A DNA stretch of 64,000 nt. Source: Bryum argenteum. Taxonomy: Eukaryota > Streptophyta > Bryopsida > Bryales > Bryaceae. The stretch spans positions 13,823,758 through 13,887,757 of the forward strand of contig CM073323.1 in assembly GCA_037043015.1 (NCBI GenBank), written 5' to 3'. A model generated the notes under the pieces. It made no database searches, was not told the DNA's origin, and was given only the letters and a program-made list of their open reading frames with translations. The position numbers and the translations under genes were made by a program. Shown here in pieces: positions 1-64,000 of the stretch (the stretch's first letter is position 1; each line of letters opens with the position of its first letter).

Positions 1-129
1 GTCAATTTTTGGAACAATAACTAAAAATAGCTCTAAGTACAAGATCTTACAGTTGGAAGTTTTAAAAGTATGTATAATAATAAATAAATTGGTATACACC
101 CTTAGGAGTGCATAGAAGTAGATAATTCC

Positions 130-1789
130 ACTTTTGAGGTATTGTGCTTCCAAAAAACACCAAGAAAATCTAAAGGCTAAGAGATATTTGATTTGATTAA
201 TTTAGATTTTGGATATGCAATGATGTTTCTAGACTAAAAAACTAAGAAAAGACATGGTTTTTGAGGAGTTGTTTTTCCTTCATTGACCGTTGGATTTCAA
301 CTTTAGTTTTTGGGTTTGATTCCAACTTGAATCTAGTTTTTGTAGCTCAAGTACTTTGAAGATAAAAGGTTGCTATGGCATTCAGTTGAGTGCAAATGGT
401 CTAGATTTGGACTATTTTTCTTCTATAAGTTTTTGGGCAATTTTCGCCAATGTTGCAAGGCCATTATTTTTTCAGCTAAATTATTTTTTTGTTGCTTTTT
501 ATTGGTACGAACCCGATATTGAGATAAAGGTTAACCCTTAAACGTTTCATACTATTTTTAGCAAAAACAATATTTTTTTGAAAGAGTGTCATAGATGAGA
601 AAGATGGTCAGTTCTTCAAATCTCAACCTCACAACTTATAGTAGACTTATTTTTAAGTCATGTAGACCAAATTTTCACTTTTGAAGCCTCATAGATTGCA
701 AGATTGGAACGTGTTAATACTAAAAAGATACAACAAAATTTCATCATTTTCATTGTACAGTGGAACTTCTACCAACAAATTGATTGCATTAAAAACCTCA
801 CCAACAAGAAGGTTGTTCACCTCCATCTCAAGAACACCCTTGTACAAGTATATCATCCAAAAAAAAAAAAAAAAAAGGCTTGAATATTAACCTTGCAATG
901 GTGAAAACCGCCAAAAAAATTACAAATGAAAAATAGTCCAAAACTAGACCTCTTACACTCAATTTATGCCACATTCTCAAAATATTTACAATTCAATCAA
1001 AATTTCTACCACTAAAACTAGACTTTAATTGGAATCCATCCCAACAAACAAAGTTGAAATTTAAGTGTAGATGAAGGAGAAATAGCTCTTCAAAATCCAT
1101 CTATATTTTTACTTTTTTCATCGAAGAAACATCATTGCAAATCCAATACCAAAGCTATTTCGATCAAAAAGCTTCCTACCAGAAAGGATTTGTCTTAAGA
1201 TCATAAATATGCAAGAAAAATTCTGAAAAAGTATTTTTGATTCCACGTAGCTGGCTTGCAATGGTAAAACATGCCTTATGTTTGAGAACCCACAACCATA
1301 AGTTGCCTCACTAAAATGCATGCCTTTAATCCTTACTTCATTTGTATGGTCTAAATTTCTTTTCTCCACAAGTAAGACTTCATTTGCAACCCAATGCAAG
1401 TGATTTTGTCAAAAATAGAGTTAAGATGAAGAATTTAAGGCTCTTCAAAGTTTTAGCCGTTCATCCAAAATATAGGAAAACGACAATAGGGACGTTTAGG
1501 GGCTAACAACTTTCTAGTTGGTAGCTTTTCATTGCAATAAGTCTATTGGTAGCATTTTCACTCCAAAGTGAAAATGATGAAATCCTTTAATAATTTTATG
1601 GTATTAATACATTATGATCTTGCAATCTATAAGGCCATATGACTCAAAAAAAATTTACATGACTTACAAAAGGTCATTAAAAGATCATATGTTTGAGATC
1701 TAAATAGCTTGCCTTCATATTCATCTATGACACTTTTTTGAGAATTAAGTTTATAAGCTTGAGACCCCCATTGGACAGTTAGGGGTTAA
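130..1789 (+). mobile_element. Old TTAA-family element copy, split by a younger copy
   Basis: The left half (about 130-534) and right half (1503-1789) align with the continuous copies at 3310-3981 and 55965-56825. Shared words include a 'gatttggactattttt' block near 400 and a 'gtgaaaatgatg' block near 1570. The right terminus ends in AGGGG followed by TTAA (1786-1789). The left terminus is not clear and may be truncated. The two halves are separated by a complete copy of the same family in the opposite orientation. No transposase is encoded; short ORFs here have no protein resemblance. Confidence 0.7.
531..1506 (-). mobile_element. Full-length TTAA-target inverted-repeat element (976 bp), nested
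   Basis: It starts TTAA-CCCTTAAACG (531-544) and ends CGTTTAGGGG-CTAA (1493-1506), giving about 10 bp of terminal inverted repeat and a TTAA/CTAA target duplication with one mismatch. Its reverse complement aligns along its length with the other copies of the family. A TTAA target with CCC-starting termini is the hallmark of piggyBac elements; Kolobok elements share the TTAA target. The element is non-autonomous: it has no ORF with transposase features. Confidence 0.8.
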
Positions 1790-1954
1790 TATTGTGTAAC
1801 TTGAGTATTTGTATTCTCTTGGGGAATCCCATGATGATTTTTCCTACTTTGATCATATTGTTGTTCATAGAGCCATCAAAGGAAGCCCCTAATGTGCTAC
1901 ACCTAAAGTGCTTGAATTCCAAAAGTAGTTAAACGTTGCACATAAATATACGGT

Positions 1955-2720
1955 TCTTGATGAACCTTTCTTCATCGTTGGATTCAACGTCCTTTGTTGG
2001 ATTGGATTCCAACTAAAGTCTAGTTTTTACACTAGAAAGTAGCTCATTTTGAGTTATCTGAAGATATGGCATGCATTTTGGTGCAAGAGGTTTAGTTTTA
2101 GACACTAATTCCTTTGTAGATTTTGCGGAAGTTTCAACTACTGCAAGGTCATAATTTATAAACAAAAAATTATTTCTATGATATCTTTTTGGTAAAAGGG
2201 TGATCTTAAAACGAAGATTAACAAAGTCTCTCTAGTTGAAGGTTCTTTAGTTACAATAAGTTTGTTGATAGCACGGCTACTTCAAAGTAGAAATAATGGA
2301 ATCTCAAATTTCTCTTTTAGTACAAGCATGTTATTAGGCATCATATGTCGCTTTATCATTTCAAATTCGATGCACATCACTTGCAATAAGTCTTGTACGA
2401 GATTGTACGGTAGATATCTAAATAGCTTATAGTCATTTAGTACATACATGATACTTTGAAAGCATCGATGTCTTTAAGTGAAAAAACGTATAGATGTATT
2501 CGGGTTAGACACTCTAAATGCTGAAATTCAATGTTTTAATGATAGACTAAAACCTTGAAGATGAGTATTTTCTTCCCCCTATGTTTGATTTTGACATTAA
2601 ATTGTATCTAAATTAGCCTAGTTTTTGAGGTTGAAACTCTCAGCTCAACCTAAGATGGTTTGAAGATATAGTATGCATTTTTGTGTAAGACTAGTTTTTG
2701 CTTTGTAAAACATGAGGCAA
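1955..2720 (+). mobile_element. Degenerate TTAA-family fragments
   Basis: 1955-2480 aligns with the middle and right parts of the 56-kb copy: an 'aaagtctagttttta' stretch, then 'gcatgcattttggtgcaagagg', then a TTAA at 2211-2214 at the very site where the 531-1506 copy inserted. A second, weaker match ('gaagatatagtatgcattttt') lies at 2540-2720. No termini are preserved. Confidence 0.55.
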
Positions 2721-3309
2721 GTGCATTTCTTGAATCAAGAATATTCTTCATGATTATTTTCTACACATGTATGCTTTTAGGATGAAGTTCAACAAGTTAA
2801 TACTTTTTGGTATTTTTTATATGCTTGTACATTGCTTTCTTTTGTCCTACCATGATTCCTACCATCTTGGTAGGACAAAAAAAACATTGTGCTTCCTAAA
2901 CAATAGCGCTTCGTTATAAGGGCCATGTTGAGTCTTCAAATGGTGGCTTCTCTTTTATACCAATCAACATATTATCAAGTAGTAGCCACTATTAGGAACA
3001 TGGTGATAGCCATAATCATTTCAACTTGATTAAAGAGCTTGCAACAATGGTTTTTAATCCAATTTTCTCCTACCAGCCAATGTCATTGTCTTGTTCATTT
3101 TGCTCGACATTGACAATCCATAAAGTGTGATGCTTCTTGTAGCAAGAAATATATAAAATTAGAAGGAATGGCCATGTACATTGGTCTTGAATCTTGTAGC
3201 ATTTGTATGATGTATCAAATAATCCATGGAAGTACAACCATAATATTGATTTGTTAATTTGTGTTGATTTGGGTAAATTTGGGAAGCAACCTTAAATCTT
3301 ATAACAACG
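2721..3309. other. AT-rich intergenic sequence
   Basis: No reading frame with recognisable protein features on either strand. A short imperfect palindrome (cctaccatgattcctaccatcttggtagg) sits at about 2842-2875. Otherwise unremarkable AT-rich sequence between two element copies. Confidence 0.5.
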
Positions 3310-3981
3310 TTAACCCTTAACCGGGTCGAATGTCGAAAAGGGACATTTTAAATGACTATAACAACTTTGAAGAGCCATATTTTCTTCATCCGAAGTTTAT
3401 TTTGAAAGAAAGTGAATAAATGGATGATTTTCATAAAGTTGTATCTTCTTTAACCATTGTTGGATTTTGGGATGGATTCCTATTAGAGTCGTTTTTTGGT
3501 GGTAGAAAACTTTATAAAATCAAAGATGTATTGAAGATAAGGCTTAGATTTGAATGTAAAGGGTTGAGTTTTGGACTATTCTTTCTTTGTGAATTTTTTG
3601 GCATTTTTTACTATTACAAGGTCATCATTTGTGCGAAGATATTTTTATCATGTCTCTTTTTTGTTCAAAGGTGTTAGAAAAAATAAACTTAAACATCTTT
3701 GTAATTGGTGATTATTTATTGCATTAATTCTATTGGTAGCATTTCCACCTCAAAGTGAAAATGTTGAGATTTTGGGATGTTTTTTTTAGTGTTAATATGT
3801 TATGATCTTGCAAATTGCAATTTGTAAGACCTCATGACTCAAAATTTGACCCACATGATGTAAAATATGTCTACTACTTGTACAATTAGGATTTTCACAA
3901 CTTACCTTTGTTCTATTTATGATACTTGTTTTGAGAATGTGTCCTTTGTTCTACCAATGAGTTGAACCATTTAAGGGTTAA
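3310..3981 (+). mobile_element. TTAA-target inverted-repeat element (672 bp)
   Basis: The ends are TTAA-CCCTTAACCG (3310-3323) and CATTTAAGGG-TTAA (3968-3981), so both TTAA duplications are intact. The interior matches the family copies at 130-534 and 55965-56825. It contains an 85-codon ORF (3420-3677) that is simply the family's internal sequence and resembles no protein. Non-autonomous. Confidence 0.8.
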
Positions 3982-4260
3982 GGAATGAGGCATGATGTGG
4001 TGGAAAGTCACAACTTATGGTCAAAATTTAGTATTTTTCTTTCTTCTATGCTCATTTCATTGTTTGTATATGGTAAATAATACGGACTGCTTATATTAAC
4101 TTTTATACATATTTATGTACTCATTATGCTAAAAGTGTCAAGTTAAACTTAATTGTTAACTAGGATATCAAGAATCATAAATGAATATATGAGTTTCTAT
4201 TTTTTCAAACTATAATTTCAGTCACAAAGTAGTCATATAATCTGCAAATTTGAATTGTTA

Positions 4261-4266
<6 letters not shown>

Positions 4267-4333
<67 letters not shown>
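4267..4333. repeat. (TA)n microsatellite
   Basis: Uninterrupted TA dinucleotide run of about 66 bp in intergenic sequence. Confidence 0.95.
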
Positions 4334-4335
<2 letters not shown>

Positions 4336-4464
4336 TTTACAGTATTTTATTCCATTTATGTCATTATTTTTATCATTATAATATAATTTTGTTCATATGA
4401 AGGGAATTTTCATTAAATTATGCCACTCTAATCATAGAAGTAGAACTTCTTCTCGGAAGTATAG

Positions 4465-4850
4465 TCACAACATAGTAAGGCACCACAAGCCTTGGCTTGA
4501 TGGTTAGGGCTTAGGCCCCCAATGAGGAGGTCGTGGGTTCTATTCCCCATGCCGGCGTGGTGCTCACCACTATAGTCCACCCAACTATTGTGGGGGTCTT
4601 TGGACCTTGTTGTATGGGTACCTCAAAGCCCTTTGGGAGGATACTATGTCAAGTATCTTCAAGGCACTAGTAACTAGGCTAGAAACTAGCGTAGTTATAG
4701 TGTCCACCCTCGAGAGGGGGGGAAGTAGTATTGTTCCAATCTCCCCTTGTCCGGTGTCCATCGGGATATTAGCATTATGAACGGACACTTCATTCACGCC
4801 GGCCCCTTAGAAAGGGACTGGAGTTTCTATCTATCTATCACAACATAGTA
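4465..4850 (+). mobile_element. tRNA-derived SINE with 13-bp target-site duplication
   Basis: A 360-bp body (4478-4837) is flanked by identical 13-bp direct repeats, TCACAACATAGTA, at 4465-4477 and 4838-4850. The head carries RNA polymerase III-like internal promoter boxes: box A-like TGGCTTGATGG (4493-4503) and box B-like GGTTCTATTCC (4536-4546). The rest is a tRNA-unrelated body ending in a short (CTAT)n tail. A diverged second copy lies at 28014-28222. The small antisense ORF inside is incidental. Box spacing and the precise target duplication make this a SINE rather than a functional tRNA gene. Confidence 0.85.
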
Positions 4851-7800
4851 GAGTTCAAAGAGTTTCATAATGCAAATAGGATTTGGTATAGTTTTTTGAG
4901 TTTGTGAAATGGTCTCAAGGTTTAAATGAAAAATTTACAAAAATTGTTAAGGTTAAACATAGAAGAACTTGTGACACATTTAAGTGAGCACACAATTGTA
5001 AAGTAATTGGTCAATATGTCAAACACAACAACTTCACTTCTATCCTTTTTTTACCAATCCAACAAAAATATCAATTGTTCACAATTAGTGGCACAAATAA
5101 CAAAAAAAACCAACCGTGTACTCATAGCTGGCATTAATTTATCAATGTACATGTCAATAATAGATTATTTATAAAAAGACTAAATCACTGAAACTACTAC
5201 GAAGCTATGTGCACAAATTTAGGTTCTTAGATGCATGAGCTGCCACTAATGTCATTATTTCATCATAAAGTTGTTGGTTTTTTTTTTAAAAAATGGATCT
5301 TAAAATAAGTATTTTTAGGCATGTAGACTTTATTCTTCGGGGAAGTTGATTATTTGACAGAAACTACCAACCTTGACCGACGACTAGGTGTCATTAAAAA
5401 TTTCGTATCTAATGATCCACACATCGGAACAATATGAAACCAAGCTCATTGGGTGAATCTTTTCTTTTCCTTCACACAAGAAAGGGTGGGACCAAGCCGG
5501 TGGGCACTTTAAGACTGACCGTCCACCTTAAGACTGACCGTCCACCTTGCGAAGGCTGTTGTCGGTCTCGGAAGTGAACAGAAGGCAGAAGGCAGCGACA
5601 AGACCCCAACTTTTTGATTCTATTCCTTTTTGACAACAGACTCCAGTAATTCAAGGGGCCTGAATGATGGAGATGGGGCGCTACCATTTCTTCAGAAACG
5701 TGCACTAGGGACAGCAAGATATGGTACTGACCAAAAAGACATCCGGATAAGAACTCCGCAATACTTTTCCATAAATGAGTGGGGGCGATACTGTTAGGAT
5801 TACTCTCCGTACATAAGTTAATACATCGTTTGATAACTGATCAGACACTTATGTGATGCGCCTCTTATCTCCAACAGGACTACATTTCATTCATATTTGA
5901 CTGGTCTCGATATCAGACTTGTACGACCTTCACAGCACAAACAACACTAGCATCAAATGGCTTGTAACAACTTCAGGAGCTAATTAAGTGATATTTGTAC
6001 TCTCTGTCTTACGATGTCAAATGTTAATTGGACATATATGAAGCTACCAAGAAGATACTATCTTCATAACTGACAGAGCTACTTAAAACCAACCATGTTT
6101 GCAAAACCAGTTGTACGCTAACAAGGATTTCAGATTTCAACATTAATCTCACACCTGAAAACAGACATGTGTGACAGAAGCTGCTGGCTAAGGTTTAGAT
6201 TTCAACTCCAGGCGTGAAGTATGGATCCTGATCAGTTTTCACATGCATGGTTGCTTCGATCATGTATATCCCCGACATCAGAGCAGGAAAAGAGACGCAA
6301 ACCTCGGGTGGGAGACTAGAGTCGCGTAATGAACAAATTAAGCTCTACTAGAGGGACAGATCATGACTACGAACTTGAACGCATCGCGCCGTAGCAAAAG
6401 AAAAGATGGCAGGCGCAAATAGGGAGAGCAGAACCCGAATTTACGGCAGATTGAACAGTTTGATGTCGGTCATACCTTGTGGCAGTGGCAGCTCGAAAAA
6501 GATCGAGCGCTTCCGTAGTGCTTCGCAAAGCCCACGGTATTGATGTGCTCAATTGAGACGCTAGCTGCGCTGGGCTGCGGTGTAACCAGAAACGGATTCT
6601 GTACTCTGCAAAATTATGTACGAACGACAGCACCCGGCAACCCATAACGTACGTTTTGTTTACAGAACATTCAAGCCCACATAAAGAGTCAATCAAGTTG
6701 CATGGCTCCTCAATTCCATTCACCTGATGACAGGAACCATATAACATCATACACCTCCATTAGTACCGCATTCATGCAGGGGCAGTGACGACGTCGACGA
6801 AGTATAATATACAGAATGATGATGTCTCCAAGGTCTCACATGTGAGAGGGCATCGAAATTTAAAGTGTGCAGATCTTGCCTGCGTTCAATTCAAAGTCGG
6901 GCCAACTCTACAACATGTGTTTCACTTCGTCACCAGTAATCCTCATAAATCACGGATACAGCTACTAGTGTTGAAAGGAATAGGTAGACCTCGTGTCCCA
7001 GAAGGGGACTTGCTAAAGCTGGTCACTGTTACATGGACCACCGTGTGCGACTGCTCGTGTTCCCCGCCCGCAGCAGGCAACTCATAGTAGAGATTTACAC
7101 ATACTAGCAAAATTTGCTGCAAGTGAAACGTGTCCCCAAAGTTCACAGCTCTCGACGCAGAGCCCGTGAGTTACAGAGATCGACGACCGGTGTTTAGACA
7201 TAACCACAAGGACTCTCCAAGTCTCGGTTACTTTGCTGCTGCTTCTCCTACAAGGTCACAGCTCGCTGCCCGGCTGCGACCTACCTACGCTACCTGCTAG
7301 CTTACTTACTAGCTACCGAGCCTTATTATCATATACTAAAACCTTCCGTAGATTTGTGCGGCAATTGGACAGGAGGGAAAAAACCACGACGAATTGCCAC
7401 CCCACGACTACTGAACCGCTACTTATCGGGATCCGTTACGAGACGGAAAATTAGAGGGAGGGACGGAGGAAAGTCACTAATTAGCTACGCTAGACAACCC
7501 CGCAGTGTCCCCATTGATCAGTGCGAGCAAGTTGCTGTTCTAAGGAGAGATACAGGACTTAACTTGACTTGCGGTCAGTCAGAGTTGCTAGCTCCGCATT
7601 ATCATGTACATGATGGGGAAAACAAGGGGGGAAAAAGCTGAAGAAAGGAAACAGAAAAGGTTCCATGAATAAATACCCTGTGCAGTCACTGGATTTACAG
7701 TAAAATGGCTCCGAATGCGTCGAGATTGGGCGCCTGCATGCCCTGAAGTTACCATCATGCCTGCTCCGCGTCAGGAAGGAACATGCACAACCACCATCAC

Positions 7801-7960
7801 AAAATTCAAACACAGCAGCTCCGATAGCGGTTGCAGAACCACGCACGTCGTCCAATTCACCGCGGCATCACATACAGACATGGCCGCCGCACAGGGTTAA
7901 TCTCCAGTGCAGTTCCCAGCGATCCAGCTCCCGGTGGATTATGTATTGTATTGATGTAGG
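4851..7960. other. Intergenic and probable AHL 3' flank; no supported gene
   Basis: From about 5460 the sequence becomes GC-richer and less repetitive, typical of gene-flanking DNA. The longest ORFs (for example 6367-6750, minus) show no domain, no family resemblance and no consistent exon structure. The part nearest 7960 is probably 3' untranslated sequence of the AHL gene. A direct duplication of about 20 bp ('aagactgaccgtccacctt') occurs at 5510-5548. Confidence 0.4.
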
Positions 7961-8815
7961 CTAGTATGGTTGCGGCCTCTGTGCGTGGCCCCCGCTCGAT
8001 GCCCATGGACTGAGCACGTCCTGCCCAGTCGACAATTGCGCCGCCTGCTGGCTGCTCAGGTTCGGGTTGTTGCTGCCCTGTGGGACTATGTTGTACAACG
8101 ATTGCAGTGTCGTGGTAGGATTATACGGCACCATATCTGACGGTTGCATTGCCGGGGCGCCCGCCGCGGCCGTCACCTGGAGCAGCGGCTCCTCGTCCGC
8201 CAGAGGCAGCCGATCATACGTCGCTCCTGTAAACGACGTCGCGATCACCAGTACGGGGCTGGCAGCCATTAGCGCGCCCGCCACACAGCCCCCCAGCACC
8301 TGCCCTGACGCGCCTGCGAACGAGATGGTGAGCCCCGTAGGTGGTACGGGCGATGGAGGAGGCAGATACGAGCCTGACAGTGATATTATCTCAAACCGCC
8401 CGTGGATAGTCACGGTAGCGCCCGGCGTCGTGGGCTGCCGTAGCGTCACATTCGTAACGGTTCCGCTCCCGCCCATCACACACACACCCCTCTGCCGCCG
8501 CCTCGCGAAATCGGCCACGCTCTCCCACACGTCGTGCCCACTCGCCACCTCCAGCACGTGCGGTCGCATGGCGTTTCCATTCTCGCGGGTGATGATCACA
8601 GGAGGTTTAGGTTTGTTCTTCGATCCCGGAGGGCGCCCTCTTGGTTTCCGCGATGGCTCGCCAGCCCCCGGTGGCGGTTTCGTTCGGCCTTTGCTACGTT
8701 TCGGAGGCCTGCCAGGCACGCTCCCACCGCTGCCTTGCTCATCGTCCGACGAGTTGTTGCCCGGCGGCGACGGCCGGAGCCCCGCCTCGGTGCCACCCTC
8801 ACCGACCCCGGCCAT
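7961..8815 (-). CDS. AT-hook motif nuclear-localized (AHL) DNA-binding protein
   Basis: Nuclear architectural DNA-binding protein; AHL proteins bind the minor groove of AT-rich DNA and act in transcription and chromatin complexes in land plants. From the first in-frame ATG (8815) it is 284 residues. A type-I AT-hook, [12 protein letters not shown], lies at about residues 58-69. A PPC/DUF296 domain spans about 83-200, with the hallmark [16 protein letters not shown] and the later GQVLGG...GAL block that mediates trimerisation in the family. The N-terminus is acidic and low-complexity; a [10 protein letters not shown] stretch precedes the hook and may be a nuclear localisation signal. The C-terminal tail is S/Q/A-rich. 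The frame stays open upstream to about 8980 with a Q-rich stretch but no other ATG, so an upstream exon or a long in-frame leader is possible. One AT-hook and an apparently intronless frame suggest clade A. Confidence 0.9.
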
Positions 8816-11118
8816 AAACACATGCCCAAACTCCAGCGGCGCAGGCGGCTGCTGATGATGTTGTTGCTGCTGCCTGTTGTGCCTATCCTCCCAGAGCTTA
8901 TCGGGATGGCTCCTCACGATCCCCCACGGTGCATCAATCTGAGTCACTTTATATGAAGTTAGGGTCGCCAGCGCGTACACTTGGGCTCACACACAAGTGT
9001 TACTTCTACCCTCCAAAAACACACTGAGGTGCGGGAAACACTTACTTCTTGCGCCTGGGCTCTAGTGCAAAGCCGGGCCTGTCCTTGATGAGCGTGACCA
9101 ACCCAACCCCTGGAATATCACTTTGGGTCTTGACCAGGCCCACCACGAAGCATGGGTGAGTGACGTTAAGATAGATACGCCACTGATCGCTCTCCTACTT
9201 AATCAGGATCTACATCACGCAGCAGGCCTCGTCGTCTTCTTCGCAAACTCAAGTAATGATGGCTCAGAGTCTTGTAGAACGTAATTCTCTGCGTGTTCAA
9301 AGGTGGGAAAATTTTGACCGGGAATCCGATTCGCAGGGCGTTTTCAGAGAGTTGAGTCCCAAAATACGACAGTGACAGAAAAGGATGCTTTATCATGAAA
9401 GACGTTTTTAGCAGTCACAATTGAGAAAGCGATGTTTGAAAAAGCAACAGACTGAGGTATGCCCACTTGGATTGGAGGTGGCTGGTGGCTCTGAATTTAG
9501 GTGGCAAAGCTCTCAATGATTTCGAACTGGTCGCTTCGAACTGGTGCTCTGGTCGAAAGCAGCAGCAAACCCCAGCGAACGACTAATCCCAATTGCGCTT
9601 ACACTGGAAACCTCCCTCCCAGGCAGCAAGGGATCACCAGGTTGGCAAGAGCCTGATTGAATCGCTCAGAGAAAAAGGACGGATGACCCTGAGGCGCCTA
9701 TGGCAAACCTGACACTGACGAAGTACAACAGCAGATCTTGCGACCAGTGGCACTAGATGTTGACCTGCCTGCACGTTGGTATTGTCAACAACTCGAGTCG
9801 ACGTCCTTGTGCGTCTCACAAACGCCAGCCAGATGCCAGATTCTACCCGAACCTTTCTCACTACGGATCAGTCCTCACAAGCTCCAACACCTAAATGAAC
9901 GCACAAAAGTGGCATGTACCGGAAGGAGCGCGCCTTGTACACGCCGTACTTCACCCGCAAGAACGCGAACAACCCCACCAGTGAAGCGTCCGAACGTTAC
10001 TCTCATCATACTGAGGGGGGGGGAGGAGTGAGGGAGTTCTGAAGAGCACTAGCTAGCGAGACAGACGGACGACAGACAGACAGGCGAGCTCCAGGGGTCG
10101 ACAATGACGACCAGACCTAGCTGGAGGGGGGAGCTCTGTCAAAGCCCACGAGGATAGCCTGCGAGCGGCACTGTAGACAGCTCGCAGGAGCAGGAGGAGC
10201 AGCAGCGGCAGCAGCAACAGCGGCAGCAAGCAGCAGCAGGAGGGGAGTGGGGGAGAGGACCGTTTGCAGCAGTGCCTGGGATGGGTTGTGGGGTGCGCAC
10301 TGTAGAGAGGTGAGCTTCGTGGTGATGAGGCGCATCGAAGTTACAAAACAAAGAAACTCCAGCTAGAGAGCATGAATGGGATGGGTGAGGTACTGAAAGT
10401 CTCCGGATTACGTCGCTCGATCAGGAGGGTCTTTGCGATGCTCCCGTCCGATTGGGGAAAGGGCTTGTTACCATCTGCTAGCGTACAGCGCGAGGGTGGC
10501 TAGTGCGAGGGATGCTTAGACTTGGAATAGAATAAGTTAGTACCGAGGCATGACGACGGCGACGACGACTGCTAGACGGGCTGGAGCTTTGACCGCCAGG
10601 CCAGCGGCCTGTGCTGCTGGCTACTGCTGCTGCCTGGGCTAGCTAGCTAGCAAATGGGATGGGATGGGATGGGCTCCCGTCCTGTCCGGAGCAGCGCCCG
10701 TGGCCCGTGGGAGTGGTGGAACCACCCCGCCCGCCCTCCCTCCGCCCGTGTCACCACTGCCGACTGCCCGGAACTTCCCACTCCATCAATGCCCTACCGT
10801 CCTCCGGTGAACCTATCACCACCCCCCTCTACTTCTTCCTACCTCTTTTTCTTTTTTCTTCGTAAGGTAACCCGTACCTAAAGGCAACCATATTTGCAGA
10901 ACCAATCTTAGAGCTAGGTCCCATCATGGTAGACAAAGCTGTGGGTCAAGAATTGTGGGGAAGTTTGAAATGAGTGATTGGCTCAAAGTAGGATTTCTTA
11001 AGATGTAATTGGTCAAGAATGATAGTCTTGGCTCACTAGTGACCCTCTCCACCGTAGTCTAAATTGACATTTTGATGTTGCTTACAGAAGACCTCGTAAA
11101 AGAACTTCCCAAATATTA
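8816..11118 (-). promoter_or_regulatory. Probable 5' UTR and promoter region of the AHL gene
   Basis: GC-richer, non-repetitive sequence upstream of the AHL start. It has no convincing coding exon. It contains a CAG/CGG-type trinucleotide run (about 10195-10240) and a (TGGGA)n run (about 10653-10675), both common in long plant leaders. An upstream ATG at about 8936 opens a very short frame that stops within a few codons. The extent of transcription cannot be judged from sequence. Confidence 0.4.
10195..10240. repeat. Imperfect CAG/CGG trinucleotide repeat
   Basis: Imperfect run of cag, cgg and caa triplets about 45 bp long, in the presumed AHL leader region. Frames through it give only homopolymeric Ala or Cys/Arg stretches and are not supported as proteins. 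Confidence 0.8.
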
Positions 11119-11481
11119 TTAACCCTTAAACGCCTGAGCGCTCGGGGCCGCTTCCAACAGAATCTCCTCTGTAGCTCTCAAACACAATAATTTTTCACTA
11201 ATATTTTGATGTCAAATTGGTCACCTTCTTCTCATGCATTCAAAAAGTGAAATTTTAGAACTCAAATCACAATTGTATGAGTGATTTTGTGCTTTGAAAG
11301 GATTGTGGTAGGTAGGTTGGGGTTGTATAATACTTGTAGTATGTTGCAAGCTCATCATTCATTGGATCATTCATGATGCCCAAGTTCAAAAAGTGCACTA
11401 TTCATGATGCCCAAGTGCAAAAGATGTTGTGATCCAATACTGGGCTGCCCAAATCCGTATAGCTAGGCGTTTAAGGGTTAA
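11119..11481 (+). mobile_element. TTAA-target inverted-repeat MITE (363 bp)
   Basis: Left end TTAA-CCCTTAAACGCC (11119-11134) and right end GGCGTTTAAGGG-TTAA (11466-11481): a perfect 12-bp terminal inverted repeat with perfect TTAA duplications. The interior holds a duplicated 'catgatgcccaagt' motif and a 'gggctgcccaaa' motif that also occurs near the right ends of the 18.6-kb and 23.7-kb elements. No coding capacity. Confidence 0.9.
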
Positions 11482-12254
11482 CAAAGACTATGCAAAGGGA
11501 ACCTACCAATGTCGTTACCATAAATATTCTATTGAAGCTTAACATATAGTGTAGAGTTATTTTGACTACGGTGTTGTTATACTTGAGTTTTATGCATGGC
11601 TTTTCCTTTCAAGCTATGGTCTAAGAAAAAAATATTTAATTTGTTTCATTGTGATAACAACTTTAAAGATTCTTTGTGATTTAATTGGGGAAAAAGTTGA
11701 TAAAATGCTCTAACTCCCATCATATATTGAATTTTAGCTCGATGGAAAATTGATTGAACTTTAAGTATTGCGTACATGTGGTATGAGTGAGAAGGATCGC
11801 CAACAACTTCCGAATGATAATAAATGTAGTTCGTTAGAAGGAGTTGCAAGTTGAAAAGTGTGTTTCTTTAAGTCATTGTTGTTATGTTCAATGGACATAT
11901 CATCAAGTGTAGGTAAAAGTGTAAAACAGACGCTTTATTCATGCCGATCCTTACCGGTATAGTGTTCTTCTTCTTCTTCTATTTCTTCTCAGTTTGCACT
12001 TATTTCATAATTGACAATGTACCATATTATGTTACCAAATGGCTTCAATGCAGAAACAAGTTCATTTTATAGTTTTAACATCTTTTTCCCATTAAAGTTC
12101 ATGAAAATTTCTGTTAGCAATCAGACTTGGCTTCTTTCAAACATACATTACATACAATAGAGGTTAAAACCATATGTTATTGTACAATATTCAATTTAAA
12201 GTTTTACACAACCTACTATACTGCTCTAAATGAGGTGAAAACATGACTTTGACA
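11482..12254. other. AT-rich intergenic sequence
   Basis: Nothing recognisable beyond a short (ttc)n run near 11968. No supported gene. Confidence 0.5.
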
Positions 12255-12605
12255 AAATTTTGATATTTGAACTCGATTCTCATCAATTAATAATGAATCC
12301 TTCACTTGACCCTTATCAAATAATAATGTATTCAACACTTAGCTCTTATCAAATGATAATGAATCCTCTACTTCACTCCATCAGATGATAAATACTTCGC
12401 GTCACCACTAGAAATAGAGTCACTTTCTACCAAGACCACCACCACAAATTCTACCACTGGGAAAAGGTCTATTTCTACCAAGTCGACCATCACAAATTCT
12501 ACCACTGGCAAAAGGTCTATTTCTAGCAAGCCCACGACCACAAATTCTACCATTGGCAAAAGGTCAATTTCTACGAAGCCCACCACCACAATTTCCACAC
12601 GATCA
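12255..12605. repeat. Two adjacent minisatellites
   Basis: 12255-12385 holds three to four units of about 46 bp built on 'tcatcaaataataatg'. 12410-12605 holds four units of about 60 bp built on 'ccaccaccacaaattctacc' and 'aaaggtctatttctac'. The minus-strand ORF here (12368-12598) is a translation artefact of the repeat. Confidence 0.75.
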
Positions 12606-12752
12606 CTACAAAGATGCCCATTACATATGTTTTATTTTGAAGCATGCTGGAAGCTCGGCGAGAATCTTGGTGGAAAATAACACTTTTTTTTGTAGTGTGA
12701 TTCCAGAATCACGCTGGTGATCCTCGTGGAAACTGACCCTTTTTCTATAGTG
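12406..12752. mobile_element. Short CACTA-type non-autonomous element (tentative)
   Basis: It begins CACTAGAAATAGAGTCAC (12406) and ends, read on the other strand from 12752, CACTATAGAAAAAGGGTCAG. Similarity between the two ends continues for about 35 bp. A third related end, CACTACAAAAAAAAGTG, is read from 12697 on the minus strand. These resemble canonical plant CACTA termini. The interior is the 60-bp repeat array, as expected of subterminal repeats. No matching 3-bp target duplication was found, so the boundaries are uncertain. Confidence 0.45.
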
Positions 12753-15250
12753 TGCTGTGCGTAACAACTTCATTTGTTTGCATTGAAGTTATTTCTAATC
12801 ATCAATTAATTGCAAGGATTGAAATTGATGATCTTTCCAAATTATTTTAACATTGTTTATTGATAACGTAGATAATTGTGCAGTATATGTTCAACTCAAA
12901 TCATAAAGAAACATATATCATCCAACTTTGAGATTATATGATTAAAAAAGAATTAGTATTTTTCTCTCTCTTTTTATATTATTTTATTGATATATAACAT
13001 ATAATGATATAATTATCATATAGTTAACAACTTATATATTTGCTATTATGTTATTTTACAATTTAAAGTATCAAATCTTAAAAGGTAAACTTTTAGCTTC
13101 TCCTTAAGTCCTAAACAATTTAGCCTTAATATAGCTTTTCAAGGGTATAATTTTATATTAATCCTAATATAATATTCATAGACTTTGTGATCGATCTATT
13201 TATATTGCAATTGTACATAGATTGCAAGAAGTCTAACTTTAACTCATAGTGCTTTTAGAACAAAATCAAGAAGCTATATCTTGGAATACAATAGAAATTA
13301 AACTCACAGTTTGAGAATTTCAAGAAGATTAGTAATTTTGTATTCATTATAAATATGCAAAAGGTGTACTTAGATTGTTCTAATTAGTAGCGAGATAATG
13401 ACGTGCTAATAATGACAAACCTTCATTCAATCTTTCTGAATATTCTTCTTACTATTATAAATAATTGTTTTGACTGTACCAATATTCTATAATAAGAACA
13501 ATCTATTTAATAAAACTCCAAAAGCAATTTTAAAAAACAAATATGGAGAATATTTCTATGTTAGATTCCTTGTACAGATTGTGAAAAACTCTATAACACT
13601 CAAAGATAGTATTTCAAAATCTTATCATTAAAGTTTTTGCTCTAAAATACATGTGGTGTCACCTATGTCATTCCAATGTCTTTAAAAATGCAATTCATCG
13701 AGTTCCTCCTTAGTATTGTAAGAGTGTCATCCTTATTCCAAATATATAGCATCTAATACTTATTCACAATCATGATGATTGATTCAATCAATTATATCAG
13801 CTTCCATTATTTTTTTTGGTACTTTCATTTATTTTTTTACATCTAATATATCAATTAAAATTAATGGTTGGTAAACCACCTCACAAAGTTTTGGTATGAA
13901 AACACTTGGAAAATCTTCCAAAATATACTCTTAAGCTCAATTGTTTGAGGACAAATAGTGTTGTTTTTATTGAAGAAAGTTTTTTTTCAAAAAAAATATA
14001 TATTACCATGTTTCATCATGCAAAATAGCATTTGGGAGATCATATGAATATAAACCACTTGGTCAATGTCAGAGCGTGGCCATTGGTTTACGTGAACAAA
14101 AATGTCACACCCAAAAGGCTTAACAAAGGGGGCAGTGGCACCTCTGATTGTCTCTGTGCTTGCGTAAAAAGAGTTCCACTCTCTAAAAAAGTACATATGT
14201 GTGGTGGATCTATATCTACTCTCTATTTCCCTTCATTTGCACGTTTCTAGTTCTAGTTTGCGTACGTCATAACTTTGACATTTATTTGTAGTTATTAGTT
14301 GCTAAAACTCTTGAAAACAAAATTAGGTAGAGATACACGTATGGAATACCAAAAATTGAATGAAAACAAACGCTTCAAGTTCATGGTTTTAACAGAGAGA
14401 TGGCTATGCTCTAAGTCACAAATGATTGTCCACTCTACACTTAATTTATATCACATGCATGCCTATTTGTATCGCATGTCATTTGTTCACAATTAGTGTT
14501 ACATGCATTAATTGAATTGAGTAGTCTAGCTAGTTTCTGGTTCTACATAGAAAGCACATGCCGTACTTTGATGAATTCCTAATACAAAAGGGAACAGATG
14601 CAATTCTCTTGAAACTCATGAGTTATACAAGCTTCCTATCACACTCACTCCAAGTGTGAACTTCAATCTTAGAAAATGTGAAAAGTCAAACTCAAAAGTA
14701 TTTTACAAAAGTAGTAGATTCACAAAAATGCTCGATAGATAGTTCGCTACTTTGGTTCATGATTGTATATCTCCCAATTCATCAACAACCAATACCCCAA
14801 TCAAGTGGTTGATGCATGACAACCAATTTTTGACCAAGTAGATCAGGTACGTCACTTATGAGGATGGGTCTTTGGAAAAGTCCAATAGAGTATATAGGAG
14901 GATGGTAACCAGTCACAAACCTTCAATTAAGCCAAAGGTTTTGATATACATCCATTGAAATGTGATATGTTCATGCCTTGAACTTAGTGACCTTCGTGTG
15001 TGTGTTTGAAATAAATAGCACATGTTTGCATCTCATGTTGGACTTTTGTGTTGCATGTTTCATGTGTTATACTCATACTTTTACAAAAGGCATGCCCACC
15101 TCTGTTAGGTCCTAAATTTTGAGCTCCCATTTCTTATAGAATAGCCCTTTCTTCAAGCTCAATACAATTTTCAAAAGCCAGATTTATTCATCTATAAAAA
15201 TCTTGTAAAAAATGGAATACATCCAACTACGTGAATGAAGTATTTGCTTG
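12753..15250. other. AT-rich gene desert
   Basis: No reading frame longer than about 70 codons and none with protein features; no clear repeats. I see nothing to annotate. Confidence 0.5.
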
Positions 15251-15483
15251 TTAACCCTTAAAAGTCCCTTTGGGATAGTATGTACGCTGTCGTATAATTA
15301 GGATTTGCTACCAACAAGAAACTCTAAACTAGAATCGTAATAGCTCACTAGAACTGCATTAATTCAAATGTCAACTTCTTCTTTGAACTCAAACCCATTA
15401 GAGGTGTGCATCCACTCCAAATACAACCAAAATACACCATATTCTACTGGTCGCCACGGCACGCTCAGACCTTTAGGGGTTAA
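15251..15483 (+). mobile_element. TTAA-target inverted-repeat MITE (233 bp)
   Basis: Left end TTAA-CCCTTAAAAG (15251-15264) and right end CCTTTAGGGG-TTAA (15470-15483). The TTAA duplications are perfect and the terminal repeat is short and imperfect. Smallest member of the group; no coding capacity. Confidence 0.75.
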
Positions 15484-15819
15484 TACATTGTTTGTCTCAA
15501 AATGAAAATTTTTAAAAATTAAAAAATTAAACATACAAAAGCTTCAGTGTTGCAGTAATTTTAGGTTGATTCATGCCAAGACAAGTGTGAAAAGGGTTGC
15601 AGATAAATTAAGGCCGTTATGGGGTGTGGGTGGAGAGGTCTAGGACCAACAATTGTAATAAAAAGGAAGGTAGGAGGGATTGTTGGGGCAGATGAGCAAG
15701 TAAGTTAAAAACGGGTGACACAAACTGAGAACTGAAAGCCAGAGTTTCCAGAGATAGTAAAGAATGAACGCCGCCATTCCTGCAATTCGGTGTGAATTAC
15801 CGACAACTCTATAATCACC

Positions 15820-16720
15820 TAGGGCTGACGCCATGCGAGGGGCATTAATTAGACGGGGGAGGGGGGGGGGTGGGGCAAATTCTAATGGCGATCGACCCAT
15901 TATTTTACCAACCAGGGCCGGGACTGGGGCCGGGAAGAAGGAGGAGGAGCGGAGGGCCGGGGGGAATCCAGGTGCACCGGGTGCGTGGGTAGCACCATCT
16001 CATCAATTGCTTGAATGTTAGTGTTAAATGGGGGAGCTACAGAGCTCGGTAGCTTAGGCTGGACTCCTGCTCCTTAACGCCGCATTTAAGTTAAGCAAAC
16101 TGCGAGGCTGTGAGGAGGAGGGTCCCAGCATGCAGGCAGGGCAGGCACGCAAGCGAAGCAGGTGCCATCTTCGGCACGGCAAGGGTCTTGTGGGCACTGG
16201 ACTAGCCCTGACCTGCGCAGCCTGCCCACACCAGGCAGGCAGGTACAGTAACTTCGCCACCAACAGTGTTTCCACTCTTTCACTTCCCAGTTCCCACCCG
16301 AGCTGCACGTTGGCTGCTGCTCATCAGCTGACTGATTGCTTCGCTTCCCCTCACTGCCTATTTATACCGTCTGTGACGTTATTATTCATTGTTTTTATTA
16401 CTTCGCTCTGACTGACTGACATGTGGTCTTCACTCCCTCTGCCAGGCTGACGCACGGCTGCATCATTGTGCCGCAATACAGCCCCGGCCTCTACAAGACA
16501 AGAACATCGATATACTCCCCCTACCCCGCCCCACCCGGCGCATACTTATCGCTTCGTTGCCCTGCCCTGCCCTGCCCGTTACGCACCCTTATTATTACGG
16601 TATGATAGAGTTTGCGTTTTTCTCCTGGTTGCATGGACCCAGCTAGCCGATGCATATGGTAGAGCAGCCAAAAATGGCGCAGTGCCGAAAATGGAGCCCT
16701 AGTAATCTTCACTGTCACGT
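15820..16720. other. GC-rich island without a supported ORF
   Basis: A local rise in GC content with CpG-containing sequence, a poly-G run (15857-15872) and duplicated 'ccctgccctgccctgcc' motifs near 16560. Such islands mark promoters or first exons elsewhere in this window (the AHL and LEA loci). None of the ORFs shows a domain or family resemblance. It could be a promoter/5' UTR or a non-coding transcript. Confidence 0.3.
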
Positions 16721-18566
16721 ACATAATAGCTTCTCCTTACAATAGTACCATGTACACTCTGCAAAGATTGTAGGGCGTCACTTTAGGGCACCATTTTAGG
16801 AACACCTATATTTCCATCTTTAAAAATTCATTACTCACTGTAGAAGAGTCGAAAAATGATGATTCCACTTGCTCTAGTTTTCTACTAATTTTCCCCATGC
16901 ACCAAAATTGCGTGCACTCGCAACATTCCAGTAGATTTTCTGTGCTGAAAATTGCGCCATTATAGGACACCTTACCATAAGTTATCAATGTTGGTTCATT
17001 GCTGTTGTTGTTGCTGCAATGAAACACCGTTGCATGTTTTTGTTTTTATAAGATATAATAAGCTGTTGCAGTTGCAAAATGATGGGCCTGCAGAATCAGA
17101 ATTATGGGTAATTGATGTTCCTCAGAGAATGTAGCTGTACTAGTGGCTGCATGGTGGTACCATCTATCACCTGCTGCACAGGACTGTTGTACACCTTTTG
17201 TTTGGAAGTTACTTTGTGTTGGGGTGTGAACACTGATGGAAATCTGCTTGTAAAAGTTTCCAAGTGTCTTATCGAAGAAAGAGGCTCAGATGCCTATGCC
17301 TATGTTGCATTGCATAAATAGATTGACATGCGAGCCATCTACGCACTAAGTTTTGACCAAAAACTTTTTAGAAGATTCTAGAGATTACTTAGATCAAAAG
17401 AGTAGATAGAATGCTCCTGTAGCTTACCATGTGTGCTATCCCTATCACAATTTAAGATAACAGTGTCAAAAACAACACAATAGAAAAAGAAAAACCTCTA
17501 TTGTTATATATGTACAATGCCTGAAATCAATCCACTAAAAGTGATGGAAGGATGAACTTCAAGTACTTTTACTAAATATTGGCAATGTTCTATTAAGCAT
17601 GCACTCTATGTGCAAAAAAGGGTCCATTAAGGAGCCTACCTTCTTTCATTTATACGAAATCTACCACATGCATGAAAAGTTAACTCCTCTTGGAGCACCC
17701 TCCTTGTTACTCTGCTTGTTCACAATAATGTTCTCCATAACTCTCTTTGGAACACATTTTGCAATATAAAATTTGCACACTTGATGAGTAATTTTAACAA
17801 TTTTGGGTTGACTCTCGTACATGAGTTTTTGAGTACATGCTATCCAACTTATCTTACTACATCAGAAGTGTGAGAATGAACAATAGTAATTCTTTTCCCT
17901 TTTGGAATTGTGATGTGAAAAAAGTATTGGTTACAATATCAAGAAACGAGAAGTAATAAGTTTGATAATTCATTGTCAATAGATAGGATGAGAAAACGTG
18001 GACTACTTGGATTGGAGCACACTATAGAAAGGTCATGTTTTTCTTTGCTTAAGAGATTTCTTGCTAATGATCATATTATTTGTTAAACACCTTCTAGATT
18101 ATACAACCAACCTAAGATTAGATGATCTTTAGATATGGCTTACAACATTGGTAGCTTGTAACTTCAGGAATATTCATGATAGTTATGATAGAATTTGATT
18201 TAATTGCAGAAGAATCCAATATGCACATCTTGTCTTGTTATTCATCAAATTTTCTCTAAAATCATTAATTGGTAGTGAGTTTTATGAGTGTCATACCAAA
18301 TAACTTCAAGAATATTCGAGCTTCAAGTCCTTAATCCTCTATCTTAGGGTTGTGGAAAACTTCATAGAAGCTTTTTATTGAACACTATAATCTTTCACGA
18401 TATTCTACTTTTCTGTAGATTGCAACTATATCAACTTGTAACGAATCCTAGATTCTATAGTTAAATTTAACCTTTAAATTTAATCAATCAATATTCAATC
18501 TAGTCAATTTTTGTAACCTAGTTTCCTATCATCTATCTTCAAACTCGAGTATTTAGGAGATGAGCA
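16721..18566. other. AT-rich intergenic sequence
   Basis: No supported coding region. One motif, CACTATAGAAAGG at about 18020, resembles a CACTA left end but no partner was found. Confidence 0.45.
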
Positions 18567-19498
18567 ATAACCCCTAAACGACCATGGTGTTTTGAGAGCT
18601 CCAAACTCCAAAACTGCGATTTCATACCACCTTGTAAACTTTGGTGTATGAGAATTTTTTTCACAATTTTTTGAAACTATTAACCGTAGGATCTTAAAGA
18701 TAACTATCATGAGCAATAGTGTTTAAAATTTCAACCGTTGGATCTTTTCCATTTCCAAGATCATAACATTCAAAGTTGATGCAAACTTTTTTTCAGCAGA
18801 CATAGTCTACTTTGTGCAAACGATATTGTGATGCTTAATACCTCAAACATCTTGCTTATATTTTTTTCCATGTAGGTAACTAAGTTGAGCATTACCATGC
18901 AAAATTTTAGACACTCATTTGGTTTTTTGAACCTTCATGCAATTTATTTACTAGAAGAAGGTAGAAATCAAGGATTCGGTAAAACATGCACCACATTTGT
19001 CGTATTTGGTTTAGGGGAAAATGAATGGTGAGTAGGTGCCTTCATGAGTTTGTGAATTTTGAGAAAAAGAAATTCAAAAAATTCCTAAATCTCAAATTTT
19101 AGCAAATTTCGAAAGAAAAATTGTAATATTACGAAACTTTGGATCTAGTTCTTGTAATTTTTTGAAGGGTGCCCTTGTAGAATTAGTAAAAGTTTTGACT
19201 TGGGTCACTTGGAAACCTAAGTAGGAAATCAGTCAAGAAAAGAAAATTTTAAAAAAATCTCAAAAAAAAGTTAAAAATAAAAAGTTTTTTTCTGCCCGCC
19301 CCAAAGCTGGAAACGAAAATTTGCGTTTTAAGACTCCAAAAGTGGAGTTTGACTTTGCAATTTTTCCCACATACACCTTGTAGTATAGGGAACATCCAAT
19401 AAAAATCTTAGGCAAAAATATTGATTCTAACCCCTTCATCTAGGCTGCCCGAAATAGCAAAACAGCCAAATCGGAGGCCTTGGTCGTTTAGGGGATAA
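18567..19498 (+). mobile_element. 932-bp inverted-repeat element with ATAA flanks
   Basis: Perfect 14-bp terminal inverted repeats, CCCCTAAACGACCA at 18571 and its complement ending at 19494, flanked on both sides by ATAA. The terminus matches the TTAA family (CCCCTAAACG). The interior aligns with the element at 23.7-24.6 kb, for example 'caaaactgcgattt', 'gttggatcttt' and 'ggctgcccgaaat'. No transposase is encoded. Confidence 0.85.
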
Positions 19499-21480
19499 TC
19501 ACTCTTAGATTTCAATTAAGAACCTATTTCTCTTCTAAGGAGGTTTTTGAAATGTAACTTATGAAGAAGTTCAAGGATATCCATTTTCTTCTCAAGGTGG
19601 TTAGAGAGAGATAATTGTGTTGGGGTATTCAGTGCAAAATCTTCATAATGAACAAGGATATAGCATAAATAAAAAGGAGTTTCATGTTGGTGATACCACA
19701 TAGTATATAGAGCATTGTATTGCAATTGGCTATGGCAGCTTTTAAGAGTGGGGTAAGAAATTGCAAAGCATTGAGTGGTTCAACCAACTTGTCATTAGCC
19801 AAGCAATTTTAAGCCTCACCCACCTTCTTGACCTCTATTAGCATGTCTTACTTGGTTATGGAGCTAATAATTTCTCTAGCTACTTGTAGAACCATGTAAT
19901 CGTGGTGAAGAATGTCTAGGAAACTTACATGCTTCAATACGTTCAAGAAGTCATGCAATCATGATAGTTGATCTTGATTCTACAAGATGAACTTTCTACA
20001 CCCAATGTGCAGTTTTTTATTTAATTTCTTGTCACTTAGTACGGTATGAGGGTGGCATTCGTTGATGTTTGCTTGACTTATCTTTTGGTGCTTATGCCCA
20101 AAATAGTCAAACACCAATGGTGGGACAAATAACTCCTTACAAGATTATGCTAGTTCCTACCTAGCCACTAATGCCTCACAGCAAACAGACATATATGTTA
20201 CCTCCAAAATGGCTTTAAGATACCCATACAATAAAGTCCAACATGCACCATACACATAGGAAGTTGGTGTGAATATGTCTCAGTCCCAATGCTCGCTCAT
20301 GTGCGCATTGAAAATATGGACGAGTGTCTCTCATCCGACTTTGTCGTCTTTTACCATTATTGTCAATTTCCAAGCAGGCATGAGTATGGGCAGTGTAATG
20401 CGCAAATGATGGCAAGAAGAAGGCTTTGCACCTTTGTCCTTTCCGTTGTATCATACCATGCGGCATTCCAATATATAATTTTCTAACATCCATTTTGTAT
20501 TTGTAGTAAAGTTTGAAGTAGTCCTGTGCCTCACAATGAAAACCTCCAAATTGCTGTTTCTTTACAGACCGCTGGCGAGGGCAATGTGCTGGAATCCGAT
20601 ATTGAAATACACTCGGACTGTATCTTCCCTCCAAAATTGCATGCCCATTTCCCAATTATGTGACCATTTCTGGTTTTTTCGCAGTAGACCACAAAGTCAA
20701 AGACCACAAGTGTCATTGACAATGGCACCTTTATTAGCTTGCAGTAGAATAAAAGGTTAGTGACCACCATTTTTCTATGACTTTTGAAACTCATACAATT
20801 AAAGAACATTTTGCTGTAGCCTTTTGGAGTACACACGGGACCAAATCAAAATTGGTGCATGCTGTAATGCCATTTGATTAATAGATTATTTGGTTCGAAA
20901 AGGGAAAAAAATAATTTGGTGGGGAATCAGCTTGCAATGATAACACTCTCAACTGTTCCAAATAAACAGATAAATACTCACAAAAGTGGCTTGCTTGCTC
21001 ACTTTTGTTTGACCAGGCCGGTATTAGATTATTCGCTTTCTTCATGCTTTTCTCGAGAGCACTTTTGGTCAACATGTAGGTTAGTTGTTGAAAACAAGAA
21101 TCTCATTTGCATGTTTCTTGTAAAACAAACTTTTGTAATCACTACAAAAAAGAACCTTTGTGTTTGTGGGTACAAGCTTCTTTACATGCAAAGAAAGACA
21201 CTAGCTTGAGCAAATTTACCTCCGCTTAATATGCAAATATGAGTTGATTGTGAGTTGATATTGCTAATGCAAGTTTAGTTAGTGTTCTAAGCCAACAAAC
21301 TATAAAAAGTTCTTTATGTTCCTATAAAAAATTAAAAAGAATACCAAAAATCTGATATGCTATTGGCCAAATTAAGCTACATGGAGGGATGAGTGTGAGC
21401 TTGTGATGAGAGAAACTAAGTGCTAGAATTGTAAATGAAAGCTACGTAAATGTTAGGTCAACCTTGTGGTATTGTATGTG
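19499..21480. other. Intergenic sequence; one unassigned ORF
   Basis: The longest frame is 20215-20655 (minus, 146 codons), rich in C, H, Y and R. It shows no domain I recognise and no splice context, so I do not call it a gene. A CACTACAAAAAAG motif at 21140 resembles a CACTA left terminus without a visible partner. Confidence 0.4.
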
Positions 21481-21514
21481 CATACATTACATACTGGGAG
21501 GATAGGAATTTAGT

Positions 21515-22468
21515 ACAATACCCTCCAGATGATTTATGAATTGAGCACTGAGGGACAGTTTTCCATCAACTTTGAACTTTGCTTGTGCACTCAAAAATGA
21601 TCTGATTTCGAACCGTAAAGTGCGTTGCAACCGCAATGAAACTACTACCTCTCCAATACTATTGTACACATTTGACAATGAAAGGAATATAAACGATTAG
21701 AAATACTTCATACACTATGGACAAATAAGTGTTACCATTCTTTGCTTCAATTTGAATGTTCATTCAAGCTTGCAAATAAGAAATGAGCTTGCAAGTTTGT
21801 TTTTTAGATAGTGTAGCTCATTTGTAATGCATGATTTGTATTTCTTCCTCTTGTGTTGTGGTGTGGAGCAATTTTTGTAAAGGTATTACATTGTATTTAT
21901 AGTAGATTGATAAGTCATTCCTTAAAATCGACACGAACAACAAACATATTTGAGCTTAGTAATCAATTCATGAGAGATATCACTCAGTGTCTCATGCACC
22001 ACCCTTTACTTTCTAGTGCAACATTGTTGAGGAGTTGGAAGGGCTTTTACAAGCTTTGACCTAAATTCTTTAAATATAAAAAATATTTAAGACTTCGCTC
22101 CAGATTGTAGCATGAAGTCAAAGTGATACAAATCATGCATTAGAATGATCTACAATATCTAAAGAACAAATTTGCAAGCTCATTTCAAATTTGCAAGCTC
22201 ATTTCAAATTTGCAAGCTAGAATGAACATTCAAATTGAAGCAAAGAATGGTAAAACTTATTTGTTGATAGTGTATGAAGTATTTCTAATTGTTTATATTC
22301 CTTTCATTGTCAAATGTGTGCAATCGTGTCAAAGATGTAGTAGTCTTCATTGTGGTTGCAACGCACTTCACGGTTCTGAAATCGGATCATTTTTGAATGC
22401 ACAAGCAATGTTCAAGGTTGATAGGAAAATTGTCCTTGAATGCTGAATTCGTAAATCATGTGGAGGGT
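21515..22468. repeat. Long inverted repeat (arms about 330 bp, loop about 265 bp)
   Basis: The left arm (about 21515-21845) and right arm (about 22110-22468) are reverse complements over nearly their full length. Matching blocks include 'gtgcgttgcaacc', 'cacatttgacaatgaaagg' and 'attctttgcttcaatttg'. The right arm carries a short tandem duplication of a 'catttcaaatttgcaagct' unit (about 22171-22218) where the left arm has one. RNA from here could form a long hairpin. No CACTA, TTAA or other known terminus was found at its edges. Confidence 0.85.
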
Positions 22469-22789
22469 ACTTTACAGTGACTGTCAAAACTCATCAAACA
22501 TTGTATAATTACAAGTGCACTGTGGCAAGTGGCATGTTCTAGTTTAAAGGCTAATCACATTTTATTTTGAGTTGAGACACTTAAAAACATAATTGTAGGG
22601 ATGGCAATGCATTTGTATGGAAAGATGGATGGCTAGTGATCATCTCTCTCATTTGATCACTTTTGACAATCCATGAATGGAAAACCTCATGAAGTGATGT
22701 GCACAAATTTCTAAGGGATCTTCGACGGGCACTTGTAGAACTTTACGTTTTCTAGTCTCTAATAGATGTGTACACAATTACCGCTACTA

Positions 22790-23600
22790 TATAGGCGTTC
22801 TTCTTTAGTGTTTGAAGATGCCAAGGCATTATCTCGACAGACTTATGATAACGTAGTTCCAATGCTCGAAAGAGGATGTTCACATTGGGAGATAGCAAGT
22901 ACTTTGCATATGAGTGTAGAAAGCGTTTTACAACCTTCGTCAAGTGCATGTTTCAGATGTAAAGGGCTTGCATGGAGGTAGACCTTGAAAGATTAATAGA
23001 GCACATAAATAAAGGCAAGTTCAGAGTTTGTTAGTGTCCACGAGCACATGACTATAGAGGATAGGAGTCAAGTGATTTTCTTAAACAAGTATAAAAGCAA
23101 CCGCTTTAACTTAAATGGAAAGGTCTGGTGTTGGACACGAGAGGCGATGCCGCTTTCACAACAAACTATCAGTTCAACAGTGAAACGTGGAGGTTGGGAG
23201 ATTATGGTTTTGGGGTGTATGTGCATGCATGGACTTGGATTGATATGCAAAGTGGAAGGGTGCATTAATCAGATTGCTTATCGTGACATTCTAAAGGAAA
23301 ATATCGACAAGGAAATTTCCAAGTACAACTTAGACCATTCTCGTGTTATCTTCTAAAAAAACAATGCTCCCATTTATACAACAAAGATGCTTCAAGAGTT
23401 TGAAGAGCCTCATGTCAAATTCCCATTTGGAAATGGTTTTTGACCCCAAAACATTACTTTGCCATTCTACAACATGGAGAAAAGCGTCTTTTTCAACTAT
23501 GAACATTACAATCCCACAAATGGTGAGGGATATGAATCTTAAATTTGGTATACATGTACATGTTTGAGACTGTGAATGTATATGTACTAGATCCTATAGT
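22790..23600 (+). pseudogene. Dead Tc1-like (Tc1/mariner) transposase
   Basis: Cut-and-paste DNA transposase remnant. A helix-turn-helix-like stretch, ERGCSHWEIASTLHMSVESV, is coded near 22869-22928, as in Tc1 N-terminal domains. A catalytic-core relic follows at 23048-23356: GKVWCWTREA, then TVKRGGWEIMVLGCMCMHG, matching the family's conserved 'W.R...' and 'vkhGGgsvMvWGc' blocks. Where the first Asp block ('FSDES') should stand there is IFLNKY. Where the 'QQDNAPIHT' block should stand there is a stop followed by KNNAPIYTT at about 23356-23385. Both catalytic Asp positions are therefore lost, and later stops and frame changes follow. No terminal inverted repeats were found. Tc1-type rather than the plant MLE/Stowaway type, by the NNAPIYT motif. 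Confidence 0.7.
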
Positions 23601-23709
23601 TGCATGCTTTGGAACTTATCAAAGCTCAAAAAAGCTACATCTTGCCAAAAAAAGAGCAGTATCGAGGGGTTTTGGCTCTATTGAGGTTGCTCAGTTGTAG
23701 GACTGAATC

Positions 23710-24621
23710 TTGAAAGGCCCATGCGTTTTTTTGGACCTCCAAAACCAAAAACTGCAATTTTTGACCACTTCGTAGAAGTTGAGGCATGGTTCACCTTAAG
23801 TAACATTTTTTGTATCTTCTACCGTAAGATCTTGAACCTTACCAAGTAAAATTTCAATCGTTGGATCTTTACCAACTGTAAGATCCTAATGTTCAAAGTT
23901 GACTAAAAGGTTTTTTTGGGCTTTGGTTGAAAGATATAGTCTAAATGGTGCCAAGGAGACTTGATGATTGTTAGTCCAAAATTTTTGCTCAATTTTTTTC
24001 CCAAGTAGGTAATCAAGCTAGGTTCGCTCATGCAAAATTTTAGAGACTTGTTTTGCTTTTTTGACCTTCATGCAAATTATTTTGTAAAAGAAGGTCTAAA
24101 AACAACGGTATAGTAAATCATGCACTTCATTAAATATATTTGTCCAATTAAAGATCTCAACGGCGAGTAGGTGCCTTTATGAGTTTGTGAATCCTGTAGA
24201 AAAGAAAAAATGAAAAAATTTCAAAATCTCGAATTCGACAAATGTTGACAAATGATTCAGAAATCACTAGAAGTTGTGAAGATTGTTTTTGTGATATTTA
24301 AAAATTGCCCTTGTGAAATTGAAAACTTTTTGACTCATGTCATTTTAGAACTTGAATAATGATTTGGTAATGAAAATATCTCTAAAAATAAATTTCAAAC
24401 AAAGTCTAAATTTAAAATGCCCGTTATGGACTTCAAACCTAAAATTTCTAGATGAAGGTTCTACAATTGGAATTTAGCTTTGCAAATTTTACCACATACA
24501 ATCTGCAGTATAGGGAGCACTGAGTAACAATCTTAAGAAGAAATATTACTTCTAACCCCTTCTCTAGGCTGCCCAAAATCACAAAAAGCCATTTTGGCTT
24601 TCTTGGGCCTTAAGGGGTCAA
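23710..24621 (+). mobile_element. Second copy of the 932-bp element family (diverged)
   Basis: Colinear with 18567-19498, sharing 'accaaaaactgcaattt', 'taagatcttgaac', 'tgcaaattattttgtaaaagaagg' and 'taggctgcccaaaatc'. The right end is GGCCTTAAGGGG followed by TCAA (24618-24621). The left end (near 23710, 'cttgaaaggccc') is decayed, so the terminal repeat is only partly visible. No coding capacity. Confidence 0.7.
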
Positions 24622-26250
24622 GAGAGTCTGAGCGATCTTCACCCTATAAGCAGATTGATCTTTTCATAGAACTCAAAATTTTTACAAACTGCTGCATAAT
24701 CTTAGCCATTACTCAGACAGTTGTTTTACAGGTATCAACACAATGAGTTCTTGAAACTACCCATCAAAATATTGGTTGAATTATGGTGGTGGCCAGAGGT
24801 GCTAAAAAGCAGCTACTTTTCATAGTTTCATAAGCTATGCTACAGAACATTGTTTCACTTGACAATATGAGAGTTGTTGTGAGGACTAGAAACAATGATT
24901 TTAGTTTTTGCGTGTGTTGAGCTTTGAGTCAAAATGATGATACTTAGTTCGCTCAATGATGGTGCAAATTTCAACATAGCAGTAAAGTGTCTTTAGTTGA
25001 TCCTTTAAGAACTTGAAATGAACTTTTGAGTTGGACTTGTACTGTACTTTACATAGGTGTTTCTAAAACGACGCTCTCCAGAATCTTTGCAACCAGTACG
25101 GGTAAAAAATTAGCCTTGTATCTATTATGTACCTCCAGCAAAGCTAATAAGTGGACCGTCTACAATAGTGTGCTGTTTTCGAGCACGGTACCATACCTAC
25201 GCCATGAGCTGCAACTGTGTGTTCATTTTAATGCCATGGTGGGTACATTTGCGCACAAAAATCTATGAGTCCAAGTAGAGAAGCGTTTGCTGGAGGTGAT
25301 AACAACGGGCACAGGCAAAGAATAAAGAGGAAGGCATGATGAGATCAGAAGGAGGTGAGTGATGGGCATGGGTTCACATCATTCCTCTAAAGTTGTTCTG
25401 CTGCAATGGAGATGAGTGCTCAATCTCCAAAGACTCAAGTGAAGTGATAATAAGTTTGTCATGTGCAAGTGAAGGCATGCCCACCAAATCAGCTGCTGCA
25501 GCTGCTGCGCTAGTCTGCCATCAGAAGATGCTTTCCAAAATTTTGGTTTCATGACCTATGGCCATGATGACCATGGTTATGGAGTCCAGTCAATGATCAT
25601 AACATGTCAAGTGGAATGCACTTCAGCTACACTGTCTACTCTAGGCTGGTGGATTCACAACAAACTGTTGCAAGTTGCATTTACTCCGGATTTTCTGGGC
25701 CAGCAGGTGGCAACTGACTACTGCTGTACTTACTTCCCCTCGCAACAGGAGTGCTCTACTACAACCTATCGTCGTCTTTGAAATCGTTGTGGCGCCGCTA
25801 GTGTAAGTACACCTATTTTCAGACACTTAAGTCATTCACCATACTTGGAGTGATGACACGTGTGGTTTACTATTTTTTACTGATGAGCAAATAGAGAAGA
25901 CAAGCTTTCCTTATTTTTGTGATTTTTTTGAGCACTTACAAATTTTAGAAGTGACTAATATAGGTATAGCTGTAGTCGAGCACCCTACTGCATGTACATA
26001 TGAGGAACATAATATTCAATAAAGTCTTCATTCTATCCCAAGAACATTCCGGGTTGCCCGATTATGGGGGGCCGTCCGGATTTAGGTGTACTTACCTGAT
26101 GAAGAACGAAGGGAAGGTTTCCATTGAAGAAAATTCTATCCGGTTTCATGACATATCGCTCACACGTTGATGATATATTGTATTTATTTATCTTTAGTTC
26201 TTTTATTAAGAAAAGCAATTATATATTTAAAAAAAGCATCATGAATAGCG
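24622..26250. other. Intergenic sequence; no supported gene
   Basis: Short ORFs at 25026-25268 (plus) and 25551-25781 (plus) show no recognisable domain. Base composition is slightly more balanced than the neighbours at 25.3-25.8 kb, so a degraded exon cannot be excluded. Confidence 0.4.
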
Positions 26251-26269
26251 ATTCTACTTTATATGTTAT

Positions 26270-26520
26270 TATCTCCGTTATGACCTTTAGGCATAAGTAA
26301 GAGTAGTTGCTCATATTTGTGTAGGTGGAGTAGCTTCGTAGTAGCATGTTTACTCTAAAGTGAGAATGATGGAATCTTGTAGTCTTTTTTTGAGTACTAA
26401 CACAATATAATCTCTATACCTTCTAGGCTTTATGATTATGCATATTTTACCATATCTTCCTGTATTCATTATTTCTAGATCTTCTTCTTGAAAAAATTTG
26501 CTTGAAGATGAAAAAACCGT
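26270..26520 (+). mobile_element. Fragment of the 0.5-kb/56-kb TTAA family
   Basis: Matches the right-central part of the family ('gtagcatgtttactctaaagtgagaatgatgg', then 'actaacacaatataatct'). Neither terminus is preserved. Confidence 0.5.
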
Positions 26521-28013
<1,493 letters not shown>

Positions 28014-28222
28014 AGGCTCCATTGGTCTTAGCTTGGTATTTGAGGCGAGGCTCGTAGCATCCATTGAGATAGTCGTGAGTTCTCGTCTGTGTGTTGGAGT
28101 GTCATTCACAACCATAGTCCACCACCCAACTGTGACGTAGATTCATGAACCTTGTTACATACAAACTCTTGAAAGCTTTTGGAGGAAAAACATGTCCATT
28201 GACTCTCGGACACTAGCCTAGT
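28014..28222 (+). mobile_element. Second SINE copy, 5' part, interrupted by the CACTA element
   Basis: Aligns with the SINE at 4478-4837: 'aggctccattggtcttagcttgg' against its head, 'catagtccaccacccaactgtg' against 'tatagtccacccaactattg', and 'aaccttgttacat' against 'gaccttgttgtat'. Alignment stops at the CACTA insertion point. Sequence at 47964-47985 continues it weakly ('ggctggaaccgaaag' against 'ggctagaaactagcg'). Confidence 0.65.
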
Positions 28223-28400
28223 CACTGGAAACTTTGAGTGGTTTAGCCGGGGCTAAACAGGGGTGGTTTAGCCCCTCCTTTAGCCCCCAGTTGCACTAGT
28301 CGAAAATGGGTGGGGGGCTAAATTTTTTAGCCCCTTTTTTGTACCACTAGCCGGGGCTAAACTTGGGTTTAGCCATGGTTATAAATATGATTTAACCCCG
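28223..28400. repeat. CACTA left terminus with GGGGCTAAA repeats
   Basis: Multiple direct and inverted copies of 'ggggctaaa' / 'tttagcccc' follow the CACT terminus, mirrored at 47866-47963. Confidence 0.7.
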
Positions 28401-28439
28401 GATAAATTGTTTTTTTGATTGGTTAGCTTTTGCCCTGAA

Positions 28440-28645
28440 AATGTTATCCACGTGGATGGTTGGATGACTTATTATGCCGTGTCACGGATGAGATTTGGAT
28501 GAATGAATTAGTGTGACGTGTCATGGATGATACTTGAATGGATGATTTAGTGTGATGTGTCATGGATGATACTTGAATGGATGATTTAGTGTGATGTGTC
28601 ACGGATGATATTTGGATGGATGATAACACATGAATGGATGAATGT
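28440..28645. repeat. Subterminal tandem repeat, about 52-bp unit
   Basis: About four units containing 'gatgatttagtgtgatgtgtca' and 'tggatgatacttgaatgga'. Position just inside the left terminus suits transposase-binding subterminal repeats of a CACTA element. The antisense ORF is a repeat artefact. Confidence 0.8.
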
Positions 28646-29033
28646 TAACAATGCACGGAGCATGGTATATGCAAAAAATATGCACGGAGCATGGTACGTA
28701 TATTAATTGAATCGATTTACAAAATAGATATGCACGCTATGCTGCATTGCTCCTCTTCCTGGACGAAGTTGCAGATTGCTTCTGTCGTTCGGCTTTCCTC
28801 CTTCGGACCAACCAACAACTGCTCTTCCTCTTCCTGCAATTTCCACACAAACCCCACTAACAACATTATCGTCAATTAACAAACTTTCCAGCATATCAGT
28901 GTCCCTCAATGCTTGCATGTCCACACTGGAGGAGATCATTGTGCTTATTGTAACATTAACGCCCAATAACAATAAGCCTCATGAAATTGAAACAATTTTA
29001 ATAAGATCGTTCGAGATTTGAAGTGAGTCTTAC

Positions 29034-30244
29034 ATGTTATGAGCCTCGGAGCCACCATACTGAAGTGCAAGTGAATCGCCCATGTTCTGGTACATGTCCA
29101 TAAGAGCAGCAACAACGCCACAATCAGAATCCAGTTTGGGAATATTTGGAAGTCCCACGGCCTGCAGTTGCCGACTCAGGGCTTCAAGGCCGTAAGCATA
29201 CTGGGCTACATTGGTCCTGTCAAGGCAATCGATGCAGTTCGTTCGGAGCACGCCGTTCTGGAAGAATTGCTCACTGGCCTTGTCGATCACTGGCTCCTTC
29301 TTCTCCACCTACAGCCACATTTTATCAAATCAACACAGTCTCAATCAGATGTTAGTTTCCATAAAGTCCTTCAATTATACTGACTTTTTATTATTATGAA
29401 TGGATACGATATGCTTGCCTTAAGGATGATCATGATATTGAAATGTCTTGAAACGGTTGCTGAAATTGTGGGCTGGAAAAGGAATGTAACCATACCTCTT
29501 GGAAGATGAGCCTGGCGTTCATGGAGGTGTTCCCGGCCGCGGAGTCTAAGAGTTTGCCGAGGTCGAGAGAGAGTTGCCGACTGCCGAGGTCTAGTGCTAG
29601 TCGCCGGTCTGATGATAATCCAGTGACATTGTCCTGTCTCTCAATGGCGAGAGCCTCGACCCTGTTGGAATCCTGCTCAGACATTCATGAAATGATTCTC
29701 TGGAAATGAAATTTTCCGAAGCTCAGGCAGTATATAAATTCAGGCATGGTTCTTCAGGTTGCGCAAATAACAATACTCGTCGTATTGAGATTTTTTGAAA
29801 ACAACTCCAGTTTCAGCAATAGGAAAGAAGGAAAGATGGTGGATTGCGGAGTAGAAGACTCCTACAGCTTATGTAACTTGTGGCAAGAATAAGCAGCATA
29901 ATGGTTACGAGTTGGCCCAATATTAACTCTATATCAAACTGGCACGCACCAAAAACAGAGCGCACCTATGTGTGTTTCTCTAGAAAATTTCATATGGACA
30001 GTATCATGGTGCATTATTATGACCGACTTAATTTCTGTTCGTTGTTTTTTCAAAACAGCAACGTTGGAAATGTGATAATGGAGGTAATTTCGAGGAGGTA
30101 GGGGTGGTACCTTTTTGCGAATTTGTGGAAATCCCAGTGAATGAATTTGAGTCTCCGTTCCTCATGGTAGATTTGATTCAGGTACCCCACTGCAATAGCG
30201 AATTCTCGCCGCAACATCATTTCACGAGGACGCTTCTCCACTGT
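29034..30244 (-). pseudogene. Captured fragment of a plant SAC-domain phosphoinositide phosphatase
   Basis: SAC proteins dephosphorylate phosphoinositides at endomembranes. Three exon-like blocks are visible. Block 1, about 30109-30244, follows an AG acceptor and contains REMMLRREFAIAVGYLN then FIHWDFHKFAKR. Block 2 spans about 29498-29672 and is a charged linker. Block 3, 29034-29308, contains GVLRTNCIDCLDRTNVAQYA, which includes the catalytic CX5R(T/S) signature CIDCLDRT, then AALMDMYQNMGD and QYGGSEAHN, ending at a GTAAG donor. The segment normally between blocks 1 and 2 ('...GFYYSGKP') is missing, as are the N-terminal SAC half and everything after 'HN'. It is therefore an internal gene piece. 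It lies directly downstream of the CCR-like fragment on the same strand inside the CACTA element, which supports capture. The catalytic motif is intact, but the domain as a whole cannot fold normally. Confidence 0.8.
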
Positions 30245-30538
30245 CTGCCAACAAAACCAAGGTGTACATGTTTCAAACGGGAAACGAAAGCTCAATTGAA
30301 ATGATACACCATCATGAGTTAAGGACTCGAAAAGGACTTACAACAGTCGATTCTAATGTGAACAACAACAACTCATTGATAATAAATACACTAAAACGTA
30401 CTAAATCAGAGAAGAAGCCTGGGGAACCTGCAGGGCACAAGCTACAAGTTCTCGTTAAAAAAACACCCAATCGTAGCTTTGCAACCTGTAGATCCTGCTA
30501 TAAAAAAGGATGGAAAAGCCCCAGCAGAGAGTTCTCGA

Positions 30539-32405
30539 TCACCCTTTCAGAGTTTCATAATTGAGCATAACGGTGAAGGGAATGCGCCGCACGAACCTGG
30601 CCTCAACTTTGTAGTTGGGAAACAGCTTCCGCAATACGGCAGCGAGGTCTGCTAAATGCAGGGTGCTCTCGGAGACAATGTATCGGCCGTGCGCTTCGGG
30701 CTTCTCGTACGCCAGGATGTGTGCCATGGCGCAATCCTTCACGCTGATCCAACCTCGTACTACATTCGGGATGGTCTTCAGTTCCCCTGCATGCATCAAA
30801 GTTCGGTTTCAGGCTTCGAATCTGAGGAAAATCAACAAAACTTTCAGCGAATTTGTTACAGTACTGGAAAGAAAGTCCAGCGGAAACGAATTCGTGGAAT
30901 TCACGGTGTTCTGTAACATAGGACCCATCACCATAAATGGGTTGATGGACACCATATTCAAGTTTTTGTGCTTGTATACGAAGTCCCATGCTGTCTTCTC
31001 TGCATATGTCTTGCTAAGAACGTAGGACTTGAAATCATCACCCTGTTACAAAAAAAACCCATTTTCTTTAAATACCATGACTAATAGCTGTAATTAAGAT
31101 AGATCTGAGTTGTTTAAAACATCTGAGTCGTAGTAGAGCTAGAAGTCGTGAAGGACACAAATTTCATGAGTTTCTTGTCACAGTTGGGTGTGTACACACA
31201 CCATGTAAGGAATGTTACGAATGACGTCAGGGTCATTGAAGAAGGTTTCATCGATGACACTGTCTGGAGTGAGTTTCTTTGCAAAGTGCACGGCCGCCAT
31301 TGACGAAGTGAGCACCAGTCGCTTCAGTGGGCGTTTCAGCTTGGCGCATGATTCCAGCACATTTAACGTGCCCTTCACTGCTGTAAGTTTCTATGTAACC
31401 TGCCTGAAGAACCCATCCATCCACATCCACAAGTTAGATAATAGCCATGCATAGAATCATCTCAAGATCTATGGTGCTTACACTCTTCATGAAATCTAGT
31501 TGAAATTTCATACTAAACAAATGCTCTTACTCTTTATGAAATAATTGTGAGCGGTGACCATATTGATAATTATGTGGTGTATGATTTACAAGTGCTGTAT
31601 CATGTGTCTAGATATTGCCAGTTATCAATGGAGATCCATCTAGTAATCATATATACCAGAGAGAGTTTCGTGTTAGTAAGCATGCACTAAAGTAAAGTTC
31701 ATGTGCACCAGTATTGGTACTCAATGAAGGTCCATTTCGTGTAGCTCTCGTTTTTACGACGAGCAACGATGGATGTTATAAACAGTGTCTACAGCTTTGT
31801 GTTGGAAATGAATGTTGATGAGTCCATACTTCCGACATAGAAGCAGCGTCGTAGGCTCCAGGTGTTGGTGTCGAAGTGTGGAAGACACCATCGCAACCCT
31901 CAAAGATGGTATCGAAGACGCCAGGTGTGCAGATGTCGGCTGCTATCAACTGGAGTCGTTCATCGGCGCCCGGAAGTGCAAGCAAGTGCTTCGCAATCCC
32001 TGTACATGAGCAAACGATCACACAAGACGACTGCGACATTCAATCAAAGCAGTGCCACACCGTAAACAGAAACAGGATCCTCGGACGTCAAGTCTGTACA
32101 GTCATACTTCCATATTGACAGGTTATGAGAGGCAGACCATGCACCGACTACATACAATCACATGCAATAAAATACATGACACATACTTGTCATAGGTTTC
32201 TACTAGAGCTACAATTAAGACTAAGAATGACTGTGACTGTTTGGATGTTACAACAGCCGCTTGATCGACCGACAAACAGTCACTCACCTGGGTTCCGCAC
32301 TGTGCCCTTTACATGATAGTCTTTCTCTAGCAGCATCTTCACAATCCATGAGGCTATGAAGCCTGAGGCCCCAGTTACGCACACCGTTTCTGCGATCGAC
32401 GCCAT
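30539..32405 (-). pseudogene. Captured CCR/DFR-like NAD(P)H reductase, five exons, 3' exon missing
   Basis: Short-chain reductase of the extended SDR type related to cinnamoyl-CoA and dihydroflavonol reductases. Exon blocks by eye: 32288-32405 starts [20 protein letters not shown], the TGxxGF NAD(P)-binding loop. 31830-31999 contains [12 protein letters not shown]; its junction with exon 1 is in phase. 31202-31380 contains [12 protein letters not shown] with the catalytic Ser region. 30842-31042 contains [10 protein letters not shown], the catalytic YxxxK. 30539-30786 contains IPNVVRGWISVKDCAMAHIL. Phases do not join cleanly at exon 2/3 and exon 4/5, so a mini-exon is missed or the gene is decaying. 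The final exon (about 25-30 residues in the family) is absent: the frame stops right after NYETLKG. It lies inside the CACTA element, upstream of the SAC piece. A recently disabled host gene is the alternative. Confidence 0.8.
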
Positions 32406-32676
32406 GATATGAAAACTTCGAAGAATGTGCAAAGGAATTAACTTGAGTTCGCCGGTAATTGCACGCTTGAGTGACCCAATCAGAATGACCAGTTGTGTGT
32501 ATGAATGTACATATATGAATGTATGTATGTGTTTAAGAACGGGTTCCTAGCAGGTTCTGAGGAAAGAAAATACAAAAATATGTCACATATCTAGCATCAT
32601 CAGATTGCAAAACTAAAAAAAACTCAACAATGTTCAGACCGAAACACTACCAGAACATCATCGACTCCTGACTTAC

Positions 32677-32784
32677 AGCAGATGTCTCCAGCCTCGACCA
32701 CGTCAGCTGGGACGCGAGCAAAAGTCTCATACTCGAATAACTCGTTGATGTTCGCATTCCTGCAGCGGTCGTCCGGGTGCAGAC
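32677..32784 (-). pseudogene. Captured exon of a TypA/BipA translational GTPase
   Basis: A single exon-like block with AG before 32784 and a GTAAGT donor after 32677. It encodes ...NANINELFEYETFARVPADV then VEAGDIC. This matches the domain-II region of TypA/BipA ('I.ELF.y..f.RVpv..v.AGDIC'), a ribosome-associated GTPase found in chloroplasts and bacteria. No G-domain or C-terminal part of TypA is nearby, so it is an isolated exon. Confidence 0.65.
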
Positions 32785-32936
32785 CTGTGTTCTCACAATT
32801 GAACAACAAAATTACATCAGAAAAGAAAAGAAAAGAACCTACTGATGTAGAACTCTAATACTCACTGACAATGCAATTACGCCTGTTATCAGGAAGCAAG
32901 CATACAACGACCCCTGTAAGTCCAAAACTACCCAAG

Positions 32937-33119
32937 TCAATCTTCAGAGTTAAATTTCAGGTGCCGACAGTGAACATCACGACATACAATTATACTCACA
33001 GAGCAGACTGAGATGACCCTTGAGGTTAGATTTCCACTTTTGATTGCTGAGACCCCACCGGACCAGCTCCTGCTTGACCCAAAACCTAAGCCTGGACATC
33101 CCACAGAAGCCACTTTCAA
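32937..33119 (-). other. Exon-like stretch of unknown origin
   Basis: One minus-strand frame reads FWVKQELVRWGLSNQKWKSN, another is a 60-codon open frame. It looks exon-like (composition, balanced codons) but I do not recognise the protein. It lies between the TypA exon and the 293-codon ORF. Confidence 0.25.
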
Positions 33120-33240
33120 TCTTAATTCACAGTGATAATGCTAAAACAATACTTTGGACACAACACATAGATTGCAAGGTAAGCACGAAAAAATTGAAAT
33201 TGTTAAAAATATGAAGGCAAGTGTCATTGCAAACTCACCT

Positions 33241-34122
33241 TTAGTCACTCTCATTTCTTCTGGCACGTAAATATGCGGCCACGAGTTCTAGCCTCAAAGT
33301 AACATCCATCTCTCTAATTTCTCGCTGATTAGGGAACGGTTTAGGACTTTCTAGGGCGTTCTTTTGAATCATGAATGTTAGTAATTGAGCGTACATTTCA
33401 TCAATGTCGCACAACTCCATTGCTTTTAACACAAAGGACTCATTATCTTCCTCAACATCTTCTTCTACAAGACCCTCTAACAATAAGGGGGCCTCTTGAT
33501 CAGACTGCTCACGGAACTGACCAGAATCAGAGGACTCGGGCACCTCACCTCTCCTTCTCTCTATACGTCTCTGTTTCTGCCTCAAGTATTTCAAATGTTT
33601 CCTAATGTGTTCGTAAATGTTGTTTTTAGCCCATTTATATGCCTCTCCTCTACCTTGAAATTTCAGTTCTTGTAATTTATCAATATTCTCGTCTATTATT
33701 GTATTTAAAGATTCTCTAATTCCTATGTCTTCTAAATTAAATGTTCCATTCGGAAGGACCCCTCTATCTTGTGCGTTAGTTATCCATTTTTTAACTTCTT
33801 TGTAATTAGATTTTAGATTAGTATGTTGAATGGACCAATTTGTTCTTAATGATAATTTTCCATACATTTTGTTAGAACGCCTATTTTTTAAAGGCGGAGG
33901 GTTAAAAATTCTATTGTAAGACGGAGCCTTTAAGTTAGGATTGACATTTTCTGACTCTACGTAAAGAGGGCCTCTAAAATCTAGATTAGTGTTGATTGAG
34001 ACTCCCTCCTGTCCCTCATAATCCTCTCTAGCCATTTGACACTTAATACAAAAATTAGCAGTTTCATTTGTAAACGTGAAACCACACCTAGCACAAAAAC
34101 GCCCTCTTGCCATGTTGTACAA
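33241..34122 (-). CDS. Intact 293-residue protein of unknown function inside the CACTA element
   Basis: Uninterrupted frame starting MYNMARGRFCARCGFTF; an alternative Met is at residue 4. The N-terminus has paired cysteines, CARC...CIKC (about residues 10-30), resembling a small zinc ribbon. The middle is basic and helical, with clusters such as RQKQRRIERRRGE (about 181-193) that could bind nucleic acid. The acidic stretch LLLEGLVEEDVEEDNES follows. The C-terminus is helical and charged. I recognise no family. It sits inside the element, downstream of the transposase on the same strand, while the transposase is broken. CACTA elements usually encode a second, poorly conserved DNA-binding protein (TnpA in En/Spm), and the position and features would suit that role, but this is inference. 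It could also belong to another nested element. Confidence 0.6.
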   Translation of the reverse strand: MYNMARGRFCARCGFTFTNETANFCIKCQMAREDYEGQEGVSINTNLDFRGPLYVESENVNPNLKAPSYNRIFNPPPLKNRRSNKMYGKLSLRTNWSIQHTNLKSNYKEVKKWITNAQDRGVLPNGTFNLEDIGIRESLNTIIDENIDKLQELKFQGRGEAYKWAKNNIYEHIRKHLKYLRQKQRRIERRRGEVPESSDSGQFREQSDQEAPLLLEGLVEEDVEEDNESFVLKAMELCDIDEMYAQLLTFMIQKNALESPKPFPNQREIREMDVTLRLELVAAYLRARRNESD

Positions 34123-34493
34123 TCACCTATACATAAACAACAAAATTTATACTTTAATCAATGTACAACAATGAATATTTATATTATTGTACAAGAAATT
34201 TAACTCTGGTCTACCAAACCTAAAGACATCAAGATGTGTAGGGCACTTACTTCACGCTGGCCAAGAATTATCCTAGAGATAGTACTCAACCACAACCTCT
34301 TCTGAAAAGCCTGTAAGACGGCAAGAGAATTTGGTTAACATCTACTCTTGTAGATGTCCAAACTCTATACATTAATAGCACAAGCAACTCTAGTCATATA
34401 TAAGCACCACAGATTTAGGTTGCAGAAAAAAAAAATTAAAAAAAAAATTAAAAATACCAGTTAAATCTTCAGCCCACTGTAAAGATGCATTAC

Positions 34494-34593
34494 CTTCCTG
34501 CTTGAAAAACTTCTCGCCTGACTTCAAGTTCCTTGGCGAAAGCTATTTCAGTAGGTTTTTGCTCCCTGACTGACGTAGTAAGGTCGATGAGAT
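34494..34593 (-). other. Exon-like block, unidentified
   Basis: AG acceptor before 34593 and a GTAATG donor after 34494 bracket an open minus-strand frame reading DLIDLTTSVREQKPTEIAFA then KELEVRREVFQAGR. The amphipathic, charged sequence looks like genuine coding DNA. Possibly another captured exon, perhaps from the same parent as the 35-kb block. Confidence 0.35.
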
Positions 34594-35137
34594 CTGCAAC
34601 ATTCCGAGAAAAAATACAGGCAGTTCGTTGTCAAAAGGATGGGTAGAGCATAGTGCTGTCATCAAGGCGAAGAACAAAACAGAAGATGGAGCCACCGTAG
34701 TTGACTATTTTGAACTGCTGAAAAACTATCTGTTAGGGGAATTCATTCTAATCGTAGGCTGCAAACCAACTGAACCATGCGGAGGGTTTAGAAGGATTAC
34801 CAGGCTGAATCAGAATATCATACAAGCGCACTAGCTCGTCCAATTTTCATCAAAACATCAGATTATTCTTTATACATTTTCACCTAAGTTTCGCCCGCAG
34901 CAAGACAATGATAATAAAAAATTAACGCAACCAGCAACTTTTCTGCATGTTGCATCACTACCTTTAATGATACCTCACATTTTCTACAGATGAATGCTAT
35001 CCCGGAGATTACCAAGCTCTGAAACCTCACCCTTCAAATTCATAACGCTATCACGAGTGACCTTCCTCGAGTACAAGACAATCCATTTAAGTTTCCTCAA
35101 AATCAGAACAAAAATAAACGCACCTTCGTAGCAGCCC

Positions 35138-35700
35138 TCATATTTCAAAACCTATAGAGTCGCCAGACCTTAACTTCTCTGCTTCTTCAAGCTTTTGAAA
35201 TAATACAGAGGTCTCGGGCTCCTGTGACTTCTTCTTCGCTGATGCTCTTCTCTTGGGAGGTGCTGGTTCTTCTCCAACATCCGGAGGTGATTTCTTCGTT
35301 GTTGCTGATACCCGCTTCGAAGCCTGAGATGATGCTTCTTCGATCTCAGTCGACGACGACGACGACTTGGGCGAACGTGACTTCTTTGGCTTCGGAGGTG
35401 TTGGCTGTTCCCCCTCTGATACTTGAAGAGTGGGAGACTTGAGTGAACGAGGTGCCTTCTTCGGTGCTGGTACACTCTCAAAAGAAGTTGACTGTTCAGC
35501 CTCTGCTACTTCAGGACTTGACTTCTTTCTTGTTGATGGTGATGCTCTCTTTCGTGGAGTTGGAATTTTGTTCGAGTTGCACACCGTCTGATGGTGACGG
35601 AGTAGTAGACTTGGGGGATTTAGAAGCAGACTTGCAAGCTTTCCGTGGCTTCGGGGATGGTATTTCCTCACAAGATACAGATAAGTCCAAATCCAAACTC
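35138..35700 (-). pseudogene. Captured S/P/K-rich gene fragment, PDS5-like (tentative), frameshifted
   Basis: A minus-strand frame starts ...LDLDLSVSCEEIPSPKPRKA, then shifts by one base near 35570 into IPTPRKRASPSTRKKSSPEV and continues with repeated SPK/SSP units to EKLRSGDSIGFEI. Low-complexity Ser-Pro-Lys linkers followed by a Tudor-like start occur in plant PDS5-type cohesion factors. After a stop or splice near 35138, frames reading KYEGCYEGA and later KWIVLYSRKVTRDSVMNLKG resemble broken Tudor strands. The parent identity is a guess: low-complexity sequence resembles many nuclear proteins. The frameshift shows the copy is not functional as read. Confidence 0.4.
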
Positions 35701-36105
35701 GTCCGGATCTCAGTTGCAGAGTCGCTAGGAGCTAATTACTGTCAACTCTACTTCTTCTTAGTCTTTTATATTGCTCGGAGCAGCTCGTGTAACACACTCG
35801 GCCGTAACACATCATCATCTAGACTGCTCTTTGGAACGTGCCATGAGCCTTTTCAGATTCCTGATTCATGCAGGTGAAAACAACCACATCAAAAATTTGC
35901 ACTCTATTGTCCAATCCAAATCACGATATTTTCCGAAGCATTACAAAGAGTCGATGACCAGAAGTGAGGACCTCTACAGGACGCAGCACAAGCAACAGGC
36001 TGAAAGTAACATGATCTAGAAACATAGTGCATCTATATGTTCAATAAATGCTCAAAGACCAACTCATTCTAGGCAAATCAACACTGAAAGGGATAGATAT
36101 TGTAC

Positions 36106-36174
36106 CTGAATCACAGTAGTATAAGGTGGGGGCATATGAAAAGTGAGGCCGTCCTGGTTGATCGTGTACCGGAC
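36106..36174 (-). other. Exon-like block, 23 codons, unidentified
   Basis: Clean AG acceptor (TTTCAG before 36174) and donor (GTACAA after 36106) flank an in-frame 23-codon exon reading YTINQDGLTFHMPPPYTTVI. I do not recognise the parent gene. It lies on the same strand as the other captured pieces. Confidence 0.35.
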
Positions 36175-36882
36175 CTGAAAAGCATAAGTCAAAATGGGCC
36201 CATATATAAGTAATAACATAACAGACGAATGCGATTTCAGTACTAGTGTTGAAATTTAGACACGATGTCGGAGCCACGAATCTAGTAAGCTAAAGCACGG
36301 CTGACATGGCAGCATCAAGGTTTACCCTTTATCCAGAGAAATGAGCTCTTGCTTCACATGAGCTTACTCAACCACAGCCTTTTCTCTTCTCCCTCGGAGT
36401 ACCATACTAATACTTTCTCATCCTGCGCACAGTTCCCCCATATAGATATGCGGATACAACAGGAACGACTTAACACTACAGATATTTGTGGACCTATCCC
36501 AAACTTCTGAACAATAATTTAACATTCTCAACCTTACCTAGAATGATTGGGTGCTGCAGCCCTTGCAAGCAAATACTACCGCCTTGTACTCCCTTAATAA
36601 CACGGACTACTGCAATTTGAACCTCACAGCTGGAAACTAGGTACCAAAGATACTGGTTACCAACCCCAGAAACCGCTTCATCTTGTAGGGTTTGTGAATT
36701 ATGGAGGGGTCATTTCAAAGGCAGAATGCTGAGAAATGCCCGGTTTCCAACTTACATTACAATCTAAGTCTGTACACAACCTGCTTCAGAATTCAGATGG
36801 GTGGAAATTCATTGGCGGTAAGAGCTCGTTTGATTTTCTAACCTAAATTTCAAAACAAAAAACAGGAATGAGAGTACGTTAC

Positions 36883-37061
36883 CTAGTAAGGCGGTGTTCT
36901 TAATGTTGAGGGCACCCTCAACATACACATGCAAGTCCCCGTGAGGCAGTTTGGAGTTCAGAATCTCCGCACACGCGTAGCAGCAGCTCAGTCGATCATC
37001 CTCAAGCCCCAACACTCTCACATGAATTCTCGGAAACCGCCTTCCACCAGAAGCTATTCAC
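36883..37061 (-). other. Exon-like block, unidentified
   Basis: AG acceptor before 37061 and GTAACG donor after 36883. The frame reads RIHVRVLGLEDDRLSCCYAC then AEILNSKLPHGDLHVYVEGA, a globular-looking sequence. I do not recognise the family. A further exon-like stretch ending at a GTGAGT donor lies at about 37255-37405. Confidence 0.4.
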
Positions 37062-37419
37062 CTGCAATAACACCATCGTCACATTCTGACCGCCTTCACC
37101 CATATTTAGCACCATTCAGAACCATCGCAAATTGCTCTTGAATCACGGCACAGACCTTCCTAGACCAACTACGAATTCACACTTCAGAACGTGCCTCCTG
37201 CTCCAAAACAATGCCAATCACCAGATCATCACCGCCAGTGACGAGGAATGCCACTCACATGGCGAAACGGATCATTTGCGCCAGTGAGGAGATCGAAGAG
37301 ACCAAAGTGAGTAACTGACATTCGAAATTGAAGCCAACATGCATACTTCCCGAAGCTGTAAGAGGGAGGCATATAGAAGAAAAACTCACAGGGGCAATGG
37401 TAAGCTTGGGGTATCACTT

Positions 37420-37990
37420 TTTGGACACACTAATTAGGTTATTTTTATTGAAAGCCTCCAAAGTTTGTCTAATTTAGTCATTTTAATCAAGTAAAAAGAC
37501 CCTAAAATAGAAAATAAAATATCATGCACCTCACTGAAATCAAAGTATATATGCCTATAGATTTTCTTTTAGATTTTTTATTTTTTTTGGATCCATTCAT
37601 AGATGAGGGAAAAAGTGTTGAATTTGGGGATTTGCAGGCATTATAGTGCACAATGAATTAATTTTTTTATTATCAAATAAATTATTTTGTATTCTATACA
37701 AGAAGATGTAGGTCATATTCAAAAATTATATTAAAATAAAAATGGTTGATATTCCATTTGCTTGATTCTATGGATTTTAGGTTATTGGGACATGACTTAC
37801 TTTTTCAACTAAAAAATCAAATAAAATTACTTCAAAATATTTTTTTTAATTTTTAATTTTTTTTTCCTGATACATTATAAGTATAGACAACTAAAACCAC
37901 ATCTAATGAAGTCTTATTGTATTACAGTTTAAAAATGGATATGTTTGTCACACCAGCATAGAGTGCAATTGTTCATGGGACAACCTTTTT
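37420..37990. other. AT-rich spacer in the CACTA element
   Basis: No exon-like sequence and no repeat; strongly AT-rich. Confidence 0.5.
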
Positions 37991-38017
37991 GGGTACCCCA
38001 ACCAGACCATCACCCAC

Positions 38018-38103
38018 AGAAGAGAGTTTGAATGGACGGAATTTAGGTTTCCCTCGTCGACCGTATTTCAGGAGCTTGGCACCTTTCTTCAGTGCAGTAT
38101 AGC
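38018..38103 (-). pseudogene. Captured PH-domain exon of a PRAF-type (PH/RCC1/FYVE) protein
   Basis: After an AG acceptor the minus-strand frame reads YTALKKGAKLLKYGRRGKPK then FRPFKLSS. This is the diagnostic start of the plant PRAF PH domain ('ALKKGA.LLKYGRrGKPKF.PFrLS'). PRAF proteins combine PH, RCC1 repeats, FYVE and BRX domains. A GT follows at the usual exon boundary; read-through gives a short tail and a stop. No RCC1 or FYVE part is nearby. The Ty3 LTR begins 38 bp away, so the rest of the captured segment may have been displaced or lost. Confidence 0.75.
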
Positions 38104-38140
38104 CTACATCCAGAAAAATGCAACATCATCAAGCCAAGCT

Positions 38141-38626
38141 GTCACGGACATACACAAGAAGTTTCTAGAAGGTTCTTCTAAAATATTCTCTGAAGATTCC
38201 CTAAAAGATTCCTCGAAGATTCCTTGAAGATTCCCTGTGTCACGGCCACGTACTAGGTAGACAACTTAGGAAGGTTCTAGAAGGTTCTAGAAGCTTCCGG
38301 AAACTTCTGGAAGTTCCTGGAAGTCTCTGGAAGTTTTTGGAAGGTCTTTGAAGTTTCCGGAAGGCCTTGGAAGCTTCTGGAAGGTCTTGGAAGTTCTTGG
38401 AAGGTCCTAGAAGGTCCTAGGTTGAGGAAGGTTCTGGAGAACCTTCTTCTTAGCTAGTATATATAGGAGTCGGTGAGGGCAACCTCGGTCTCGACAACGC
38501 ATCTCTTGGAGCTCTAGCTCATCTCTCTTTGTTGTTGTTCGTGTACTCTTCTTGTTAATTCAAGCTCCCCGTCGCTTCTTGTTAGTTTCCACATATTCTT
38601 ATCATCTACATTCCGTGTCCCTGACA
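38141..38626 (+). repeat. 5' LTR of a Ty3/Gypsy retrotransposon (486 bp)
   Basis: Begins TGTCACGG and ends CCCTGACA (5-bp inverted TGTCA/TGACA ends). Internally it has an imperfect tandem run of 10-12-bp units like 'ggaagtttctgg' (38160-38440), then a TATA-like 'agtatatatagg' (about 38455), as expected of U3. A gag gene starts 190 bp downstream. No 3' LTR is present. The adjacent sequence 'gtttgtcgagactacc' does not match the usual initiator-Met primer site. Confidence 0.8.
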
Positions 38627-38814
38627 GTTTGTCGAGACTACCTTCTCACAAATATCAGAGTTAGTCCCTTCTTGTTAGAGAGTGGATTACCCCTCTTCTC
38701 GAAGGTGTGCTAGTGTTTTAGAGGTTGCGGATTACCCTCCTCTAAACCAATATTGTTCTCTTGTCAAATTTTTTCTTTTCTTTCGTAGATTTAGTCAAAG
38801 ATCAAGACGTTAGT

Positions 38815-40228
38815 ATGGCTGAAAATTTGGAATCCAAATTGGACGCCATCATGAGTGCTCTTGCTGCATTATCACATAGACAAGCGGAGATAAAAGGAGC
38901 CATGGCAAGACTTCACAATGACGGAGCATCCGGGATAACATCATCCAGGATTCACCATCCTCAAGCAACTACACCGGAGGAGGCGACTACACCTTTGGTT
39001 CAACAAAACCCAATGATTCAACAACGGAAGGAGCCTAGAGTTAGTCTTCCTGACAAGTTCGACGGAACGCGTTCCAAGTTTCGAGGTTTTGTCAACCAAA
39101 TCAAGTTGATAACAGTTTTACAGCCTGAACGATATCCGACGGAGGAGGCGCGTGTTGGACTTGTTAGAACTCGCTACGGGGGCAAGCTTTGTCGTGGTTT
39201 GCCCCTTGTTCAAAAAAACGATCGCCAATTCTCGAAGCAACTTTGAGACGTTCGCGGAGGCATTTGCGAAGCGTTTGGCGAACATGACAAGGTCCGATGG
39301 GCTACAACAAAGATCCGATCGCTCGACGACAAGGAATGCGCTCTGCATCGCGTCTACGCATCGGATTTTATACAATCAAGCTAGTGACATCAATGGGGCG
39401 AAGAAGCATTGGTGAGTCGGTTTATTGGGGTTTGAGGATGATGTGAAGGACCTACTTTTATCTCTTCCCGATCCGCAAACGCTCAACGAAGCCATTAGCC
39501 AAGCTATAAAGTCGACAACCGTTTATTCCGGCGTCGTCAAGACCAAGCGCCAAAATACCAAACGAGTCGCTACACCACGAGTATGTTGGCAAACAATTTG
39601 AGTTCTCATTCGGAGGAGGCGAAGCCATGCAAATCGACGCGGCGCGTGTCGGAGCTCTTACTCCGAAAGAGAAGAAAAACGGCGTATGGAAGAAGGACTC
39701 TGTTTGTGCTTGCGGAGAAGAAGGCCACAAGGTTAGAAATTGCCCCAAGAAGCGAAACCGGCGCATTGTTAAGACTAGGAGTGCGGTGATCCCGAAAAAA
39801 ACGACGATGCCCGACTACGAGGGAACCATGCGCGGCCGGACGATTCAATGCCACAACAACAATCGGGTTCCTCTTTCTCTCATCAACCCGCCCGTTGTTT
39901 TACAATTCCCTTGTCTCTTGGTCCTCAAAAACACAAAACTTTAGCTCTATTAGATTCGGGAGCATCTACTTGTTTTTTAGATGAAGAATTTGCTAAGCGC
40001 CACAAGATTCGTCTAGTACAGAAGTCCAAACCTGTTAATGTAGAGGTGATAGATGGACGACCTTTATTGTCTGGGAGTGTCACCCATGAATCAATACCTA
40101 TAGAGGTGGCGTTTAAGGACCATAGTAGTTACGTCGTTTTTAATGTCATTAGAACCCCGTCAAACCCTGTCATCCTAGGTCTCTCTTGGTTAGAACAACA
40201 TAACATTTTCATGAAATGGCTTCACTAA
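38815..40228 (+). pseudogene. Ty3/Gypsy gag-protease remnant
   Basis: Structural and protease region of an LTR retrotransposon. Gag starts MAENLESKLDAIMSAL (38815); a coiled N-terminus is followed by the gag core ...LPDKFDGTRSKFRGFVNQIK. Near 39165 the frame shifts, so the conserved continuation lies in another frame, with FAEAFAKRLANM at about 39255-39290. Further shifts lead to a zinc knuckle at about 39705-39745, CACGEEGHKVRNCP. Here the first two Cys are separated by one residue rather than the usual two. A retroviral-type aspartyl protease follows: LALLDSGASTCFLD (active-site DSG) and VILGLSWLEQHN. The sequence stops there: no reverse transcriptase, RNase H or integrase. A 'sushi'/Tcn1-like gag type is suggested by the EEARVGLV region. 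Confidence 0.8.
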
Positions 40229-41132
40229 AATGCAAGTAAGGGAAATCATTGTAGTAGATGGTTCAAAGCTTTCATCAATCATCATTGGAACATCAATAGA
40301 GTTGAATAAGAAAATCATCACATCATCCCAATATAAACAATCAAGTTATAAGGGATTTTATTCAAGATTGAAAACATTTCAAATAAAAAATGTAATACAT
40401 GCAATAATGGCCAATATTGATTTGTATAGGTCATTTGTAAAGCCCATTAACACTGCATGCCATCAATTCCATTGAGGATTACTATGTGCCATATTTACAA
40501 TAATCATTTGTTTTTTCATAATTTGAATATTACTTTAAGCACACAAATGTTGATTTTTGTTGATGAAAGGCATATACATGTTCAAGGTGATGTTTGGCAT
40601 TACCTTACAAGCAATGCACAAGAAGGTTGGCTTCATTCTAAATTGTGCAAATTTTGAAAGCTTTTTAAGAAACTTCGAACAAAACCGAGTCAATGGCTAG
40701 TCTACTTTGACATTTGATATCTTCCGAACCCCAATTCAACTCTACTTCAAACTTTTTAGCATCATGTGATACATTATGCACTACAATTTTTGTTTAGACA
40801 CATTTGAATTTGGCTTACTTATGCTTATGATATGATTTTTTGAATGGAGGTGAGTCATAACTGTACTCGGTTTTGTTTGTCACTGTAGATCAACAATTAA
40901 TAAATAGAAGTTTCAAATTTCATGTTGAAAATTAATACTCAAAAAATCCACACATGGTCCATCTACTGGTCAACATTGAGCTAATCATCAAATTTTGACC
41001 ATATGAGCCATCTCCTTTACTTACAGGTTGTACTGTACCACTTACATTCCATGTAAAAATGTACTAGGCCTATCAGGAATGTATTAGCCCAATAATCAAT
41101 TGGAGTTAATTGCAAAAGTATTAACTCGTTAC
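40229..41132. other. AT-rich sequence between Ty3 remnant and transposase
   Basis: Abrupt change to AT-rich DNA after the protease. Open frames at 40230-40475 and 40457-40657 (plus) show no domain. Probably internal CACTA sequence or the retrotransposon's lost 3' side. Confidence 0.4.
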
Positions 41133-44100
41133 TTACACGTTTATCAATCTATCACGTCTTCTAAGGTCTTGCACTTCATAAGCTATATTTTGAGTCCTGC
41201 CTTGTTTTGGATTTTTTATGTTAATGAACTTGTGCATAATGCATCTTATAGGTCTTATACACATGTCGTCGAATGTAACAAAGAAATTGTTCTTGATCAA
41301 GTTCATTCCGGTGATTGGGTCCACTTTGTCTACCTCCACCCCGTTGACTATTTGTGAATAATTTTGGTAATAGTCAGCAGAGAAGTATACTTCGATTTGC
41401 CCGTTGTGCTCATGGCTAAAAATTTCTCTTATTCTTCCTTTGTACGGGGTCCCGTGTTCTTCATCATTTATTACAACCACATCATCGCCAGCCTTATATA
41501 TCGTTCGTCCCAACATACATCTTTTGTGAAGAAGTACGTGCGGTGGATGTGTGGTTCCTAATCCTCGTACACGATGCCGCAAATAAGACCAGATAACCTG
41601 AGAAGCTTGTACATGTTTGTTGTCAGCTCTACTAATCAATATCCCCTTTCGTTTTGCTGAAATGACACATGCGCAATCATGAGGTGCCTGCATCAGAAAC
41701 TTGAACACATCCAACGCTTTCTTCTTAGAAGTCACATGTAAACAACAATTATGATGCCATGGTGGGCATGGGAAATTGTCGTCGTGATTTTGAACAGTGC
41801 CTTCCGGAAAGAGCATCACATCGTGTACTAGTGCCAATGCCCTCTCAAAACTCTCTAATCCATCACTTTCAATCTGCACACATATTTTCACTTTCTGAAA
41901 CAATCTGCGAGCACAATATCTTATAAATGTTGCTTCCACTAATTTTTGATTTGTCTTGATATTTTGATATTTTTGAACCTCTCTCTCAAATGGAAAGCAC
42001 CAGTACACATCGGGATGACCAAACCGTCTTACATCTTCCAAAATGTCACCCGCTCCTGCTGCATGTTCAAGTGGCCTTCCATTTGGACCATCGAGCGCTT
42101 CTGAATATATATACGCCACTTCTGAAAAAGTAGTTGAACAATATTTAAATCATCTTCTGTCCAACCTTCACTCCTAGTACGGACAAATAAGTAATGTCCA
42201 ATATCTACAAGCAAGCGCCCAACCAAGACCCTTTCATCAGATAATACTCCATCTAGTTTGTTTAGTATGATAGGTAGCATCCAAAGTACGAAATGTTGAT
42301 ATTCTTCGGCAGTATAGCTTTCGTGGTCGTCGACTGGGTCATAAGGCCATTGGCTTTGTTTTAGTTCAGATGGGCGAGCCTCGGAGACATTCTTACAACA
42401 CGTAGTAACCATGTCACATAGAACACGTTGGTTCCGATGTCCTTTGATCTCGGAAAATAATTTCATCGTATAATTCTTGAATAGGTTAAGACCATCGATG
42501 TGCATCAAATCATATACCAAATCTCGCGACAAATCGAATTTATACAAGTGATATAGCCGCCACAATTTTGAATCGCCTGACACGCCTGACTCCATACTAT
42601 GTTGTGTTCTAGCCTCCTTGTCATTTTTTAGTGCTCTCCACTTACGAACACTTTCATGAAGTTCTTTAGCACTTCGTCTCGCAGGTGGATGTCGTACTTG
42701 CAATTCATTATCCCCGTAAATGTATCTTCCATCTGCGTTTTGCGTCGAATTCATTTTGCATCTTCTACATCCCGATTTTCCGGAAGATTTCAAATTTGAA
42801 ATCTTACATTGTGCCGGGTGATCTCCAGTAAGCAACATCAATATAGCTCTAATTTTTGGTGTTCCCGAGTTCCGAAGTATGTTACTAATCCGCCTATTTG
42901 GATAGTTATACTGACAACCAATACCATCTAAGAATAAGTCTTCAAGTTCTTCAACAAAAGGTTGAATGAAAGCAGAAATGTTTTCTTTCATACGCTCTAC
43001 TATATACGCTTCGTGACCTCCCAATGGTATGAATAAAACCGGTAAGAGAGATATGCTTGATGCAGTTCCCGCATTCAATACACTAATTTCCATTGCCCAA
43101 CAACCTCGTCTCTTCTTCCCTGATACGTTGAATCCATCCCAATGCGCGCCTAGAGCTATGTTACGAGGATCCCCTCTTTCAAAAACTCTAGGCGCCTTGA
43201 TAACAGTTTTACACTTCCAACACGTGAAATCATAACATCCTAATTCATTATTCCATCCATGAAGTATTTCATCGCATTTTGTTGGAAATCCATTATATAA
43301 CATCTGACACTTATCATTTGGGCATGTTATTGGCAATTCCCATTGGCTATGTGGATTCCAAAAATCTTGGTATTCCCTCACCTTCTCACCATCCCAAAAG
43401 TGTTTAATTTGTTGGGGTCTTTGCATCGATGATCAACCAATCAAGTCGATTCCGCCACATTGTCAACATTTCATAGCATAAAGATTTTGATTCCATAATG
43501 GATGACAATTGGTTTGCAATCGGGAGGTAATCAAACGCAATCATATCGGTCCTTGCTTTTCCACAATGTGTACAATGTATTGCACTTTCTTCTTCAGCTG
43601 GGGGTAATATAAGTGGCTCGTGAGAATATTCTTTGGTGCCCAAGCACATCCGCCACCGTTTTGGCTCAACCAACCCTCATCTTTTATATAAACCAATCAA
43701 TCGCTTAAAAGAAGACGGTGTTGAAGAAGGTCCTTGAAGATTGCCTGTCCAATCAATAGGCATCTTTCTTATAAGAGCGCCTAGTCCATCTTTATAATTG
43801 AAATCATTTGCGTCGTCATTTGGAATTAGGTGTCCAAATAATTGTTTTAGCATGTAATTTTGCAACTCAATGGACATTCCTTTACTATCCCATACTTCTT
43901 GTACCTCAATTATTTTGTTTTTTAAAATCTCTTGTAAATTATGGAGACGATCATTGATATTTTCTTCTCCTACATCCATTGGAACATGCAAAGATGGTTC
44001 CCCTTCAAATTCAACCTCTTCAGGGATGGGTAAATCTTCATCACTCGAAATATTAGGTTCTGTAGATGCTAGTTGTATATTTATTCGTCTTTGCAAGTTT

Positions 44101-44231
44101 TCTTCAATCCTTTGGTGAGCTTGTTGTGTCCTAAAATCAATCATTTTGTATCCAGGAGCAACACCACGTATAGTAAATCGTCGACATTTTGTACACTCAC
44201 AGCGAACTTTTCTATTACGATGTCTATCCAT
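41133..44231 (-). pseudogene. CACTA (EnSpm) tnp2-like transposase, broken into four frames
   Basis: Catalyses cut-and-paste transposition of CACTA elements in the nucleus. Segment 1, 44231-43677, begins with a Cys cluster, CECTKC, as in the N-terminal domain of these proteins. A TGA at 43677-43679 interrupts it, and the same frame continues to 43404 with CTHCGKARTD. A frame change leads to 43426-42029. This carries the tnp2 core: RNIALGAHWDGFN, GDHPAQCKISNLKSSGKSGC with a following CRRCK, and DLVYDLMHIDGLNLF. A second frame change near 42120 leads to 42119-41133, with DUF4218-like DVYWCFPFEREVQKY and a BAH-like C-terminal tail (GDDVVVIN...VTFDDMCIRPI). Combined length is about that of plant tnp2 proteins. 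The stop and shifts could in part be unrecognised introns, but the overlaps look like frameshifts. Its promoter would face the right terminus. Confidence 0.8.
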
Positions 44232-44999
44232 TTTCCAATTACTAGAGTAAAAGTGTAAAATGAAAGTACCTAATGAAATTGCTAGAGGATCTTATGAGTT
44301 TCAAAAACTATAAACATTAAATGAATATAATATATATTATACATATATGTATACCAAGAAGTTTTTAATTATAAGTTATAAGTAAAAGTATTAAAAATAA
44401 AAGTGAAGTAAAAATAGAGACACTGCTACAAGTTCAACTAAAATACTAAAAATGACAATTGGGGAAGTTTGAGATGGGGAGCTACGGCCAAAATTTCTCT
44501 CATTCAATCCATTTGAGGCTGATTGGTGGATACGTCCTGTAGAGAGGCTCCAAAAATAAAGAAGTAAAAGAATAATAATTTAAAATAAAGTAAATTGTTG
44601 GCAATGATATATTTATGCCTTTTTTGGGTGTAGAAGTTCAGTTTCAATTAATGCAAGGACTTTAACAAAATAAAATTCAAAAAAGAAGAAGAAGAAAAAA
44701 AAAACAATTAAATTCTTAACCCGTAAACGACTACGGCCACCAATGTGGCCTTTTGATATTGATATCAAAAGCGATGTGTGCTTATAGTTTTTTTCATACT
44801 TTTTGAGATTATGGGTGACCTCCTGGGAAGTCCCGGCTCTACTCAAGCTAAAATGTAATCTCTCAAAATCGTGCGGAAAAAATATTCTTGTGTACTTCAT
44901 ACCCTATACAAGCCATGGAAGTAATCCTAGTGCCAAAAAAAATACGTCATCATTATTCAAGAAAAATCATGGTTTCACTAGGACTCCTTGGAGTTTTGA
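44232..44999. other. Upstream flank of the transposase with a lone TTAA-family end
   Basis: AT-rich leader/promoter region of the transposase. At 44716-44735 there is TTAA-CCCGTAAACGACTACG, which resembles the terminus of the 18.6-kb element (CCCCTAAACGACCA). No second end was identified. Confidence 0.45.
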
Positions 45000-47170
45000 A
45001 CACGTGATCAGTACCCTATAAAAAATATAGATTGTGTTTTGGAAGCATGGAGGAAATAAAAATATTTTTCAATAAGTACATAAGTTTAAATAGACTTATC
45101 AAAATGGGGGGCGAATATAGATGTATTTTATAAAATTAATGTAAAGGGGTTTTTATATTTAAAGTAGCTAATAAGAACCCTCTAAAAATTATGGAATCAT
45201 CAAAATAATTTTAGAAAAATCGGAACTATTTTTCCCGAATTACTTTAGATTACCTCTACCAACTAGAACTTTAAATAATTGGTAGAAAATGTAAAGAAGG
45301 TGAGAATAAATATTTTTAAATCTTGGATTAGCTAATTATGACCCTATAAAAATGATGATGATATTTATAAATTTGTGAGAAAGACGCATCTAGATGCTAT
45401 GATTTTCTTGCAAAAGTTTTAGCACATTGGAACTTTGAATAATAGAGGGAAATAAAAAAAATGCGGAAAAAAAAGATTTGTGTAGTTGGACTAGTAAGCT
45501 AATAAGAACCTTATAAAAATGATGGGATCATAAAATAAGTCAAAGGAGTAACGCATCTACGAGCCGTCGTTTACATGGACCCTTCAGAAATTTGAATAAG
45601 GGGGTGATTAAGAAAATGATGGAATGAAAGTGATTCTAATATCTAAAGTAGCTAAATAGGACCATATGAATGTGGTGGAAGTGTTACAAATTCCATAGGA
45701 CAAATGGAACTATGTGTAAAAAAATTCGTGAGTATTCAATAACCCGGCAGAAGTTGAAGTGGGGGAGGAGAGTGCAAATGTGTGGGCAAAAAGGGAGGGA
45801 GAATGGTTTTTGAAGCTTTGCTAGGTAATTCATGTCAAATAAAAATTATAGTGAAAATCTTAGGACAACAAGAGCAAGGGAAGTATTTTTCTCGAATTAC
45901 TTAAGATTAATTAGATTCATGAAAGTAGGGGGTGTATGCAAATGTATTAGAAATTAACCTGGTGGAGGTAGTTGTTAGGTTTACAGAGTAGCCAACAAAG
46001 ACCCTGTATAAATGTTGGAATTATCAAAAACATTTTTGGAAGACCGGAGCTATTTTTCCCGAATTACTATAAAGTGGCGGAAGTGACTAGAACTTTGAAT
46101 AATAGAAGAAATTTAGATAAGAAGGGAGAAAAAATACTTTTAAATCTTATAGCAGCTAACATGTATCTTATGAACATGACGGAATCATAATAAAAATCAT
46201 AGGAGTAACGGAAACATAAGGTCGATTTTACTTGCAAGTATTTTGAACCACTGGAACTTTGAAAATAAGAAAAAAATAGATATGAGTAGGAGTGACATGA
46301 TTTTAACACTTGGATTAGATAATAAGTACCCTATAAAAATTATGGAATCATAAAAAAAATCACAAGAAAATTGCATCTACATGTCATGATTTACTCAACC
46401 CTCCAGATTATTAGGTAAGAATGCGGAGAAGAAAGTAGGTGGGAGAAGGTGGTCTTACAATTTTTTTATAGCTAATTATGATGCTATGAATGTGATGGAA
46501 GTGCTAAGAGTACCATAGGAACATGAGAACCATGCTCAAGTAATTAATCAAGGATATCACAATCCGGCAGGATTGGAAGCCGGGAGGCATGTGCAAATGA
46601 ATGAGCTAGAAAGGTGGGAGAGTGATGTTTACATTTTTCCCAAGTAATTCATACCATATAAAAAATATGGTAAAAATCTTTGGGCCATGGGAAGAAGAGA
46701 ACAATTTTCCCGAATTACCTAAAGTTAATTAGACATGTTCAAATTGGAGGTGTGTGCAGATGTATAAGATGGAAAAGAGATAAGATTGGATTTAGTGTTT
46801 AGATAAGCTAATAAGGACCATATGTCCTTATGACATGTTGGAACCATAAAAAAAGTATAAGAAAGTCGGAGCTATTTTTCCCGAATTAGTTTAGAATGGT
46901 TGAAGCGACCAGAACTTTGAAATATAGAGGGAAAATAGTTAATAGGGGAGAAATAATAATTTTAAATCTTGGACTTGCTAATAAGTAACTTATGAACATG
47001 ATGGAACAAAATAAAAAATCATACGAGTGACGGATCCATATGGTGGATTTTGGTTGCAAGTATTTAGAACCAACAAAACTTTGAAAAATATGAGAAAAAT
47101 AGGTTAAAGGAAGAAGGGGAAGATTTTAACACTTAGACTACCTAATAATGACCCTATGAAAAAAATCTAA
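45000..47170. repeat. Tandem array: ~165-bp monomers in ~821-bp blocks
   Basis: A degenerate monomer containing 'gctaataagnaccctataaaaatgatgg' recurs at about 45010, 45165, 45333, 45498, 45650, 45819, 45988, 46152, 46318, 46471, 46642, 46810, 46977 and 47140, a spacing of 153-171 bp. A second marker, 'tttttcccgaattact', occurs at 45228, 46051 and 46872 (steps of 823 and 821). A related 'cgaattac.taa' variant occurs at 45888 and 46709 (821). So five monomers form a higher-order block repeated about 2.6 times. It lies between the transposase start and the right CACTA terminus. Confidence 0.8.
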
Positions 47171-47399
47171 TAACCTTCTAGAATTGGTCCATATAGAGGA
47201 CTTTGTACATTTCATTTTTACAATCTATCTTTGGTGCCAATTCTTTCTTGGGCACCCCATGTTTCTTGTTCCCGCCACTCGCTACGTCTTTCTATCCTTA
47301 AATTTCTTTTCACTTAGTGCTTCTCCTTTCACGCCGCTTCCACAGTCAAGATTTATGTATAATAAATTATTTGAATAATTTTTTGAGTCACAAAGAGTT

Positions 47400-47564
47400 C
47401 GTTTAAGGCGTGGATATGTTAATAAAGGATGTGAATTGAAGAATAAACTAAAAATAGAAATGATTAAAGTGTGAAAGGGGTATGGGATACTAGCGAGAGT
47501 TTAGGTTTTCAAACTTTGTTTGAAATTTCAGTGTGAAAACGGCTCAGGATATTAGCGGAGTGAG

Positions 47565-47603
<39 letters not shown>

Positions 47604-47850
47604 CGAAAATGTAGTCTGGGACAGTAACGGAAGTTTACATTTCCAAAAAAAACGCAAAAAACGCAGTGTGAACCCCGTTCTGGGGTCCATCGGGAGTTTA
47701 AATTTTTTCAAAAATAAATCGAAACCGGTGTGAAACCGGTTCTACTCTCTATCAAGAGTTTAGATTATCAAAAAAAATTAAACATCCGTGTGAAACCGGT
47801 TTCAGCCGCAAATATCGGAAACAGTGTGAAAGGGGGACCGAGTGGATAAA
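47400..47850. repeat. Right subterminal repeats with GTGTGAA core
   Basis: Direct copies of 'gtgtgaaa(c/g)...' followed by 'atcnagagttta' occur at about 47470, 47531, 47665, 47728, 47789 and 47822, spaced 33-134 bp apart. A poly-A run lies at 47565-47600. This matches the subterminal transposase-binding region typical of CACTA elements. Confidence 0.7.
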
Positions 47851-47963
47851 GTCATAAATTTGCACCCCAGCCAGTCTTCAATATTTAGCCGGGGATAAAG
47901 TCAGAAATTTAGCCCCCCCAGCCAGTTTAGCCCCGGGGGCTAAACGAGTTATAGTTCCCAGTG

Positions 47964-48050
47964 AGTGTCGAGGCTGGAACCGAAAGAGTACTCAATCACA
48001 CTATAGCCTATAGGAACCGAAAGAGTATTCAATCACACTATAGGTGGTAT
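47964..48050. repeat. SINE 3' remnant and a ~36-bp tandem duplication
   Basis: Immediately outside the CACTA end, 'ggctggaaccgaaag' weakly continues SINE copy 2. A unit 'ggaaccgaaagagtactcaatcacactatag' is then present twice (about 47977-48010 and 48015-48046) with one or two differences. Confidence 0.55.
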
Positions 48051-50612
48051 GACATGCAAGCATACATCTAAGATATGTCAAACAAATACTTTACTCAGCC
48101 CAACTTCAGAAGGAGCCTTGAAGTTCTTGTTCCCTATTTCTACTATCATCATGAAAATGCTTTACAATATACAAGTGCAGTCGAGTCTGATCTCAGAGCA
48201 ACAAAGCCGTGGTCATCGTGCCCTAGAAAGTAATAACTAACTACTGAGCTTTATTGTCATTAAGTAGTGAACAAAATCTAAAAAGAAGACAAGAGAAAAT
48301 TATCAGGGAAGATATTTGTACATGTACTGTGGTCACAAAACAACAAGAAAAGTGTGCAAAGAGGGGGCTCAGAGAAGTACGAGCTCAAGACAACTTTTGG
48401 GAGGCAGGCCAGATTAAAAACCCTGGAGCGCTGGTACCCGCTCTGGTGTCACTCTCCACGGAAGCCATTTAATCAAGACTGAGACCAGAGGAGGAAGTTA
48501 TGTCAGACAATCCAGGCGCTTGCAATCTAGAGCCCACAAGGAGGGAGGCGTGGTCGTCACACAAGCACCTCAAGCTTAGCTTAGCTGCGCGGGGGAGCAG
48601 TACGGCTGCAGGAAAGCAGATCTCCAAGGCTGTAATGTGTACCCACCACCAAGTGTGCGACTTAGATGCCTGGCCTAGCTACTTGCTTGCCTTGCCTTGG
48701 CCTTGCAGAGTCTGCACTAGTCGTCCCGCACTAATATTTAATGCAAACGACGCAGTAGATCATGTTTGTACAAGTGGGTCCTCCGCATGCACCGGCACGA
48801 ACTTAATATGAGCAAGTTATCAAACTTGACCACCTTATCGTGGCTAGTGCTCACGGCCGGACCGGACCGGACCGGACCGGAGCCTAGCTGTGGGTCCCGG
48901 CCGGCCTTGCCCTTGGCGAGTACCCTCCACTTACGCCTTGTGTGAGACACCCGAGCGATTGGGTCATGAATGTGCTCTTGTTTTGCACCGCTTATCACGG
49001 CCCGTGGTGCAGATATATTCTGTCGAGTGAGCTCAGCTCCCGTAGAACGTTCTGGCCCCGCTACGCAAGCAGAATCGCATTCTAGAAGATTCGGCACTGC
49101 GCTCATCCCCTTCGTCAACTTGCAGCAGCAGCAGCAGAAAAGCTTGCAGGTACTACGACTCTCGTACTGTCCACCACGCTACTTGATTCAGTGCATGATC
49201 TTCCCAGTTCTTATCTCCTGCCTCTTCTTAATCTTCTTAATTCCATCTCTAATCGTCGTTAACTCCTCTCATTTCTCTCAAACAGTGTTGTGACTCCTGC
49301 TTTTGTAATCGGTTGGCTCATGCCGATTGAATCACTAGTTTGCCTCGCTTAGAAATCGTAACTCAGCAGCTTCGTTTGATTTTTCGAATCACTCTACGCA
49401 AAACTGGGCTGGTAAGATAAGCGGTCTAATTTTGCACTAGGAGAAGTGAAGGTGCTAGAGTTCGAGACCTGTGTGAACTGAAAGCACGGCATAATACTTG
49501 CGGTATCGAGAAATTAAACGTGTTGTGCTGAAGAGACGGCAGAATTGTCAACATTTGCTGAATTCTATACAGGGGTTTGTGTCCAGAAATAGCGATTTAG
49601 GGTTAGAGTATAAACTTCATTTCAGCTGCCAGAGGATTCAGTAGTGGTTCAGGATGTTAGGATTTTCTGATAGAGCATCTTTCTCCAATCGTTTGGGCGA
49701 TTTATATGCTACATTGTGTACTTCACACAAGTTACTGCACTTGTACTCTCAACTCTCTCTGATTGCTCTGACTTCCAAACTGCATTTACGAGTCTAGTCA
49801 GTTGACATTTCGCCTTTGCAGAGAGTGTGCGACAAACAAGATCAGTTCGTACCTCCGTGTTGATTCTGCGCATGCAGTTATATTCATTGTGAGCCTCGGC
49901 AATAAGAGAAGGCGTCGATGCTACTACAATGCTGTGAACATACCGAATGCAGATACGTACACGCTCTGAGCGCCACAAATTCAGCAAGGCAAATATTCAA
50001 TTCTAACAAGTATTGATGAATACATGCTGCATTGTAGTTGTCTCTACCTGCTTATCGTTTCTCAGAATATTGAAAATCTGGTAAATACTATCCAAGAGAT
50101 TAGAGATCTGGATGGAAGATCAGTTTATCGACTTTTTCTCATTGTCTGAAGAGGTTTTTCTGTCCATTCCGTTTCGGTACAAGGTGCCCACGTTTTTTGT
50201 AAGAGCTCTTCATGTACAATCGGAACAGACTTTGACCAGTATAGATTCAAGATAGTTTGATTTTATGGAAGTAAGCAATGGACAACTTGGCAAAACAAAC
50301 GTTCAGATCATTATTTGAAGGAAAGGGGAACTTTCTTCACAAGAAAAATGCGACATTGTCCCACATACTCAACTTCATATGTTGGCTGATAAGTGATGCA
50401 TTCAAGCGTGCATTCTATAGTTTGCTTAAATGCATACATTATCCATAAGTTTTTGAACCGATCATCGAGACGTGTAAGTAGAAACGCACATGTATAAAAT
50501 TGAGAATTCAATTTATAATGGAAGTAACGTACAAGCAAAAACGATATTCACAGCAAGACGTCCCTCCAGAAGCTTTACATCAGTAACGCTAAAGTAACGC
50601 TGCTCTCAAAAT
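48051..50612. other. GC-richer intergenic region downstream of the LEA gene
   Basis: 48.4-49.3 kb is GC-rich and unique, with a (CCGGA)n run at about 48856-48884 and a (CAG)n run at about 49122-49137. It resembles a promoter/5' UTR or a non-coding transcript. ORFs on both strands there (for example 48738-49118, minus) show no domain. 49.3-50.6 kb has nothing recognisable; the part next to 50612 is probably LEA 3' UTR. Confidence 0.35.
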
Positions 50613-51169
50613 CTATTGTTTGGGCGTGACGGTGTCCTTCACCGTCTGAAAAGCGTTGGCCGCAGCATCACCAACTTGTTGCAACACACTGCCAGCACCA
50701 TCCTTAGCTTGTGCAGCTTTGTCCGAAGCCGCCTGGGCAGCATCGGAGGAGGCTTGCTTCGTTTGCTCCCATTTCTCTCCAGCTACATTTCCCGCTTGGT
50801 TAGCTTTGTCGCCGGCTACTCCAGCAGCCTCATTAGCCTTATCCTTCGTGGCTCCGGCAGCGTCGGCAGCGCCCTGCTTGCCCTGCTCCATCTTATCGCC
50901 TGCAGCTCCTGCTACCTCCTTGGCCTTGTTCTGGGTAGCTCCAGCAGCATCCTGTGGAACCACAACACCACATTTCCATATAAGAATATATTCCAAATTT
51001 CAGAACTAGAATGCAGCTATTGTCACTGGACACCTGCTCACAGGATAGTATTAGAATAGAGCCAAACCTTGGTGGCTTGCTGGGCCTCTCCAGCCTTCTG
51101 CTGGCCCACATTCTTGGTCTCCTCGGTCTTGCGGGCAGCGGAGTCCTTGGTGCTCTCGTATGAAGACAT
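50613..51169 (-). CDS. Group 3 LEA (LEA_4 family) protein, two exons
   Basis: Hydrophilic, intrinsically disordered desiccation/cold-protection protein that folds into amphipathic helix on drying and shields membranes or proteins. Exon 1 is 51068-51169 (34 codons, MSSYESTKDSAARKTEETKN...). A GT-AG intron covers 50952-51067. Exon 2 is 50613-50951 (112 codons plus stop), in phase 0, giving 146 residues. Degenerate 11-residue repeats (A/T-K/Q-D/E-K-A pattern) run through it, for example DAAGATQNKAKEVAGAAGDK and EAAGVAGDKANQAGNVAGEK. It has no Cys and no signal peptide or targeting sequence, so it is probably cytosolic. It lies in a GC-richer island with an ABRE-like site and a TATA box upstream. 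Short by family standards but complete. Confidence 0.92.
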
Positions 51170-51267
51170 TGTCAAATGAAGATGGACGACTTTGACGAGT
51201 ATGAAATCGAGGTGCGATAAGATTAAGAAAAAAGCGGTAAGATGAAATTGTTGCAAACCAGGCTGCA

Positions 51268-51276
51268 CACTATATA
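51268..51276 (-). promoter_or_regulatory. TATA box of the LEA gene
   Basis: On the minus strand the sequence reads GCTATATAGTG, about 100 bp upstream of the LEA start codon at 51169, a plausible TATA position with a short leader. Confidence 0.6.
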
Positions 51277-51412
51277 GCTCGCTCCAGGGACAGATGGCAG
51301 TCAAGTTAGGAGCGCAACTGTGAGAGCCACTTGGCAGCGGGCAGAGCTCCCAGCGAGTGGGCCACGAGTATTGGAGCTGGCAGCGACAAATACGCAAGGA
51401 ACGGTGCTCACA

Positions 51413-51420
51413 ACACGTGG
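51413..51420. promoter_or_regulatory. ABRE/G-box-like element upstream of the LEA gene
   Basis: ACACGTGG contains the ACGTG core bound by bZIP factors of abscisic-acid signalling. It lies about 245 bp upstream of the LEA start codon, a typical position. Fits drought-responsive control; not proof of it. Confidence 0.5.
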
Positions 51421-52269
51421 AGCGGAAGAAGGAGGTTGGGATTATCCAAGGACTGTAACGTGTACTGTCTCTCCACCCCCTCCAGAAGACTAGAAACGCC
51501 GTCCTCTTGCACATTCTGCCTTCGTCTCTGCACACGCACGTATTTCGTTGTGAACGTTTTGCATGGTGGAACATTTTTCTCAAACAGGTTGAATCACCTA
51601 GCTAGAGGTAATCATGCATGTATAATGGACCATGGGGGGGGCCGCACAGGGCCATTCAGTTGAAAAATGGGCACTTTTTAGTTGAGATTTTTTTCAACTG
51701 GGGGCCGCACAGGTAGGCTCATTTCAACTGTGAGAAAATTTCTCAACTGTGGTCCCACAGAGGAGAAAATTTCTCAACCTTGTCCCCCACACCTAATAAT
51801 AACATAGTTGAGATTTAACACTATGAATCTCAACGAAACTCAATGGTGCCCCGACCCACCATTGAGTTTCATTTTTTAGAGGGCTTCCATGAATTGGATG
51901 TTAATTTGATCATCATCCATTTTTTTCCCTTTACTGTATTGCAATTACTGGAAATTGGTGCTTAATAAACTAGGGGGCTTGAGGTACCAGAGTACCAATA
52001 CTCTCACCCCAGTTATTATTCGGTCACCTCACCTCACCACTGATCATATTATTAATAAAAATTAATAAATATTATTACATTATTATATTATAAAATATTA
52101 TTATACCATTAAATATTATTATATTATTAAATTATTAATATAAAAATATTCTATTACATATTATAAAATATGTATTCATTATATTTGTATTAGTAAACTT
52201 TGTATTATTGATATATTAACAATACTAGTACAAGGGAATTATGGTCATAAATCAGATTTTCGGCAGACA

Positions 52270-52479
52270 ATGCTTACAACCGAAGAAAAAAGATATCAGG
52301 AGGAGTCACAAGCCCGTCAAAGCATGTTGGATCTGGAACGCAGACGTCTCACTCTTGATCAAGAAAGAAACAATCGACACGGAGCGCAGCTAGATGCTAT
52401 CTTGACTGTTGTCAATAGTTTAGCACAATCGCTGGCTACAATTGCAAATTCCGTGAAAGAGAAACGTAGTGATGATTAA
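52270..52479 (+). pseudogene. Coiled-coil C-terminal remnant of a transposon DNA-binding protein
   Basis: 69 codons reading LTTEEKRYQEESQARQSMLD then LERRRLTLDQERNNRHGAQL, a charged coiled coil. Such tails follow the Myb/SANT-like domain of Harbinger-type accessory proteins and trihelix factors. No DNA-binding domain is upstream: the DNA there is extremely AT-rich and non-coding. Likely a deletion remnant. Confidence 0.45.
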
Positions 52480-52691
52480 AAAAAAAATAGCATTTTAGAT
52501 CTCATCTTAAGGATTATGTACTTGTCATTTTCAATGATCTCTAAAGGTTCAAGGATTGTGTTCATTTTTGTTTTTGAATAAAGGGTTGTGATTTATTTTT
52601 TCTTAATTAATTCCAAGTACTCGAATTTCATCTAGTATGAACTTGTATATATCTCAGTAGACATACATATGTCTTACTAACTCAATATAAT

Positions 52692-52830
52692 CTAACCCCT
52701 AAACATTCCAAATGTTTTTTTTGTACACTATGAATGAAGGGCCTTAACTTTGAAGAGCCATAACTCTGTCATTCAAATTTTGTTTTGAACCTTTTTGTAC
52801 ATTTTCAATTAAGGGCCTAAACTTTAAAAA
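52692..52830 (+). mobile_element. TTAA-family left-end fragment inside the 1.8-kb element
   Basis: CTAA-CCCCTAAACATTCC at 52692, followed by 'ggccttaactttgaagagccataa', which matches the start of the 976-bp element ('aaaactttgaagagcc') and of the 3310 copy ('acaactttgaagagccata'). The right end is absent. Confidence 0.5.
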
Positions 52831-53456
52831 ATTCTTCAGCGCTAAATAATTAATTTTTTGAGGGCTAAATAATTTATTTATTGAGGCCTAAGTGACAAGT
52901 TTTTTTAGGGCTAAATGACATATTTTTTGAGGAGTAAATAATAAGTTTTTGAGGGCTAATTATTAAATTTTTTTGAGGGTTAAATAATAATAATTATTAT
53001 TATTTTGTTATCTTAATACTCTAATTTGTGTTGAAATAGTCCAATATGTCTTGAAGTAATTTATATCAAAATAATGTAAATTGTGTCCAAACATTTGAAC
53101 TTCACAAGTACTATGGAATAAGGCAAAGGAAAAAATTGTGTCACAATTATCCAATTTATGTGAAATAATATTAAATACCTAATTTGTGTAAAAATAATTC
53201 AATAAGTTGAATGGAAAGAAAGAGGATGTGTTGATGAATTATGAAGTCTCATCCATTGCTTTATTTTCAACCGGATTTCTGTGGCCTACGATTTGAAAAA
53301 CAATCCAAGTTCGGTTGAAAATCTTCAATCGGATTTTCGAACTCAATCGCTAGTGCGGCCTACGATTCGATTGAAAACTTTCAACCAATAGTTGAAAAAC
53401 TCAACTAGCTAACTTCAACTCAACTCAACTGGACTCCCAGTGCGGCCCCCCCCCAT

Positions 53457-54540
53457 ATATGGTAAGAGGCTCGGAAACCGAGCACGATGTTCCTCATGGA
53501 AAGGTGGACGGAATTTTTTTGAAGCATGTGCAAACTTAGTGGTAGAGCATTATCAAGGAATCACAATTTTTATCTTTTATTCATTTTGTTAATGAATTTT
53601 GGAAGGTGATGTGATGGGTGTTACTTAACCCCTAAAGTTTCAAGGCATTATTTGCATGCTTTATCCTCAAGGCATGCTTACCCATAGGGCGCCCTGAATT
53701 GAATCCAGCCTACGCATCTACTGAAATCCATCACCCTGAATAGTGAGGGCGGAGGAGGAGCCCCACCCATGAACTTGTGATTGAGTTTTTGGGAGTGACT
53801 TCTAGTGGGTGACAAAGCCCCGCAGTTTCCTCCGCAAATAAATCAGCCTTGTTTTATTGTAAGTTCAGGTCAGTGCACTTCCCTGCAAAAGGGCTTGGTT
53901 TTGCATGTCAAACTGATTGAAATGGATGAATAGTAGTTCAGTGTAAGGGTTTTGCCGGTTAGTGGGGCATTTTTGCCCTGAACTGAACTACCGTACATCC
54001 AATATTCAATTCAGTTTGCGATGGGTGGGAATGCTCTTGAGCAATACTGCCTTCTTTCATTGCAAGGTGAGATTTTTCATTTTATGCCAAATTTGAAGTA
54101 TGTAATCGTAAAACTTGTACAAGCTCGTGGACACCAAATATTAGACTCAAATTCTACCCCTTTTGTGAGATCATAGTGTTCAAAGTTGGAGAGAAAACTT
54201 GTTGTGAAAAAGGAAAGCAATGATTTGAGAGCCAAAAAACCAGGTAAATATGAATTGAGGCTCTTCACATTCTTCTTACTAGGTGAGTTAGGAACATGTC
54301 TACACAATTTCTACCCCCATGCAACTTGTAAAACCCAAAGAAATGCTTGATTTTCTACATGGAGGTATGTTGAAACTCAAATTCAAAGACCAATTTTCAA
54401 GAAATAAAAAGACATGTAAAAAAATATTGAATTGAAATCCAAATGGACAAAGAAAACAATAAACTTAGTACTCCATTCGAACTGAGCATGCTTTCTGTAC
54501 ATCTTTATAGCCAACATGTTTTTTGTTTTTTGTTTATTTA

Positions 54541-54578
<38 letters not shown>

Positions 54579-55500
54579 CCTCCTCCTACAAACAAACAAT
54601 CTCGTTGCTATTTGCTGAAAAAACTACTCCATAACTCCTATACCAACTTCAAATTCACCATAACAACCTCAAGAGCGCTCTCAACAACCTCATGAACTAT
54701 TTACCGGGTTTTAAACAGCATAAATCATACGGGAGGCTGAACTACTAGATGTTGCCAGCAAAACAATTGATTAAAAGATCAGAATTTGATGTCGGAAGCA
54801 TCTACGGTAACTAAAGTTGTGGTGATTTATAAAAAGACAACATCATGCTTTGAGGCCTGTGCCATAGAAACAGGCAAGCAAGATAGAACAAGAATGTTTT
54901 TTCTTTACAAGAGGAAGAATGTCGGTTTTAGCAAGACACGGCTATAAAGAAGCTCTTCAACCAATCTGATCTTTGATGCAAAGTAAAGTCCTCTTGTTAT
55001 AAGTTAGAAGCATGAGATATATTAACAATCATGTGTCCTTGTCATGGTCCAGTCATAAGCGAGGATGACTATGGGAGAGTGTAATATAATTTATTATAAT
55101 TTGTCCACTTTATGCTAAGGGAAAGTGCTAAAAGATGGAGTAGTATAACCCTTCTTAACTCCTCTCCTCTCTCAACATTATAATAGAATACATTTTTGTG
55201 AATTCTCATCCTCCATGAGCCGATCGGAGAGCCCCTAGCCCCTCTAGAAGCGAGAATTTATCAAAGTTTTAAAAAAAGGCGGCGAAAAAGCTAACGACCC
55301 TGACTATATATTGCATGAAGAGTTTTAAAGATTTTGGAGAGTTTCGGTAAGTGGTACTTTATTGTTATTAAGAGTTTATTAGACCTTATAATATAACAAA
55401 GAGTCGAAGGGACAAGGGATATGGAACATGGAAATGGGAGCAAAGGAGTGAACGGGAGATCAAGGGATGATGTGAGGGGAACTAGGAACCGGGAACAAAA
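53457..55500. other. Intergenic sequence with a lone TTAA-family end
   Basis: TTAACCCCTAAAGTTTC at 53625-53641 looks like a left terminus without a visible partner. A (TTTA)n run occurs at about 54533-54565. No supported gene. Confidence 0.45.
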
Positions 55501-55885
55501 GATACGAAGTAGGAATGAAGGATGGGAACGATGAAAAAATAATGAGAACTACGAACAAATGATGAGAATTAGGGACGAATGATGGACACTAAGAAGGGCA
55601 ATTGGGGAATGGGGAACCAGGGACGAATGATAGAAACTAATAAGGGCAGTTGAGGGCTGGGGAATCGGGAAGGAATGATGGAAACTAAGAAGGGTAGTTG
55701 GGAGATGGGGAATTGGGAGCAAATGATGGAAACTAAAAAGAGGAGTTGAAGGATGGAGAACCGAGAACATAAGATGGAAACGGGAACATAAGATGGAAAC
55801 TGGGAACATAAAATGGAAACCGAGAACATAAAATGGAAACCGAGAACATAAAATGGAAACCAAGAACATAAGATGGAAACCAGAA
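55500..55885. repeat. Minisatellite: ~55-bp units then ~20-bp units
   Basis: Three to four units like 'gatggaaactaagaagggcagttg' of about 55 bp (55565-55755), passing into six to seven units of 'acataaaatggaaaccgaga', about 20 bp (55765-55885). The long antisense ORFs (55549-55971) are repeat artefacts. Confidence 0.85.
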
Positions 55886-55964
55886 ACGAGATTTTGGAGA
55901 TAGGATGCTTGTATGGAACCATTAACAAAAATTAGAGAATGGAACGTGCTATAAATCTTACAAA

Positions 55965-56825
55965 GCACCATAAGTCTAGTTTATGTGGTAAAAATTGCAG
56001 ACTCACAAAATAAAGTATGAATAAATGGCATGGATTTTAGTGAAGGCAGCTTTTGTTTTTGGGTTTTCAAACATTTGGCATGTTTTACCATTGCTAGCCA
56101 ATTATGTGAAATCTAAAATAGTTTTTCATGAATTTTTTTTCATAGGTTTGATATTTAGATGCATCCCAACAACTTTGTAGTTGAGAGTTTTTTGATCTAG
56201 ATAACTTTGATATTGGCTTTGCAATGATGTTTCTACGATGAAAAAAGTGAAAAAATGGATGATTTCCGAAGAGCTAGATCTCCTTCATCCACCGTTAGAT
56301 TTTGACTTTATTTTTTGGGATGGATTCTAATTATAGTCTATTTTTAGTGGTAGAAACCTTGACCCAATCGAGGATATATTGAAGAAAAGGCATGGATTTG
56401 AGTGCCAGGGGTCTAGATTTGGACTATTTTTCCTTTGTAAAATTTTTGGCAGTTTTCACGACTACAACGCTACTATTTGAGCCAAGATTTTTTTTTGATG
56501 AAATTTTTTGGTACAAGAGTGTCTTCGACATGAAGATGAACAAATTTTTAGTTGCTGATTTTTTTATTGCAAATTTCATGTTGGTAGTATTTTCACTTCA
56601 AAGTGGAAATGATGGTATTTTGTAGCCTGTTTTGCGCACTAATATGTTATGATCTCGCAATCTATGAGGTCCCATGAGTCAAGTTTTGGTCCACATGATC
56701 TACTACAAGTCTATTACAAGTTTGTACGGTTGAGATCTGAATAGCTTATCTTTATTTTCATCTATATCACTTTTTTTGAAAATGAGTTTTTGGCTAAAAC
56801 TACCCCAATGACGTTTAGGGGTTAA
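55965..56825 (+). mobile_element. TTAA-family copy with intact right end
   Basis: The right end is CGTTTAGGGG-TTAA (56812-56825). The interior is colinear with the reverse complement of 531-1506 for about 860 bp ('gttttcaaacatttggcatgttttaccattg' and so on). The left 100 bp cannot be matched, so it is 5'-truncated near 55965, next to the minisatellite. Confidence 0.75.
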
Positions 56826-59290
56826 CTCTTAGTCAAACTTTTATTTTTAGACTTGTAAAAGCAAGCCTTAGTCGGCTAGACCAACAAACCGTCTCGACCA
56901 TAGCTTTTGTCAGTTTTGTGTATCAACATCGATAGTCTCTTTCCGAGGGTTGGTCGACCCCATATAAATTCTCCCAGAGCTCACTTCCTTCGGTTGCATG
57001 ACATTTCACTCCGTCTCGTTTATGCTTTTTTGCATCATGCCTCCTCCACTTTCCATGTACTTACTTGGGGAATTCTCCCCCTCATTTGGCTAGCACCTTT
57101 GACCGATCGATCCACAGTTCTATTAGGTAACACACAACTTTTCTTCGTTGGCTATATCAATCAATCCTAGCTCTCTCTTTAGCAAGATTGTGAAAAATCA
57201 ATCCTAGCTCTCTCTTTAGCAAGATTGTGTAAAAGATGAAAAAGCTCTTAAGCATAAGATGGAGAATGTAGAAGTCGATAGCGTTGTAAGTGCAACAAAT
57301 ATGATCGTGTTAATAACGCGCATCTTTCAAAGGTTGCGGCATTTTTTACAAGGTCTTAAGGAGGAGGAGGAGCACGATGCAAAGGAGGACGGTCCCAACC
57401 TCTATCATTACAATCACCAAGTTGGTCCTCATCATCTGCTCATGAATCAAGCAGGGGAGGGCCAAAGGCTCCAGTGAGATTAAAGTCATAGTTTGAACGC
57501 ACCAAGAAACTAGCTCCACGAGGGTTCTAAAGCGTAGAGGTTGGCAAAGACAAGATCCGACACATCATTCCCATCGAGTATCTGTATCATGAGCATCTAC
57601 ATCAGTATTAGATGCGTCGAAGGCACAATATGGGCACTCGTGCAGTGGGCTCCTCGAGCTTGTGTGCGATGAAGAGGAACTCAAGGAAGTGCTTCACACC
57701 ATCCGTGCAAGTTTCTTTGGTGAGGGTGAAAGAGCGCACCTTAGGTGATGCTTTAGGAATCTGTTAGCAATGATGAATAAAAGAAGCAAGCACATGTGGT
57801 TGCATTGCAACTAAACAGAGACACATCTTACTTACTTTTTATTGTATTCAAGCATAATGTAGAATGTACTTACTTGGAATATGTGATTATGGCTACACTT
57901 GCAATGATGATGCAAGCAAGGATGCAATTGTACTCTCATATAAAACTGTTGTTCTAGCATGCTAGCTTTTATAATACATCATTTTTCATATCCCTCAAAC
58001 CTCAATTCCATTAAAATGGCGGTATTACATGTGCCATTTTGCCAAATCCCCTATCAGCCACTTTGCTCGCATTATAAAGCGTGCCGTTTTACAAGCATAT
58101 TTTTGAACTGTAGTTCATAAATATTTATGCCTGCAAAATGACATGTTTATGAATATCACACATGTACTCATATATCAATTGATTTCTATAATATCACCAA
58201 AATTTCCATAATATCACACTCTTTTAATGGTTTTTGACCTTTGGACATAGTCAAAGGGCAATATTTCTCAACGACCGTTCAAAAACATTGTTGTTTTTGA
58301 AATGTAGTTAAAAATATTTACCCTATCATGTCAGAAATCGACAAAAACCAACGTTATTTTCTTCATTTTAAGCACCCAAAAAGCGCCATTTTACCGGAAT
58401 GATGCCATTTTAACGGGATTGAGGATCTCATTACTATTCTAGAGAGGAAGTGATGTTGTTGTGACATGGGGTTTCCAGTTGTAATGGTTCGATGGTTGAT
58501 AAATTTTTCATTGGTAGATTAGTGATTGCATGTCTTGAAGAAAGAAAAGAATGGCCTTAAAAGCTCCATATTGAACCCCCGAGTGTTATGAATAATAAGC
58601 CCCATTGTCTCCATAACCATCTCTATGGCCTTGTATAAGCCCTCCCTTTTTGAAACGCTTTTCAATCATCACTTACAAGAGCTCTACAAAGCAAAGAAAT
58701 TTTTAAATGTTCCAAAGAGTTCTTGAAAGAATTAAATGGCCTTGTTCATTTTTTTCCAAATGGCCATGTTCATTCATTGAGTGAACCAAAGGAATGAGTT
58801 GAGAATCAATTTGAATGACTAAGTATAGCATATCCATAACTTTTAAGACCTTTGAAGAGGCACTTCAACGTGGCCTTTTGGGACTATTAGCCACAATTTT
58901 ACAAGACTTGTGTGAAATGTCAAATGTCTGTTTAGAGTACAAATGGTGAAATGCTCATAGCACTCACCTACATTCAAGAAACTTAATACATTCTATTTTA
59001 AATATTTATTTTCCTCATCTTTTTTCTTCAAAAAATTCATTATTGACCAATAGCTAATAATTGTGTGTTGTTGTGTTTAGTTCAAGTTAAATGCTAGATA
59101 CAACAAAGGGGTTTATCTACTCTTATTTTAATAGTTCTTGATCAAATCATTGAACTATTAAGAACTCCAATATTCCATTACTTTACATTCACAAACTGGA
59201 TTTCAATCTTACCAAGGGATGCATTACATGACATTTAAAAGTTCTTAAGCTCGAGATAAAGTGAAAATTCATATAATTTGACCTAGATTT
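56826..59290. other. Intergenic sequence; a 37-bp tandem duplication
   Basis: 'tcctagctctctctttagcaagattgtg' occurs twice in tandem at about 57161-57232. A weakly coding-looking frame at 57259-57477 (plus) has no domain. The rest is AT-rich and featureless. Confidence 0.45.
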
Positions 59291-59292
59291 CT

Positions 59293-59935
59293 CTAACGTT
59301 TATTTTGGCCACAGTAAAGCAAAAGTACTAAAATCCACACTTTTGCATAAGATAGTAAAAACATCTCACATGAAGGAACCAAAACTCCAACATTTGGGTA
59401 GGAACAACCTTTTGGTACCCTTCCTACCATCACCCTGTGTATGGCCAAAACTTGAAGAAGACTCAGCAAGTATGAAGGAATTACACGTACTGTACAATTT
59501 GCACTGCGTACTCCCCGTAGGATACAACATTCCGGTGTAATGGCATGCATTTGAGAGCCACGGGACAGGATTTGCTGTGGTATTCCAGATCCTAGAAGAA
59601 CAGAAAAGCAGGAAACGAACCCCAAATGGAGTATGTTCGGCATTATTGAGCGTGGCAGCAAAGGTATACTTCTTCAGGCCACTGCATAATTTTGCATCAG
59701 CCAAGCAGCTCTTCGATTCATCGATCTGATTCAGTACCGAGAATTTGTCCATACGCTCCGGAAATTCGGCTGAAGTGATCCCAAATTTCTATGCTTTTGA
59801 TGAATGTGGTTCCCCTTGGCGGCAAGATGTCACGCAGCTTAGTTCTCACATGCAACTTTTACCCAGTTCTTGCTCCTCAAAGAAATCTACAAATTTCGTA
59901 TACAGTTGTAAAGACTTTATCAATTTTTAAGGATT
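59293..59935 (-). pseudogene. Coding-like remnant, unidentified
   Basis: Composition is more balanced than the surroundings, and two overlapping minus-strand frames look protein-like. One (about 59720-59855) reads LRDILPPRGTTFIKSIEIWD; a second (59366-59752) begins MDKFSVLNQIDESKSCLADA. Switching between frames suggests a decayed exon. I do not recognise the family. Confidence 0.25.
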
Positions 59936-60214
59936 GTTGTAATATTTTCGTTCATATCTAAACAATGGCTCATTGCTGCAAACAAAACTCTAATATTTAT
60001 GGATTAAGCAAGAATTAAATGATGTCAATTCAACTCCTAAAGATCCTTGATGCAAGGTTGTCAAAATCATCAAAAATGACCTACTTCAAGCCAATAAGAG
60101 TTCAATCCAAGAATTATTTAGAAGATCCAACTGTAGGATCTTAAGAGCAGACAGAAAAGAAAAAATTCATGGCTTGGTTTCTGCGCTCAATCGAGGAGAC
60201 TCCTGTTGATAACG

Positions 60215-60614
60215 TGTTGTAAACGGAAGTAAAGGCAGAATGCGAGTGAAATAAACGAGGGGACGACAGCATAACGAGGCGGAAGCTTGAGCAAAAGGTA
60301 TGTCCCAATTAGGGGAGACGAAACTTGATCAACCCAAAAGTGGCATATGTGACAAGTTGCAAAAGACGAGTGGGGCAGCGCCTGTGGGGCCCGCCTCATG
60401 ACCCCTTTGGAATTGGGTGTCTTCCCGGTATATGTATGTACACTAACTAGCTTGAATATACAACTAAGGCATGAAGACTGATGTTTGTAGGAACCCGAGA
60501 ATTTGTGTCCGAGTCTAATTAATAAATAAATAAGAACACCAAACCCTTGTAGGCCTCGTGTGAATAAAATGCCCGTTCCACCTACCCTTGATGATATGCC
60601 CACGGGACATAACA
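60215..60614 (-). repeat. Probable LTR (400 bp), minus strand
   Basis: Read on the minus strand it starts TGTTATGTCCCG and ends CCGTTTACAACA (TGTT/AACA inverted ends). It contains a TATA-like 'tacatatataccggg' and is followed directly by CGTTATCAACAGGAG. A 'CGTTATCA' sequence next to the LTR resembles the primer-site region I associate with some plant Copia elements. No gag follows and the flanking 5-mers do not match, so it is a truncated element rather than a clean solo LTR. Confidence 0.45.
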
Positions 60615-62208
60615 ACAATGACATAGGACTATGGTAGTGGTTCATTGTTTTTTATTTTACTTTTGTGGAGTATAATAAACATAGTATAGTATATGGCAAT
60701 AGTGTTGATTTTTTTGAAAGTTTTTCTTATAATTGTTTTCGGTATTTTGAATTTTTTCGTGAAAAATCTTCATAGATGGAATGTATGTGGATGCTCTAGC
60801 TCCTATTGTAATAACTATTACTCGCTCTACCATCCATCCTTTATTTTTAATGTCATCAATGAGAGGTTGATATTTTTCTACTTTTCTATTTATACTTTCT
60901 TGTGCCAAGTCTATATACATTTAGACAACAACATGCACATGGAAAGCTCACTCTAGGATTTAAATGTAGGAAGGTACCACACATTCCGAGCATTTGGCCC
61001 TGAAAAATAGGATATGTGATATACTTTTAACACCATATTCGCTTAATTGGGACTATTCCTTTAATTGGGGACTATTTTGGTTGTGTGTACGTAAAGGTTT
61101 TGAAGTTTTCGGGAGGAAAAATCCCGCTATCAAAATCCAACGTCCAAGTTTTCATTTGTAGATGTAGTCACAGGTTATGGAAGTTACGGAAGTTAGACAT
61201 TTATATACTTGAATTTGGTAACACTATTTTATGATAGAGGTTACTTTGGAAAGAGTTGCAAAAAATTAACAATGTTGTATCATGCTCTTATGCTCTACAG
61301 TGAAGTCCAAGCTTCCCTCAAAAATAGGAAACTCATGGATTTCTTTATTACATTTTTTTAAATTTTTATTAACCTGGCTCTCTTGTAGCGAGGTAAATCG
61401 TATAACTACTTTAAGAAATTTGTGAATGTGTGACATGATTGGTCTTCTGGTATGATATTATTTTCTTCATGTATGTGACGTTCCATCCTAGATAAACTGC
61501 AGTATTTTTATAATATATACAGAGCGAGTTCGTATACAATCTAATTTTTTTCTAATCTCGGCTTATTGTTGTTTCCAATATTTGGCATATACAAAATTCA
61601 GTTCCGACAATCAATATAATGAACACATTCATGCTGTATCTATTTATGCATTCACTCTCTGACCATATTCTTTTGACAAATGTACTTTTGATTATTTTTT
61701 GCATTAACTTCATGTACCAATGTCACATAAACAAATATATGTATTATTTGATTTCACTTATTGGCACTCGTAACTATAAACGCAATGATCTTTACGCACA
61801 TCATTTGATAAATTCATACACTATTGAGGTTTGTACCATGTTCTCACTGCTAATCTCGGATAAGGTTGAGAAGTCATACATTTTTAAGAACATCGTAACG
61901 TAGTTTGTGTCCAAATTTAATTTTGTTTATTATAGTTAGTATGATACATTGTATACTCCACACCAATCTTTTGTACTACCTCACGATATTTACGGTGTGA
62001 GTATATTCATAGAACATGAAATACCAATTGACGGAATTGAATATTCAATGGTAATTAATGTCATTAAAGAGAACAGTTATGAAACTATTGTTTTTCCATG
62101 TACATATATATTTTTTATAAGCAGAGTTTTTCAATACATAATGTAGTACGTTAACAAGTACGATCGTCTTCACGTCAAACGTACTAATAAGTAACCATTC
62201 ATATAAGC
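60615..62208. other. AT-rich intergenic sequence
   Basis: Open frames at 60693-60956 and 61619-61903 (plus) are AT-driven, hydrophobic and without domain resemblance. Nothing else seen. Confidence 0.5.
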
Positions 62209-64000
62209 CTATTCACTATCTGACGAGCTAGCTACTTCGGGAGCATTTGGGGACGCTCTGATGCTAAGAGCTATTCTAGCTAAAGCTTGAAGAATGTGGC
62301 GCTTTGGAACGGTCACACTTGTTGATCCTTCTGCTCGTTTCGGCATCCACGCCGTTAATATAGAAATGACACTAGTCATTTGCTCCTCGTATGTCTCATC
62401 AATCTCCCATTTGAAATTTACCGCAGTGTCCCAATTGTCATAAGGACATGACTCTTTCCCTCGCCGTTTGCAAGGCTTGTACCACTGCACTTTTATCATC
62501 CTCTCATTCACATCACCGAATGTAAGTATTGGGTCTGAACGAGCTTCTCCTAGCCATATAGGTGCATCATCATCTCAACACCGCGCGTACAAGCAATGAG
62601 ATATCCAACCCGACAGGTCTCGGGCTACCCGAAATGATGGTTTTGGTTTCGCGCTTCTTGTCCGATATAGTGATCGTCCTCCGCAAATTAAATCACGCAC
62701 TCACCATTTGCGTTGTATAATGTTTGTAACTCAAATGATTGTCTAGTTCGTGGCCAAAATCCCATGCAAAGTACATCCACCGCTTCCATTTCTCGGTTCT
62801 TTCAATGCTTCATTCACTCTACTCGATCTCCACAACGTGAGCAAATTTTCGTGTATACTCTCCCGATTTGTCCGCATCACCTCATTGTTTTCCAATGTTG
62901 TATGAAGCCTTTAATGCCTCTCACAATGTCGTCTTGCCCCTTCATACCACGAGGTAACATCGCACGTGGGGTGCCCGCGGCGGCAACTTGGGCTTCCCTT
63001 CATGGTCCGCTTTCCATAACTTGATACCTTCGGCAGGCACCATTTCTCATCGAGACATCGCAGACTTATATTGCATCGTGAGGCCATCCACTACCATCCT
63101 CAGAAACCGAAATTGTCGCCCCTTAGAATGTCCGATGAGTTCGTCATCGCATATATCCATCAATGAAGGATTTAAAATGCGGAACTTCTTCGATGAGGGC
63201 GGTACAAACGGTTCGTCATCTAAATCCATGTACGATTTCATCGAGGGGAATTGTTGGATAATCATTCTCCGTAGTTTCATGCTCCACCGTCAAATGATAC
63301 ATCAACATCGTCATGAGTATGTCCAACCAATAAAAACGATACTTGAATTTCCTCAAAAATACCTTTGCCAACCAGCAGTGACCAAAAGCATTTGATATGT
63401 CGACTTTGTTGTCTTTCCAACAATTGTCAAGCTGTACGTGTAAGATGGGAGGTAACGACCGGATCGAAGTTGCAGGTGTGAAAGGTTTTTTCAATATGGA
63501 TTTAACACATTGCTCTGAACCTCCGAGTATTGCTTCGTATAACTCGGTGGTACCTGCACCCAAAAATAAAGATTCTGGCTGTGCTAACTTTGGCGGGTTT
63601 TCGAGATCGCGGAGTAGTTTCGCAATAGACCCAATTGTTTGATTGCTATCTGCTGGATACAAGTCCAAGGCATAGTGAGCGTATTTCTTGTCTCCGTGTC
63701 CGTGCGCCAACATTCCCGTCACTGAAATCGGAAGCTTCATAAGTCCATCCACAGCTTTGTTCTTTGCCGCAAAACATGGAGAAGCTGTTTTTGAATGATC
63801 CACTTTGTCATGCATAATACACAACACTTGTTCAGGGCGATAGCATGATAAAGCTCGACTAAAATAGTAGTGTGCACGCGATGCTTCTTGTTCCCGAAGG
63901 TGAAATGTGAGAAGTTGGTTCGCATGTTTGTACCCAGGGGAACCATGAGTGTGGACATTACGCAATGCAGTTAGTTCGTCACACCTCCCACACCGCGCAA
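62209..64000 (-). pseudogene. DUF7869-type transposase-like gene, frameshifted, runs off the window
   Basis: The sequence enters from the right edge with a Cys cluster (CARCGRCDELTALR, about 63958-64000). It continues through 63216 with features of the DUF7869 family found in plant and oomycete transposon-like genes: EQEASRAHYYFSRAL, CIMHDKVDHSKTASP, MLAHGHGDKKYAHYAL, TIGSIAKLLRDLE and LHVQLDNCWKDNK. The next conserved block, FLLVGHTHDDVDVSFD, lies in a different frame (about 63280-63340), so a frameshift precedes it. The same frame as that block continues at 63047-63280 (MKLRRMIIQQFPSMKSYMDL). Further shifts follow, and a last open piece at 62209-62511 (VQWYKPCKRRGKESCPYDNW) is the probable C-terminus. 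Asp-containing motifs in an RNase H-like order suggest a nuclease fold (inference). No element ends were found. Confidence 0.65.

Follow-up and report, generated by a model that had tools for sequence, protein, structure and literature searches.

A CACTA transposon that very likely carries pieces of four host genes as a unit

Introduction

Positions 28223-47963 of the window, the 64,000-nucleotide stretch of DNA that was analysed, are occupied by one member of a low-copy family of CACTA (En/Spm-type) cut-and-paste transposons. This 19,741-bp sequence is very likely a single element which carries pieces of four host genes as a unit, and gap repair is proposed as the means by which the pieces were captured. 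Gene-fragment cargo in CACTA elements is already known from flowering plants, and the route of capture is debated. The donors are present in one assembly along with three siblings that bear cargo and several relatives without it, so that individual junctions can be read as they were before and after capture. If the host is a bryophyte, multi-gene capture by CACTA elements would extend outside flowering plants.

Termini and sibling elements

The element starts with CACTGGAAAC and ends with TTCCCAGTG, and self-comparison together with genome matches delimits a left terminal inverted repeat at 28223-28265 (plus strand) and a right one at 47920-47963 (minus strand). Sequence and self-comparison bear out the CACT...AGTG termini and the imperfect inverted repeat of about 45 bp described in the original prediction; the termini read CACTG and CAGTG. 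The trinucleotide AGT, expected on both flanks, is seen at 28220-28222 and 47964-47966 as a target-site duplication. Subterminal repeats are likewise present at both ends, as had been claimed. On the left these are 39-bp tandem repeats in 4.3 copies (28457-28624), and on the right a region of diverged long direct repeats (45004-47162), within which self-comparison finds 45060-46339 and 45881-47162 to be 70% alike, as well as five copies of the motif GTGTGAA at 47.5-47.8 kb. The right subterminal region is common to all five siblings. The element thus combines the characters of the CACTA superfamily, namely CACTA/CACTG ends, a 3-bp duplication, a tnp2-type transposase and subterminal repeats at both ends.

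A whole-genome search with the left 200 bp returned nine matches and one with the right 200 bp returned seven, the window copy itself included in each. Whether the two ends pair with each other elsewhere in the genome, a check proposed with the original prediction, can be answered in the affirmative: six of the nine left-end matches and six of the seven right-end matches form correctly oriented pairs, which is more than chance would give. These six elements, including the window copy (EW), range from 5.7 to 20.1 kb. The left end starts with CACTG in five of them, EW among these, and with CACTA in the sibling E1. Perfect 3-bp target duplications (AGT, GCC, TCC and CTA) flank four of the six and a duplication with a single mismatch (ATT/ATA) flanks a fifth, while the right end of the sixth is eroded and no duplication is readable there. 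The twelve 1-kb flanks show no match to one another. The cargo composite is common to EW and E1, and part of it is found in another sibling, E2. Whole or in part, the composite occurs at three unrelated places, the window copy and loci on C1 and C2, and homology stops at the termini.

Element genes and later insertions

A tnp2-type transposase gene lies on the minus strand at 41136-44291, in several frames and with a frame break near 42.1 kb. The presence of such a gene had been predicted and is confirmed by a PF02992 match, which in the window copy (E 6.4e-6, 26.0 bits) falls below the curated cut-off of 28.6, and by 34 related database proteins, several of which carry PF02992. The nearest named relatives are from Riccia and Adiantum, and several closer relatives bear no species name; the seed-free host supposed in the original prediction is plausible on this basis. 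E2 has an uninterrupted tnp2 frame of 801 codons, whereas that of the window copy is broken, and for this reason the window copy may no longer be able to move by itself. It could, however, be movable with transposase supplied by a sibling. A second open reading frame of 293 amino acids (33244-34122, minus strand) is a candidate for a TNPA-like accessory protein. It is conserved in other datasets, in which two proteins are 83% and 69% identical to it; no Pfam family was matched by this reading frame, and the mean pLDDT of its predicted structure is 42.8. The second reading frame is broken in E1 and lost in E2.

About 2.7 kb of the element consists of later nested transposons, which, like the second reading frame and the break in the tnp2 frame, were not part of the original prediction. 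A non-autonomous TIR element of about 624 bp (37392-38015) is multicopy in the genome, with at least 37 other copies at 98-100% among the 40 of 963 candidates that were scored. At 38140-40204, on the plus strand, an LTR retrotransposon is represented by its 5' part, with gag and protease; the rest of the retrotransposon is absent, and E2 has no counterpart of this insertion. A low-copy insert of 798 bp (36505-37302) is shared only with E2 among the six elements. It has four other genome loci at 85-90%, and its flanks are nearly adjacent in relatives.

Captured host segments and their donors

Mapping of the parent genes, which had been suggested as a check, located donor loci for the four segments in the same genome on C9, C3, C7 and C2. 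The donors are about 91-96% identical to the captured segments, introns included, and in all four cases the gene parts of the donor reach beyond the captured stretch. The coding strand of all four host pieces is the minus strand, which also carries the transposase gene, in agreement with the original prediction.

Segment A (28944-30412, minus strand) consists of exons and introns, including the stretch RTNCIDCLDRTN, of a gene for a SAC-domain phosphoinositide phosphatase. Its donor at C9:13597940-13599862 (88-89% BLAST identity) has a SacI domain, and a PDB search gave Fig4/SAC1 matches. Own element sequence at 30409-30542, common to a relative at C2:24399664-24399795, lies between segment A and segment C (30522-32472, minus strand), which derives from a CCR/DFR-like reductase gene at C3:21460767-21462891 (88-92% identity). 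Segment C begins upstream of the ATG and continues about 20 bp beyond the exon 5 frame, lacks the donor's next exon after exon 5, and has insertions of 4 bases in exon 3 and 3 bases in exon 1. Joined directly to it is segment D (32472-33006, minus strand), an exon with introns of a TypA/BipA-like GTPase gene whose donor at C7:1011222-1011767 (90%) has EFTU/EFG_C domains; to its right is own element sequence (33001-33141) common to a relative at C2:24399189-24399329. Segment E (34832-36292, minus strand) comprises the 3' exons and downstream part of a gene for PRORP (protein-only RNase P), with a donor at C2:28508407-28509869 (94%).

The original prediction had listed SAC, CCR-like, TypA and PRAF pieces, of which the first three hold by way of their donor loci. 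PRAF is rejected in favour of PRORP, since the donor has PRORP/PPR domains and a donor reading frame within the captured stretch matches the C-terminus of PRORP1 (E 0.0012). As PDB queries, the TypA piece alone gave no match and a short query taken from the PRORP piece alone gave only weak matches, and the identities of these two segments therefore rest on the donor loci. A fifth donor segment, segment F, is from C3. It is present in E1, remains as a remnant in E2 and has been lost from the window copy. Its assignment to a sensor kinase was set aside, as the HisKA match beside the captured part is weak (E 0.073) and a PDB search gave no useful match.

Mechanism of capture

Three of the six elements descend from one that had taken up exon and intron pieces of the four host genes on C9, C3, C7 and C2, along with the fifth segment from C3. 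The captured pieces subsequently moved together, as a unit, to other positions; the window copy retains four of them, with the reductase piece broken. The occurrence of the composite at three places, with donors at four separate locations, supports the earlier proposal that one element collected exons from unrelated loci.

Judging from one genome, the pieces probably entered by break repair on ectopic templates. Breaks inside the element or left by it would be repaired by copying such templates, and the copying would jump between templates at short matches, which would explain both the replacement of own element sequence and the direct fusion of segments C and D. The six readable junctions have microhomologies of 2, 3, 7, 1, 3 and 2 bp. 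They add up to 18 bp, whereas random sets average 4.1 and 3 in 100,000 of them reach that sum. The count covers junctions read from diverged sequences and draws 7 of the 18 matching bases from one junction; no capture-free relative spans either edge of segment E or the right-hand edge of segment F. Junction 2 sits in a short AGAAG repeat. Own element sequence was lost at segment A and probably also at segments C and D, in place of which the relative on C2 has 334 bp. Not every capture replaced own sequence to this degree, since only about 8 bp of the element was lost at segment F. At the position that the left half of segment A takes up in EW, element sequence is found in E1, which also has an inverted piece of its own; this leaves the number and order of capture steps unsure.

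Alternatively, two copies of the element could have landed near each other on either side of a host gene, with aberrant excision fusing them into a hybrid that includes the intervening DNA, as proposed for Arabidopsis Pack-CACTAs in the available part of one report (PMC13317346). Segments A and F, which have single donors and are flanked by element sequence, would fit such a route, and end joining could also yield short matches at the junctions. Segments C and D, however, come from different chromosomes and abut directly, overlapping by 1 bp, without intervening element DNA, and repeated rounds would be needed for five segments. Microhomology, direct fusion of donors and replaced own sequence together speak for gap repair rather than for a fusion of neighbouring copies, which is an unlikely source of this cargo. 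An extended form of the gap-repair reading would make this CACTA lineage of a seed-free plant a repair-driven maker of gene mosaics. Successive template switching would have built a five-segment ancestor with all segments in transposase sense. As it spread, functions that complement each other would have been lost from different siblings (tnp2 is kept in one and the second reading frame in another), so that cargo copies survived by mutual help. This scenario is speculative and distinctly unlikely.

Evolution of the cargo

It is very improbable that the CCR-like piece or any other cargo functions, or for long functioned, as a gene or source of regulatory RNA under selection. Such a role would be consistent with a dN/dS of 0.22 between EW and the donor CCR exons (295 codons without an in-frame stop, indels skipped), with the low share of N among EW-only changes in all five CCR exons (13N:14S) and among changes common to EW and E1 in exons 1, 4 and 5 (3N:5S), and with the orientation of the pieces in transposase sense. 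The all-exon EW-only count could also mean that the true source was not the named donor but a functional paralog of it that has since been lost. After the split of EW and E1, however, the same three CCR exons changed by 6N:2S in EW and 18N:3S in E1. The SAC piece has 5N:0S on EW and 4N:1S on E2, the TypA piece 6N:1S (unpolarised), and dN/dS between E1 and the donor is 0.57. The inserted bases in CCR exon 3 and the missing next exon likewise speak against function. The later changes, in small counts, look near neutral, and the cargo looks like passenger sequence that is now decaying and is unlikely to be functional today.

A chance collage of unrelated insertions and segmental duplications between unrelated CACTA ends, with no single mobile unit, might be suspected from the two nested foreign insertions and the richness of the window in repeats, but it merits practically no credence, as it is already refuted by sibling copies in which the ends pair six times and the composite or its parts recur at C1 and C2 between unrelated flanks.

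Comparison with known CACTA elements

No report of a multi-gene CACTA element of this kind in a seed-free plant was found in the literature listings searched. The size and number of donors, which had been thought unusual, have precedents in the available portions of two soybean reports. Tgm-Express1, a 5.7-kb CACTA element with five host gene fragments (PMC1947982), shares with the window element its superfamily and its exonic and intronic fragments from several unrelated host genes. In contrast to this flowering-plant element, the window element keeps a tnp2-type gene and the second reading frame. Earlier soybean elements are counted as defective deletion derivatives in the accessible text of PMC2613891, which describes Tgmt*, a putative autonomous CACTA element of 20.5 kb. 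Tgmt* resembles the window element in size, 3-bp duplication, asymmetric subterminal repeats and tnp2 gene, and the likeness as reported extends to a poorly conserved DNA-binding product, for which the counterpart in the window is a candidate only. It differs in having CACTA rather than CACTG ends, and multi-gene cargo is not mentioned for it in that text.

Two copies of the grapevine CACTA element Cactavine-5, according to the part of the report available (PMC2528002), similarly have a piece of a host PPR gene downstream of the transposase reading frame, but this comes from one donor and is antisense, whereas the cargo of the window element comes from four donors (the ancestor had five segments) and is in sense orientation. 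Pack-CACTA (Pack-TYPE) elements, in the sections available of PMC8903248, resemble the window element in that host coding DNA is enclosed by the terminal repeats within CACTA ends. They are defined as non-autonomous and without a transposase match, whereas the window copy has a tnp2 region at 41.1-44.3 kb.

Termini and related elements

The CACTA element under study (EW) is 19,741 bp long (28223..47963), and alignment of both ends reveals an imperfect terminal inverted repeat of about 45 bp. AGT flanks it on both sides, which bears out the original prediction of CACTA-type termini with AGT duplications. The left subterminal zone contains a 39-bp tandem array, and the right subterminal zone contains diverged long direct repeats (approximately 45.0-47.2 kb) as well as short GTGTGAA-type repeats. 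An 800-bp repeat lies on either side of EW as inverted copies (530-1343 and 56008-56826) that are 74% alike.

In the 258.8-Mb assembly (25 contigs), where the window spans C3:13823758-13887757, the left 200 bp of EW had nine matches and the right 200 bp had seven, with EW counted in each and both counts being lower bounds. Six matches from each list pair in the correct orientation, so that the genome search proposed earlier yields six elements. These are EW on contig C3 (19.7 kb; target duplication AGT/AGT), E2 (C2:5007708-5020072; 12.4 kb; GCC/GCC), E1 (C1:12111359-12131482; 20.1 kb; ATT/ATA), E7 (C7:5568738-5574901; 6.2 kb; right end eroded), E3b (C3:19222105-19230114; 8.0 kb; TCC/TCC) and E10 (C10:2909068-2914781; 5.7 kb; CTA/CTA). 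E1 starts with CACTA and the other five with CACTG. Comparison of the twelve 1-kb flanks of the six elements found none that matches another. The unpaired matches are one short right-end match on C2 and three left-end relatives clustered on C9. The latter (L024-L026) lie within 22 kb (C9:5992618-6014196) and perhaps represent another subfamily.

Transposition genes

In EW the tnp2 region is spread over several reading frames and broken near 42.1 kb, and E2 has an uninterrupted tnp2 frame of 801 codons. A second ORF of 293 codons (33244-34122), with CxxC pairs near the start of its product, has an intact frame in EW and a broken one in E1, and is deleted from E2. Two relatives of it, with aligned identities of 83% and 69%, occur in two other datasets, and the ORF is therefore conserved there. 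A domain search with the 293-residue product found no known family, and the model of its predicted structure was unusable.

Captured segments and their donors

When the left part of EW was searched against the genome, each of four segments had a single best donor, and these parent loci lie on C9, C3, C7 and C2. Segment A (28944-30412) derives from a gene for a SacI-domain phosphatase (C9:13597940-13599862), and segment C (30522-32472) from one for a CCR/DFR-like reductase (C3:21460767-21462891) whose tandem paralog at C3:21452110 is more distant. The donor of segment D (32472-33006; C7:1011222-1011767) has EFTU, domain-2 and EFG_C matches and encodes a GTPase which we take to be TypA specifically. 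Segment E (34832-36292) matches C2:28508407-28509869; domains at this donor identify PRORP, and the fragment is thus PRORP, not PRAF, the gene first named for it. Each of the four has its coding sense on the minus strand, as does tnp2, in agreement with the original prediction. EW and the donors agree at 91-96% of ungapped sites in multiple alignments (88-94% identity by local BLAST), and the captured pieces originated from genomic DNA, since the alignments continue through introns.

A fifth donor segment, F, occurs in E1, where positions 9129-9935 match C3:22420667-22421460 at 94%; E2 retains about 90 bp from its last part. EW has lost the segment F site along with about 660 bp beside a truncated LTR retrotransposon. 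The donor ORF adjoining F has only a weak HisKA match (E 0.073), so that F is at most a candidate gene piece. The minus strand holds its longest frames; if F is read so, all five segments are in the transposase sense, for which the one-sided chance of 1 in 32 is suggestive only.

History of the cargo

In the tnp2 region EW is 98% alike to E2 and 95% alike to E1. The composite of A, C, D, the element's own sequence and E is common to EW and E1, and the captures are therefore older than the split between these elements, the cargo having been remodelled afterwards. In E1 the left half of A is missing, its place being occupied by element sequence and an inverted piece of the element's own sequence. 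E2 is joined cleanly across the stretch 30607-35452, which is absent from it, and retains the first 84 bp of C.

Two later insertions account for about 2.7 kb of EW. The first (37392-38015) is a 624-bp element with imperfect terminal inverted repeats of about 22 bp; at least 37 other copies are 98-100% identical (40 of 963 candidates scored), and it is a small transposon with a recent burst in this genome. The second (38140-40204; 2,065 bp) comes from the 5' part of an LTR retrotransposon and includes gag and protease; at least 33 other copies extend to both of its edges (of 550 candidates, 40 were scored). This part and the CACTA loss of about 660 bp, the sequence of which is kept in E2, end at the same base. 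A 798-bp insert (36505-37302) is found among the siblings only in E2, and at four other loci at 85-90%. E1 has a nested DNA transposon of about 3.8 kb (L019 1534-5305), both ends of which recur genome-wide, in part within deletion derivatives about 380 bp long.

The neutral expectation for non-synonymous to synonymous changes (N:S) is about 3 to 1. With the tandem paralog as outgroup and gapped sites dropped, CCR exons 1, 4 and 5 have 6N:2S unique to EW and 18N:3S unique to E1. The SAC exons have 5N:0S on EW and 4N:1S on E2, TypA has 6N:1S (unpolarised), and PRORP has 1N and 1S common to EW and E2. The first of these tallies, small as the counts are, are near the neutral expectation. Counting against that reading are the EW-only tally across all five CCR exons (13N:14S, plus one change that reads as a stop if alone), the changes common to EW and E1 in CCR (3N:5S) and to EW and E2 in SAC (3/3 synonymous), and a pairwise CCR dN/dS of 0.22 for EW versus the donor (0.57 for E1). 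Either the older changes include the constrained donor branch or, alternatively, the CCR piece really came from a functional paralog that has since disappeared. With exon borders set by eye, four bases are inserted in exon 3 of the captured CCR copy and three in its exon 1, and the donor's next exon is absent.

Junctions and mechanism of capture

Compared with capture-free relatives (E3b, one on C4 and one on C2), element sequence flanks A and also C+D. At A, the donor DNA of EW stands where other element sequence occurs in the relatives; in place of C+D, the C2 relative carries 334 bp. C is fused directly to D, and the gain of F cost the element only about 8 bp. Microhomology at the six junctions readable with both parents is 2, 3, 7, 1, 3 and 2 bp, a sum of 18 to which one junction gives seven. 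Random breakpoints placed in the same sequences gave a mean sum of 4.1, with sums of at least 18 in 3 of 100,000 sets; an analytical estimate for the first five junctions is 4e-5.

Interrupted repair with template switching is a mechanism from the transposon literature, and the captures may have arisen as such repair switched to donor templates. The findings on the junctions fit this mechanism better than a route in which two elements lying close together are fused, as described in a 2026 review (PMC13317346), though a better fit is not proof. The short matches alone do not decide against neighbour fusion, because end joining also leaves them.

Comparison with known CACTA elements

CACTA elements are reported to make up 6.8% of Sphagnum sequence (PMC9946827). 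Among the matches listed from open-licence literature on CACTA in moss, bryophytes and Physcomitrella, there was no fragment-capturing CACTA for seed-free plants; the main text of the Pack-TYPE paper (PMC8903248) does not mention Physcomitrella, Marchantia or Selaginella, nor does the 2026 review mention moss or bryophyte. The size and donor number of EW, originally thought unusual, have precedents in two reports: Tgmt* is a CACTA element of 20.5 kb (PMC2613891) compared with 19.7 kb for EW, and Tgm-Express1 carries five host fragments in one CACTA (PMC1947982), whereas EW has four, the fifth having been lost. In copies of the CACTA element Cactavine-5 (PMC2528002), a piece of host DNA follows the transposase ORF.
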